A stretch of 64,000 bases of DNA from Paramacrobiotus metropolitanus (lineage: Eukaryota; Tardigrada; Eutardigrada; Parachela; Macrobiotidae). Both the position numbers and the translations under genes were made by a program. The stretch covers positions 62,001-126,000 of the forward strand of contig NW_026570362.1 of the NCBI RefSeq assembly GCF_019649055.1, given 5' to 3'. The notes beneath the pieces were generated by a model that was not told where the DNA came from, did not search any database, and worked only from the letters and a program-made list of their open reading frames with translations. Positions 1 through 64,000 of the stretch are shown here, one piece after another. The stretch's first letter is position 1, and every line of letters starts with the position of its first letter.

Positions 1-210
1 TACGAGCGCAGCGAGATGTTACGAGATCATCAAGAGCATAAATTTGCCTGACGCCACGAACGAAGAGCGTCACGGCCCACTTTTCCAATTCCACGAATGA
101 TGAATCCAATGCCCTAATACCCAGTGGGTTTGGAGCTCGCGCTCGTGCAATGATGTGGTTGGCAACCAGGTCACCAATCTCCTTGTTTATCAGATATTTA
201 GGTGCAGTAA
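1..210 (-). CDS. Partial exon of an unrecognised protein, running off the window edge
   Basis: On the minus strand a single frame stays open for about 70 codons from position 210 to the window edge. It has no start codon, as expected for an internal exon. The translation begins near LTAPKYLINKEIGDLV and continues through ANHIIARARAPNPLGIRALD to an acidic and hydrophobic stretch containing ELEKWAVTLFVRG. A possible splice acceptor (…attagtaag) lies just upstream in gene direction. I do not recognise the family. The composition, mixed amphipathic with no low complexity, looks like real coding sequence, but it could be chance because the segment is short and cut by the edge. Confidence 0.4.
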
Positions 211-738
211 CTTACTAATATCGTGAATGTACCGTGTGCTATTTAAGCAACCAGCTTGTATAACGTTGATGAACAGAACATAACAGAACTGACACCAGTG
301 TGAGCGACGCTTCCGGTTTCTGTTCCCGTGACTAAAATAATCTCATAATATAAATTCTAACAATTTCACTCATTCGGCATTTCCATTAGTCCATTTCTCC
401 GCCTAAAATTATTTAGACAGTGACAGCAATATTTTTAAAACAATGTGCAGTTTTCAATTTTGAACCGCTTCAAATGTTGAAAGGCCTACACCTTTGGTCG
501 GAATGGAATACGGAATGAATACTTAGAACGGAATACTAATATTCGGAATGCAATTTTCGGAATACGGAACGGAATGGCAGATTTTACTTGGAACGGAATT
601 GTATTTTTTTGAGCGGAATGGAATAATTTTTTGTCGGAATGGAATAGCGTAATGTTTTTGTAATGGTGCAAATTTTTAATTCCTTTTTAACTTAGCCGGA
701 AGCCGGTGCCAAAAGGGAACACAATATTAGCCGTAATT

Positions 739-1224
739 ACCGTAATTATCGAATTTGAACCCCTGGGGTGCAAATAGTTCAAACGTCCTGGAGGAGGGGG
801 CTTATTTCGGGAGGGGCGTTATTTCGGGGGGTGGTACTATTTTTCAAACAGCATTTTTCCGAGGGGACCGTTATTTTTCAAACAACTGCGTATCCAGTTC
901 TGTTGATAATGAACGCAGTAGATACCGGTATTTGCAATTTCTCAACCTTACGAGCAGCATTGCGAAGCCTTGCACCACATTATTTTTGTGACGTTTGTCT
1001 GTTTATTCATTAAATCATAACAATTATTATGAAGCAATTTTCGGTATACCGTATATAATATACGGTATAGGATATATCTAACCTTTTGTGGCGCTTAACA
1101 TTTAATAACGCCCCCTGGGCCGTAAATTCGGGGGGAGGCGCTATTTTTCAAACGGGTTGTGGGAGGGGGGCTTATTACGGAGGGGGGCCTTATTACGGGG
1201 AGGTGCAAATTCGATAATTACGGT
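739..1224. repeat. Nested short inverted-repeat element with G-rich direct repeats
   Basis: The ends ACCGTAATTATCGAATTTG (739-757) and its reverse complement (1206-1224) bracket 486 bp. Inside are G-rich motifs (GGAGGGGGCTTATTTCGGG near 790-830, and GGGAGGGGGGCTTATTACGG near 1150-1200) repeated in direct orientation, plus repeated CTATTTTTCAAAC. It looks like a MITE inserted in the larger Mutator-like element. Flanks share ATT, a possible 3-bp target duplication, but this is weak. Confidence 0.55.
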
Positions 1225-2019
1225 ATTCATGTACTGTAATGCGATTTGGTGACACCACGTTTTTGTTCGCCAGTTTTCACTTAGTCTAGCCAACTAATAT
1301 TGATTTATTTAAAAATTAACCCATTTCCAAAAAATGCAGGCGCAAAAATATCGCGACGATATATCATATGGCATACGCTATTTCTAACACAAAACAACTG
1401 ACACTATGGAAAACACTCGAAGTGACACTAGTCCGCTGCAGGCTGCCGGTGCTGTCGCTGCATAATACAAAGGTACCAGCACTTCAAAATGGTAACATGA
1501 CCAATTCAAACAACCTTAACCGTTTTAAATCATGCTAAAAACGAAAAATATTAATATTGAGTTGACGAGTGACCACGGCATCCAGTTATATTCGGAAGAA
1601 ATTGAGAGCCACGGCCGCTTTTTCATTATACGAGTAGTACTACTGTACTACAATGAGGTCTCATCCGCAACGCACTAACAAATATCCATTCCATCATCTG
1701 GCGATATGCAAACGTATGATGCCAATCCGTTCCAACATATGGCGCGACGTAAACGCACGACTGTTGCGCGCAACAGAATACCGCACCGACTGTCGCAGCT
1801 TGATAATAACGTAAAATTCTTAAACGCTGAGAACGGAGGCCGAATTTGTAAATGAACGTTTTTTGACAATAATAACAGCATCCCCAAACAGAAATTTTTG
1901 CTATGCCAGTTTACCAATGGAGACATAAATAGTGCTGCACTCAAATCAGGTGATTGTGACAGTAGATATCATACTTTAATATGTAAAAGAAGAGTTTACA
2001 ACATTTTGCTTACATCACG

Positions 2020-2337
2020 TTGGCATCTTCGCGGCAGATGTCGTTGCCGGACATTGTTCCGGAATTTCGCAGGTATGTACAGACATATAACAGTAATCCG
2101 AACTTCACAGTAACAAAAAATACGGTAATTTCAGCTGATTACAACATCTCCACTGTGATACGTATTAGAAGAAAGAATAAAACCGATCAAAAACTGCAAA
2201 ACGGTTACTGGATTAGCTTACACGCCGCAGAAACGAACTGCAACATATTCGATGATGTGAACCGTAAGAAGTCCAGACTGCAGATCACAAACAGTGTTTG
2301 TGATCGTCTGGACTACTTCGTACATTCCTTGCGCTAG
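2020..2337 (+). CDS. Unrecognised 105-codon ORF inside the Mutator-like element
   Basis: An ATG-started frame of 105 codons lies in the interior of the 2.5 kb element. The product is basic and hydrophilic, with a KKSRLQI motif near its C-terminus. No transposase signature (DDE block, zinc finger) is visible. Its last 25 codons cover the imperfect hairpin at 2264-2320, which makes a functional protein less likely. It could be a remnant of element-encoded sequence or chance. Confidence 0.2.
   Translation: MASSRQMSLPDIVPEFRRYVQTYNSNPNFTVTKNTVISADYNISTVIRIRRKNKTDQKLQNGYWISLHAAETNCNIFDDVNRKKSRLQITNSVCDRLDYFVHSLR
2264..2320. repeat. Hairpin-forming inverted repeat
   Basis: GATCACAAACA and TGTTTGTGATC (2283-2305) form a perfect 23-bp palindrome around one base. 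Outer arms GTCCAGA and TCTGGAC, then GAAGT and ACTTC, extend it imperfectly. Confidence 0.7.
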
Positions 2338-3016
2338 CTTCTAGCTTTTCGTAATCGGCTGTTAATTTGTTCCTATTGGCATTGTGAATGCGCAAGTGTT
2401 GCTTCAGTCAGGAGAAGCCGAGGCGGTATACGCTTGTAATTGTTTTAAAACAAAAGATGTTTTTGCGTTTGGGGAGCAAGTAAGCTGGTCAGACTGTAAC
2501 CGACGGCCGAAGGGAAAGAGAGAAAACGCAGTCTACCTGAACTCTGCTCAGTTAGACTACGAAGGAAACTTGTGGCATAGGTAAGCGAGTCAGACTGATA
2601 TCATACGGTCGAAAGGAAAGAGAGGGAATAATTGAATTGTAATATCGCAAAGCAAAAACAAAGGTCTCTGCCAGCGGTATTTGATGCCGGCTGGTTGTAT
2701 TTTGATATGCCGCTTCTACAGACAGGATTAATCGTGATGGTTAACGTAATTAGCATGTGGTTACACGGCTAAAAGCGCAAAATCACAGCATCTGACAGAT
2801 CTCCGGTAGAAAAATAAATTATTAAAAATAATTTTTATTCCGTTCCGACAAAAAATTATTCCATTCCGGTTAAAAAAAATACAATTCCGTTCCAAGTAAA
2901 ATCTGCCATTCCGTTCCGTATTCCGAAAATTGCATTCCGAATATTAGTATTCCGTTCCGAGTATTCATTCCGTATTCCGTATTCCATTCCGACCAAAGGT
3001 GTAGGCCATGTTGAAA

Positions 3017-3507
3017 TTTTCCCAACTCGCGGTTTGTTTCTGAAAAAATCTAATTTGAAGCCTTGAAAAATGTTTAGAAATTTATTAATATTTTCCAATT
3101 ACGCTTTATCAATAAAAAATTGCATTTCTTGATAAAAATCGCAGGAACTGGTTTTCTTTGTCGCAAACGACGAGTTTACGGAGTTGATTTTTTTCTGTGT
3201 CGGTGGATGCGTAATTTATAATACAGAGTAGTTGACCCGATCAGCACAATACTGCTTGAATCCGAAATCACTAGCCGCCGTTCAAAAGCCAAAAATAAAT
3301 CAAAACAACTGCAAATGACGAAATAAAACCTATCTACAGAGTACATCCTTGCACCGGGACAAATTAATCTCCAAAAAACAACAGGATAACAGCACCACGA
3401 CAAAGACAGAAGCGCTGCATAGAAAACCGTTCAGTTTTCTTCCCCACAAATTTTTTTCTGGATAAACGTTCTTCCCAAAAAAATTTGGTGAATAAATTGT
3501 TGTCCGC
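3017..3507. other. Non-coding; probably the 3' UTR of the ZDHHC gene
   Basis: No convincing coding frame is visible. This lies directly downstream (minus direction) of the ZDHHC stop codon. AATAAA-like signals on the minus strand (TTTATT near 3079) could end that transcript just before the Mutator-like element. Confidence 0.4.
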
Positions 3508-6500
3508 TTAGACGATGGCGGCGGCATCGTGGATGTGCATTGTGGTGGTGTGCGGGAGGAGGGGCGGGCCGCGGTGGTGGTCGGAGGGGGTGGAGGCCGG
3601 GAGGGGCTCCGCGCGGTCCCCGGCGGGGGGGTGGTGGAGGCCCTGGCAGGGACACAGCCAGCCCAGCATCCAGCCCTGCCCGCAGACCTCGCGCAGCAGC
3701 TGCACGGCGTGCACGTCGCGCCGGTACGAGCCGGACTGCTTGAGCGCCTCGATGCCGGTCTCGTCCTTGATGATGGCCGACAGCTGGTCCACCAGCATCA
3801 CGCACACGAACAACCCGAAGATGCAGCTCTCCACCATCAGACCCACCGTCCACATCCTAACAACACCACACCAACGTCCTTCAATTATACACAAAACGAA
3901 TAGACAGATTATTATTGGTAAAAACTACAGAAATAATTACCAGAGTTATTTATACATACAGATTAAATCAGCATACACAAATTTATATCCACATTAAACA
4001 TAAAAACCCTCACAGAAAGGAATTCTTCGCGCCGTTACCATCACTATTATCACACACTATACACAGAGCATGTAGTCAAAATTACAGAAAGAAATATATA
4101 AATTATTTTCAAATAAGACAATTATACGAGAACACTATTATCCAACGTACTCGTACACTAAACGTAAAGCCAACGTACACTATTATCACACACTATACAT
4201 AGAGCATGCAGAAAAAATTACAGAAATAATATACAAATTACTTTCAAATAAGACAATTATAAGAGAAATTAATTAATAAAAATAAGTGAGTAGAAATTCT
4301 AATTACCGGTAGTTAATTTAGTTACCTCCTTGTTAGTTAATTTCTCTTCTAATTTTTCTTATTTGAAAACAATTTTTATATCTCCAATGAAAGATGAAAG
4401 GATTAATTAGGAATAAAATTTAAATAATTTTTGAGTGGAAATCTGTTAAAAGAGTACGTACAGCGAGGACTGCTGGAATCCGCCGGGCTGCTCGCAGTCC
4501 GTGCAGGTGGCCACCCACGAGTAGACGGTCAGGGCGCCGGCGTAGACGCTGGCCACGGCCACCCACACGAGGAACTGCAGGAAGTACTTCTGGTTGTAGG
4601 CGCCCACGCAGTTGTTGATCCACGGACCTGCAAGGGAATTTCAGGATTGCCTTCACAGCGCCATGCGTTATCATTAACATTATTTTTTTTAAATCAATAT
4701 TATTATTATGGTTGTTTAGAATTTTTCCCTGGTATGTCCATTCTTCTACTCACAGTGGTGGTCCATTTTGCGGATGCAGCCCTGACAGATGCGGCAGTGG
4801 TGGGCGCGCGGCGGCCGGAACATGTCGCAGCGCTGACAGATCGTCATGTTCTTCCCATCCACACCGCTCTGCACAATTAACAAAATTGTAACTATTATCC
4901 ACAAATTTTCGGTAACATTCCTCAAAATATTGTCCTGTTTAACAGCAGACCAGTTGTCCATAGATGTCGCAAATAATGATATTTATTACCGGTAAAATAA
5001 ATGGAATAAAAATCCTCAAAGGAAAATCTTCAACAATCAAATCAGCTGCTGATTCCGAAAAATACAAATGATTTTTTACAATAATTCTGTGTAAATTGTT
5101 GTATTTATTTTCTTGGGAAGTTCTGTGAGACAGGCACATAAAAAGATTTTTGAACCTGTAAAATATAAAATATACATCGTTTAACTGCAAGAATTTATAT
5201 ATTTGATTATTTTTGAGAAATCTGGATGATTTAAGACTATTTTTTCTATTTAAATTTTTTCTATCTAATTTTTCTATTTAAATTTTTTCTATCTAATTTT
5301 TCTATTTAAATTTCTATTTAAGACTATATTTTCTATTTTATTTTTTCTATTTCTATCTATTTAAATTTATTTAGATTTATTTGGATCAAGAAAACTGCTT
5401 ATAAAGCAAGCATAAGATCATAAAAAAGCTTGTTATATATAATTTCAAATCAAATTTAATTTTTTTTTTTTAATATATGAATACATTTTAATCGGCATCT
5501 GCCATTACACATAACAATACGCCTGCGCGGGTTTACACTAATAAAAGTTCCGAGTTTTAAACATTGAGAAAACAATGTTTAAAACTCGAACAGACGGATA
5601 TCTTTCTACGCTCTGGCCGTCGAGACACTTGGGACATTTGGATTGGCTTTCTCGGAGCTAATCCGTTTCGTCGGCCGCAAGATTCGTGTCATTACCGGAG
5701 TAGCCTCGATCTACAGCCTTTTGAGACATAACGTTTAAGTTTAGCTGTAGTCAGAGGGAATGCAGCGCTGTTTTGGGTACATTTAACGCGTCCTAAACTA
5801 CGAAAGACGTAATGATTTTGGATGTTTTTCAATGTTTAAAACTCGGAACTTTTATTAGTGTAAACCCGCGCAGGCGTATTATGTGGCAGATGCCGATTAA
5901 AATGTATTCAATCAAATTTAGTTACGCTACATCCTGTAAATAAAATCGATCAACGCAGCGGAAGGAATAAGTTATAAGTTAACCTGCGATGTGCGCGAGC
6001 GCGGATAGGCGCCCAGATAGACCCCGCTGAAATCGTAGAGATTCTCCGACTCCTCCGCATCCCCGTCCACCTCCGTGCCGCGGCTGTGCGAGTGCGTCTT
6101 GGAGGGGGCCTCCACCACGCTGATCTCCAATGAAGCGCGCGGCGCCATCCGCTCCGTTGGCGGCGGCGGCTGATGATGACTGTGGTGGTTGTGGCTGTTC
6201 TGGCGCTGCAGCCGCAACGACAGCCGATCCTTCTCGGCCGGCCGCGGCACCACCCCGGGATCGGTGAGCATGCAGCGGATGTGCGCCAGAAAGCACAGGA
6301 AGATGCACACGTTGAACAGCACCGCGTGCACCGTGCCCCATAAACTGCATCAAGAAATGTCGACTGATTAGAGAGAGTGTATTTTGATTTATCCGACGAT
6401 AAACATTACAATTTCACGATACAATGGTCAGCGCCATATCAGATTATAACAACTTGCGCAACCGGCTCAAATAACCGGATATTTCAGAGTAAATCCACCA

Positions 6501-6931
6501 TTGCGTCACGCACGTACGCTTTTTTACTCTGTAAACAGGCTATAAAAACCGGTTTTAAATTTGAAACATGAATTCGCTCGCTATCCGAAGGAACACCATG
6601 AGAACTGTACAGCAGAAATCGTATGTACAACAAGATCACGAGCGACAACTGCGACATTAATGATTTTTGGTGATTTTTCAATTTTTAAAATTTATTAAAA
6701 TAATTAGGGAAAATTCTGCGCAAGCGTACTTTTGTATGCAATGGACGTTGCTGAAAAAAAAGTTATTTTTCGTAGTAAATTTAAAATGTAGAGTACCACT
6801 GGTCTCACTCACCTGCCATCCATGGTGTGCAGAACGAGCCAAAACACCACCACATAGTCCGCGTAGATTAGCGCCGCGTACGCCAACACCACCGTCATAA
6901 TACCGCAGGGATCTTTGCGAAAAATGACCAT
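3508..6931 (-). CDS. ZDHHC3/7-like: ZDHHC3/7-like palmitoyltransferase (DHHC protein), five exons
   Basis: Exons in gene order are 6931-6813, 6344-5984, 4868-4754, 4627-4462 and 3856-3508. All junctions are GT-AG and in phase, giving about 369 residues from the ATG at 6929-6931. The product would be a membrane S-acyltransferase attaching palmitate to cysteines, at the Golgi if it follows ZDHHC3/7. Seen: two N-terminal membrane spans (about residues 10-34 and 45-66), a TDPG motif just after them, and the Cys-rich domain CQRCDMFRPPRAHHC…CIRKMDHHC with the catalytic DHHC at 196-199. The catalytic Cys codon is split between exons 3 and 4. Then come PWINNCVGAYNQKYF, two more spans, and DETGIEALK as in ZDHHC3/7. 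A His/Pro-rich insert in exon 2 lengthens the first cytosolic loop. The C-terminal tail is His/Pro-rich and poorly conserved. The start is the least certain boundary: an open but ATG-less frame lies upstream. Confidence 0.88.
5230..5375. repeat. Low-complexity TTTCTATTTAAAT stretch
   Basis: Degenerate repeats of TTTTTCTATTTAAAT and TATCTAATTT within intron 2 of the ZDHHC gene. Confidence 0.7.
5459..5910. mobile_element. Foldback/MITE-like element in ZDHHC intron 2
   Basis: TIRs of roughly 100 bp run from about 5478 (TGAATACATTTTAATCGGCA) inward to about 5568, and are matched in reverse at about 5825-5910. The left arm is followed at once by a second inverted copy of its inner end (CGAGTTTTAAACATTG, a short loop, CAATGTTTAAAACTCG, near 5550-5590). 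The 10-mer ATCAAATTTA flanks both sides (5449-5458 and 5911-5920), a possible target duplication. A run of T lies between the left copy and the TIR. No coding potential is recognised inside. Confidence 0.7.
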
Positions 6932-7902
6932 TTTCCCCAATTATTATGTACAGAACTCACGATAAGAAATCTGACGGGATACCAGACGCAACGCTCTTCC
7001 CACCAGAACGTGCGCGAAACCCAGCCACAATCCCCTCACGTTATCATCATGCATCAGGTTTTCTTCTCTGCAGAATATCAACGCACTGACAGAAGAGACG
7101 GGAAAGGACGCACAGCACTTAGTGCCACAATTAGTAACTCCTGCGTCAATTAATTAGGGATAAAAATCAATAAGAAACGGCTGGAATATGGCAGCAGGCA
7201 GTGTGCGACGATGTTTTCGCTGCGTCTTTCCCAAACAATCGAACGCAACGTGCTGTGAATCCCGCAGTGCAGGCAGTGATGGCCGGGAGGCGGCGGGGTA
7301 TCGATCGGCCCAGCCATGCGGCAATCAGCGCTAATTAGCCGGTGACGTAACGCCTCACCGCCCCCGCCGTCCACCATTACGCTCAAGTGATCGGATTAAA
7401 TTTTATTGCTCTGCTTGAATATTGCATTGCTGGTGAAAAATTCATTTTCCACACGATGGTTTAAAAGTTTTACAACGTTGTTTGTTTCTCGCGTATTGTT
7501 GTGTCAAAAATTTAAATTGTTGCTGTTGGATTGTTGGCGGGAATAAATTCTGATGTGTGCTGCTAGAGAGTGACCGATTTGTGGCGAGGAGAAGGCAGAG
7601 ACCGACAAGGTGTGACTGGACAGAAAACTGCGAAGCGTTTTTTTCTGCCTGGCAGTTTCGTCATTGTTGACGCAATCCCGAGCGAACGGTTGTTTGGTTT
7701 ATGTTCTCCTTATGGGCAAAAGATGCCTGCTGTTCTGTAGATTGTTATTTTTCTCCGTGGGGCATCACCGAATCGCTTTTATTGCAGGATTTCGTGATCA
7801 ACGTCTGCCCGTGGACAACGGTGGTTTTCCGTTGGGTTCTTCCCAGAATTCCTCTTCTTCCCGTGTTGGCCTTGCTCAAGCGTCGCCGCTGTTCGCACGG
7901 GG
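6932..7902. promoter_or_regulatory. Divergent upstream region of ZDHHC gene and transportin-1
   Basis: About 970 bp separate the start codons of two oppositely transcribed genes. It should hold both promoters and the 5' UTRs. No canonical TATA box is obvious. On the minus side a frame near 6960-7030 (…RTFWWEERCVWYP) is open but lacks a start and clear splice sites. On the plus side the sequence just before the transportin ATG is probably 5' UTR. Confidence 0.5.
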
Positions 7903-10900
7903 ATGGCGTCCAATTTATCCACCTGGCAGCCGGATGAGAACGGTCTGCGGGAGATTATTCAGTTGTTGAAGGAATCCCAGTCCTCCGATAATCAAGTGCA
8001 GCGCGATGTTCAAACGGTAAAAAACACTCCTCAGCCATTCTCTGCGCTGGCGTTGCTCCATCTTCCTGGTTGTATTTGTAGAAACTGGAACAACTCAACC
8101 ACCATCCGGATTTCAACAAGTATCTCATCTATATTATGACGCGGTGCAAAGCGGAAGGTAAAAACAGGACGATTTCTTCATGCTGTTTCTGTTAAATACG
8201 GCGCAGCCGGTAGTATGGCTGTTCTGGTACGGTGGCGCTGGGTAACTGGTACAGGGAAGCAGTACAGTTGTGGCGTTGGCTGACTGTGTTTGTTGATGTT
8301 TTTGTGCGTGTGCAGCGGAAACGACGCGGTCCCTGGCGGGATTGATCCTCAAGAACAACGTCCGGGTGAAGTGGGATGATTTCCATGCCAGCACGCAGAA
8401 CCTGATCAAGACCGAGTGTATGGAGCAGCTGGCGGATAGTTCAGCGCTGATTCGCGCCACCATTGGCATCCTCACCACCACCATCGTTTCCAAAGGTAAT
8501 TTCTGCAATTTATACTGTTTGGGGCCGTTTCTGAAGTGATTGGCTATGAAACTCATTTTATAAAAAATCTATGATTTTAAATTAATTTTTTTAAACAAAT
8601 TTCCGAACATTTTTTCTGTAATAAGCAAGGAAATTAAATGAAAAATCATATTTTCTGATATTATTTTCTTAATAAATGGAATTCCGTTCTTATTATTGAA
8701 TTGATAACCTTTTTAAACTAAATATTAATTTTAATTCCACCAGAAATTAAATAATAATTTAAAAAATTGACTTTGCTATTTAATGCAAATTCAGCCTGCG
8801 AAATGATTGATGCTCACAACGTCTGAAATTGATTTTATCCTTAATTTGCACAATATCACTCCTGTTCTTCGAATTCTCATTGCTGATTTGGATTTTGCAG
8901 CGGGATTAAAAACCTGGCCGGATTTGTTGCCGCGGTTATGCGCCTGGCTGGATTCCGGAGTGATGGAAGCCGTGGATGTAGGAAATGCGCTGGAAATACT
9001 GATTTTCAGCAGGGAAATGGCGAATGTGGGTGTGGTTGCAGGGCGCCTTCAGTACCCTGCAGAAGATCTGCGAGGACGCCACGGAGATGGACAGCAGCTA
9101 CGGGGACGCGGCGACGCCGCAGCCGCTGGACGTGCTGGTGCCCAAGTTCATCCACTTCTTCTCCTACCAAGTGCCCAAGATCCGCGCCTACGCCCTGGCC
9201 TGCGTCAACTGCTTCATCCTGCACCGCATCGCGCCCATCCAGCCCCACATGGAGGAATTTCTCCAGGTATGCACCTGCTTCAGCCTTTTTTTTATCCGAA
9301 TATCTCTGCAATTTAGACCATGTTTTGCCAATTTTTATTAATTTTATTTTCCGATTTTATCGACTATTTTTTGCTCTTCGATATGTTGTTATTTGACGGT
9401 GTTTTTATAATTCTTTGTAGGCATTTTTAGCAGTTTTTTTTCTGTTGATGTTTCTTCATCTGACGGCATTTTGGATTTTTTTTATAATTCTTTTTAACAT
9501 TTTTGCTACCATTTTTTTACTGTTGATTGTTTGGCATTTTTTTCAGTTGACGGTATTTTTTTGAATTGTATTATCCAGTTTTTCACGATTTTTTTGCTGG
9601 TAGTGTTTTGCCGTATGACGGTATTTTGTAATATTATTTTTGACAGGCTACTTGGTGTTTTGTCGTTAGACGGGATTTTTTAAAATTATTTTCGCAGCAT
9701 TTTTCTACTGTTTTCCCCGTGTTTATTTTTGTTCGTTATGTGGCATTAACATTCTTAATATTTAATAATTAGTATCGGATGTTTTCTCTGCAGAAACTGT
9801 TCAGTCTGGCGATGGACACGGATGCGGAAGTGAAGAAGCAGATCCTGCGCGCCATCGTCACCCTGCTGGAAGTGCAGCCGGATGTGCTGTACCGCGACCT
9901 GAACAGCATCATCGGCTTCATGCTGATGCGGACGCGCGACGACGACGAGATGGTGGCGCTGGAGGCCTGCGAGTTCTGGCTGAGCGTGGCCGACAACCAG
10001 GTGTGCCAGCAGGCGCTGATCCCGCATCTGCCGCAGCTGGTGCCGCTGCTGCTGGAGCGCATGTGCTACTCCGTCACCGACATGGTGCTGCTGCGCGCCG
10101 AGGAGGAGGAGGACGAGATGAAGCCCGACCGCCAGGAGGACATCCGGCCGCGCTTCCACAAGGCCAAGACGCACAGCTTCGACCATGTGCCCGGCCCGGC
10201 AGGTGAGGGGGGATGACGTGTGAGGCAGACGCCAGGATGACGACGATTTTGACTGTATCTGGAAAATATTCATAGAAATTCATCGAAATTAACCACAGAA
10301 AAATTTTGAATTTTTACTGCATCCCGAAAAAATTAATAGAAAATAAACAAAATTAACCAGAGAAAAATTTTGAATGTTTACTGTATCTGGAAAACACTAA
10401 TAGAAAACCATCGAAGTTAACCACAGAAAAATTTTGAATTTTTACCGCATCTGGAAAGAAATGGAACAAAATTTCACAGAAAATCATCGAAATTATCCAG
10501 AGAAAATTTTTGCGTAGTTTTGATAATTTTGAAAAAAGCATAAGAATAAGCTGGGAAATTTATTGTAATGGCGATTAGCGGAATTGCGATAACAGTTGTA
10601 TTTCATAAAATTAAACGAAAAATAAAATAACTTGAAAATTGACCAGAAAAAAATGAACAAGTACAGACAAAAATGTATAAGTACAGTAACAAAATTAATG
10701 ATAATTATGCAGTTTTGTGAAAAATATTGATGAAATTCACATGGCGGAACGATGACTTACGGTTGAATTTGATCTCGTGAAACCAGAAAATGATATTCAG
10801 TTTTCCGAATTAGAGAGAAAACTTTTTGAAGAATAATATTTTTAAAAAATTACGGGAAGAAGTGTTATCCTTTTAACGCATTTTGGGGCGCATTTGGCAG

Positions 10901-13900
10901 GAGATCACGCACAGCCGGCGCCGGATGCGGATGACGCGGACGGCGACGACGACGACGAGGAGACGACGGAGTGGAATCTGCGCAAATGCTCGGCGGCCGC
11001 GCTGGACGTGCTGTCCAACGTGTTCCACGATAATCTGCTGCCGGTGCTGCTGCCGGTGCTGGACGTGATCCTCAAGAGTCCCGACTGGATGCGCAAGGAG
11101 TCCGCCATCCTGGCCCTCGGCGCCGTCGCCGAAGGTGCGCTCAAACCGTCCCAATTTGCTCGTGTTGTGATTTAATTCATTTAATCTTTTATTACTGTAA
11201 TTATGTTGAATTATTTACGGTTAACTGTATTTAAACTGTGATTAATGTGCAGTAATTAATGTGAAATTTATCTAATACTTGGTTAATGTAATTATTATTT
11301 AAAATTTATTCAAATTTTAATTGAATTAATTGTTGAGTAATTTGATTTATTTATGGGCATTTAATCGATTTATTCTTTGATTAGTTGAGTGAATATTGAA
11401 ATAATTTGATATTTTGATTTTTATTAATTAAATTATTTAAGTGACTTGATACGAGATGTATTTGTGTTGCAGGCTGCGCGGAAGGCATGTCCGGGCATCT
11501 GCCGGCGCTCTTCCCCTTCCTACTGCAGTGCATGCAGGATCCCAAGCCGTTGGTGCGCTCCATCACCTGCTGGACGCTGAGTCGGTATGCCGGCTGGATC
11601 GTCTCGGAGGATCCCGATCGCTACTTCAAGCCACTCCTCGGACTGGTCAGTAATTGCTGCATGATGGAAAGCATTATAAAAAAATACAATTATTATAACT
11701 CAGTATTGCTTCAGCTTGTTTTTTTGCACACATATACCCTGACTTCAATCCTTTTGTGCATTCCTGATTTTAAAATTATTGATTTGAACCCTAGTGAAAG
11801 TTTTTAATCGGAAGAAACATTTTCATACATAGCAAATTTAACAATGTACTGTACTACATTACACGGTGTTTTGCAGCTGCATTGATTTATTTTTCTTAAG
11901 GATTAATTTCAGTCTGAATTTAAGATGTTTGATTCAAACCTATTGATGTTTTGAATTTAGGGTAAATTTAATTTTCTGACAGGTGATCGGAACTTAATTT
12001 TCCATAATTAAACCGGGGGCATAATTCGATTTTCTTGCAATTTGTATAGTTTAATTTTGCTTGATTTCATTGGGTTTAATTTTTGTCAACTGAATACTAA
12101 ATTAAAGCGTCCACTGCAGCTGCTGCTGCTATATTTAGCATATTTAACTAATTTAATGTCAGCCAATTTAATTTTACAAAATTTCTTTAAATATAAACCG
12201 TATTTAATTTTGGGAATTTAAATTGTTTAATCTGGATGTTTTTGAGTTTTGTCGAAAACTGAAATAATTTCCATCCGATTGAGGACTAGCTAGGACAAAT
12301 AAATGAAGAGACTGGGTTAATTAAGCACGGTGTGTTTGCGGTTGTACAGCTGCTGCAGCGCGTGCTGGACTCCAACAAGAAGGTGCAGGAGGCCGGTTGC
12401 AGCGCCTTCGCCACGCTGGAGGAGGAGGCCGGAGTGCTGCTGGTGCCGCATCTGGACGTGATCGTGCGCAGTCTGGTGGCGGCCTTCAACAAGTACCAGA
12501 GCAAGAATTTATTGATCCTGTACGACGCCATCGGCACACTGGCCGAGTCCGTCGGCCACGAGCTGAACCGCGCCGAGTACATTGCACTGCTGATGGAGCC
12601 GCTCATCTTCAAGTGGAACGGCCTGCGGCCCGACGACAAATCCCTCTTCCCACTGCTGGAGTGCCTCTCCAGCGTCGCCACCGCCATGGCCACGGGGTTT
12701 ATGCCCTACGTCGCGCCCGTCTTCCAGCGCAGTATGCAGCTCATCGAGCGCAGTATCCACGAGCAGAATGTAAGATTATAACGTCTGACAATTATTATTA
12801 CTATTTTTTATGTAACATTTTATTCATCTTTATTTTGCTTGAAATTTAAATCGAATTTACAGTCCAGTAAAATTAATTCGGAAGCTACATTTTACCGAAA
12901 TTAAGAAGAGATACGTCGAATTCAGATTCGCGTGAAATTGAAATTAAAATAAACGGTACTGTAATTTGTCCAATAAACTGCTGATTTATGTTTATTTATT
13001 TATTCCGTTGTAAAATTATAATTCTGTTATGTATGTCTGTTTAAGTGCTGATGCAGCGAGCAATTAGGAAAATTGTGTTTGACTGTTGTGGGCGTCGTGG
13101 GTGGTTTTTGATGGTTGAATTGTGGGTTGCAGCTGTTCCTGCAGCATCCGGACCTGCACGAGTCGCCGGACCGTGACTGTCTGATCGTGGCGCTGGATCT
13201 GGTCAGCGGGCTGTCGGAGGGCGTCGGCAGCCACCTGGAGCCGCTGGTCATCAACAGCAAGCTCATGCTGGCCGTCCAGCACTGCATTCGCGTACGTTAC
13301 GACCTGTATACAATATATATTTTAATACATATAATTGATTACAAAATAAATGTTAGTAATTAAAATAATTGTTAGTAAAAAAATTATTGGTTAATGAATA
13401 AGAATTATTACCTAACATGTGGGTGATGCGAAGAGTGATGGTGTGACAGGATCCGGTGCCGGAAGTGCGGCAGAGCGCCTTCGCTCTGATCGGGGATCTG
13501 GCCAAGGCGGCGTTCAACGCGGAGCGGCCCTTCCTGAGTGAGTGGCGCTCTGGCGCAGCGTTTGATCACGGAGAATGAGGACGCGAGTGAAACGGGTGTT
13601 GAATGGCGTTTTGCAGATGACTTCATCATGGCGATGGCGCAGAACATGAACCCGGAGCAGCTGTCGGTGTGCAACAACGCCACCTGGGCCCTGGGCGAGG
13701 TCTCCATCCGGCTGGGCGCCGACATCCGCCAGTACGTCCACCTGGTCCTCGAGTCCCTCATCTGCCTCATGAACCGGCCCAACACGCAGAAGACCCTCCT
13801 GGAGAACACCGGTAAGTACCCCTTGATCATTGAGCAGTCGAATTCAATCGAAATTTAGGCAACGCAATCAGTTTGAGCTGGAAATTAAATTATTAAATTG

Positions 13901-15636
13901 CAAAAGTGCAATTATTGACTACTCTGTAGTAAACAAAATCAGCTTTACACTGAATTACAATAAAATAAATACAGCGATTAGATAATTCAGTTCAATTTGA
14001 AATTAAAATAAATTCGGGGGATATAGAAATGTAATTAATCCAGCTTGAAATTTGAAATTGAGTGGAATGAAATGAATTAAAGAAAATGAAATTATACATG
14101 ACTTGCGTGTAATGAATTCAGTTTTCGATTAAATAAGCTATGTTTTCAGACAATAATCGCGCGATACTCATGTGCGTTACATTTTTTTAATTATGCTGGT
14201 TGTGAATATCAATTAGATTACGTTAATTATTCAATAAAAAATTAATTTAATTTAAAAAAATAATTAAATAAAAGAACATTCAGTAAAGAATTAATTAAAT
14301 TAATGTATTTGTTTGTATAAATTACTGTTGACTTTTTAACGGCCGGATAATTGTCCTCATCGGCAACGCTGTGCATCCATGCCCGATCTGTAAAAGGAGC
14401 TTCGGAATGTCCGCTCTGTTTCGCTGATGACAGGGGCGGAGCTGGCATGGGCGTACTAGTGCGTTGCAGACGAGGGGAATTATTGGTCGCTGGGTGTGCA
14501 ATTACGACTGGGTCTGGAGTTCGCCGGCGGGGCCGGTGTGACCAATCTTGAGCATTCTGTAGCCATCACGCTGGGCCGGCTGGGCTGGGCCTGCCCCGAT
14601 CTGCTGGCCAACCAGCTGCACTTCTTCATCAAGCCCTGGTGCCACGCCCTCCGCAACGTCCGCGACAACGACGAGAAAGCCAGCGCCTTCCGGTACGTTG
14701 ATTTATTAGTATATATTCAGTAAAATCAGCTACTGTCTGAGACGTTACCGTGTCGTCCATAAATGCCGATAATTCTTATTCAGCCACTTACCGCTGAAAC
14801 CGCCAAATTAATCTTATCTGATTTAACCGTTAATGTAACTGAATTTGTTGCAACCTGTCGTGAATTGAATTGTGTTTAGATGTGAGTGTGTTTTTGTGGA
14901 AAACTGTCAACAATGTCATCGATTTCAGCTTGGGTTTAATTTTATTTATTTGAAATTGGATTTAAATTTTACCTGCTTGATAATAGTGCCGTATGGCGTA
15001 TGCGGCTGTAGCGTTGCGTGGCTGGTGTACAATGTAATACGCACTTTTTTGATTGCCTGGCAGGGGTCTGTGCATGATGATCGGGAGCCGCGCCAATCCG
15101 CTGGAGCTGCAGGATTTCGTGGCCTTCTGCGACGGTGTGGCCTCCTGGATCTCGCCCGATCAGGAACTCAAGGGCATGTTCCAACAGGTATGATTCATTA
15201 GTTAACTGCTGTAGTTTGCCGTTCATCAACTACGTTTAATTTGACGATATTACTGCTCGCTTAATTCCTTATGATACGTATCGGTCATTTGTTGGCCTTT
15301 GTTGATGTTTTTCCTTGTTGTGTTGTGTACGAAAAACAGTTGTGACGATATTTGTTTCGGTATTACTGTAATAACCACGATCAAGTAAAAATGCAATGGC
15401 TTAAATATCTACAATTAAATTTACAATGTAATCAGAAGAACTTTAATTACAATTTACGAATGAAACCTGAATAAATTGCCGTCGGGATTTTTATGGGAAG
15501 GAGAGCGTTAATTGGTCATGATGTGTAGATTCTGTCGACGTACAAGGCGGCGGCGCCGGCGGAGCAGTGGCCGGCCTTCATGGAGCAGTTCCCCGCGGTG
15601 GTGCGCGACCGGCTGCAGAAGCACTACGGCCTGTGA
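7903..15636 (+). CDS. TNPO1: Transportin-1 (importin beta-2), fifteen exons
   Basis: Exons: 7903-8016, 8082-8157, 8316-8495, 8901-8977, 9042-9266, 9794-10202, 10901-11134, 11473-11645, 12350-12769, 13133-13291, 13450-13537, 13617-13811, 14563-14692, 15064-15187, 15529-15636. Every junction is GT-AG and keeps phase, giving 903 residues, close to the vertebrate length of about 890-898. The protein is the karyopherin that carries PY-NLS cargoes such as hnRNP A1 into the nucleus and is released by RanGTP. HEAT repeats run throughout. Strongly conserved blocks include [105 protein letters not shown] and [13 protein letters not shown]. The acidic H8 loop, which couples Ran binding to cargo release, is at about residues 331-387 and spans exons 6 and 7. 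No lesion is seen; it is probably functional. Confidence 0.96.
9400..9720. repeat. Degenerate T-rich tandem repeats in transportin intron 5
   Basis: Diverged units of roughly 60 bp with recurring TTGACGGTATTTT, ATTCTTT and GCATTTTT motifs. Confidence 0.5.
10252..10515. repeat. About 66-bp tandem repeat in transportin intron 6
   Basis: Between three and four diverged copies share CCACAGAAAAATTTTGAAT, TTTACTG(C/T)ATCTGGAAAA and ATAGAAAACCATCGAA. Confidence 0.75.
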
Positions 15637-16235
15637 AGCTTTTCCCCGACAACCTGTAGTTCCGCCTGGCAATGACGACGGGGACGCGATGGTCAATAGG
15701 CACGTCGTCGGTGGAGTAAGGACGCGATGTAGGAGAAGATGCGACGGGATCGTCGGTTAGGTCGTCAACTCGTCGGTGTAGGGATGCGTTGTTGCGTTGT
15801 TTAATCTGTGATTAGGAAGTAAGTGTGTTTTGTTCTTTCGGTTTGGTTTCTTTCTTTGGTAATTATCTCGGCTCTGTGGATTGATTTGTGTTCGACTGGG
15901 AATTCCGTTTGCGGCTGATATGGCGCGACCAGCACCCGTGTACGTGTAGGCCGGGGGCGGGTCAGCGTGTGTAATGTGTTTTTTTTACAAAAACGATACA
16001 TGTGATAGGGTTTTTAGCTTTGTTTTGCGCCGGCTTTTTGAGTGCTGATTATTTTTGTAAACACGACTGGGGAGCTGCTCGTTGGTGGTTTGTAATGGTG
16101 ACGGTTAATTCGGTTAGTTGGTGATGCTATCGATGGTTTTGTTTCAATGCGACGTCCCCTGTAGGATTCGATGCGATGCGATTGACGTGGATTGCTCCTC
16201 GGTTGTCTTTTTTTGTTTGTTTTCTAATAAATTTC
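15637..16235 (+). other. Probable transportin 3' UTR with polyadenylation signal
   Basis: Sequence after the transportin stop codon has no convincing frame. AATAAA at 16226-16231 follows a T-rich stretch and is the best candidate polyadenylation signal, giving a 3' UTR of about 600 nt. Confidence 0.55.
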
Positions 16236-16529
16236 CTCCAGTGTCCGACGCTGTGGATCGGTGCTGCTGCCGGTCGTACTGATCATGAAGCATTTACTCG
16301 TCAGCCGTAAAAGTGTTGAACGAGAAACAGTATTGCCGTATCTAAGGGGCATTCATTGGTAATTATCGTAATCTTACGTTTATCATAATCTCTGCATTCA
16401 TAAAAAACGAAATGTGAACAATTAATACACAAGAAACTTGAGGAATAATGATGAGTGTGAACAACAGGCTGCGAGAAAGCGGTCGTGACGAGTCCGCAAC
16501 TGAATTGCCTGCCTTCTGGTCATCCGTGA

Positions 16530-16800
16530 TTAGACACGGAATAGAGCATGGATACCGCCAATCGGCTCAGTGTGGATACACCATACATGGAGCCAGCGCC
16601 AGTCCTCATTGACCCACAACTGCAGTTTCCCATTCCCCTCGAAATCGCTAAACCTGCAACGTACAACGGGCCCGCTTACCGTTGCGGAGGTGGTACCGTG
16701 GTAGTCCGGCTCATGAGGAGCGCTGCATTCAAGCAGTTATCGGACTTATCGCTGTCGGAATAACCGACAGCAAGGGATGGAGGATCTATGTCAATGATCT
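16530..16800 (-). pseudogene. Relic of a third F-box family member (paralog of genes A and B)
   Basis: On the minus strand 16653-16530 is a 124-nt block that matches exon 4 of F-box genes A and B in length. It opens after CAG with GTTTAGCGATTTC and ends in …GIHALFRV plus stop, against …GINELFRV plus stop in A. It includes KLQLWVNEDWRWL, against ALQMWDNVDLRLL. Just upstream in gene direction (about 16680-16770) the frame reads SDSDKSDNCLNAALLMSR, matching DSDNCFKAATLMSRS in exon 3 of A. The two pieces are only 26 nt apart, whereas A and B have several hundred bases of exon 3 plus an intron of nearly 500 nt there. A deletion must therefore have joined them. Exons 1 and 2 are not visible nearby. 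Confidence 0.78.
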
Positions 16801-18882
16801 GCGGTTAGTGGCGGCCACTGGTGTGACAGACAAATGCAGGAGGCTCATAGTGGTCTTTATTGTACAAATAAAGGGAGCAAATGCCGCGTGATTGCGGAAG
16901 AAAGAACAACAAAGCCAATGTCTGGCATGAAATCAGCAAGTCAAGTTGCTGCGAGCGAGTTCTAACGCGTAATGAAAATGTAGAGAGAGAAAGAGCTGGC
17001 GGCAACGGCGTCACGCTGGCCAGACATGTGGAATGTGATGCGCAGACTGGACTCGTATCCAACGCGAGCGTATGAGCGCTGAGTCATACAGCGAGAGAGA
17101 AGCGAGAGAGCAAGTATGCTCAGTGAGTGCGCCCGCGGTAGATCCGCTAGGCGGAGAGTGCAGTGCAGCCACTCACTGTATTCCTGTATTATGTAAACTA
17201 CTGTATTCCTATTCCTACAGGAAAAGCGACATTTTACATCAGAATCTATCACGACTTGCCGCTCACCGGTTGATCTACTAACTGACTGACTGACAATGCA
17301 AATATTGATCGCTAAATATCACAGTGGACAGAGGTCATAAATACAATAAAGGTTACGATTACTACGGCATCACGGAATCCTAGAGCCGCTGGTTGTAATT
17401 CTGTGACAGAATTTCTGTCAATGTTGAATTGCTACTTGACGTGGGATTTTTGAATGGTTAGTTACTGCATTGTTCGATGGGCTATAGCGCTAAACGCCAG
17501 ATGAGCAGCTCTGACAACTTTATTACCACCGTCAACTGCCGCACACCCGTATCCTTCGTCGGCTACGTGTCCCCTGCCAGCGGCCCCCGGGCCAACGGCT
17601 TTTTCGCAGCCACTTCCGGCTCGCTATTTACCGTCTCCAGTACTGGAATGATCACTTCACGGGCCTGTGTCTCTGACTGCGTTCTATGACTTCTAACACG
17701 GCGTCCATAGGTGGTGGACTGTTTCCCTTGACTCTGTGCAGCAGATCCAGGTGCACATCACCTGAAACGCACCCCTTCCGCTGCAATCGGCAGCTTTTTG
17801 ACAATGGCAACGCACTTCGTCTCCGCCTTTTACACCATCCCGGGTACCTTCATCTTCATTATGACGAACAGAATTCCCGGGCCCGTAACGTACGGCGGAG
17901 ATAGTGGTGGAGTTGGAGCCGACCTCGGACAGCACATAGCTTTCTTGTTGGCCTGCTATAGAGAGACAACGTGTAGAGCGCAAACGCGGATAGTTCCCAT
18001 ACTACAGCGTATTGTCGCCGGGATTTACTCGACTTAATATGGCGCATACCCATTTCCGGCTAGAAAAGCTTGGTAGCGCAGAATTTCACATCTGCAAAGT
18101 TTTCCTGTGTGCGGCGGAACAAAGGAGTGCGAAGTGTCTGTTCAAGCGATTGAATAGAGGTCAAATTACGTTTATATATCTGTCAAGTTACGTTTATATA
18201 TCGACATGTCTTCGTGGTAATCAGTTTTGCGGCACAGAGGAAACCCAGAATCGACCTGTCCTGTTTATGGATTGCTCTGTTGCAGATCTATATTTCCTCG
18301 TATGGAATATATCAGCTCCACCAAACCAAAAAAAGACCAACCAAAAGCAACATTATATTCTGAAAGCCCGTAGTCAAAAACCCGACCAGATAGTATTTAT
18401 TTCTTAAATCAAATAGTGGCCATCCAGGGGGTTTTGCTGACTCTTAACCCGGCAACGTCTGCTAAGTGGAAAAACCACCAGTAAAGTTCGCCAATTTTTA
18501 CAACGCCAGGACTGTCGTTATTACCGGAACGACATGTGCAAAGACATTAAATAGAGCAAAGTTAACTCTTCGCACAAAGTTAACTCTTTAAATTCCCGAA
18601 CAATTGACCCCCCGCGTATGACAGTTTCCTTTGGGAATGCTGCCTTTTTTGCTCCGTGTATGAGTATTTAGAAATCCTACATTAGTTCTTTTTCTACATA
18701 GTTACTAGTATCTGTACATGTGCCAATGCATGACAGTGTACGATATTATGTATTTTGCGTGCTTCGCGACAATTCTTATTTCTGCTGTTAAGTATAATTA
18801 TGGAAAATAATTTTGGAAAATCTATGGACAAGCTGGGTAAAAACAAAAATGTATAGGAAATCACCCAATCTTGAACGTTTAT
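16801..18882. other. Intergenic, no supported gene
   Basis: Frames here are short and poorly composed. The stretch 17470-18000 is GC-richer than its surroundings and has moderate open frames on both strands, but no domain or splice structure I can defend. Confidence 0.4.
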
Positions 18883-18952
18883 CGGCAACCTCGTGCAGGC
18901 GTTATTCTTTATGGTTGTAGACGTTAAGCCAATTGAACAAACAAACAACAAG
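18883..18952 (+). mobile_element. Detached 3' tail of a CR1/L2-like LINE
   Basis: About 70 bp match the 3' end of the LINE at 47.2-50.6 kb. Both have CC(T)CGTGCAGG or CCTTGTGCAGG, a short variable spacer, GTTGTAGACGTTAAGC, and then a CAAACAAACAA tail. This is a severely 5'-truncated insertion, as is usual for LINEs. Confidence 0.75.
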
Positions 18953-19946
18953 AAAACTGTTTTGCATTGAGGGTTGACAGTGCCGAGGTTCGCCGGGTGG
19001 ATTTTCTCGACGGTCCCAGGAAACGATCCCGGAAACGGTCCCGTTTTGCCGATACCGAGGCACGCAATGCGCTGGGCGGTGTATGTGTGTGTAACAATGT
19101 TTTTGTTGTTTGTTTTACAAAATGGTAGATGTCATATGCTGGTAGAGATTAATCAAAGTGAGATTTAGTCATTTGTGAGGCTCCTTGCGATGCCGTTTTT
19201 TATAGTTTTCTTGTCCAACGGCTCCTGTGTGCCCTGTGTGCGTTCTTGTTTAATTAGCTCTAGGGAGCAGTAATTATTTGTAATTACTGCTCTGTAGTAA
19301 GCCGTCTTTACCTTATGAGCGGAACTCGGTAGCAGACATTTTGATTTCTGTCATAAAACTACTGAAACGCTAAGCTTCCCACCTCAACGCTAAGCTAATC
19401 TGCTTGACTTTTAAGGAGGATGACAATGCGTGGTGGCGGGATACATTTAGGATATGGGCGGTGAACACGCCGTCATGCAATTTGAATGCATGAAAGTAAC
19501 GTTACACCGCGATGGGCGTGGGCATGCTGTATTCTCTGGCACATTCCTCAAATCCCTTTGGCGTCGCGGGTGAAGCTAAATTTGCCTGCCGGAGGCGGCC
19601 GACGGGTGCTGGAGTGACATAGCGGTCTGCTATATTACAAACTCTTTGTTGAATGGAACAAAAAGTGATTAACGGACCAGATTACGCGCCTGGCCACTGC
19701 CGTTCTGTTGGGAGAGGGCTGCACTTTCCGTCAGACGCTACGGTGAATGTTACGCGGCCCTGCGTGAAGAAGATGGCAGACCATTCCGCTTCCGACGCGC
19801 CATGGCTGTGCAGCGGAGCAGAATTATTCAAATATCCGGCACTCCGACATTCCGGCCAAAAACCGACTGCCGGAATTTCTCCCATGCCATTGTCGAGTTT
19901 TGAACAGGCTGCAAGCTTCCCACCACTACGTTAAGCGGTGTCCTCC
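18953..19946. other. Intergenic, nothing recognised
   Basis: No frame, RNA gene or clear repeat that I can support. Confidence 0.4.
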
Positions 19947-20325
19947 CATTTCGCCATTTCGCCAGCGGCACATTTCGCCAACCGGACATTTCGCCAACCG
20001 TAGTTTTTCTATTTATTCAGGTTTTCTTAGGCTTCTTAGGTTTTTATGTTTTCTTAGGTTATCCTTACGTTTCATATAGGATTCTTAGGTTTTCTCAGTT
20101 TCCCACGTTTTTTAGTTTAGCCTTCTTAGTTTTTTTAGGTTTCTTAGACTTTGTAGATCTTCTTCGCTTTCTTGCGCTTTTTAGGTTTCTCTTTTAGGTT
20201 GTTTTTGCTTGTGTTATAAATTCGATTCGAACTGTTTGTGATAATTTCGCTTCGAACTGCTGCGAAATGCTGTTACAAAGCGAATTGTCCGGTTGGCGAA
20301 ATGTCCCGTTGGCGAAATGGGTGGT
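19947..20325. mobile_element. Foldback/MITE-like element with TTCGCCAACCGGACA arms
   Basis: The left arm (about 19947-20000) carries several copies of CATTTCGCCAACCGGACA. The right arm (about 20280-20325) carries the reverse complement (TGTCCGGTTGGCGAAATG). The core is a T-rich minisatellite of (TTTCTTAGG)-like units. There is no coding sequence, so it is a non-autonomous element. Confidence 0.7.
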
Positions 20326-23300
20326 AGCCGATATAGCCGCCGGGTGACACGTGGTGATGTGGAATATTCCATAGGAGTCGATGCAGCCACGGAGACAGCG
20401 CAGGCTGCTCTACCTCCATGGCGCATAGCGCATGGCTGGAGCGCTATTGATAATTTTAACGATCGTTTCGCAGTGACCGTTAGTCAATGGATTGGGAGCG
20501 AAAGGACTAAATAGTAAGTGAACAAGATGTAGGGCTAGACCGAAGCCAGCAAAAGGCACTGGCCAGATCATCTCGCCTACGCCCAGTGCAATACGATTAA
20601 TGCCTAAATGGCAAGGAAAGCACATAAAACGTTCCAATCAGCAATGTGGAAAATGTGTGCAAAAATTGGGCTGTACTCACTGCAGAATACATTATCTTCT
20701 GCTGATATCGCAACGCAACGTCTGTTACCCCGTTTTCTTCGTATTCAGTGCTGGCTTCGTATTCAGATCACATAATCCAAATGGTCTCAAACGCAGCTTA
20801 TTTAAATAATTTTCTAATATAAATCTAGCTCGATCTGTGAACATTGTCTCTAATATCGTCGTGCCATGTGCTTTTAGACTGTGTGTTGTCGCGAATTGTA
20901 TTACCTGAGAAACTGAGGTACGTACCAACAACGGCGCGCAACGCCACATTTTTTTCGCGCTATTTGGGGTCGGCCTACTTTACCTTTGCCGCCCTTTGCC
21001 TTTCCCTTTTCACTTTACCTTTTTCAAGTTCACCGTTCCTTTGCCCTGGCCGCCGTGAATACCTTTGCCGTCCCAATTTACGGTTGACAAACGCTGTTCG
21101 AAAAACCTTTACCGTTATTTAACCATTGAAATATGCATTGTAAATTACCGTCAAAACTTTGCCGTTTCTACAATTTCTTGCTTTTGTATTTTGAAATATT
21201 TCGTGACCATTAATAACTGCGTGTGGCTTTTGCGAGCACCTCGCATCATCGTTTAGCAATTGTCACCACCTCTTTCTTTAATATACTAAGTCCAGTGCGA
21301 TTGTTTATTAAACAATAAACAATCGCATTGGGTGTACATATATATGTCTGCCATGCAAGCACACAAAAGCGTGCCGATTAAGATGATGAAATAACAGCTA
21401 CAGGTCAAAATGGCCGACTTGCGATTTCTACTGAATTTCGATAACTTATACCATAAACAATGTTATTCTGCATTGTTTGTGTACTATACAGCACTGAAAA
21501 ACAAACTAACTGTAAGCGGTCAGAAAATTATGGTGAGCCGATGGCGAGTAGAGCGCCACCTGCGCCGTGCGCGTTTGCTTTACAGTAACCAGGGCTGCAG
21601 CTGGCACATGCCTTGCTCACAGCATTTATGTAGCTGCAGCTGCGCACACCGAAAACGGTTTGGCCTATCGCAGGGGGCGCCACTGACGATTTCACATCCC
21701 TTGCAGTAAGCAGACCAGTGAGCATTGGAGAAACTTAGCAAAGCGCCAATGACAACTATTTAACTGTATCCTATTTTCACCAATCCCGATTGCGAATCTG
21801 ATTCTAAGTTTTGACTTCCGTTTGGTGCTTTGCGTGTCTCGATATTGACATGCTATACGGAAGTTGCCCTCAACTACCGTACTCGATGACCAACCATACA
21901 CAGTTGGTACAGTGGGAGTACGATCTGGACTCCGATGAGTGGTCGTACACAACAAACTCTACTTCCGCTAGGTACAGCGAATGTGCCTAACGAACGAAAC
22001 CGAAAGCCAAACATTTAGGAACTTCCCAAATGTTTAATCAACAGAAGAGAACGCACTTCTACCAGTTAAGGTCACACCAACTCTCTAGTAAAAGCTTACT
22101 TCTTCAGTCTTCAGACTCTTCTCACACGAGCGACCAAAGACTAACTATGCAATCAGAATCGCTAATGAAATTAATGATCACAAGAGTTAGGTAAGAACAG
22201 CAAGTCACACGTACCAGAACAGATAACACGTACATCACAGCACGTACGTACGGAATACACGCTTTCACTGGCGAGTTACAGCATTTTAAAATTTTTGTTT
22301 TCGTTGTTTGTTAAGCAAAATTTCTGAAATCGAAAAACTGCGACCACTAAGCTGAAGTTTATGCTTGTATGCATCGTTTAACGTCAAATTTCTTTCACAG
22401 GCTTTAGTAATAGAGGTTTTTGTAACCGTGTGAAAATTTTGGACAGCTGATGCTGCCAACCATTGTGGGGTTATTGTGTGCGGTGGTCACTGCGGTGAGC
22501 AGTTATTTCGGCCATTTTGAAATACGAAAGACTCATGTTTGAAAACGCTAATATTTACTGCGGTCGAAAATAATTCTTTTTAGCAAAAGGACTATAACCG
22601 GTTATTTCATCACCTTTAGATGAAATTCTACCCGTTTGCACCCCTCTTGCTAGAAAAAAAAGCCATGACGGACTCATAAACACTTCCATAGTGTACGTCG
22701 TTGCTTTCAGTGCTCAGAACATCGAAATATTCCGATTTAAACTCAAAATGTGCGCGCAATAACCGGCTCCTGTAAAATCACTCAGACGGGTCAAAAAGTT
22801 TAAAAACTCAGACGGGTCAAATAACTCAGCTATCTGCCCAAACTTCGTGAAACGTTCCAGTATGGTACACCTATGTATGTAGTACATTCAGAACCAATAT
22901 GATTAAGTTGACTTAAAAAACACAGATGCAGCGATTTTTCAAATAGTAATTGAAACTCGTATAATTCGGTGAATTTACTTCGGACAATCTTTATTTTGGT
23001 TCAGAATGTGTATGGGAAGCCGCCGGGTGCAGTTTTATCTAGCGTCTGCATTACTCTGTTACTAGTCGTTTCCGATACTTTATGGCAAGCATTTTAGGCA
23101 GGGAATTACGCCGGTTGAGCAAATGTTTTCTGGAGCAGGAGATTGTGTGACGCATGCTCTTCCACAGCTTCGTATTGCCAGAAGCTGATCCCTCACTGAT
23201 TTATGCAGGCCACCTTCTTCGTCGGGCCTGGTTAGCTAGGATTGCCAGCCTTTTGTTGTGTGATGTGTTACAGCAGAAATAGCACTACATTTCACAACCC

Positions 23301-23774
23301 TGTGAGTGGAAATATTATAACCTGGGACTGAGAATGGGGAATAGTACTGGGAATTGGCACGGTACATGGTATTGTGCGTTGTGTATGGAAATGATATTTT
23401 GTTATAAGAATGGACTGCTAATAATTTCACTCAAAATTTTTACGTAACTCTTTAATAACCGAAATTTCCGTCCGTCCGCTTCCTTTGGTTTCGTTTTCGT
23501 CGACTTCTGCCCATTTTCGTCCATATATTTTGAGACGCTACGTCACCGGTTGAGACTGCCTTTTTCCGCGAAGTGTGATAGAGGCATGTTAAGATAACCG
23601 GCACGGCCGCTCCCACGAATAAACTTGTGCTTTTTTGTGTATTCGCACAGTTTTGTCGGTTCGATGAACTAGGCCGTAGAGTTTGGGAACAAGAAAGCAA
23701 CGCATGGGGAACTTGTGTGTTGCTCGTACAATCAGTATATTTAAAAATTTAAACCATACCTGTGATGAGATTTT
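20326..23774. other. Intergenic, low-complexity patches only
   Basis: No supported gene. A pyrimidine-rich run with repeated CCTTTGCC lies at about 20980-21110. A hairpin lies at about 21298-21330. A short direct repeat (ACTCAGACGGGTCAAA) occurs twice near 22785-22825. Confidence 0.4.
21298..21330. repeat. Small perfect hairpin
   Basis: GCGATTGTTTATT, a 4-base loop, and AATAAACAATCGC. Confidence 0.7.
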
Positions 23775-23801
23775 ATGAACATTTATAGGGCTGGTCTCAA
23801 G

Positions 23802-26205
23802 ATGACTTCATTTGGCGTGATGCCGCGGTATCGGCCTGTATTAGCGGATGCCATCTGGATGAGCTATCGGAACACGGTGGCTGTTCAGATTGACGACGAC
23901 AACTGGTGGCTGGGATTCATTCAGGATATAGACATGGACGGCGAACGCGCCCTCATTCACTTTGCCTCCACAGAGGCCACGGAGCGCTGGATCCACATGG
24001 GCCGTGTCTGGGCGTTTCCGTTCTACGACTTCTCATTCGATAGCAAAATTTACGTTGCATTACGTGATTCGGTTGGCGGACCATTCCGCTTTCGAAAGGT
24101 CACATTGTTGAGTAAGTTCGTTGGATGTGACGAATCCTGTGTCATGTTCTACATTGCGACGAATTTCGAAATCACATGCCGCGACTGCACGCCTTACCGC
24201 ATCTGTGACGACCATCTTCCTACCACGAACTGCGAAATGGTCCATCAAGATCAAGTGGTCCAGTCTTTGCCGCCTCCGGGTGGGTCACTGTTGGAGCGTA
24301 AGAGTGCTTTGTTTTACACAAAGCACATTATTTTCTCCGACCAAACACAGAACTTATTTATGGACGCTTCGGACAAATTCCGCATCATCAAGCATCTGCG
24401 CGACGCTTTCAAACCTCCGCACAGAAAAGCTCTGGCCAGAACGCACGCGTGCCGCTTTTACTTGCGTGTTGAGCACGGCCTCGCAAGCTTTATACTCGCA
24501 AGTTATACATGGGACACACAGGGAGTCGGGGAGAAATTGAGGAGAATGCTGGAAACGCATTTAATTAGCAGGGACGAACTGCCGCCCATTCGATCTAGAG
24601 GCAGCGGAGGCACCCTTCCTCCGACAGCCGGTTAGTAGTCTGCTGTTAAATGTAGATTGGGCAACAGCTGTTAACGGATGTCTCACTAACCTGTCGTCTT
24701 GCCTCAGGTTTAGAGGGTGATACATTGCGAACCAATCATCAGCTGACGCCGTCGCTCCTGAGCGATATTCTGGCCCATCTGGACGTGCACTCCCAAATGC
24801 GCGCGAAACGGTAAGAGCGATTTGATAATTCACGAGTAAGTGTCGCCTCACGCCGGTTATTATTGCGACAGAGTGTGCGCCTTGTGGCAGCAGCTGTTGG
24901 ATAGTCCCCGCATGACGGAGAACGTCAGCATGACCTTTGAAAGCTGTTGGCAGCTGCAATGGGACAGCGACAACTGCTTCAAAGCGGCCACTCTCATGAG
25001 CCGCTCCATCACTTCCGCCACCACCAGCTTGACCGTTTTGCGATGCCTCCCTCCCAACCACATTCGATTTTTGTTAGAGTGGCTGGTTCGCTGCAATAGC
25101 AAGCTTAAACTAATCGTATTCAAAGATTATGCCAGCCCCGAACCGCATTATACAGAGCCCAAATTCCGGCAATCTCCCTTAAAACACCCGGCCGCACTGC
25201 TTGCATTACTTTACAAAAATGTGAGTGTCGCCATTCTGCTGTCCAACTGGACCGTCGGCAACTTGTTCGGTTCCACAGTATTCCACGCATTTGAACGTGA
25301 TCCGAATGCTCCGAATCTTCAGCCCGCTCATCTCCTGCGCGACAGCGAGCAGGAACTGATGCAGGACCTTACGGCGGACTCCCACGCTATGGAAATTGAC
25401 GCACTGCAGATCAGCATTCCGCGGCTGCTGATGCGCTGCAGCGAAGGGCGAACGCGCATGGCTGCGCGCTTTATGCACGCCCTCAACGAAAACTTCCCGC
25501 CGGTCACTGGAGAAATGCTGGCAAAGGTCACGGCTGTGCATGCGCGGTGGGTGCGCACTCTGGACTATCCCGAACAGTGGGAATCCATACGCAACTATAT
25601 ATGCTTGTAAGTGTACATTGGTCCTGAAGATGGTGTTGTGTGAATGCACAGTGCGTACCCCACCCATAAGCATAACGCTATACGGCTATTGTTGCTGTAC
25701 GGGTGTTGCTCTTCGTGAGGTGATGTGAATAGCAGAGAGCGCCTGTAACGTATCAGTACCTTACATAGCGCTGCCTTCTACACTGGCGCCACTTCGTCCA
25801 ACGGCTACGGTATCTGTTTGACAGTTGTAAGAAGTACTGTTACTACTGTATCGCTGCTGGGCAGAATCGCAGCGCAACTCCAAAAACAGGAATCAAATCT
25901 AGGCGAAGACTGGAAATAACAGTTGCTAAAGAAACAACACGACAAACCCGAACAGTATCGCCCACGTGCGTTTTCTGCAGTACTGTACATCTAGCAGCTA
26001 CCCAGATCGTCAGATTGTATATTATCACAACGCCGTAGAGTCATGCTTGCAACGAGATCTGCAGGCTCTTATGTGTTGCAGGTTTAGTGGTTTCCACCCG
26101 GATGGCGCGCTGCAGATGTGGGACAATGTGGATCTGCGGCTGCTGGATGTATCCGAATTAAGCAAACTGGCCATTTATGGCATTAACGAACTCTTCCGCG
26201 TATGA
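23802..26205 (+). CDS. F-box protein A with N-terminal Tudor/Agenet-like module, four exons
   Basis: Exons 23802-24630, 24708-24810, 24872-25606 and 26082-26205 join in phase through GT-AG introns (77, 61 and 475 nt). They give about 596 residues from the ATG at 23802; the ATG at 23820 (MPRYRP, shared with gene B) is an equally good start. Residues about 10-75 read WMSYRNTVAVQ…WWLGFIQDIDMDG…ERWIHMGRVWAFP, resembling a Tudor/Agenet-type barrel. Exon 2 plus the start of exon 3 encode LTPSLLSDILAHLDVHSQM…RVCALWQQLL, a good F-box match (Skp1-binding, SCF ubiquitin ligase substrate adaptor). The remainder is Leu-rich and may be a degenerate LRR-type substrate domain. The final exon ends GINELFRV. 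I do not know a named ortholog; the family looks lineage-specific. No lesion is seen. Confidence 0.8.
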
Positions 26206-26311
26206 GGCGTGTATAGGACCGAAAGCTGACAATGCGGATAGCGTTTGTGGTATTTAACTATTTATTCTGGCTTTGGCGTTTAGAGTGTGCGAAGCCACAA
26301 CACCAAGGGAA
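26206..26311 (+). repeat. Shared 3' flank of the inverted F-box duplication
   Basis: Sequence after the gene A stop is repeated in reverse after gene B (58218-58327), nearly base for base, up to …CACCAAGGGAAAAG. Identity then stops abruptly, marking the distal breakpoint of the duplication or conversion tract. Confidence 0.8.
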
Positions 26312-26972
26312 AAGCAATCATTCGGGCAAACACAGCAAGGCTTCCGAGGTTCCGGTGGAAGAATGCCGGTCGGCAACCAAACGTCACCATCACTTCCGCG
26401 TCGTCCGGATTATCATCCATTTCCGGTGGGGCTACCAGCAGCCCGGTGGCGGTAATTTCCAACAGCCAGGTGGTGCAATCATCCAGTGACCTTTCGTCAT
26501 TCTGCGGACAGGATTCGCTGGACCACATGGATTTGAATCCGGTAGTATCTGCTTCTAACAGTCGTGTTCCACAATCCAGCGGTTCCGGTTTATCACAAAC
26601 TTCCGGCGCCGGCTTAACCCGAACTTCCGGCTCCGGTTTCTGCCAAACTTCCGGCTCTGGTTTATCCCATACTTCCGGCTCTGGTTTATCCCAAACTTCC
26701 GGTTTATCACAAACTTCCAGTGGGCGAAATTCAGTGTTGCTTGTTCAAATCACTCCCGTTTCCGTTGATTCAAGTAATCGCGGTACGCAATAACCATCAT
26801 CATCCAATAGTTCCCGGGTGGATCGCGCTGGCCGGAAGCAGGACGGCGTGGATGAGTGGTCATCGTGGGCGAACACCGGCTACGACAGCAATATGACCTT
26901 GGTCGCAGTTGATTATGCGCAGACTGAAGGGCGTGGCCAGCTTAGTAGGCTGCTTTTCGTTGCTGCAGATTG
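26312..26972 (+). pseudogene. Ser/Gly-repeat ORF fragment with in-frame stop
   Basis: One frame runs from about 26312 to a TGA at 26970-26972 and is interrupted only by TAA at 26791-26793. It reads as Ser-rich low complexity (VTITSASSGLSSISGGA…), then a tandem repeat of SGSGLSQTSG-like units (about 26575-26720, about 24 bp per unit). After the stop it continues as SSNSSRVDRAGRKQDGVDEW…. The persistence of one frame across the stop suggests a once-coding exon that took a nonsense change. The gene is unrecognised, and the fragment starts right at the F-box duplication breakpoint. Confidence 0.45.
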
Positions 26973-27763
26973 ACCCCACCTAGCTGGAACTGTCCGGAAC
27001 GAAGAAGAGTGTGAGTTCGCTGGAGCAGGGTGGTGGACGCCATGTGCAGTGGGCGACAGCACAAGAAAGCAGTAAGAATTTCAGACAGCATTATGATGTG
27101 TTAATGACCAATATTTCCTTCAAAAATCGGTCGGTTTTCTAATAATTCTGTAAACGCTCCTTTCTGATCGCACGAATTTTGCGATTTCTGAGTTTCTAAG
27201 CGGATGGCGTAATTTTTTTCGTATTTGCGCGTGTGTTTTTATTTGCAACCGTGTTCAAGCTGTTATCGCTGGCGATAAATGCTGTGAAAAGATTAATGCC
27301 AAAGCCATCAAAACTGAAAAAAAGTTCCATCAGATGAAAAATTAATCACAAAAGAATATACAATAGCAACTAAGCACACACATAGATAAAAAATTAAAAC
27401 ATCAGAAAGACAATACTACCACAAACTCTTCCACAGGGAAAAAACTAAGTCAGAAAAAAGCTGAGAATTCTTCAGACTTTCATGGAATCCACCGTTTGAA
27501 AAATGATTCTTCGCCTTCTTCATCATTCCATTCGTCCATTGATCACTACTATAAAGCCAAAATCACATCTCTTAGATTAAAGTACCTGTTAACATCATCA
27601 ATAAACATGTCCTGAATTTCTGATCACGACAGACTGAGCAAATTCAGCGAAGACCACTGAAAATTTCAAGTTGAAAAAAATCTTCACTGGCTTTACTGTT
27701 TCGCGTGGGCCAAACCGTACGCGTTTCGCGTAATTCACATGAAATTGTTGCAGATGTACCGCT
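26973..27763. other. Intergenic, nothing recognised
   Basis: AT-rich sequence without a supportable frame. Confidence 0.35.
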
Positions 27764-27988
27764 TTACATCGAAAAGAAAGCTGAAAACCCAACATATCTG
27801 TCACTGTCATCGTCACTTTCCTCTTGCGGCTCGTAATCATCGTCCTCTTCATCCGTTCCCAGCTCCGACTCAAGCAGCACATCCAGCGGTATTTCTTCTT
27901 CTTCCTCAGAATCTCCCATGTCCTCTTCCTCCTGGTCAGAAGAGCACGGGCCGTCCTGTATATTATCCAGTTCGTTTTCATCGTTTGA
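27764..27988 (-). CDS. Terminal acidic exon of an unrecognised protein
   Basis: After a good acceptor (…gatcaatttcag) the minus strand opens with SNDENELDNIQDG. It continues as a dense Asp/Glu tract (EEEDMGDSEEEEEIPLDVLL, TDEEDDDYEPQEESDDDSD) and closes with GFSAFFSM and TAA, 75 codons in all. The frame has no Met near its start, which fits a last exon. Acidic tails of this type occur in chromatin and ribosome-biogenesis proteins, but that is only a composition argument. It lies downstream of the BTB-BACK relic on the same strand and could have been its last exon. Confidence 0.5.
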   Translation of the reverse strand, partial: SNDENELDNIQDGPCSSDQEEEDMGDSEEEEEIPLDVLLESELGTDEEDDDYEPQEESDDDSDRYVGFSAFFSM

Positions 27989-28215
27989 CTGAAATTGATC
28001 AAATCATTTCACGCACAAATCCCTTTTTCCCAGGACCGATAACCGGCCAGTAATGGTACACTAAAAATCTTACAAGCGATCCTTTTTTCTTAGTGAACTG
28101 CAGCAATCATTGTGACCGTTCAGGAAGCGGAAGAGCCGATGCGGTTTCCGAGAATTTGTACAGAAAAACTTCCAATAGCTTGGTGGGAAGCAGTAACCCT
28201 GTCTGTAAAAATACG

Positions 28216-29088
28216 TTAACGTTGTTCATCCATCATTACCACATTAAAGAAATGGTGGGGACCGGCAAGCTGTCCAACCTTGGCACCGTTAGCCAATTGA
28301 GGACCGGTCAGCATGGTGAAAGGGACAAAATTGAGAACAGCGTCCAACACTTCCCGTCGATTACCACCGGAAGGCTCCACACCATTGTCTTCACAAGCCG
28401 CCACGGCCCATCTACAGACAGAAAAACTACGCAGTTTGACAAAAGGATTTTAACCATTCTGATTTGGTCACGGCAGCAGAGAGTGTACAAAAAAATATTT
28501 TTTTGTACACTCTCTGCTGCCTAGTAACTATCGCTTATTCAGACATCAAAAACCAAAATAATAAATAACTTTTATGCCAGAAACGCAACTTGCTTATTAG
28601 AACATTACCGTTATAACATACAGTATCTGATCATATTATCATGCTTATGCGCAGCTCGCTTTATACTGTACAATGTACAGTACTCTTGGCAAAATAAAGA
28701 AATTTGCAAGTGGTCTGCTACTTTCTTTAAATTATCACAGTACAAAATTCCTTGAAAGCTGATCAATCAATTCTTTGACTTTTTATCGCACTGTGAAAAC
28801 GAGTTTTGCCTTGCAAACGATAAAATGCCCACCTGAGTGAGCATGTTGGCAAAGGCATCCGGATGGATCTCGGGAATATCCACGACAGACTGCTCCCCAA
28901 TCCCTGCCCAGCTTCCATAAAACATAGTGCGAAACACTTCGCTGCTGATGCCCAGAATGTATCTGCAAAACAACACCCGTGCTTGCTCGGCAGTTTTCGT
29001 GGGTGGCGCGCGTAGTTATGAGCAGGAAATATTTTTTCACTTCGCCATGCTGACGACCCACGGTAAACGAGGCATCGCTCAACATTCC
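28216..29088 (-). pseudogene. BTBD3/6-like BTB-BACK gene relic
   Basis: Three minus-strand pieces resemble a BTB-BACK protein (Cul3 ubiquitin-ligase adaptor). Piece 1 (29088 to about 29012) follows an acceptor and reads MLSDASFTVGRQHGEVKK, then the BTB sequence continues one frame over as FPAHNY. Piece 2 (28962-28833) reads YILGISSEVFRTMFYGSWA…VDIPEIHPDAFANMLTQ before a GT donor. Piece 3 (28411-28216) reads WAVAACEDNGVEPSGGNRRE…LDAVLNFV…LANGAKVG, matching the BACK region of BTBD3/6, and ends at a stop. Decay is evident: a frameshift at an A-run, no GT donor after piece 1, and absence of the roughly 90-residue stretch that normally links BTB to BACK. That gap now holds a 50-bp perfect palindrome. 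Confidence 0.72.
28472..28521. repeat. 50-bp perfect palindrome
   Basis: GGCAGCAGAGAGTGTAC, an A7T/AT7 centre, and GTACACTCTCTGCTGCC. The two 25-bp arms are exact reverse complements with no loop. It lies in the gap of the BTB-BACK relic. Confidence 0.9.
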
Positions 29089-30260
29089 TGTAGTGTATGT
29101 AGTACTCGTACAGGTATTTCATGAATATATGACAGTTCCACTCGTCAACGATGCCTGGATGCGACTGCTGATCCCCGCAAGTTTTTGTAATGTTTGGACG
29201 ATGAACGGCCGCTCAAGAGAATCAAAACACGTAACCACATCCTAGAGGAGATGGCTCTCTTTAAGCTTAAATCCAGTTCCGGTTCTGGTTTCTCGTTATT
29301 TTGTCAGTTCATAGTTTGTAGTTTGTCGTGTGTTTCGATTTGTTGTTTGATTTTGATGTCTGATTGTAAATTTTTGGTAATAAAATTTAACGTATCAAAT
29401 CTGTTTGTGATCATGTTGTCGTTTGATGATTGAAGCAGGAAATGGATTCCGTTGTGCAGTAATTCGTCCACGATCATTGCTCAGCGTTCGTGAGTTCCTT
29501 CAGCCTGGGATTCGGTTACGGGCTTGCGTAAAATCTTGCGCTTTCGTAAAGTCATGAACCACTGAAAAAACTCTCCTGCATTAACCGTGTCATTTAAATG
29601 ATGAACGTTGAATTCTGTGAGGCACAACTTACACACACAAACACAGCCGCGATGTTGTTTTGGCAGTTTGCAAGCCCTGTAATCGTTTCCTGCAGCTGCA
29701 AGTACCCTGCTGGAAACATACCACTAATATCCCCGACAACTTGACAAGCCAGTGATACCCTACGCTCTGGGAAGCCTGCCTGATGCCTTCATTGCCTTGT
29801 ACATGGACAGTTGTGGAGAATGGAGCACTGGTGAGCATTTGTGGTTAGCAGTTTATTACCGTGGTCGGCCGTGTGTTGGAGTTCCTATGTCGATTTTCAT
29901 TTCTTGCCATGGAAATATTTTAATATTTTAAAATGAATTTTGCAATGCAATCGTTCACTTGTTTGCTTTGGGCAGTTGTTTAGGTTCGTTTAGGTACGCG
30001 ACTTATTGGTGATGCTGAATTGCTTTGTTCTGCTAGAACGACGGCTTGGGTGAATTTCTATTTTGAATTTTTTCTTTAATGTCAAAGTCTATATTATATT
30101 ATGTCATATTTTTTCCTTTTTTTGTTGTGGGTTTTTATTTGTTCGCTTCTAAGCTTCTTATTCGTTTTTTCTACGCAGTTGTAAACATTACCGTATTCCT
30201 GTTCGTTTTCAGTACTGTATGAAAAGATTTTCACGATCATTTGTTAAAAGGAATACAATT
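29089..30260. other. Intergenic or decayed sequence, no supported gene
   Basis: A short plus-strand frame at 29194 (MDDERPLKRIKTRNHILEEM…KSSSGSG) looks coding-like for about 32 codons and then dissolves into hydrophobic low-complexity sequence. It may be a detached exon fragment. Nothing else stands out. Confidence 0.35.
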
Positions 30261-30264
30261 TTTT

Positions 30265-30444
<180 letters not shown>

Positions 30445-30460
30445 TCCTCATTCACATGAC

Positions 30461-32171
30461 AGTCAGTCAGCAGTTCCGTGCGCAAGTGGCCGACGTCTTT
30501 GGACAGTACCGCTGTGGACGCTGGATGCAGGCGCAGAAAAAGAGATTCTTCCCACCCAGACCACCGGCCCCCAAACCCACAAAATCCCAGACGACAATGA
30601 AGACGATGACACTGTCGGAGGGACTAAGTAGACTGAAACGCGCTGAAAAGCATGACGAAGGACGTCGCGGCAGTATCGACTGTCTGGAATCGACAATCTC
30701 CGACGTGGACATGGCATCGCGACCCGCCTCCGTCCTTCCCTCACGACGGGGGACCAATACGGTGAAGAAGCGCCCCAATGACGTCACAGCTCTTGTGTTG
30801 ACTGAAAGCGCTCGCAAACTGCAAGCCGGCGATGCCCCCGCAATCCAGATGCAAACCCTGTCACCGAGGAATTATCCAGTTGAAGAAGACCATGTCGGCG
30901 CCCCGTCCCGATTACGGCCACAGCACGGCCCCCACCTCACCCACTACCAAATCACCGGTTAAACTCGGCGCACTGCTGCGTTCGTTTTCCTTGACGGACC
31001 AGACACCGCCCGCGGGGTTCATCGTGGAGCGTCCGGATTCACGGCGCGGCAGTGTGGACAGCGCCGAATCCGATCGCACCAGCGTGGACATGTTGTCGCA
31101 GCCGGCATCCGCGTCAAATTCCCATCGTGGGACCAACACTATGAAAGTCAGCCCGCAGACGACGGGCGACACACAACACGACGACACTATGAAAGTCAGC
31201 CCGCGGTTATCGGGCTAGCGGAGTATGTGCGCCGCCTGGAGGAGCAGCGTGTTGGTGTATCGTCTGAATCCGGCGAGCACCGTGTCGGGTGCTGAATGGA
31301 GATGGAAAAGAATCTGGCGTATGGGGAACTGCCGCATAAATCAGACATTCGCATTACACTGTCGGAAGATCGCGGTGAAAATGACAAGCGCCGAGCAAGC
31401 ATTCCTCCAGGCAAGTTCACTTTTAATTGCTGTAATATGCACATAAACGGTACAACTGCACTCACTGATCAGTTGTGCCATGATTTCAAAATTTTGTTTT
31501 CAAATATTTCTGCATTCGGATTTATTAATTCATTTAACTTTGTAACACATTATTGATCTTTCTAAGTAATGCAACACGTTATATGTAATATGAGTGTGGA
31601 ATCATCCGAACGTATAAAATATTTATAGTACCTGTTGTTATATCTATATTTGAACTTTGTTTGTATTTGTAAAATCGTAATAATTATTAAGTAGTTAATC
31701 AAGGAATATTAAAAAGTGGTCGATTTGGGTTTATAGATGTCGTGGTATTGCAAAGATACAGTTAACAGTGGTGATCATGATCCGGAAAGGCCACCAAGCC
31801 CGCTTGTAGTGCGCAACATCGAAAACCTCGTGACCGACGACGAAAATTCTTTAAAGGAAGTTCGACGACTACCCGCCGACTCCGTCGTTATAGTCAATGA
31901 AAATTATGAACCGGACCATGTGAAGAGGCCGCTACATCAAATCCCGCCCAATCACAAACGGCGGGATTCCCACGTGACCTTTAACACACAGGCCCACATT
32001 AAAGATGAGACGCTCGACCCGGAACACCGCGTAACTGTGGTGGATATCAGCCACAATTCTGCAAACGCTGACTTGAATTCCCATGTAAGGAAAGAAAATG
32101 TACCGCCGCGAGACTCCAAAGCGTTAAATTTTCGTCCGGTTTCTTCTGGCGAAATGATCACGCAGTTGTGA
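30461..32171 (+). CDS. Ser/Arg-rich tail of an unrecognised protein, probably several exons
   Basis: After an acceptor at 30460 the frame reads [20 protein letters not shown] and continues Ser/Pro-rich. A GT-AG intron at 30762-30879 (118 nt) joins in phase to a second exon ending at 31216-31218. This gives two related segments: [10 protein letters not shown]…[10 protein letters not shown]…RRGTNT and [10 protein letters not shown]…[10 protein letters not shown]…HRGTNT. The RRGS and RRDS motifs are protein kinase A-like sites. A further frame (about 31301-31412, [20 protein letters not shown]) and an exon after TTATAG at 31738-32171 (…[10 protein letters not shown]…, stop at 32171) probably belong too. 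The opening resembles the post-TM7 tail of a rhodopsin-family GPCR, but no membrane exons were found upstream, so that is speculative. The joints after 31218 are unresolved, and it may be decayed. Confidence 0.42.
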
Positions 32172-32690
32172 ATAGGCATTATATTGTACATGTGCTGGTT
32201 GTGAACCATGTGAAGAGTGGATGACGATTCCGTTTTGAAGATTATTCCTAGAAGTAAATGTGATGTTTACATAAATTTTATATAGCAAGCATGAATTGAC
32301 GATTTTTCCTGGGAAAAGCTATGTTTTTATATTTGTACGCGCACGCAGGTTCTTCTGCAGTGCCAGGAATTAATATTCTGTGGTCTGTACTAGTCTGTAG
32401 TTCCGAAAAATACGATAGTTAGGTACGGACATGATAAATTGACAACGCCGCTGGTGTACCTGTGACATTTTAAATCTTATCATTGTCAGCTTAAGGAGTG
32501 TGGGGATAAAGTGCTACATAAGTACGCACTCGATTTTTTGAGGTCTACAACTCCTTGTTTATGCTTTCGAGTTTCGGGATTTACTAGGCCTCACAATACC
32601 GAGTACCGGGCGTGCTGACTGCTGAGTGCCTTTTTTGACTTGTCCTCACATGTTGGGGCTTAAAGATTCGAAAGTACAGTTTACAAATAT
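32172..32690. other. Intergenic, nothing recognised
   Basis: No frame or repeat that I can support. Confidence 0.35.
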
Positions 32691-32711
32691 AAATTTAATA
32701 ATGCACCTCTA

Positions 32712-33078
32712 GGCCGCCGGGAGGCGGCGAGGAGCCCAAAAATCGCCGGGGGGGGGCGGCCCAAATTTTGGAAATCCGCCCGGGGGCGGACTATTTTTTC
32801 AAAAAAAATTTTAATAAAAAAATTTCAAAAAATTAGAAAAAAGCTTTAAAAAAATGTACAAAATACGAAAGAATGATGATAAGTTTAAAAGAAACCTAAA
32901 AACTTGAAAAAAACGCCATTATTATTTTTAAAAAATTCGAAAAAATCAAAAATTATTAAAAATTTAAAGCGCCCCCCTGGCGGCTCGGCTGCGCCAAGTT
33001 TAAAAGTCGCCCCCCCCGGCGGCGCCCAAACCGAGACTGGTGGGGGCGGCCGCCCCCACCGCCCCCCCTCCAACGCGG
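32712..33078. mobile_element. GC-ended, AT-cored insertion at the 3' edge of the aspartyl-tRNA synthetase copy
   Basis: GC-rich ends made of GGCGGC/CCGCCC runs (32712-32790 and about 32970-33078) flank an A/T-rich core (32790-32970). The ends are only loosely inverted copies of each other. The right end abuts the codons where similarity to aspartyl-tRNA synthetase stops (near 33080). It is probably a short inverted-repeat element. Confidence 0.45.
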
Positions 33079-33080
33079 GC

Positions 33081-35729
33081 CTGCGACTGGATGGTGTCCA
33101 GTTTGATGCCATGGTGCTTCGATCGTTCCACCAGTAATTCCGGATCGTGGATGCGCTGCGCACCCGATAGAATCTCCTCACCGTGGATGAACATATTGTA
33201 TGAATTGGAGTAGCGCGGGCTGTTGGGGTCAGGCATGGTGTAGAAGGGCCGTACCGCCAAGGGATACTTGTCCAGGATGAAGAAATCGGTGTCGTATTTC
33301 GCCCGCACCAGTGTCCCGAGGAGTTTCTCACTGGGGGTGCTCAAATCGTCCTCATCGCCCATCTCCACACCGTTCTCGCGGAGTAGTTGGACGGCTTCGC
33401 GGTATTCGAGACGAAGAGATGGTTCTAACTTCTAAGAATTTAAACGGTTCCGCGGGATACTGCTGATTCACTGTGGCGATTTCTTCTGCGTAGTGATCAC
33501 GTAAACCCTGCAACCATTATACCGAGCATGAGACTCCGTTAAACGGTGAATAAACGTTAATTATTTGTTTAATAAACATGCTTTGACCAGAAAAGTCCTG
33601 AGTCGGCAAAGTATCAACCATTTTACACGAGACACTGTAGAGTAATGGTACTGCATGGGTGAAAGTACACAAAAAAAACAAAGTACCCAAAAAAAACAGC
33701 AAAAATCTGGTGCTAACTGTAAACCATCTGCGAAAGTTTTCTGTCATTTGGCATGCTTAGTTCACATTTTATCTGTCGGAAATCATTATCAGGAATAATA
33801 AGAAGGAATGAGATTTATGCTCATTATGCTTACAAATTGTTACGGTAATGGTTGGAAATTGATCAGATTATCGCAGAAGTTAACTTCGTCTTGGCGGCCG
33901 CATATCAAAACCCACGTCTACACTTCACATTTCTATTCACCTGACAAATTTTTACTTAACTTTTAGTTTATCGAAGTTCAAGGCGGCAAGTTTAATGAAC
34001 AGATTGTATTGTTGGCCAGTCAAGAAAACTGAACAGCCCTACCTTGAAAATCTCCACAAAGAGATTCCCAATCGTATCAGTGACTTCGTGATAGTGATAA
34101 TTAAACTCCATCTCCAACCCAATAAATTCCGTTAGACGGCGGTGTGTGTTGGAGTCTTCCGCACGAAAGACCGATCCGACCGTGTAGACCCGGTTGAAAT
34201 CGGAAGCGATGGCCATTTGCTTGTAGAATTGCGGGCTCTGCGCCATGTAGGCGCTGTTCTTGAAATAGCTAACCGCGAACACATTGGCACCGCCTTCGCT
34301 GGCCGCCGAGATGATTTTGGGTGTATGGATTTCCACAAAACCGAATTTGTCCAGAGTATCACGGAAGAGCTTCCACACACCGGCTTCCAAGCGGAACACC
34401 GCCTGATTGGTCGTGGTACGGAGATCCAGGACCCGGTTGTTTAATCGCGTATCATACAAAAAAAAAACAAATCGGCACAGAGTTAGTCATATGCAGCCGG
34501 AGGCGCCATTCTGTCAACATTTAGTTTTTTGTGGCGACTGTCAATGCCGAACAAAAAAAATACTGTAATGACACAGGTTTAAGGAACGCTCCAGCACCGT
34601 TTCAAGATCAAAGAGACCGCCGGTCCGGGTGCGCTGACCACGCCTCCCCTACGTTCCTTAAACCTGTGTCATTACAGTACGATATGTAAACCACCGTTTT
34701 CTGAATGAAACGGTAAGTTCGTACCCTAGTAGTTCACACTGACTTAACTTTTGTACTAGACTGTGGCACATACTGCAGTGTAAGTAATTGAGAGTTGAGA
34801 CACAGCGAAACAATCGTCGACAGTCAAATGCAGAAAAAAAACAGGTTATGAATTAATGATGTCAAAGAAATCGCAATAATTTACGATTTAATCATTATTT
34901 ATCAAATATTTTGAGTAATTACCTTTTGTAACGCAAACCTGATAGTCACTGCCCACTGAATAAAACGTAAAGTACTAGTATTTCAAAGAAAATTGATGAT
35001 TTTTAATAAAAATTAAGATTATGTTCGAATTTTGAATAATTATTCGTACAGGTATCTAGTCCAACAAAATTTCAAGTGTTTTGGCTTTACCTGATTAACA
35101 GTAATCTGCGGACCGTCCTCAGCATTCTCACTGCGCACCGCGTCCTCAATCAGCAGCGGCAACTGCGGCTCAGCCGCCGACACCACATACAGCTCCTCCA
35201 CGTGGACCTCCACGTCCTGCTGTGAGCAGCTCTCGATTTTCGGGTCGGCCTTCTTAACAATTCCCTTAATATCCACAATCGACTCCTTACTGATTCCCGC
35301 GGCAAATTTCACCATCTGTTTACTGATTTTCTCCCCTACGGCCAGATAGGCTTGCACGGTGAACTGCTGCTGACGCAGGACGAAGAAACACTGCTTTCCT
35401 TTCGCGCGACTGGTTTGGACGCGCGCACGGACCCATAAGGACTGATCGGCCACGGCCACGCCGAGATCTTTCAGTTTCGTGAGGGTGCGATCCGGTTTGG
35501 ATGTCGACTGGATCAGGGGGAGTTTACCGTAGAGATCTTTGGAGATGTCTTCGCCGTCGGGGCCGTCCGTGGCGGCCGCATTATCGCCGGCGGCTTGTTT
35601 CTTCTCCTGGATCAGTTCGGCTTTCTTGGCTGCCTTCTCGGCTTTCTTCTGGGCCTTCTTCGAGGGCTGCTGATTTTCCGCGTTCTGTGCGTCAGACGTT
35701 TTCAGGCGTGAGACGGAGTAACTGTAAAA
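33081..35729 (-). pseudogene. DARS1: Cytosolic aspartyl-tRNA synthetase, probably inactivated copy
   Basis: Exons in gene order are 35729-35091, 34453-34043 and 33507 to about 33081. Exon 1 has a Lys-rich extension followed by the anticodon-binding OB fold ([39 protein letters not shown]). Exon 2 has class II motifs 1 and 2 ([36 protein letters not shown]). Exon 3 has [18 protein letters not shown] and [20 protein letters not shown]. Three defects are seen. Exon 2 lacks an AG acceptor (the tract ends …ttgtat). A 7-bp tandem duplication in exon 3 (within 33422-33437) shifts the frame. Similarity ends near LDTIQSQ, so class II motif 3 (GGGIGLER) is missing and GC-rich repeat sequence takes its place. 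No start Met was found for exon 1, so a 5' exon is also missing. Conservation elsewhere is high, so the decay is recent or some lesions are assembly errors. Confidence 0.82.
34561..34679. mobile_element. Tc1/mariner-type MITE in the aspartyl-tRNA synthetase intron
   Basis: A 119-bp element has perfect 28-bp ends TACTGTAATGACACAGG… (34561-34588) and the reverse complement at 34652-34679. The outer TA on both sides fits a TA target duplication. There is no coding content. Confidence 0.88.
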
Positions 35730-35730
35730 C

Positions 35731-37580
35731 TGGGGCAAATGCGCAGTTTTAAATCAGAATGCCTTATCGCACGGTTCCGCTTTGCTGTTAAATCCGGTGA
35801 CGATTAAAGTTAACTGATTTTGCGAAATTGGGCATCATCAACACTGCATCGGCCACGCATTCGGGTGATAAGCTTGGAGCCTGGAATACTTGGCAGACGT
35901 ATGGTGTGGTGTGATTTCCATTAATTTATTAGCTTGCCGCATCTGATGCCATCTGTCATTGTTGAAACTTTAAGCCACACACCTTTTAATTATTCTTCTG
36001 TTTTTAACAATATTATTAGCTTTTACTTTATGAATTTTTATTTTTACGAAAAAGATGCTCTAGACTTTAAATAAACATAAAAAGGATTATTATACAAGTT
36101 ATTAGCATGGCCAAGCAGGCTAACAGGCGGGCAACAGCTTTGCATTTTGGAGCGATTTATTATCACTAGAAGTGGAGATTGCCGAAGTGAAGATGCCAAT
36201 ACAAATGCTTCCGGTGGTCTGCCGGAAGTCGGGCAAGAACTTGGAAACAGCAAAACTGCGAAATCTTTAGTAGTAAAAGTCCTTGCCGATATACTTATTT
36301 TTACTATCTGCTTTTGGAAGTTTACTTATTTTTACTTACTTTTCACAATTTTTCGGAACTTTTACTTACTTTTACTACTATTTCAATTTTTCCAAGGACA
36401 TTTACTTACTAAATTAAAGTAAATTTACTAAATAAATGTAATTACATGAATACTAACTATCTGTGCCAGGATTTCGGCCCCTCTCCTTTGGCGCCGGTGA
36501 TCTCAGCTTCTACTCATTCAATTTTCCTGCTTTAAAATGCTTTAAAAACCTCCCGATCACGCGGGTGTTCTAAGACCAGTCGACGTTGCCAGTTTGCAGA
36601 ACCTCAAGTCCAGTGGTCACTCAAAAGCTTGTTACCATGGATGCCATTGGGCTAACATGGGCGGGTTCACGCTCGTGTGCTTACTAATTTGCAAATTTCC
36701 AGGGAGACAGCTTATGTTCTAGCATTATTCTGATACGTAAAAAAATCTGAGATAGTCGCATGCCGATATTCATCCGTGCTCAGCTTGTTTAGGATTGAAA
36801 GTGTCGAATTGAGTTAGTTGCAAAGCGCTGAAAACTACTGAAAATGGTGCAGAAAAATTTCTTATGCATTAATCAAGCTATACAGGCGAATACTGCAAGG
36901 TAAATACTGCTGCTTTTTAGGGCGGCAGGCTGACAGCCAACTATACTGCGGACACTCACTTTACCTGCGAGAGGCGGCGGCTGACACGCCAGTTTTACAT
37001 AACGCTGATAAAACGAATTAGTAAATAATTTAGTAAATGATTTTTATTTATTCAACGCTAAACCTTAATATTTACTTACTTTTTACTATTCCGGCAGCAC
37101 ATTTACTTAGTTTTACTTACTTTGTTTCCAAAACCTTACTATTCACTAGACTTTTAATATTAGACGGACTTTTACTAAGTAAATGGCCATTATTTAATTT
37201 TATTTAGTAGCACAACACTAGAAATCTTGCATTTTTGCAGCCGCGCAGTTATCTGTGTTTCTGTGTTTGGATTTTTTGATGAAAATTGGCAGTCACTGAA
37301 TGTCAGAACTTGCAATTGCGAAAGAGTTTTACAGTTCGCTTTTACGTCTACCCCAATTCGTCAGAATGCGGATTGTCCGATCGCGGGACCAATACTTGAA
37401 GTCTTAAACCCAGTTGGAGTGCAGCAAGGAATTGCCTGTTCCGCTTAACTTAATCACGGCATAACCGTCACTGCAACACTCTCCGGAATCCGGATTGACG
37501 CTATTGTTCGCCAGCAATTAGACTCTAACAGCGCGCCTGTTGTCTTCCTGTGTTTCCATCGACAACTGATTATTACTTAA
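35731..37580. other. Intergenic, with TTTACTTACT-rich patches
   Basis: No gene is supported. Two clusters of TTTACTTACTTTTACTA motifs (about 36255-36440 and 37030-37200) flank a plainer core and are partly inverted with respect to each other. The right one ends in TTTAGTAGCACAACACTAG, reminiscent of a hAT terminus. This suggests a decayed DNA transposon of about 1 kb. Confidence 0.4.
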
Positions 37581-39698
37581 ATGGCTGCAATGGAAACGAA
37601 AAGCTCGAAATCGCGCAGAAGATCAAAATCCCGTAGACTAGGTATGATTTCTTTGTCCTTCTGATTTTGCACATCGCAAGTCTGGAACACCCTTGATTGT
37701 ACAGATCCTAGCATTGCTGAGTTACTGGAGAGCTTCATTGGAAATCTCCGAATGGAGGTGCAGTCCATAACCGAGGAAGGAATGCAGATGGAGTTTGATT
37801 TGATTGGCACGGTCCCTTCGATTGCTAATGCAGTTCGCCGCGTTCTTCTGGTCGAGGTAACTGTTCTACGCCTTAATAAACTGTTATACATCTCGCTTTT
37901 TTGCGAATTGCAAGCCCGCTCTTTGAATTTTATTGTCTGATTTCTGCTACATGCAAAATGATGCGTAATCATTGAAAAAAAGTTGCGAACCTTGAGCACT
38001 GATATATGTACGATTATTATATATGTATAATGTATTTGTTGTTGTGATTTTTTAATCGAACTCTTTGTGCGCTGCTCTTATTTGACAGGGAGTTCTGTAA
38101 TAATTTTGGGCAATTTGTGACTTAAAATTAAATTTTTCGGTTTTTGTTACAGTATTGCTTAATGCCTTGCCAAATTGTTAAAGATGAACGTATGTATTTG
38201 CTCGTATTATAATAGACCGGTTGTGTTTTACGTCATGCATACTCAATACTCAGTGAGAGAATTTGTTCAATGACACTGATTTTAAGTATCGCAGTACAAG
38301 AAGAAGTGCAACTTAAGTACCAAAACAGATGAGAAATAACAGGACAGTAAGGCAAGAAGTTATGGACGAAATTGATAAATGCATCGCTGTGTAAACGAAG
38401 ATGGTTTCATCTGTTTTTGTTCCCGCTTGTTTATATTTGTGTTATTTTGTCAGGTCCCCTCAATGGCACCAGAAACCGTCCTCTTAGAGCAGAACAACAC
38501 CGCCCTGCAGGACGAGGTGCTGGGCCACCGTATCGGCCTGATCCCTTTCCGCGCCGATCCCCGCAAATTCAAATTCCGCGAACTGAAATCCCGCTCCGAT
38601 CATCCGGACTACGCCCTGATCTTCGGCCTGAAAGTGACAGCCCCCAAGCAGTCCCTCGACACGGACAAGCGCTTCATCAGTACCAAAGTGTACTCCAAAG
38701 ACTTCTTCTGGACTCGTGATTCCCTTCTACACGATCCCTCCGAGAGCGATGAACAGCGTCGGCCGGTGCATGACGATATCCTGATCAATGTAATGAGGCC
38801 GAATCAGGAGATGGATCTGAAGATCCATGTGGTGAAGGGTATTGGGAAGGATCATATTAAATTCTCACCGGTCTCCTTGGCTTCCTACAGGCATTTGCCG
38901 TTGATCAAGTTGAACGACAAGACTATTGTGGAAGGAGAGGATGCGGAATTGCTACAACAGTGTTTTTCCAAAGGTCTGATTGATATTGTGGAAGACAAAA
39001 AGGGTGAGTTAGACAGAGGTGAAGTGGTGTACTGGAATCAGTAAGAAATTTGATGGGATATTGAGCGGTTGTTTATCTGCTGATAGTTGTGTCTCTTTTT
39101 AATATCGTCTCTTGAATTTCATCCCAGTTTGGCTAACGCCAAACCGAAAACACATTTTTACTCTCTTAAATCTGGATTGTATTGTCTTTAATCTCGATAC
39201 AGGCATGTTCTTTCGTTATAGTCTACTGATTTCTTTCACCAGTGCGATTTTTATGCATATTGCGTTGATAAATTGTTAAATGAATTGAATGAAAATGAGA
39301 ATTCAGAGCAAACTATTGAATCGTTTCTAATTAGCTGCAGTAAAGTGAATGTTTAATACTTTATCTACTGAAGTTTTTACGGGTTTTTAAGCAAGAGCGC
39401 AAGCGAATTCCATTTTATGGCGACGGTGTGACTAATATGTTTTTGTGGTGCAGGTAGGAGAAAGGCGAAAGTGATTAATCCGCGGTTGGATTGTGGAAGT
39501 CGCAATTTGCTGCGGTATCCGGAAATCAGCAAAAATTTGGAACTGGGTTCCGTTAAGGATCATTTTATTTTCTCCGTGGAATCTATTGGTGCCTTGCCGG
39601 CTGCTGTTTTAATTAAGGAGGCTTGTCGGGTTCTTAGAGAACGCTGTGAATATCATTTTCTTAGCATTGGCTGTGGTCGGCAAGACGCAGATGCTTAG
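37581..39698 (+). CDS. POLR1C: RNA polymerases I and III subunit RPAC1 (AC40), four exons
   Basis: Exons 37581-37641, 37705-37856, 38454-39003 and 39454-39698 join in phase through GT-AG introns (63, 597 and 450 nt) to give 335 residues; the human protein has 346. RPAC1 is the alpha-like subunit that pairs with RPAC2 to nucleate assembly of Pol I and Pol III. Seen: the alpha-motif region (LIGTVPSIANAVRRVLLVE), the dimerisation helix (LGHRIGLIPFRADPRKFKFR), the insert domain ending VHDDILINVMRPNQEMDLKI, then HVVKGIGKDHIKFSPVSLAS and the C-terminal VKDHFIFSVESIGALPA. The N-terminus (MAAMETKSSKSRRRSKSRR) is short and basic. The last exon ends in a lineage-specific Cys/Asp-containing tail. No lesion is seen. 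Confidence 0.95.
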
Positions 39699-40435
39699 CG
39701 GCAGAAATTGTTTTCCAAAGGCCACAATAAAAGCGACAAAAACCTGAGTATGTATGTATCAGCAACGAGCATACGTGTTTCCAGTTAGTGATACATCCAG
39801 ACACCTCTGTAAACTGACAAAATGTACCGAGAAGAGATAAAAACGCAACCGCTTTCGTTAGACAAGAAAAATTACACAATGTTAAGAGTGTAATTGTTCC
39901 GCACCGGAAAACGTTCTCTTACATGCGCTTGACATGTTGGTCTTATCTACACGGCAAAACTGGGCGGAAAAAAATGAAAATAATATGGCTAATTTGCTGA
40001 GATTGCTAGTCAATGTTCTCGACATCGAGCCATACCATCATCCAACGAACAAGAAAACTGCAGCAATTGTTTTCTGCCGAACCAGTTTTTACTGACGGGT
40101 GAGCTGTCGGCACGTGCCAATCAACAAGCGTTCTAACCGAATAAATTAACAATAAATACCGGCAGACAAGGGTCGGTTGTGATAAAAAAATGGAGTGCCT
40201 TGCTGGCACACATTCTCCTGCTTTAGCAATGTCCTCGTCTACGGCACAATTTATGTCAGCCGATATAAGAAGAGATGCCGTGTTCTGATGACAGTTCCTG
40301 GCCAAGCGGTGCCCCAAGGAATTATTAAAGGAGCACAGACGTCGTATAAAGTTATGCAACTATGGTTGTTTATTCTCCGCTGCTGTAATTAAAAGCGATC
40401 GACGCAGAATACGCTGTTTGCAGTCGACATAGAGC
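39699..40435. other. Spacer between RPAC1 and the chitin-binding gene
   Basis: No supported gene. It should hold the RPAC1 3' UTR and the promoter of the chitin-binding gene. Confidence 0.4.
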
Positions 40436-40799
40436 ATGATTAAGCCCATTGCTATACTATGCGTGGTGTTAAGCGCTCAGTCTCGAGCACAGCAATATGT
40501 GTGGGATTTGCTGAAACCACCGCTCACCGCCGGCGAAGTGCGAGCCATTGCGTTTAACGCTTATGCAGCGGACACCTTTCCCATGTATGCCAGCATTCCC
40601 CAGACGAACTTGCGGTGCGACAATAAGAAACAGCCGGGATTCTACGCCGACACGGAAGCCCAGTGTCAGGTCTTTCATCGATGCGATGTCAATGGAAATC
40701 AGACTAGTTACCTGTGCGTCAACAGCACGGTGTTCAATCAGGTCACTCTCGTGTGCGACTATTTTTACAATGTCGACTGCGAAAGGTAAGTAATATTAA

Positions 40800-41186
40800 T
40801 GTCAGATATGACACAGAAGCAGGAGAAAATGGGGACAAAATATGCCTTTATTGTGATAGCAATAAAGCAAAAACACAAAAACCAACAGAAAACCCGATGT
40901 GGAAAAAGCTGTGGAAAAAGTGCCTGCAAGCGCGCAAGTGTGAATCGTGATTAATGATTCAGCGTGCTGCGGGTACGCAACAGCTGATGCCACAAAGCAT
41001 GGAATCGCTCGTAAGCGCTGGGATACGCCCCCAAGAGTGCAGCGATGCGCTGATTGGTCAGCGTAGACAAAGTATACGCTGAGTAAGCAGCGTAATAGCG
41101 CGGCACGAATGGCGTTGCCATGTGCGGGCGGGCGACAGAGAAATCCACAAGAGGTGTCTACCGCCTCGAGTGAGCGGTCTCTGACA
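40800..41186 (-). repeat. 3' LTR (element orientation minus)
   Basis: 387 bp bounded by TGTCAGA and TCTGACA; paired with 45634-46019. Confidence 0.93.
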
Positions 41187-42184
41187 TGCCTCTGGGCGGG
41201 AGTGGGAGCTCCTGCGAGCACCTTCCGACTCTGTCCCTGGCCAACCCGGTAGGGCCGGATGCCACTTTGTCTCTAAACCCGGTAGGGTTGCTGCCTCCAG
41301 ACCCGCGGTGCAGTGCACCGAACAGTCGAAATCCGGAGTGCTCTCTGGTTGCTGGGGGTTCTAGTGTTGTGGAAGGCTTGCTTTGGTCCATCAAGTAAAA
41401 AAATAAAGTTTATAAGGCTCATTGGTTAAACATGGAAATAGAAAAATCACAATTTCAGTGAGAATTAAAGTAAAGATCATAGTTAGAGATCCCAAAGCCA
41501 ATTCCTTTGGTTAGTTGGCTAAATAAAAACATCAATTTCTTTGGTTAATAAAGTCTAGAAAAACCAGGTTTGGTTAAAAAACTAGACGTAAAATAGCTCA
41601 TTCCGACTAGGTATACCACACGGCCACTTCTGTCCACAGGGGTCCTAGTTAATGGTCCGCTTTATCCGGTAGGATTGTTCTGGTCCTGTGAATCCGGGGC
41701 AACGGTTCCTAGAGATGTCCACAGGGGTCCAGTGGAGTAAATCCGGCGGTGCGGTATATGTTGCTTTCGCAAGGACTGGTTGTCCCCTTCCTGGTTTGGA
41801 TATGGTGGACCAAGCCCGGTGGGGCGGTCCATATAGGGCCAGAGTGATGTCTCTGGACAGGAGAGGTGTTCCTGTAGCCAATATAGTATGCTTGGACCAA
41901 TTCCGTTTGGATGGCCCGCGTTGGTCTCTAACTTGGACCGGTTTTGGCCTTGCATGCCAGTTTGGTCATGCGCCTAGGTCCAAAACTCTTCTAAGTCCAA
42001 GAGGGCCACAATGGAAAAATTTCTAAGTCCCAGGAACGAAGTGGAGTGATGGACCAAACCCGTTGGGGCGGTCCAAACTCGGTCTCTGACATGCTCTGGG
42101 CCGGGATACAGGGCTCCGGAGTGGCGGGGCCTTGCTTCTGGCCTTTGCTGGGGTGTGGGTCCGTATAACAGGTTTTGGCTCTCC

Positions 42185-42495
42185 GATATGGACTCAGTCG
42201 TTTTTTGATGAGCCACGTCGTTTGACGGGCCAAAAAACTTAGTCATTTTTCGGTGGGCCACGTTGTGGACGGGCCAAAAAGACTTAGTCGTTTTTCAAGA
42301 GGCGACGTCGTTGGACGGGCCAAATGGACTTAGTCGTTTTTTCGACGGTCCAAGGTTGATGGCGGGCCAAAGGGACTCAGTGGTTTTTTCGACGGTCCAA
42401 GGTTGATGGCGGGCCAAAAGGACTTAGTCGTTCTTTCGACGGTCCAAGGTTGATGGCGGGCCAAAAGGACTTAGTCGTTTTTTCGACGGTCCAAA
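42185..42495. repeat. Tandem repeat inside the LTR element
   Basis: About six units of roughly 50-57 bp built on GGACTTAGTCGTTTTTTCGA, CGGTCCAAGGTTGATGG and CGGGCCAAAAG. Confidence 0.85.
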
Positions 42496-43483
42496 GTTGC
42501 AGACTTGTTAAGTCTGGTCCGTCTCACTGGCCGTGGGCCGTGAGTGAACTACCATGTCAGATAAGCAAGGTAGGTTTCCTTGAGACCGTGGCCATAACAA
42601 AATTAGGTGGCGTCTGACGAAAACATCAGGTTGGCCAGGCAAAACTCCAAAAAAATTAAGTTGTGGGCACCGGTAGGCGTTTTCCACAAGGGAGTCGGTC
42701 TGCTGACTAGAAGCGTCCTCATTCGGTCTCGGGCGGTGCATCTTTTGGATGGGCCGCTGGGCGGTCCGTGGTGAGGATGTTGGACATGGCATGCAAAGTG
42801 GGCTTACCACAACTTCGATGTGGCTCCCGTACTTACTTGTCCCAGTTGCCTGGTACGGCAACTAAACTCGTGAGCCGCTTATGGTCCGTTAGGCACCTAG
42901 CGGGCCTGGTCCAATTTCTATGGGCCAGGACTTGTCCTTGGCTTGCCGCAACTTCTATGCAAACCAGGCTGATTCACGGCTTGTCGCAACTTCTATGCGG
43001 GCCGTCGCCGCCTTCTGGGCGCTGGATCCTTTCCATGCCGGTGAACCAGGCCTCGCGCCAAGTTCGGTCCGGTGGACTCCGTCGGATGGTCTGGGATGGC
43101 CGAGCAAAATTCATGGTCTCAGCCGCTAAGCCAGAGCCAATCCGGGGAATCCGGTTAAGATACAGGGATTTAGGGCCGGTGAGGTAGACAGTACATGGCC
43201 GTAAGCCACGTTTATTGGGCGAGGGTCACAACCGTTGGATTGTACCCATTATGGTGTTCAGGTCCGGTTTCCGCTAATGCCGGTCCGCTTCTTGGGCCGA
43301 CATGCAGGAATGGCCGTTGGCCTATTCCTGCGCTTCGTGTCCGGTTTGATCGCCGTCGCCCAACCCAGGGTTGAGTGGGTCGACGACGCTTTCTTCCATG
43401 TCCGCCAATTCCTGTTCGGTCAGGTTTCCCTGTGGTTGGCTGGAGGCGCTGGTCGGCTGGACTTCTAGGCCAGAATGCTCGGC

Positions 43484-44999
43484 CTAAGCTTGGACGTGTG
43501 CGGACGATCCTGTTGAGGATCGCTGAGTGCGAAACTTCGTTGGAAGTTTCCGCGCCGCCGTTCGGTTTACGAACGCTTCCGCTCCGTCGTCGAAGTCCAT
43601 TGGATGTCGATAGCGGTAATCTTTGGCGCGGCTCCTGAAAACGTTCAGGGCGCTCTGGATTTTGACTCCCGCTTCGATTTGATGGATCTGGTTTCCAAGG
43701 AGGGCCACTTGGGTCAGTAATCGAGGAATGATCTTCTCCTGCCGATAGGCAACTTCCAGTTCCCAGTGGCACCGTAGGTGTCCGAGTCTGGCGGCAAAGA
43801 TGCGTATCATAATGCCGTTGTACGAGTAAGCGTACGTTCCAAGTGGGGCTTCCTTATAATCGGCCGGCTTGCATGGGATTTCCATGGCGGCTCGAGAAGC
43901 TGCGATTATGAAGCTGGCGTTCGCGTCCGGTAGGACGAACTGGGCTAGATATTTGACGACGTCGAGTTGGTCGTCTTTGATGTGCAGTTGGCACAAGTCG
44001 TTCCAGTCCGGTCTGGTGACAGGCTGTCCGAGTAGATTCACGTCCGTAATGCTCGATAGAGCATTATCGCGGACCATCGGGTAGCCTTCGCGGTTTTCGG
44101 TATGTTCCGCCATACTGAAAGTACGTCCTTTTTCTGCATTTCCATTTCAAGTCCGGACCGGATGACAAAGGTTTGCAAGTTCTGGACCATGGCGTTAACT
44201 TGGGCCCATCGATCCCTGGGGTATGGGATAGCGCCCATGATGTAATCCGTCAACACCCGGTGGGGAAGTGGACGGATGTTGATGCCCTGGTGTTCGGCAT
44301 ATTAGTAGGGATCAAAGTCCGTGGCACTTACGCTTGCGTCTTGTCGGGCCGGTAGGACCGATGACGGCGGTGCGGACTCTGTCTCCATCGGTATCTGGAT
44401 GCTAATGTTATGGGCCACCGAGCTGACGCTTCGTTCTGGTCGCTTGGTGGACTGAGCGACAACCAAGCTGGACTCCGCCTCGTTCCGTTTTCCGGGTGAG
44501 GTGCGCGTTTGGCGCTCCTCGGGCTGACTACGGCTCTGGCGGCCAATTTGGTCCTGGTTGCGACTTTGGATCTGGTAACGTAAGTCGTCTGGCTTCCGCG
44601 GTAGCGGTGCCGCTGGCGCATGCTGTTCGATACGCGCTGGTTGGTATTGGCCTTTCAAGGCATCCAGCAGTCCACCCTCCATCAGCTGTTTGGCCACCTG
44701 GTCAACCATGGCTTTATTGATGTTTTCCAGGATCTGATTGTATGTAGTCGGTGTGGGCAGCTCATACCGACTACATACAAGGATTGAGAGCATGACGATG
44801 GCCGCTGCGGATGTGGCTGGTGTACGTAATTTCTCAGGTCGGCCGTTGGGCCTCGACCTGAAGACTGGTCAGAGCCCGTGTTGCGGGCTCGACGTTCCCG
44901 GTCCCGTTCCTTTTTACGTTCTCGAGCCGATTGGCTGAGTGGAGGAATCTGAGTTCCGGTGCTGCTCCAGCCAGGTTGTCGGGCGCCACTGCGTTGCAT
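43484..44999 (-). pseudogene. Decayed gag-like region of the LTR element
   Basis: Minus-strand frames at 44793-44302, 44256-44038 and 44113-43484 read as one protein broken by frameshifts. A Gln/Arg/Pro-rich N-terminal half (…YQPARIEQHAPAAPLPRKP…) is followed by a helical part (TDYIMGAIPYPRDRWAQVNA; DVVKYLAQFVLPDANASFI; WELEVAYRQEKIIPRLLTQV). Length, order after the primer-binding site and composition fit a capsid-type Gag. No CCHC knuckle was found. Assignment rests on position more than on motif. Confidence 0.5.
44739..44779. repeat. Hairpin in the LTR element interior
   Basis: TGTATGTAGTCGGT (44739-44752) pairs with ACCGACTACATACA (44766-44779) around a 13-nt loop. Confidence 0.8.
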
Positions 45000-45633
45000 G
45001 TAGAGATCTTAGATCTCTATCTGTTCGTGGTCCCTCAGTAGGGGAAACAGGTGGCTTCCATCGCGGCTGGTCATGTGGCTGTATGCGTCGAAGTTACCTC
45101 TCACCACTTCTAGGTAGAAACAGTAGGCTCTGTCATTTTCGTCGCAAAAGCCCGGTCGCAAGTGGTATGCGCAAGGGAACAATTCCCGTTGGGAATTGTC
45201 CCGGCGGTTTAAGTGATCTCCGCTGTTGCGTCTGCAGTCCGAACATCGCGGCTCGTACTTCTGCTGTGGTGTAAGTACCGTTCTCTGTGGTAACAGAAAT
45301 GAAACTTGCAGAATAAGGTTAGGTCCACTTTCTATGACGGGGTCCCTATGATAATTACGCCCTATGGTTTACGTCCCTATGATTTTACATGTTATTTGTT
45401 AACGTTACTAGGCTTTCCTTGCCCGGTGAATTATATCGGGATCACCCCCTAGACCCTATGCGAATCCTACGCCTAGGTCACTGATGGTAAGTGCGCCGCT
45501 TCTTCTTGGACTTGGTTGAGGCCAAGGAGGTGGATTCGGTGGGACGACCGAATTCGCCTCCTCACTGGGGATCAGAGGGGGTTCACTGGGGATCAGAGGT
45601 TCCAGGAAAGAAAACCGAACGATACTGCTACCA

Positions 45634-46019
45634 TGTCAGATATGACACAGAAGCAGGAGAAAATTGGGGCAAAATATGCCTTCATTGTGATAGCAATAAA
45701 GCAAAAACACGAAAACCAACAGAAAACCCGATGGGAGAAAGCTGTGGAAAAAGTGCCTGCAAGCGCGCAAGTGTGAATCGTGATTAATGATTCAGCGTGC
45801 TGCGGGTACGCAACAGCTGATGCCACAAAGCATGGAATCGCTCGTAAGCGCTGGGATACGCCCCCAAGAGTGCAGCGATGCGCTGATTGGTCAGCGTAGA
45901 CAAAGTATACGCTGAGTAAGCAGCGTAATAGCGCGGCACGAATGGCGTTGCCATGTGCGGGCGGGCGCCAGAGAAAGCCACAAGAGATGTCTACCGCCTC
46001 GAGTGAGCGGTCTCTGACA
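45634..46019 (-). repeat. 5' LTR (element orientation minus)
   Basis: 386 bp partner of 40800-41186; the primer-binding site TGGTAGCAG lies immediately inside it. Confidence 0.93.
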
Positions 46020-46143
46020 TTAATATCTATATAATATTATTCATAATAATATGTACGGCTTTTTTTGTCATTACAATTTTTTTTTATTTGGTTGAATTTA
46101 CCGCAACTTAGTACATCTATATTTCCGATGTAGATTTGCCACA

Positions 46144-46414
46144 TACAAGCCCGTTTTCAAACCTGTAGACCGCTGTAAGCGGGATATTTGAAAAACGTGG
46201 GCTTGAGCCATTCAAGGTGCTTCGGCACGTCACGGCGTATTGGTCACTAACGCCACTGCGATATGAGGGGTGTGTGAGAGAGACAAGTATGAGATAGACT
46301 GAGTGCTCTACGCCAATGCATCCAGTGTAGAGTAGATAAAATCTAGCCTGTAACTGTGCGCTTAATCACTGCGTCGCGCTTACAGCGGTCTACAGGTTTG
46401 AAAACGGGCTTGTA
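46144..46414. mobile_element. Tc1/mariner-type MITE inside exon 2 of the chitin-binding gene
   Basis: TIRs of about 36 bp begin CAAGCCCGTTTTCAAACCTG after TA (46144-46145), with the reverse complement ending before TA (46413-46414). The two TAs are the target duplication. Removing one TA plus the element leaves a continuous exon, which dates the insertion after the gene was intact. Confidence 0.9.
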
Positions 46415-46619
46415 CGAAGACTTCGCCAATTCCCGTCTGTACACTGACCGACATCTGTTCGATTCGCCACCTTCTAATTATGTACCACCCGGTGCACGGC
46501 TTCCGGGATTCAGTTTTGTATCCAGCGAGAGGCCCGCGAAACAGCGCTCCACGCCCATAACAACCATCGAGCGACCGAAAATGCTACAAAACACACCATT
46601 CGGCAACAAAATTGCTTAG

Positions 46620-47198
46620 TTTGCGTGCCCGTACTACGCTGCGTTGCCGGCGTATGAATAGATCAAATCAATTTACGCCATTAACGCGTACCAAATCCAG
46701 TTGACGCGTTCTTTTGTACAAAATAAACAGTGTATACTATCTTGGATCATGCTTATTCGGAATCTGCATGGAAATAAATATTTTGTAAGCACTTGCAGGA
46801 TTTGGGGCTAATCGAAGAGTAACTAAGAGTCGGCGAGAATCCAACTCAATTACTGTGTACCGCAAGTGTGGTTGGTCAAGCACATCTTTTTATGGGTTTA
46901 CTAGAAAATTCAGACTGTGCCCTCGACTGGGTAGTGTGCCGGTACATAGCAATAAATTCATGAAAATCCATGTAAAACGATATCATACATAAGTACTTTA
47001 ACGTGCAAAACTACAAGACGTTCGGCCCATAATAGAACATTTGCGCACCTGTTTGTATTTGAAGCCGCTTGGAATTTTTTATCACCAGTTACCCGACAAC
47101 CCGATGCTAAGCGCACAAACGGGTTCACACCAAAGTACGTAATCCTTTTCGCAACAAAATACCATAAATCAATAGATCTTAACATAGTTTCCGTCTTA
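46620..47198. other. Spacer, nothing recognised
   Basis: Probably the 3' UTR of the chitin-binding gene (AATAAA-like ATAAA signals near 46725) and the target flank of the LINE. Confidence 0.35.
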
Positions 47199-47199
47199 A

Positions 47200-47481
47200 A
47201 TGTACAGTAGAGACTTCTGTGTGCGCGGTTTACCAAGGGACTGTACTACCGAATACTTGCGGTCTTTTTTGCAAAGCAAGAATGTAAAAGTGAGATTTGT
47301 AGATGTTCGAACCAGAGCAGCAGACGATCTGAGAGGCACAACTTTCGCTCGCGTTGGTACATACTCAGACTGTGAAAACATTATGCTGAACTCCGAAATC
47401 TGGCCAAGCAATATTATCGTCAAACAGTGGAAGTATTTTCAAAAGAAAACGAGCGCGACGAATGAGGATCATTTAAACTAA
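47200..47481 (+). pseudogene. LINE ORF1p C-terminal fragment
   Basis: The 93-codon frame reads YSRDFCVRGLPRDCTTEYLR…FVDVRTRAADDLRGTTFARV…WPSNIIVKQW, the RRM-like/C-terminal pattern of CR1- and Jockey-type ORF1 proteins (nucleic-acid chaperone). A stop directly precedes its ATG, consistent with 5' truncation. Confidence 0.65.
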
Positions 47482-47540
47482 ATCGAAAGAAATCTTTAGT
47501 GAAAGTCAAGCCGCGAAAACATTCGTCTTCTAATTTAACC

Positions 47541-50422
47541 ATGAGATTATGTAATATTAATGGAATATCTTCGAAATCTGATGAAGTAAAAATATTTTGT
47601 TCAGGAAATGATTTAATAGGACTGACTGAAACTAAGGACAGGCCTGGACTGCCAGACAAGATGTTTCGAGATGGTAGGTCTTTTAACGTTTTTCGTCGCG
47701 CACGTGTCGGTAGAGCAGGCGGAGGAGTTGCGTTAGTAGTTAAAAAGCACCTCGCTGGTAAAAGACGATCTGACCTTGAAAGAGCTGAATTTGAATTTGT
47801 TGCTGTCGAAGTTAGCGCTGTTAATATTATTGTCGGTGTGTTCTGTGGCGCCCCCGACGAGATTTCAGAAGTTTTACCGAAGTTTCTAAAACATCTTAGC
47901 AAAATTTTAACTGAAAATGATTCACAACGGTTTTTACTAATGGGTGATTTTAACTGCCCTAAAATAAATTGGCATTCTTTAAAATCGAATGTTGCGTACG
48001 AGCAATGTTTATTGAAATTTTTAAAAGAGTTCAACCTAAAACAAATAGTTTTGCTCCCAACGCGGAAAAGCAACACTCTCGACCTGATAATCGTACCTAC
48101 TAAATGGTACATTAATTCAGTTAACGTAGTCAGCCCACCAGCAAGTACGAATGACCACGACGGACTATCTGTCGTTCTTTGCCTTCCAAAAATTAAATCA
48201 ATCGAACCCCAGAAAATTGTATGGAAGTTTCTACCCGAAAACATCATGCCCTTTCGAAGTGCTCTTTTTGAAGTAGATTGGAAAGTCATTTTAAGGGATA
48301 AAAAGTGTTCTGAAATGACCCTTTTAATTGAAAATGAAATAATCAGTAAAGCTCTCCAGTTTTTTAACAAAGTAAGGCTAAAGCCAAAACGATTTTCATG
48401 TTCTTTCCCTCTTTCGCTAAAGCGCGCTATCAGAAGGCGTGATACCGCGCACAGGCGCTATGTAAGAGCTACGAATGAAGACTGTAAGAACAGATTAAGA
48501 GGGGTCTGGAAAACCTACTCAAAAACCTGCGACTTGTCGATACGAAATTTTATGAATCGTAAGCTACAGGATATCGCAACAGCCTCCCGACAAAACCCAA
48601 AAAAGTTCTGGTCGTATGTACGTAAAAGTGTTGACAAGCAGGGTATGCCGATTCTGCGATGTGGTGATCAGATTGCAAGCACCGACGAAGAGAAAGCTGA
48701 AGCGCTAAATACCCATTATTCGAGTGCACTTATTTCGTGTATGTCACATTGTTCAGATAGCGTAGTGACATGTAAGACACCCGTCAGTGTGGAAAACTTT
48801 GTTAACGAAACAGACATCTGGGAAGCCTTAAAATTGGTTGATATTTCAAAAAGCATTGGGCCGTTTGAGTTTAGCAACGAGCTAATTAAAATTTGTGGTT
48901 CTGCTTTAATAGCACCGTTAAAAATTTTATTTAACTGTTGTCTTTCTGATCGCAAATTCCAGAGACTTGGAAAATATCATATATTACGCCGGTGCCAAAG
49001 CAGTCGTGTGACCTTACGATTCCTAAAAGTTGGCGACCGGTCAGTAGCCTTCATCCGCTGTCTAAAGTATTCGAAAGACTGTTAAATGAACGACTGACGT
49101 CGCATCTGGTAAAACATGACCTGATCAGGGACTATCAGTTTGGGTATCGAAAAAAGCATTCTCCTGAATTACTGTGCCAAATTTTAGTGCAGAACATTAT
49201 GAATTACGTTGATAATGGAGTTGATGTCGACTGTGTTTTTCTTGATTGTAGCAACGCGTTTGATCGAGCTGATCATTTCACTATTTTGGAAAAACTGCGT
49301 AACCTAAATTTAAATGAACAGTTAATTGATTTATTTAGCGATTACTTACAGGGCCGATCTCAAGCTGTAATCGTAAATTCTAAAATTTCAGATATGAAAA
49401 AGGTCACAAGCGGTGTTCCTCAAGGATCGATTGTAGGTCCTAAGTTGTATCTTTGCATAATGAACGACATTGCAGATCTACCTGAAGACTGCGAAGTATT
49501 CATTTTTGCTGACGATGTTTGTGTTCTTTGTAAACTCGAATCGGAACAAGACGAACTAAAGCTCCAGTCAGCTTTAGGCAAAGTGTCCGACTATGCTACG
49601 CGACACCAACTGAAATTCAATCCAGCTAAATCTGGGCACATCCGTTTCACGAACAAACGCGCGAAGCTGCAGGAGAGCATATATACCTTAGAGTCTGAAA
49701 AAATCCCTGTTGCTGAAAACACGAAATATCTGGGTATTTATCTCGACCGTAAAATTAGCTGGAAATTCCATTGTGAGAATCTGGCTTGCCGTATGAAAAA
49801 GCGAATTCGTTATCTGAATGCGTTATTTCCTCTTCAAAATAGCGCCGCCCGAACAAAGCTATACGATGCACTGGTAAAACCGATTGCTGAATATGGCAGT
49901 ACAGTTACCTTTTACCAACAGAAACAGTCAGTTGACCTTTTAGAAAAATGTCAGTTCAGATTTTTGAAAACGATTCGGCTCGGACCACACAGTTTTGAGT
50001 ATTGCGAAACTCTCAGCAAAACCGGGTACAAATCGCTGTTATTCTGCCGCATTAAAAAATCTTTAGTCATGATGTACAGGATGTTGTTTGGCCTTATACC
50101 TCATGCTGACAAATTTTTTAAATTTCGTGGAACTATTGCTGCTGGCTCTGATTGTGTTGCAGGTAGGACACGTCAGGTAACAACCTTGGATTTGCACCCT
50201 TACGCAGTGGAACCCGTGGGAACCCGAGCTGCCGACGGACGGATCTTCCTCAGTGAACGAAGCTTTGTTTTCCTCATGGCCCGTTTATGGAATGAAATTA
50301 AGCTTCCCAAGGAGTCGTACGATTCTATCCGACGATTCGCGTCGTGTCTGGACTCCGTAAAATGGATGGATTTAAAGTGGACCGATTGTTTTATTCATAA
50401 AGATCTCAGATCTTTACTCTGA
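47541..50422 (+). pseudogene. LINE ORF2: AP-endonuclease plus reverse transcriptase, one frameshift
   Basis: The first part, from the ATG at 47541, is an exonuclease-endonuclease-phosphatase domain: LCNINGISSKSDEV, LIGLTETK, AGGGVALVVK, LLMGDFNCPKINW, TLDLIIV, STNDHDGLSV. The reverse transcriptase follows: SWRPVSSLHPLSKVFERLL, YQFGYRKKHSPELL, VFLDCSNAFDRADH, TSGVPQGSIVGPKLYL and FADDVCVLC (the catalytic YADD box reads FADD). The C-terminal thumb/linker region ends at 50422. The frame changes by one base near 48957-48962, so the protein is split between two overlapping ORFs. Otherwise it is uninterrupted for 960 codons, so the copy is young. Confidence 0.9.
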
Positions 50423-50584
50423 CACTTACTGCCGGATATTTATTTAATCATTGGTTTCTTTTTGTTTGTGTTTTTATGAGCTGCTACTGCGGCAGCACAT
50501 TCTTTAACGGTAGTCTACTACCTTGTGCAGGATATTCCTGATCGTTGTAGACGTTAAGCTGAGTAAACAAACAAACAAACAAAG

Positions 50585-51300
50585 TAGAGAGTGATTGTAA
50601 TTACAGTAGAGAGTGGTTGTAACTATGTAATTCGTATTAGTTTTTGTGTCAAATCCAGTTGTATACAATCCCCGAACAGGATAGAGGAAGTGTTTTTGTT
50701 ATGAATTTTATTTTTGTACTCAGTTTGTACATGTAAGTTGTATGTGTCACTTATTTAAAGTACCACCCTCGTTTTTTACATGCGCCTGACAGTTTTTAAA
50801 AAAACTGACCTTTCTTTTATACATGAGCGTCGTATTCAGTCAGAGAAATCGAAATAATTATCGTTGCTTTTAAAAGCAAGCCAAAGAAAAAACTGTAAGC
50901 ATACCTTGACGTACACATTTTGGAAATTAAAGGAAATGAAAGCCACCATATGCAATAGACATAATACCTAATAATTCTTAAGATCCAGGGGAAATCATTC
51001 TGTTTATGCGTGTTTATGGGTTGTCGTTCGCCTGTACCGATTCAAATATGTACAATACATGCGCAAACGGTATGGGAATGTCGACGACACGAAAAATTTA
51101 CTGTGTTCACAATAATTACAGTATTATGTATCCATACCTTATGGTTTAAGAATGGTACTCGCAGTAATCATAGCATAAAAAGAATTATTACGCATAAAAA
51201 AATGGAAATTACGTACTGTATTTCTTTGCATATTCAAAAGCTTCCTGTTCGTTAAAGAAAGCAATACCTTTCTCCTATCATAGTTTGGCAATAAAGGTTA
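50585..51300. other. Spacer, nothing recognised
   Basis: AT-rich, with a short direct repeat (GTAGAGAGTG) directly after the LINE tail. No supported gene. Confidence 0.35.
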
Positions 51301-51309
51301 GGTAATAGA

Positions 51310-54300
51310 TTTATAAATCGCTACGTCTTCAATCCAAAACAATTAACTCTTAATTCCAGATTCAACTTCAAAAGCGATTAATATTTTTAAAAAATAGTTT
51401 CGGACATGTAGGGTGGGACATGTAGGGTGGCTATAAGTGGTTTTGAAACAAGTTTGAACGTTCTAAAATTCAGAAAAAAATTTTGAAATTTAGTACTGTG
51501 ACATTGTAGTATCTTTTAAAAAGTACTAGAAAAGTCAACATTTGCAGCAAATTTCTTTTTTATTTGGGTTATCAGTACGAAGTACTTAGCAACCCCAAAA
51601 TCTATAACAATTATAAAGTATTAATGGTCATAACTCATCAGCACAAGTCTTCATAAATCGCGAAGGCAACACTTCTGTATTTTAGAATTCAAATATATTT
51701 CTAAACATTTTACATTTTAGGAATGGTTATGCCGATACGACAGCGCACCGGCAAATATAGAATTGTGGATCATAAATGTCATTTGTCAGTCTTACGCCTA
51801 ATTCTTAATATATTATCGTACCTGAGACCGAAGACGCAACTGGTCCTAAAATTACTTTATTACCTCTGTAAACGTTTTCCAAAATTTTCGAAAGTTTCTG
51901 AAATTTAAAAAAAATTCAAGATGTTTGCAAAGCCGTTTGCATTCAAAATGTTTACTTCCAGCTATATTTTAGGATTTCCACGTTTGAAAAACGAGTTCAA
52001 AATAAAATTAAATTTCGATAAAAAATTTTGATTACAGTAATACCAGAGCACACATAATTCAGCTGCCGCAATAATATTTGTACTTGGTTAATTATTAAAA
52101 CTAGTGCCTCGTCTAACGTGCGGTTTATTCAAGCGCTTCCTCATTGTTTTTTAACGTAGTACCAGTATTACGCAGCATTATACGTAATACCATACTTTAT
52201 TGTTAAATGCAACCGATCGCGCTAGCGCGCGACGGACACCGGACACCGATTCAACAGAAGATGAGTTTGTCCTTTTAAAAAAATACTCGCAGATTGTGGC
52301 ACTTGGATTTGCCACATATGGACAGAATTATTTGGTTCTATTTATTTTACTTAGTATTTACTAATTATTGTGAGATTCTAGACAGTTCCAGGAAGGTCGA
52401 CAGATTTGCTTTTTTTGGTGTTTTTCGCAACAAAAATCAAAACAACACGTAAAAAGGTCATTCCAAGAGTTCCCCTTTTTCTCCGTGCCATCCGTGCTAT
52501 AGCTTCAATTACTGAAGTACGAGGATCTCGTATTTTCATACATAAGACGCAACTGGTCATAAAACTGCGTTGTTATATCTATAAAGGTTGCCTAAAATGT
52601 TCTCAGATTTCCCAACAGTTTTTCAGATTCCTTAAATACCTCTACCTTTTCCTTTAATACCTCTACAATTACTAAATAATTCTAAATAATTCTAAATAAT
52701 TCTAAATAATTCTAAATAATTCTAAATAATTCTAAATAATTCTAAATAATTCTAAATAATTCTAAATAATTCTAAATAATTCTAAATAATTCTAAATAAT
52801 TCTAAATAATTCTAAATAATTCTAAATAATTCTAAATAATTCTAAATAATTCTAAATAATTCTAAATAATTCTAAATAATTCTAAATAATTCTAAATAAT
52901 TCTAAATAATTCTAAATAATTCTAAATAATTCTAAATAATTCTAAATAATTCTAAATAATTCTAAATAATTCTAAATAATTCTAAATAATTCTAAATAAT
53001 TCTAAATAATTCTAAATAATTCTAACTAATTCTAACTAATTCTAACTAATTCTAAATAATTCTAAATAATTCTAAATAATTCAAAAGGTTCTGAATATTA
53101 TTTCTGAATGTTTCGAAATATTCGAAATATTTCAATTAATATTTTCTTTTAATTTTTGAATCATAATTCCGTACCTAAAACACAACTGGTCGCGCGCTAG
53201 CGCGACCGACACTTGTATATATATATCTAGATTTATAAATCGCTACGTCTTTATTCCAAGAAAATCAACTCGTAATTCCGGATTAAACTTTTAAAGTTGC
53301 TATAATTTTTAAAAAATAGTGTATGATACGTACAGTCCTACAAAGTGGTTTTGAGAAAAGGTTGTTTAGTCTGAGATTCAGGAAAAATTTTTGAAATTTA
53401 GTACTATGACATTGTAGAATGTTTGAAAGTTCTGGAAAGGTCAACAATAGCAGAAAATTTCATTTTATATAATTATACATTACGAATTCAAAGTACTTAG
53501 CAACTCGCAAGATGATAATAATAATAATTAAGCGGTAAATGTTGATGTCCATAAGTACGGGACTTCATTAATCGCGAAGGCATCACAAATCCACAACCAT
53601 ATTTTAAAATTTTTGAATATTTCTAAACATTTCGGGATAATATATTTGCAAAGGCGCTGTTTGGGAATAATATCTGAAATACCTCAAAAATTTGGAATTC
53701 CATAATTTAAAAAATTTCTTAAAATTTCAAAATGTTTTAAAAGCTGGCCCCGCGCAGCGGTGCCAACACCTGCATATTTTAGCATTTCTGCGTTTAAAAA
53801 AATTTTAAATTGATATTTGATAAAGGACTTTATTACAGTAATACAGCGGCAGTAATTACAGTCAGCTGCAGTAATTACAATAATATTTACGACACATTTT
53901 CACAAAACAGGCGATATATTTCCACATTCTTAATTTTTAAATCGAAACCCCATACCTTAAACTCAATTGGGCGCGCGCTAGCGCGACCAACACTTGTCTT
54001 TATCTTAAGAGTTATGCACTATTACGTCTTTTTACTTTTGTAATTTCAAAACTAATTTAAGACTCCTACATTCTAGCTCCAAATTTTATTAAAAATTCAG
54101 ACACGTGTCAGAAAAGATTCATTTGCAGTTTTAAAAAATGTTCAGTCTTGCAAACAGTTCCTAAAAATCTTTAAAGTTTTCGCAGTAATTAAGCAGTACT
54201 TTCCAAAAGCTCCTAGAAATTTCCCTTAGAATAACTTAAGGTTTTTACAGATATGGATCGCATGCTCAGCTTAGCAACTGCTTCGTTTCTACAAAACTTT

Positions 54301-55470
54301 GTTCTAAAAGTTGCAAAAATAGAAGCCAGTCATCCGTGTTCCTGTATTACAGCTGGTGCACTTATTTCACCGACCCAACGGTACTCGTACAGTAATTTTG
54401 TTGGAAGCTTGGCACGTTTGCACGCGCATGTCAACTTTTTTCTCAGCCAACCCATCTCTTATTTAAAAGTTTGCAGATTATTAATTTCTATATTGAAATT
54501 TGTGGACGAACAAAGGTCACGTCTGAAAGAAATTCAAAAATTTTTGTCCGAGGAATCTGTGAAACTTTGATTTCTGTTGATTTATTTAAGTAATGTTTGC
54601 CTTACCACTAACTCGTTAATTTGGAATCTTTATTTGGAACTGGAATTTTGGCACTCTAAAATCTTAAACACCTCCAATTTCCTAAGCGGGGTGCGAATAC
54701 CTCTATATTTCGCTTCCACGTTTGAAAGAAATTTTTTGACAAAAAATTTAAAGAAATTCTTCGACGAACAAAATTCTTTGACGAACAAATCAAAGGTCAG
54801 GCTATTTGAAATCTCCGGAATTCTGCCAGAAAACTAATGCCAAAAATGGTTCGGTAAAATCTAACATAACTGTATACGCAAGTCTAAAAAACTTACTTTT
54901 TTATTAATATTAATATTAAAAGAGGTTAAAAATGCTAGCTCTGCGCAGCGGGGTCGCTAGTGCTGCCTGTATATTTTCGTAAATTTGTACACGTTCAAAA
55001 CAGCTTTGAATATTTAAAAATGTTTTTAAAGGTGGGCTCGCCGAAAATTTTATGGAGTTAGAAAAACAAGTGGCAGAGCGCAAGGTTCCGGAAAAGTTGT
55101 GAATGGTATTTCGCAATTAACTTTAAGTTCTTGCAGCTTTGGAATTTTTTATTTAGAATGGCGGTATAAAAAATTCACAATTTTTCTATGAAATTAAAAT
55201 TTTCGCTGAATACATAGCCTCAACCGACAGCAAAAATGGGCGGCCTAGTTATAGAGAAAATTTCATCTAAATTAGCCGATGCTGGTGCTATTCCCAAGAC
55301 AGAGTCAGAAGCTGTTAAAACGCTTATTCCCTGACCATTTTAAGAGACTCAAATTTTTAAAAGCCATTAATTTCTGAAGGCAAAACTGTTCAAAAGTTAT
55401 GAACACCTCCTCCATTACTTCAAACACAACTGGTCGCGCGCTAGCGCGACCGCTACCTTGTCTTTATCGT
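51310..55470. repeat. Diverged AT-rich satellite modules with GCGCGCTAGCGCG palindromes
   Basis: Blocks 51310-51720 and 53225-53640 align over about 400 bp (AGATTTATAAATCGCTACGTCT…, GAAATTTAGTACT(G/A)TGACATT…, ATCGCGAAGGCA). The module edge ACAACTGGTCGCGCGCTAGC occurs near 53183, 53963 and 55428, with a related copy at 52209. Another shared motif, GCGCAGCGG, recurs near 53750 and 54942. Short ORFs inside (for example 54253-54570) look like repeat shadows. Confidence 0.75.
52671..53082. repeat. 10-bp tandem array, about 41 copies
   Basis: The unit TCTAAATAAT is repeated almost without change for 410 bp, with three consecutive TCTAACTAAT variants near 53020-53050. Confidence 0.98.
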
Positions 55471-55483
55471 TATATCTTTATCT

Positions 55484-55855
55484 TTATATTCATACAAGCT
55501 TACCGACCAAAGCGTATTTATGCGCCGTTTTTAACTCCTCGATAACTCGTGGTTATCGAGAGGAGTTAAAATGGCTAACTCGTTAAAACGGATAACTCGT
55601 TAAAACGGTTAACTCGTTAAAACGGATAACTCGTTATCGAGGAGTTAAAAACGGCGCATAAATACGGATAACTCGGATAACTCGTTAAAACTAACTCGGA
55701 TAACTCGTTATTCGGATAACTCGTTAAAACGGATAACGCGTTATCGAGGAGTTAAAAACGGCGCATAAATACGCTTTGGTCGGTAAGCTTGTATTCATAC
55801 AAGCTTACCGACCAAAGCGTATTTATGCGCCGTTTTTAACTCCTCGATAACGCGC
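55484..55855. repeat. Foldback array with GGATAACTCGTTAAAAC units
   Basis: A 55-bp arm (ATACAAGCTTACCGACCAAAGCG…TTTTTAACTCCTCGATAAC) at about 55490 is found inverted at about 55743-55795 and again in direct orientation at 55796-55850. Between them are at least six units of GGATAACTCGTTAAAAC. Confidence 0.9.
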
Positions 55856-56049
55856 GGTCACTTTAAGTCCAGCTTGGTCTTAAAAAATTCCATATTTTCC
55901 ATAGGGGTACGAGGCAAGCGACTAGGACTGGCTCAATCCGTACCAAGATCATGTTGCGCAGCGCGTTGCGGCTCCGACAACATTATCCGCCGCAACAAGA
56001 CGGCAGTACTACTCTTCGTAGCGTCCGACAAAGCATCTGCAAACGCCGC

Positions 56050-57310
56050 AACGTGCCGCATCAGCTGCAACACGGCTTATAAGCCGCAACGAGCAGCAAC
56101 GGGCCGCAACAGTGCTAGCCCGTATGCTGCACTGGGCTGCTGCAACGCCGCAACAGCCGCAACACGGCTTATAAGCCGCAACGTGCAGCAACGGGCCCGT
56201 TGCTGCGTGTCGCGGCTTATAAGCCGTGTCGCGGCTGTTGCGGCGTCGCGGCAGCCCAGTGCCAGCACACACGCTAGCGCTGTTGCGGCCCGTTGCTGCG
56301 TGTCGCGGCTTATAAGCCGTGTCGCGGCTGTTGCGGCGTCGCGGCAGCCCAGTGCCAGCACTGTTGCGGCCCGTTGCTGCGTGTCGCGGCTTATAAGCCG
56401 TGTCGCGGCTGTTGCGGCGTCGCGGCAGCCCAGTGCCAGCACTGTTGCGGCCCGTTGCGGCGTGTCGCGGCTTATAAGCCGTGTCGCGGCTGTTGCGGCG
56501 TCGCGGCAGCCCAGTACCAGCACTGTTGCGGCCCGTTGCGGCGTGTCGCGGCATATAAGCCGTGTCGCGGCTGTTGCGGCGTCGCGGCAGCCCAGTGATA
56601 CGCCAACACTGTTGCGGCTTGTCGCGGCATATAAGCCGTGTCGCGGCTGTTGCGGCGTCGCGGCAGCCCAGTGCCAGCACCACGCTAGCACTGTTGCGGC
56701 CCGTTGCTGCGTGTCGCGGCTTATAAGCCGTGTCGCGGCTGTTGCGGCGATGCAGTCTAGCAGCATACGGGCTAGCACTGTTGCGGCCCGTTGCTGCTCG
56801 TTGCGGCTTATAAGCCGTGTCGCGGTTGTTGCGGCGTCGCGGCAGCCCAGTGCCAGCACACACGCTAGCACTGTTGCGGCCCGTTGCTGCGTGTCGCGGC
56901 TTATAAGCCGTGTCGCGGCTGTTGCGGCGTTGCAGCAGCCCAGTGCAGCATACGGGCTAGCACTGTTGCGGCCCGTTGCTGCTCGTTGCGGCTTATAAGC
57001 CGTGTCGCGGTTGTTGCGGCGTCGCGGCAGCCCAGTGCCAGCACACACGCTAGCACTGTTGCGGCCCGTTGCTGCACGTTGCGGCTTATAAGCCGTGTTG
57101 CGGCTGTTGCGGCGTTGCAGCAACCCAGTGCAACACAAGGTCTAGCACTGTTGCGGCCCGTTGCTGCACGTTGCGGCTTATAAGCCGTGTTGCGGCTGTT
57201 GCGGCGTTGCAGCAACCCAGTGCAACACAAGGTCTAGCTAGCACTGTTGCGACCCGTTGCTGCACGTTGCGGCTTATAAGCCGTGTTGCGCTGTTGCGCC
57301 GTTGCGTCCT
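56050..57310. repeat. GC-rich satellite, 15 units centred on GGCTTATAAGCC
   Basis: Fifteen units of about 80-95 bp each carry the palindrome GGCTTATAAGCC (GGCATATAAGCC in two) plus TGTTGCGGCCCGTTGCTGC and CGGCAGCCCAGTG. The first two units (about 56060-56190) are inverted relative to the other thirteen. The switch is at the palindrome GCAGCAACGGGCCCGTTGCTGC near 56190. Long open frames on both strands (up to 374 codons) are a by-product of the repeat. Confidence 0.95.
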
Positions 57311-57517
57311 GTGTGTACGGTATGCTGAACTTTCTGCAACGAACGGATGCGCAACGCGAATCTTGGTCCGCAACGCGACAGTGACGTTAAAATCCAATGT
57401 TGGTACAGATTGAGCCACTTCTGTACCAGGTTGCTCGAGGTTCGGTCGTATCTTTGTCTGCTATAAACAGATCTGTTTGCCCTTTTCGGTCTATCTATAT
57501 TCTATAAGTATTACATA

Positions 57518-57803
57518 TTGCGTAATGATTTGGATTATCCTAATAACTATCCTTTATTTACTTTTCGGGATGGTACATTTCTTTATCGTTCTCGCTTCGC
57601 CGGCATGTTGAAGGCGCTTTTTCACGGTATTTCTACACTTGGCTGTATTACTCCACATAGCTTCCGTATCGGAGCTCCGACTACGGCTGCGAACTGTTAC
57701 CAGTCGGATATCTCTATTAAGCTCCGGTCGGTGGAAGAGCGATGCGTATCAAGATTACATCCGTTCGACCAAGCCTGTTGACGGTTTGCGGCCCTATGGT
57801 TGA
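57518..57803 (+). pseudogene. Tyrosine recombinase C-terminal fragment (DIRS/Crypton/Ngaro-like)
   Basis: The frame reads YPLFTFRDGTFLYRSRFAGM…LGCITPHSFRIGAPTTAA. After one extra base near 57721-57727 it continues in the next frame with GRWKSDAYQDYIRSTKP and a stop at 57801-57803. This is the C-terminal catalytic half of a tyrosine recombinase: the HxxR box (HSFR), the GRW box and the nucleophile Tyr (DYIR). Such enzymes mobilise DIRS, Ngaro and Crypton elements. The N-terminal half and any reverse transcriptase are absent, so this is a dead fragment. Confidence 0.8.
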
Positions 57804-58217
57804 TGGATTTGGGGGGTTGTTCGGGAAGTGTGTAATGGATCCGCTGCGTCGGTTACCTATTGTGGAGATGACCTACTAGATCCGCTGCGTCGGTTACATT
57901 GGTCATCGATACCATGCATTAACCCCCAAAGTTCCATGAAAGTCATTGCTGAGGTGCTCGCGGAGTCTGTCTTAACGTTACGTTTATTAAACCAATACGT
58001 TTTCGGTGAAGAGCGGAAACCCATGATTTATCCTACAACCCAGAGTGCATCACTTAAGAGAATACAAAACGAGACGTCAAAAATGAACAAAACTGAAAAG
58101 CTGAGCATGGCAAAATGATTTTTCCTACAAAGGAAGCAGCTCTTGATAACCAGCGATGACGAACCCGCGGTAAATTGTTAGCTGCTGGTTGCCTCGTTTT
58201 GCGGTGATACTGTTCCA
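57804..58217. other. Spacer with a small direct repeat
   Basis: GATCCGCTGCGTCGGTTAC occurs twice, about 42 bp apart, near 57838-57899. A 96-codon frame at 57828-58118 is not recognised and may be chance. Confidence 0.4.
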
Positions 58218-58327
58218 TCTTTTCCCTTGGTGTTGTGGCTTCGCACACTCTAAACGCCAAAGCCAGAATAAATAGTTAAATACCACAAACGCTATCCGCA
58301 TTGTCAGCTTTCGGTCCTATACACGCC
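58218..58327 (-). repeat. Shared 3' flank of F-box gene B
   Basis: Reverse copy of 26206-26311; identity ends at the same base as in gene A. Confidence 0.8.
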
Positions 58328-60758
58328 TCATACGCGGAAGAGTTCGTTAATGCCATAAATGGCCAGTTTGCTTAATTCGGATACATCCAGCAGCCGCAGA
58401 TCCACATTGTCCCACATCTGCAGCGCGCCATCCGGGTGGAAACCACTAAACCTGCAACACATAAGAGCCTGCAGATCTCGTTGCAAGCACTTGACTCTTA
58501 CGGGCCTACGGCGTTGTGATAATATACAATCTGACGATCTGGGTAGCTGCTAGATGTACAGTACTGCAGAAAACGCACGTGGGCGATACTGTTCGGGTTT
58601 GTCGTGTTGTTTCTTTAGCAACTGTTATTTCCAGTTGGTCTTCGCCTAGATTTGATTCCTGTTTTTGGAGTTGCGCTGCGATTCTGCCCAGCAGCGATAC
58701 AGTAGTAACAGTACTTCTTACAACTGTCAAACAGATACCGTAGCCGTTGGACGAAGTGGCGCCAGTGTAGAAGGCAGCGCTATGTAAGGTACTGATACGT
58801 TACAGGCGCTCTCTGCTATTCACATCACCTCACGAAGAGCAACACCCGTACAGCAACAATAGCCGTATAGCGTTATGCTTATGGGTGGGGTACGCACTGT
58901 GCATTCACACAACACCATCTTCAGGACCAATGTACACTTACAAGCATATATAGTTGCGTATGGATTCCCACTGTTCGGGATAGTCCAGAGTGCGCACCCA
59001 CCGCGCATGCACAGCCGTGACCTTTGCCAGCATTTCTCCAGTGACCGGCGGGAAGTTTTCGTTGAGGGCGTGCATAAAGCGCGCAGCCATGCGCGTTCGC
59101 CCTTCGCTGCAGCGCATCAGCAGCCGCGGAATGCTGATCTGCAGTTTGTCAATGTCCATTTCGCGCGACTCGAAAGTGAGATGCCGCATCAGTTCTTGCT
59201 CATTTGCATGCAGCGGATTGGCGGCCAGCTCTTGCGGCCCATACTGCTTACACTCGAATGCATAGTGCATTGTCGGTCCAAACAGATCGCCGACGGTCCA
59301 GTTGAACAGCACAATTGCCTGACAGACGTCTTTGTACGCCATCGCAAGTAGTGCGGCCGGATGTTTCAGAGGTTTTAGGGATGGACGTGGGATGTTCTCC
59401 GGCTTGCGGCTAATGTGGTCTTTGCAAACTATTAATGGCAGCCGGATTCGCATGCCTCTCAGCCACGTTAACAAGAAACCGATGTTACCGGGAGACGGGA
59501 ATCGCAAAACGGTCAAGCTGGTGGTGGCGGAAGTGATGGAGCGGCTCATGAGAGTGGCCGCCTTGAAGCAGTTGTCGCTGTCCGATTGCAGCTGCCAACA
59601 GCTTTCAAAGGTCATGCTGACGTTCTCCGTCATGCGGGGACTATCCAACAGCTGCTGCCACAAGGCGCACACTCTGTCGCAATAATAACCGGCGTGAGGC
59701 GACACTTACTCGTGAATTATCAAATCGCTCTTACCGTTTGGCGCGCATTTGGGAGTGCACGTCCAGATGGGCCAGAATATCGCTCAGGAGCGACGGCGTC
59801 AGCTGATGATTGGTTCGCAATGTATCACCCTCTAAACCTGAGGCAAGACGACAGGTTAGTGAGACATCCGTTAACAGCTGTTGCCCAATCTATACTTAAC
59901 GGCAGGCTACTAACCGGCTTCCTGTGGGAGGGCTCTTCGAGATCCAATTGATGGGAGGTCAACCCGGCTGCTTAAATGTGTCTGCAGCACACTGGCCAAC
60001 GTGACTTCCGGAGCCAGGGCAGCCGGCGCGTTCCATGCGCGACGCGCGTTCCACGTGCGACTGGCCAGAATAAACATGCACCCATCTGGCTGCACACGCA
60101 GGAAAAAGCGGCACTGGTACACTGTGGTCACCGCTATCCCGAGTGGTGGTTTAACAGCGTCGCGCAGGTGCTTGATGATGCGGAATTTATCGGAGGCGTC
60201 GCGCAGAACATTGTGGGCCTCCGGAAAGGGAATAAAGTGTTTGGTGTAGAGGAGACCGCTTGGTCTCTTCAACAGAGGCGGACCCCGAGGCGGCAAAAAA
60301 CCGGTAACTTGGGCTTTGTCGACAATTTCACAATTAACCGTTGGCATGGCTTCGTCACAGTTGCCGCAGTCGGATGGCAACTGCGTTATGATGTTGAACA
60401 AGTCGCAAGAGGCGTAACAACCAACCAGGTGACTCAGCCATGAAGCGGGTCGGAAGCGGAACGGACCGTTATCTTCGTCACGCAAGGCGACATAACATTC
60501 ACGGCTGTCTTTGTCATCGTCGTCTTTGTCGCTAATTGCTAGGCTCTCCCAGTAGTATGGCAACGTCCAGACACTGCCCATGTGGATCCAGCGCTCCGTG
60601 ACCTGCGTCGAGTCAAAGTGAATAAGGGCGCGTTCGCCGTCCATGTCTATGTCCTGAATGTATCCCAGCCACCAAGTGTCGTCTTCGTTCTTAACTGCCA
60701 CCGTGTTCTGGTAGCTCATCCAGTTAGCACCCGTCAACAGCGGCCGATACCGTGGCAT
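58328..60758 (-). CDS. F-box protein B, inverted paralog of gene A, four exons
   Basis: Exons in gene order are 60758-59915, 59837-59735, 59673-58942 and 58451-58328. Splice sites are at the same places as in gene A, all in phase, giving about 600 residues from MPRYRP. It has the same layout: N-terminal Tudor/Agenet-like module (WMSYQNTVAVK…WWLGYIQDIDMDG…ERWIHMGSVW), an F-box across exons 2 and 3, and a Leu-rich C-terminal part ending …FRV. Exons 2 and 4, both ends of exon 3 and all introns are almost identical to A. The second half of exon 1 (which includes an insert rich in Asp and Lys) and the middle of exon 3 are strongly diverged. An upstream GTG sits where A has its first ATG, so the shared start is MPRYRP. 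It is probably functional, as a putative SCF-type ubiquitin-ligase adaptor. Confidence 0.8.
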
Positions 60759-62400
60759 CGCGTTCTTAAATGTCGAATCCACCTTGAAAATGGTATAACG
60801 GCTTACAGTTACATGGAAAATATTTGTGTGAAGACATATCGAAAATTGTAACGAACTGTTTTGCGCGCCTACTTTTTACTGCTTAGTTTTTAATTAATGG
60901 TCCACCATCGGCATTTACATAGTTATGTGCTATTGCTATGTTTTGTCTGTAAATGACAAGGCGAGTCTGGGCCTCCGGCGTCGGTTTGCAAACGTCGAAT
61001 TGGTAGAAACTCAGATTCAGGACTTGATTTTAAAATTTCCGCAAAGCACATTCATGAGAGCTGGCACTTGCTTTCGCAAGATTTGCTTACACTCATACTG
61101 GAAATCCCATATTTATATTAAGAGTGGTCATTTTGCAATAATGGCATAAATCGGCCCCTGGTGTTAGTCTGCATTTGCGTAGTTTATGTAAAACATGATT
61201 GTTATTTGTGGGCGGCAGGTTCACTGTTCACTGAACCAAGAAGAAATATTACTGCTTTCATAAAGTTAATTATTAGAATAACTTTACTGTAACTGTGTTG
61301 AACATATTCGATCAACGGCTACTGTAACACTGTACAATACATAGTATCATATAAAATATATTACTGTACTATTATTATACTGAAATATTACTATTGTAAT
61401 GTTGTTTTATTATTATGAAAGTGAAACCTCTGAAGTACATACACCTCCGTACAGAAATTTTCGTACGTAATCAGGGGTGAACGGAATTCGAATTAGCTAC
61501 CCCCAGCCCCCTGGGGGGTAACTGTAGACTAGGGGCACTGATCCACTACGAAATGCTGTTTACATACTGCGCAATGGATGAACCCTTAAAAATACACGTA
61601 CTTTATTGGTCTACATACAAAACTACATTAGTTTGTGTGCACGTACAGAGACAAGAGCAGTTCTCTCGCACACTTTCAACCGAAAAGATTATTAAAACCT
61701 AACTCAGGATATAAAAATCTAGTGACTGCGAGTAAGTTCTCTTTGTTCCTTTGGATTTTGACCACTTTCCCATAAGAAAGTTTAAAATCTTCATTTCAGA
61801 AACAACGGTGGTACGCATCCACGAGGTGACTGCGTGCAGTTAAATGCTTATGCGGTACGGAGAATAAGTGTACGTGTACGCAACGCTGAGGTGTACATCA
61901 CGTAGAGGTTCCCCCCTGTACTTTAGTCTACGGCGTAATTCGGTACAGTATTTCTCGTACGTAATACATCGAGGGGTGTAACCAATTTCAGCTAGCACTT
62001 TCCCATAATTTGAAAATGAATTTTAAAGCTTCTGAAATTCATCTTAAAACTGGAAAAAAAGGTTCAAGAAGATCGGGTAATAACCAGAATTTTGGTACAC
62101 AACAATGCATTTAAACTTTTCACCCCTTTTAGTTCGCCATATCTCAGCAACCGGATGTTGCGCGCGCAAACGGTTTGTGGAACAAAATGCATAAAAATCA
62201 TTTAGCTTTCAACGACATAAAGTACAATGCTACAAGCCGAGCACAGATGAAAAAAAAATTTTAATTCTTGATTGTGCAGTATTGGCCGTAGTGGATTGAT
62301 TGAATGTTATGTCGCTGCGTGAGCACAGATGAATATAGGCTCACGATTGATGGTAAATTTAATTCGTGTGAACTTTTACATGTACTGTAATGCAGCGTTG
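60759..62400. other. Intergenic, nothing recognised
   Basis: AT-rich sequence without a supported frame or repeat family. Confidence 0.4.
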
Positions 62401-62820
62401 TCAGAATGAAAACATTGTATTAAATTTAGCGAGGGCACCGGGAACATTGCAGTAATCGTTTATGAAATTTGGCCTGTTAACAGGGCTTTCAGTGTAACGT
62501 TTACGGTATACTTGTGCTAGATTTCTGCGCTTATATCGATGCAAATGTGGACTCAGGTTGGTGCGTTCGATATTGGTAGAAACAGGTCGTTGAAATCTTA
62601 ATACAACTTTAGGATCGGGACGTGTTCTCTGAACAGTAACTGAAGCACAGTGGTCGTAACCACTGTATGCTGTTTTCACTGTCATTTTGCATCGCATTTT
62701 GCTGTGCACCACTATGCCCGTAGTTACAAAGCAGTCCACGCTAGACCTATGACATCCATGGTAACAAGTGTTTGGGCGTAACAAAATAAAGTTAGCGAAG
62801 TACCAACAGTCCAGGAACAC
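62401..62820 (-). CDS. Unrecognised 139-codon ORF
   Basis: An ATG-started minus-strand frame gives a basic protein with a hydrophobic N-terminus (MFLDCWYFANFILL) and several Cys (CYHGCHRSSVDC). It could be a small secreted protein or chance. There are no splice sites, homolog or repeat evidence for either. Confidence 0.25.
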   Translation of the reverse strand: MFLDCWYFANFILLRPNTCYHGCHRSSVDCFVTTGIVVHSKMRCKMTVKTAYSGYDHCASVTVQRTRPDPKVVLRFQRPVSTNIERTNLSPHLHRYKRRNLAQVYRKRYTESPVNRPNFINDYCNVPGALAKFNTMFSF

Positions 62821-63364
62821 TCGCCGCAGCCTGAAGATTCTGCTGCACTTTAAATCAGCAAAATCGAGTGATTAGAAGCTGCGATCACTGGCCGGGAAGA
62901 AGAGGGGCCGAAATTCTGGCACAGATAATTAGTATCCTTATAATTACAAAAAAGTAATTCGGAGTGCGCAAAAACGAGTTTGGATGTACTTTGGATGTAC
63001 CCAATTCTGACACCATGTACCGGCCATTTTCCTTACTCAAACTCTTGCGCCTTGCGCAATGCACATTTTGGGACTAAACCGTCAACCGACATCTCAAAAG
63101 AACAAGAAACTTTTTGATACCAAACAGGCTATTTTTTATGAGATCTGAGATAAAATCGACCCTCTTCAATTTGTCGCACGCAAAGCCTAAGATCTCAGGC
63201 TACGGCTACCGTGAAAGCTGATCAGTGAAGTTTAAATCAGCGCATATTCACCAAAATATGAGACTTATACCACCTAGTAGAATAAAATGTGTATATTTTA
63301 ATAACTTTTTTATTTTCCGGTAAATATTACTAATTTTGTGTGTCTAATAATCAACCAAACCAAG

Positions 63365-63801
63365 TATGGAAAAACGTTCCGTGACGTCTACGCGCACACA
63401 TCAAAGATGCCGCCCATCGCGCACCTGAGATACGGATCTTCTCGAATGCTGATCGCGGATATGCTGCATCGCATGGTTATCAGTTGGCAGATCATATCCG
63501 CGGATTCAGTGCGAGCTAAATTGCAGTCGGCTGTATCTTCCAAGCAGTGAACGGCGTAATTTTTATTTCTGGTTCTACGAACCAGAAAAACTGATGTTCA
63601 GAGAATTCTAGAATTAAAAACCATGAAGATAATAATGATGTGTCGGCGCCCTATGTATAACGAAAATTAGAGCGAATAAAAATTATTCTTTTATTGCTAA
63701 CGCAGCTGCCGTACAGATCGGAGTGAAGATCGGTATCTCAGATGCGCGATGGGCGGCAATTCTGACGTGCGCGCGTAGACGTCACCGAACGTTCTCCCAT
63801 A
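63365..63801. mobile_element. Foldback/MITE-like element
   Basis: The left arm from 63365 (TATGGAAAAACGTTCCGTGA, then CGTCTACGCGC and GCCGCCCATCGCGCA) is matched in reverse at about 63710-63801 with a few mismatches. The outer TA on both sides suggests a TA target duplication. The short frame at 63338-63550 is contained in the left arm and core. Confidence 0.75.
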
Positions 63802-64000
63802 ATTATTTACTTTCGACGATTACTAGTATAGAAGGTCGTAACCGCCCTTAATGCAAGCGAGCGAGCGTGTAAGAGTTTTTTCATACAAACCTGCGTTGGA
63901 TAAAACATCAACAACAATAAACATGCGATGGTCTGTCTTACAGTTCCCAGTTGTATCATATGCTGAGAACATATCAGTAAGCTGTTTACGTCAGACGTGC
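63802..64000. other. Window end, nothing recognised
   Basis: No supportable frame. Confidence 0.3.

What the first reader, a model, noticed from the sequence alone, without database searches (positions are those of the whole stretch)
23802..60758. Two inverted F-box genes share near-identical introns but have diverged protein blocks
Genes A (23802-26205) and B (58328-60758) match almost perfectly across intron 1, exon 2, intron 2, the 5' part of exon 3, the 3' part of exon 3, intron 3, exon 4 and 100 bp of 3' flank. Yet the second half of exon 1 and the middle of exon 3 (about 25040-25410 in A) differ at many residues. Introns better conserved than coding sequence is the reverse of normal constraint. 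It points to gene conversion of the framework combined with diversifying selection or cassette exchange in the putative substrate-binding parts. Rapidly diversifying F-box adaptors are known in nematodes and have been linked to defence.
Basis: partly seen in the sequence, partly recalled or inferred. Interest (0 to 1): 0.85.

Follow-up and report, generated by a model that had tools for sequence, protein, structure and literature searches.

The report
Tardigrade F-box genes copying their framework
Two long-separated relatives of one gene family in a water bear have recently had the same middle-to-end part, introns included, copied from one to the other, while two protein stretches stayed as different as in any other pair; the process, gene conversion, is known, and the gene family itself looks unusual.

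Summary
A (23802-26205, +) and B (58328-60758, -) are intact four-exon F-box genes of a tardigrade (by assembly statistics Paramacrobiotus metropolitanus), not a nematode. Two tracts (A 24653-25044 and 25403-26314), spanning introns and 110 bp of 3' flank, are almost identical. They end abruptly at a 62% identical exon 3 middle, a 62% identical rest of exon 1, and unrelated outer flanks. Framework dS is 0.012 against 1.36 in the middle, the most extreme of 335 usable paralogue pairs.

Best reading: two old paralogues whose framework was recently overwritten by interlocus gene conversion; the islands kept ordinary family-level divergence. No donor for the islands was found (nothing over 100 bp above 72%), so recent cassette exchange is unsupported. 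A-B dN/dS in the islands is 0.3. Codon mixture tests put an omega>1 class mainly in these blocks, but one trimmed test loses significance without A and B. A heterology barrier explains the islands equally well.

The family has at least about 148 exon 3 loci. Its exon 1 is predicted to fold like the FMRP tandem Tudor/KH0 module, an F-box architecture that my paper searches did not show.

The parts
23802..26205 (+). Gene A, four exons: 23802-24630, 24708-24810, 24872-25606, 26082-26205; 596 aa
   Evidence: open spliced frame, GT-AG introns; F-box PF00646 E 1.5e-4, 22.0 bits against cut-off 20.5
58328..60758 (-). Gene B, four exons: 60758-59915, 59837-59735, 59673-58942, 58451-58328; 600 aa
   Evidence: open spliced frame, GT-AG introns; F-box PF00646 E 1.0e-4, 22.5 bits
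24653..25044 (+). Conversion tract one in A: end of intron 1, exon 2 (first half of F-box), intron 2, exon 3 5' part
   Evidence: 3 mismatches in 392 bp against B
59501..59892 (-). Conversion tract one in B
   Evidence: same alignment
25403..26314 (+). Conversion tract two in A: exon 3 3' part, intron 3, exon 4, 109 bp past the stop
   Evidence: differs from B only at two indel sites in intron 3
58219..59145 (-). Conversion tract two in B
   Evidence: same alignment
25045..25402 (+). Island in A: exon 3 middle, family-wide variable block
   Evidence: 219/355 against B; entropy and change-points
59146..59500 (-). Island in B: exon 3 middle
   Evidence: same alignment
24027..24630 (+). Unconverted rest of exon 1 in A (second Tudor-like and KH0-like part)
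   Evidence: 359/577 against B; dN 0.40 dS 1.41
59915..60758 (-). Exon 1 of B, predicted FMRP-like tandem Tudor/KH0 fold
   Evidence: model pLDDT 74; Foldseek best 4qvz_B E 6e-7

Best explanation
A and B are old members of a large tardigrade F-box family, lying inverted about 32 kb apart. Recently a double-strand break or stalled fork in one of them was repaired from the other, overwriting exon 2 to the 3' flank, introns included, in one event with a skipped stretch or in two events (shown: the tract pattern; inferred: the repair route). The exon 3 middle and the rest of exon 1 were not overwritten and keep the divergence the two genes already had. The family-wide low homology of those blocks (about 60% identity) would by itself stop heteroduplex from spreading, and selection for different recognition surfaces may add to it (inferred). 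The products are probably SCF-type adaptors: the F-box half docks on Skp1, the variable blocks and the Tudor-like head would bind targets (inferred).
For: Sharp edges and identity table; framework dN 0.003 dS 0.012 against middle dN 0.412 dS 1.357, ratio 112 against a median of 1.47 in 335 usable of 406 pairs; run test, strongest of 435 pairs; block trees: A-B path 0 and 0.011 in the two framework blocks, 0.70 in the middle, where B is nearer to L011, L023, L015, L012 and L014 than to A; no donor for the islands; outer flanks unrelated; a second inverted pair on C24 shares 98.9% over 2.5 kb from exon 2 to the 3' flank while its exon 1 is at 74-87%; L059-L062 share a short near-identical tract in the exon 3 5' part (0.002). 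Variable-block edges estimated from 27 other genes are codons 56 and 169, A-B edges 59 and 178.
Against: In the C24 pair the exon 3 middle is also 99.7% identical, so the block can be converted. The A-B 3' edge (178) lies outside the bootstrap range 169-173 of the family edge, and the 5' edge (59) just outside 48-58. Sisterhood of A and B in the middle is not rejected (p-AU 0.161). Direction, number of events and reciprocity cannot be told from one haploid assembly.
Confidence: 0.87

Rival explanations
1. Selection keeps the islands apart: conversion reached the whole gene repeatedly, and only products with distinct recognition blocks survived.
For: An omega>1 class is found in the exon 3 middle (14 genes: 2dlnL 15.65, 0 of 250 simulated sets as high; gap-trimmed 8.14, p 0.012) and the rest of exon 1 (13.45, p 0.0066; trimmed 5.20, p 0.033), and not in the exon 3 flanks of the same genes or the exon 1 head. 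An independent 15-gene clade gives 19.23, p 0.0099. The C24 pair shows that the middle can be converted.
Against: Trimmed test without A and B: 2dlnL 1.24, p 0.21. In the other clade the exon 3 3' flank also gives a weak signal (4.23, p 0.049, weight 0.015). All 10 other sister pairs tested have dN/dS of 0.28-0.68 in the middle. The tests assume no recombination and constant synonymous rate, and the A-B blocks are near saturation.
Confidence: 0.3
2. Cassette exchange: A and B were recent whole-gene duplicates and one of them received its exon 3 middle from a third paralogue.
For: Several paralogues share short runs; the island has sharp edges.
Against: No match over 100 bp above 72% for either middle; the higher ones (75-83%) cover 61-83 bp. 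It would also have to explain the diverged exon 1 and 5' flank.
Confidence: 0.05
3. Assembly or polishing artefact: Canu/Illumina processing made the two frameworks alike.
For: The published assembly is Nanopore plus Illumina (passages) and is reported with low recent BUSCO completeness (passages).
Against: Other paralogues differ by about 20-25% in these blocks, far more than polishing could level, and the edges fall in unique sequence; two indels in intron 3 remain distinct.
Confidence: 0.04

Closest known systems
fog-2/ftr-1 of Caenorhabditis elegans (F-box family, gene conversion review PMC3966223; passages seen)
   Same: F-box paralogues with conversion tracts that include introns, next to a diverged terminal part; inverted pairs are also reported to convert
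   Different: tandem neighbours 763 bp apart in a nematode, tracts of tens of bp; here inverted, about 32 kb apart, 392 and 912 bp, in a tardigrade
GOT1p1/GOT1p2 of Tigriopus californicus (PMC3728101; abstract and outline seen)
   Same: mosaic of high- and low-divergence regions, islands of divergence persisting in the face of conversion
   Different: metabolic enzyme pair studied across populations; here one assembly and a large adaptor family
FMRP/FXR N-terminal tandem Tudor plus KH0 domain (4qvz, 4ova, 3h8z)
   Same: predicted fold of exon 1; the 8 matches with E at or below 0.001 are all FMRP or FXR2
   Different: rmsd 6.4-9.4 and TM by target 0.44-0.51, sequence profile not significant (E 0.15), and here fused to an F-box
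Large nematode F-box families (PMC5041008, passages)
   Same: lineage-specific expansion of F-box genes, suspected role in pathogen resistance
   Different: no Pfam C-terminal family matched here; other phylum

Membership tests
Interlocus gene conversion | abrupt identity change within the gene, not at exon borders only | tested here: met
   edges at 24652/24653, 25044/25045, 25402/25403, 26314/26315
Interlocus gene conversion | synonymous divergence in the tract far below the rest of the same pair | tested here: met
   0.012 against 1.357
Interlocus gene conversion | run of identity longer than expected in a family alignment | tested here: met
   153 sites, 0 of 1000 shuffles; 61 third-position sites, 1 of 1000
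Interlocus gene conversion | non-reciprocal transfer, donor unchanged | not testable with these tools
   one haploid assembly, no close relative genome held
Diversifying selection on the islands | dN/dS above 1 between A and B | tested here: not met
   0.30 and about 0.28
Diversifying selection on the islands | site class with omega above 1 across the family | tested here: inconclusive
   significant and in one clade, not significant in the trimmed set without A and B
Cassette exchange | a near-identical donor elsewhere | tested here: not met
   assembly may be incomplete
F-box adaptor (SCF) | F-box above curated cut-off | tested here: met
   22.0 and 22.5 bits against 20.5
F-box adaptor (SCF) | Skp1 binding | not testable with these tools
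   needs an experiment
FMRP-like tandem Tudor/KH0 | fold | tested here: met
   Foldseek E 6e-7, prob 1.00, on a model of pLDDT 74; second aligner not available
FMRP-like tandem Tudor/KH0 | sequence kinship | tested here: inconclusive
   top profile hits FXR2 E 0.15 and FXR1 E 0.24; no FMRP or Agenet family in Pfam scan of 12 members

The most novel reading that the evidence does not exclude
A tardigrade has built a repertoire of about 150 or more adaptors that join an FMRP-like Tudor/KH0 reader to an F-box, and ectopic conversion keeps the Skp1-docking framework uniform while two recognition blocks stay diverse under selection, as in an innate immune or self/non-self receptor repertoire; breaks caused by desiccation could feed the conversion.
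Probability: 0.15. Interest if true: 0.8.

Novelty: new variant of a known kind. Interest (0 to 1): 0.5.

Why it matters
The pair is a clean natural example of conversion sparing the variable parts of a protein, with both tracts and islands in one gene and a large family for comparison. It warns that trees or selection tests on whole genes of this family will mix two histories. If the exon 1 fold is right, the family is an expanded F-box group with a chromatin- or RNA-reader-like head in a tardigrade, whose target choice could be tested directly.

Tried and rejected
Cassette exchange from a third gene: rejected for lack of a donor. Pair-level positive selection between A and B: rejected, dN/dS 0.3. 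Family-wide homogenised framework around a hypervariable cassette: not supported as a rule; dS in the middle over dS in the framework has a median of 1.47 in 335 usable pairs, and the near-identical-framework-with-diverged-middle pattern was seen only in A-B, with a shorter tract in L059-L062. Nematode origin: rejected by assembly statistics. Exon 3 structure: model pLDDT 69.7 and no PDB match with E at or below 0.001, so no fold is claimed. Donor direction: a B-L051 run across the 3' edge (global 0.034 and 0.049) hints that B is the donor, too weak to claim. One search was a throw-away pattern used to learn where the window lies. The framework bootstrap p of 0.0476 is a tie artefact at 2dlnL 0.00. 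One search used a partly hand-picked subset of exon 3 places; it was redone with all 150 listed rows. Of 43 distinct gene loci, 13 were left out of the exon 3 codon work for broken frames, stops or a deletion; L023 was left out of the exon 1 codon work because its first residue is written differently in the alignment; the last part of the script stopped there and was redone.
Full report
What is there. The window is C142:62001-126000 of a genome of 169,799,020 bases in 533 contigs whose longest contig is 4,484,719. The published Paramacrobiotus sp. TYO assembly has 170,483,395 bases, longest scaffold 4,484,941 and GC 43.46% (passages of PMC8277472); the window has GC 44.05%. I infer Paramacrobiotus metropolitanus, a tardigrade. 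Genes A and B are each four exons with GT-AG introns and open spliced frames of 596 and 600 aa, and each has an F-box above the Pfam cut-off, spanning exons 2 and 3.

The mosaic. Full alignment shows four levels: unrelated outer flanks (84/190 and 74/180), 82% over the first 225 bp of exon 1, 62% in the rest of exon 1 and in the exon 3 middle, and near identity in two tracts, 24653-25044 (3 mismatches in 392 bp) and 25403-26314 (two indel sites in intron 3). Tract one has 3 substitutions, tract two none outside the indel sites.

Is it exceptional? Exon 3 was aligned for 30 loci with an open frame, out of 43 distinct ones fetched; 13 were excluded for broken frames, stops or a deletion. A-B has dS 0.012 in the framework and 1.357 in the middle, ratio 112; the next highest of 335 usable pairs (of 406) is 3.8, the median 1.47. 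In a GENECONV-type test A-B is the strongest of 435 pairs. That test treats all polymorphic sites as exchangeable although the middle varies more, so weaker runs in conserved parts should be read with care.

Age of the islands. In the middle, A is as close to L011, L043, L051 and L014 as to B (nt identity 0.60-0.64 against 0.61), and B is closer to L023 and to seven other loci than to A. In the tree of the middle A and B are not sisters, although sisterhood is not rejected (p-AU 0.161). DNA search of the whole assembly with each middle gave no match over 100 bp above 72%; short matches of 61-83 bp reach 75-83%. With exon 1 the nearest copy to A is B at 68%, while B has several copies at 69-70%. 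So the islands carry old, ordinary divergence; the framework is what changed.

Other pairs. On C24 an inverted pair 25 kb apart is 98.9% identical over 2.5 kb from just before exon 2 to beyond the gene, including the exon 3 middle, while its exon 1 aligns at 74-87%. L059-L062 share 95/100 bp in the exon 3 5' part between stretches of 48/81 and 66/100 (run test 0.002). Conversion in the family is thus repeated, and it can cover the middle.

Why the islands survive. The variable block estimated from 27 other genes runs from codon 56 to 169 (bootstrap 48-58 and 169-173), the A-B island from 59 to 178; 133 of 20,301 random placements are as close. Both a heterology barrier and selection predict this. 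Selection: M0 omega is 0.52 in the middle, 0.19 and 0.17 in the exon 3 flanks, 0.18 in the exon 1 head and 0.39 in its rest. A mixture test with my own script finds omega>1 classes in the middle (14 genes, 2dlnL 15.65, 0 of 250 simulations; gap-trimmed 8.14, p 0.012) and the rest of exon 1 (10 genes, 13.45, 0 of 150; trimmed, 9 distinct genes, 5.20, p 0.033), with 0.00 in both exon 3 flanks and the exon 1 head. Against this: trimmed and without A and B the middle gives 1.24, p 0.21; in the other 15-gene clade the middle gives 19.23, p 0.0099, but the 3' flank also 4.23, p 0.049. All ten other sister pairs have omega 0.28-0.68 in the middle. I call selection likely in the family but not shown for this pair.

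The protein. Exon 1 of B modelled with 12 relatives has pLDDT 74.0. Foldseek's 8 matches with E at or below 0.001 are all FMRP or FXR2 N-terminal domains (best 4qvz_B, E 6e-7, prob 1.00, TM by target 0.48, rmsd 9.4). A sequence profile ranks FXR2 and FXR1 first but not significantly (E 0.15, 0.24), and Pfam names no such domain in 12 members. Exon 3 has pLDDT 69.7 and no PDB match. The exon 1 and exon 3 modules lie in order on one strand in 42 of the 60 best exon 1 places within 3 kb (5 of 60 on the wrong side, 0 of 60 on the other strand), using the 150 exon 3 rows listed. These 150 rows merge to 148 loci; 672 first-look candidates were reported and 150 scored, so the family is at least that large, broken copies included.

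Literature. fog-2/ftr-1 and other C. elegans pairs show conversion in F-box and inverted genes and through introns (passages of PMC3966223); islands of divergence under conversion are described for GOT1 in a copepod (abstract and outline of PMC3728101). Searches for tardigrade with F-box terms and for Tudor, FMRP and F-box returned no paper on this family (listings); tardigrade with gene conversion gave 18 papers, 10 listed, none about such genes by title. The library holds open-licence papers only.

Verdict. Confirmed observation; gene conversion between old paralogues, a known process; cassette exchange unsupported; diversifying selection possible. The most surprising part lies beside the finding: the predicted Tudor/KH0-F-box architecture and size of the family.

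Noticed in passing
window 59915-60758 (-) and 23802-24630 (+): Exon 1 is predicted to fold like the FMRP/FXR tandem Tudor plus KH0 domain, fused to an F-box.
   Followed up: partly
C24:155870-158368 (+) and 181536-179053 (-), loci L014, L017, L069-L072: A second inverted F-box pair, 98.9% identical over 2.5 kb including introns and the exon 3 middle, exon 1 diverged.
   Followed up: partly
L025 and L030 (C8): Direct-oriented pair at about 98%; L030 lacks about 465 bp across the exon 3 end and intron 3 start.
   Followed up: no
C142:136352-136521, about 10 kb beyond the window end: A third stretch related to the exon 3 middle of B (67%) on the same contig.
   Followed up: no
window 47499-50422 (+): Non-LTR retrotransposon-like frames between A and B: endonuclease (PF14529, PF03372) and reverse transcriptase (PF00078), in two overlapping frames.
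   Followed up: no
window 52667-53086: Nearly perfect array of a 10-bp unit, about 42 copies.
   Followed up: no
window 56194-57306: Array of 81-92 bp units, 82-86% matches, with long open frames on both strands.
   Followed up: no
window 35043-35738 (-) and 38379-39041 (+): Exon with an OB-fold anticodon-binding domain (PF01336) and one with an RNA polymerase Rpb3/RpoA insert domain (PF01000), ordinary housekeeping genes.
   Followed up: no
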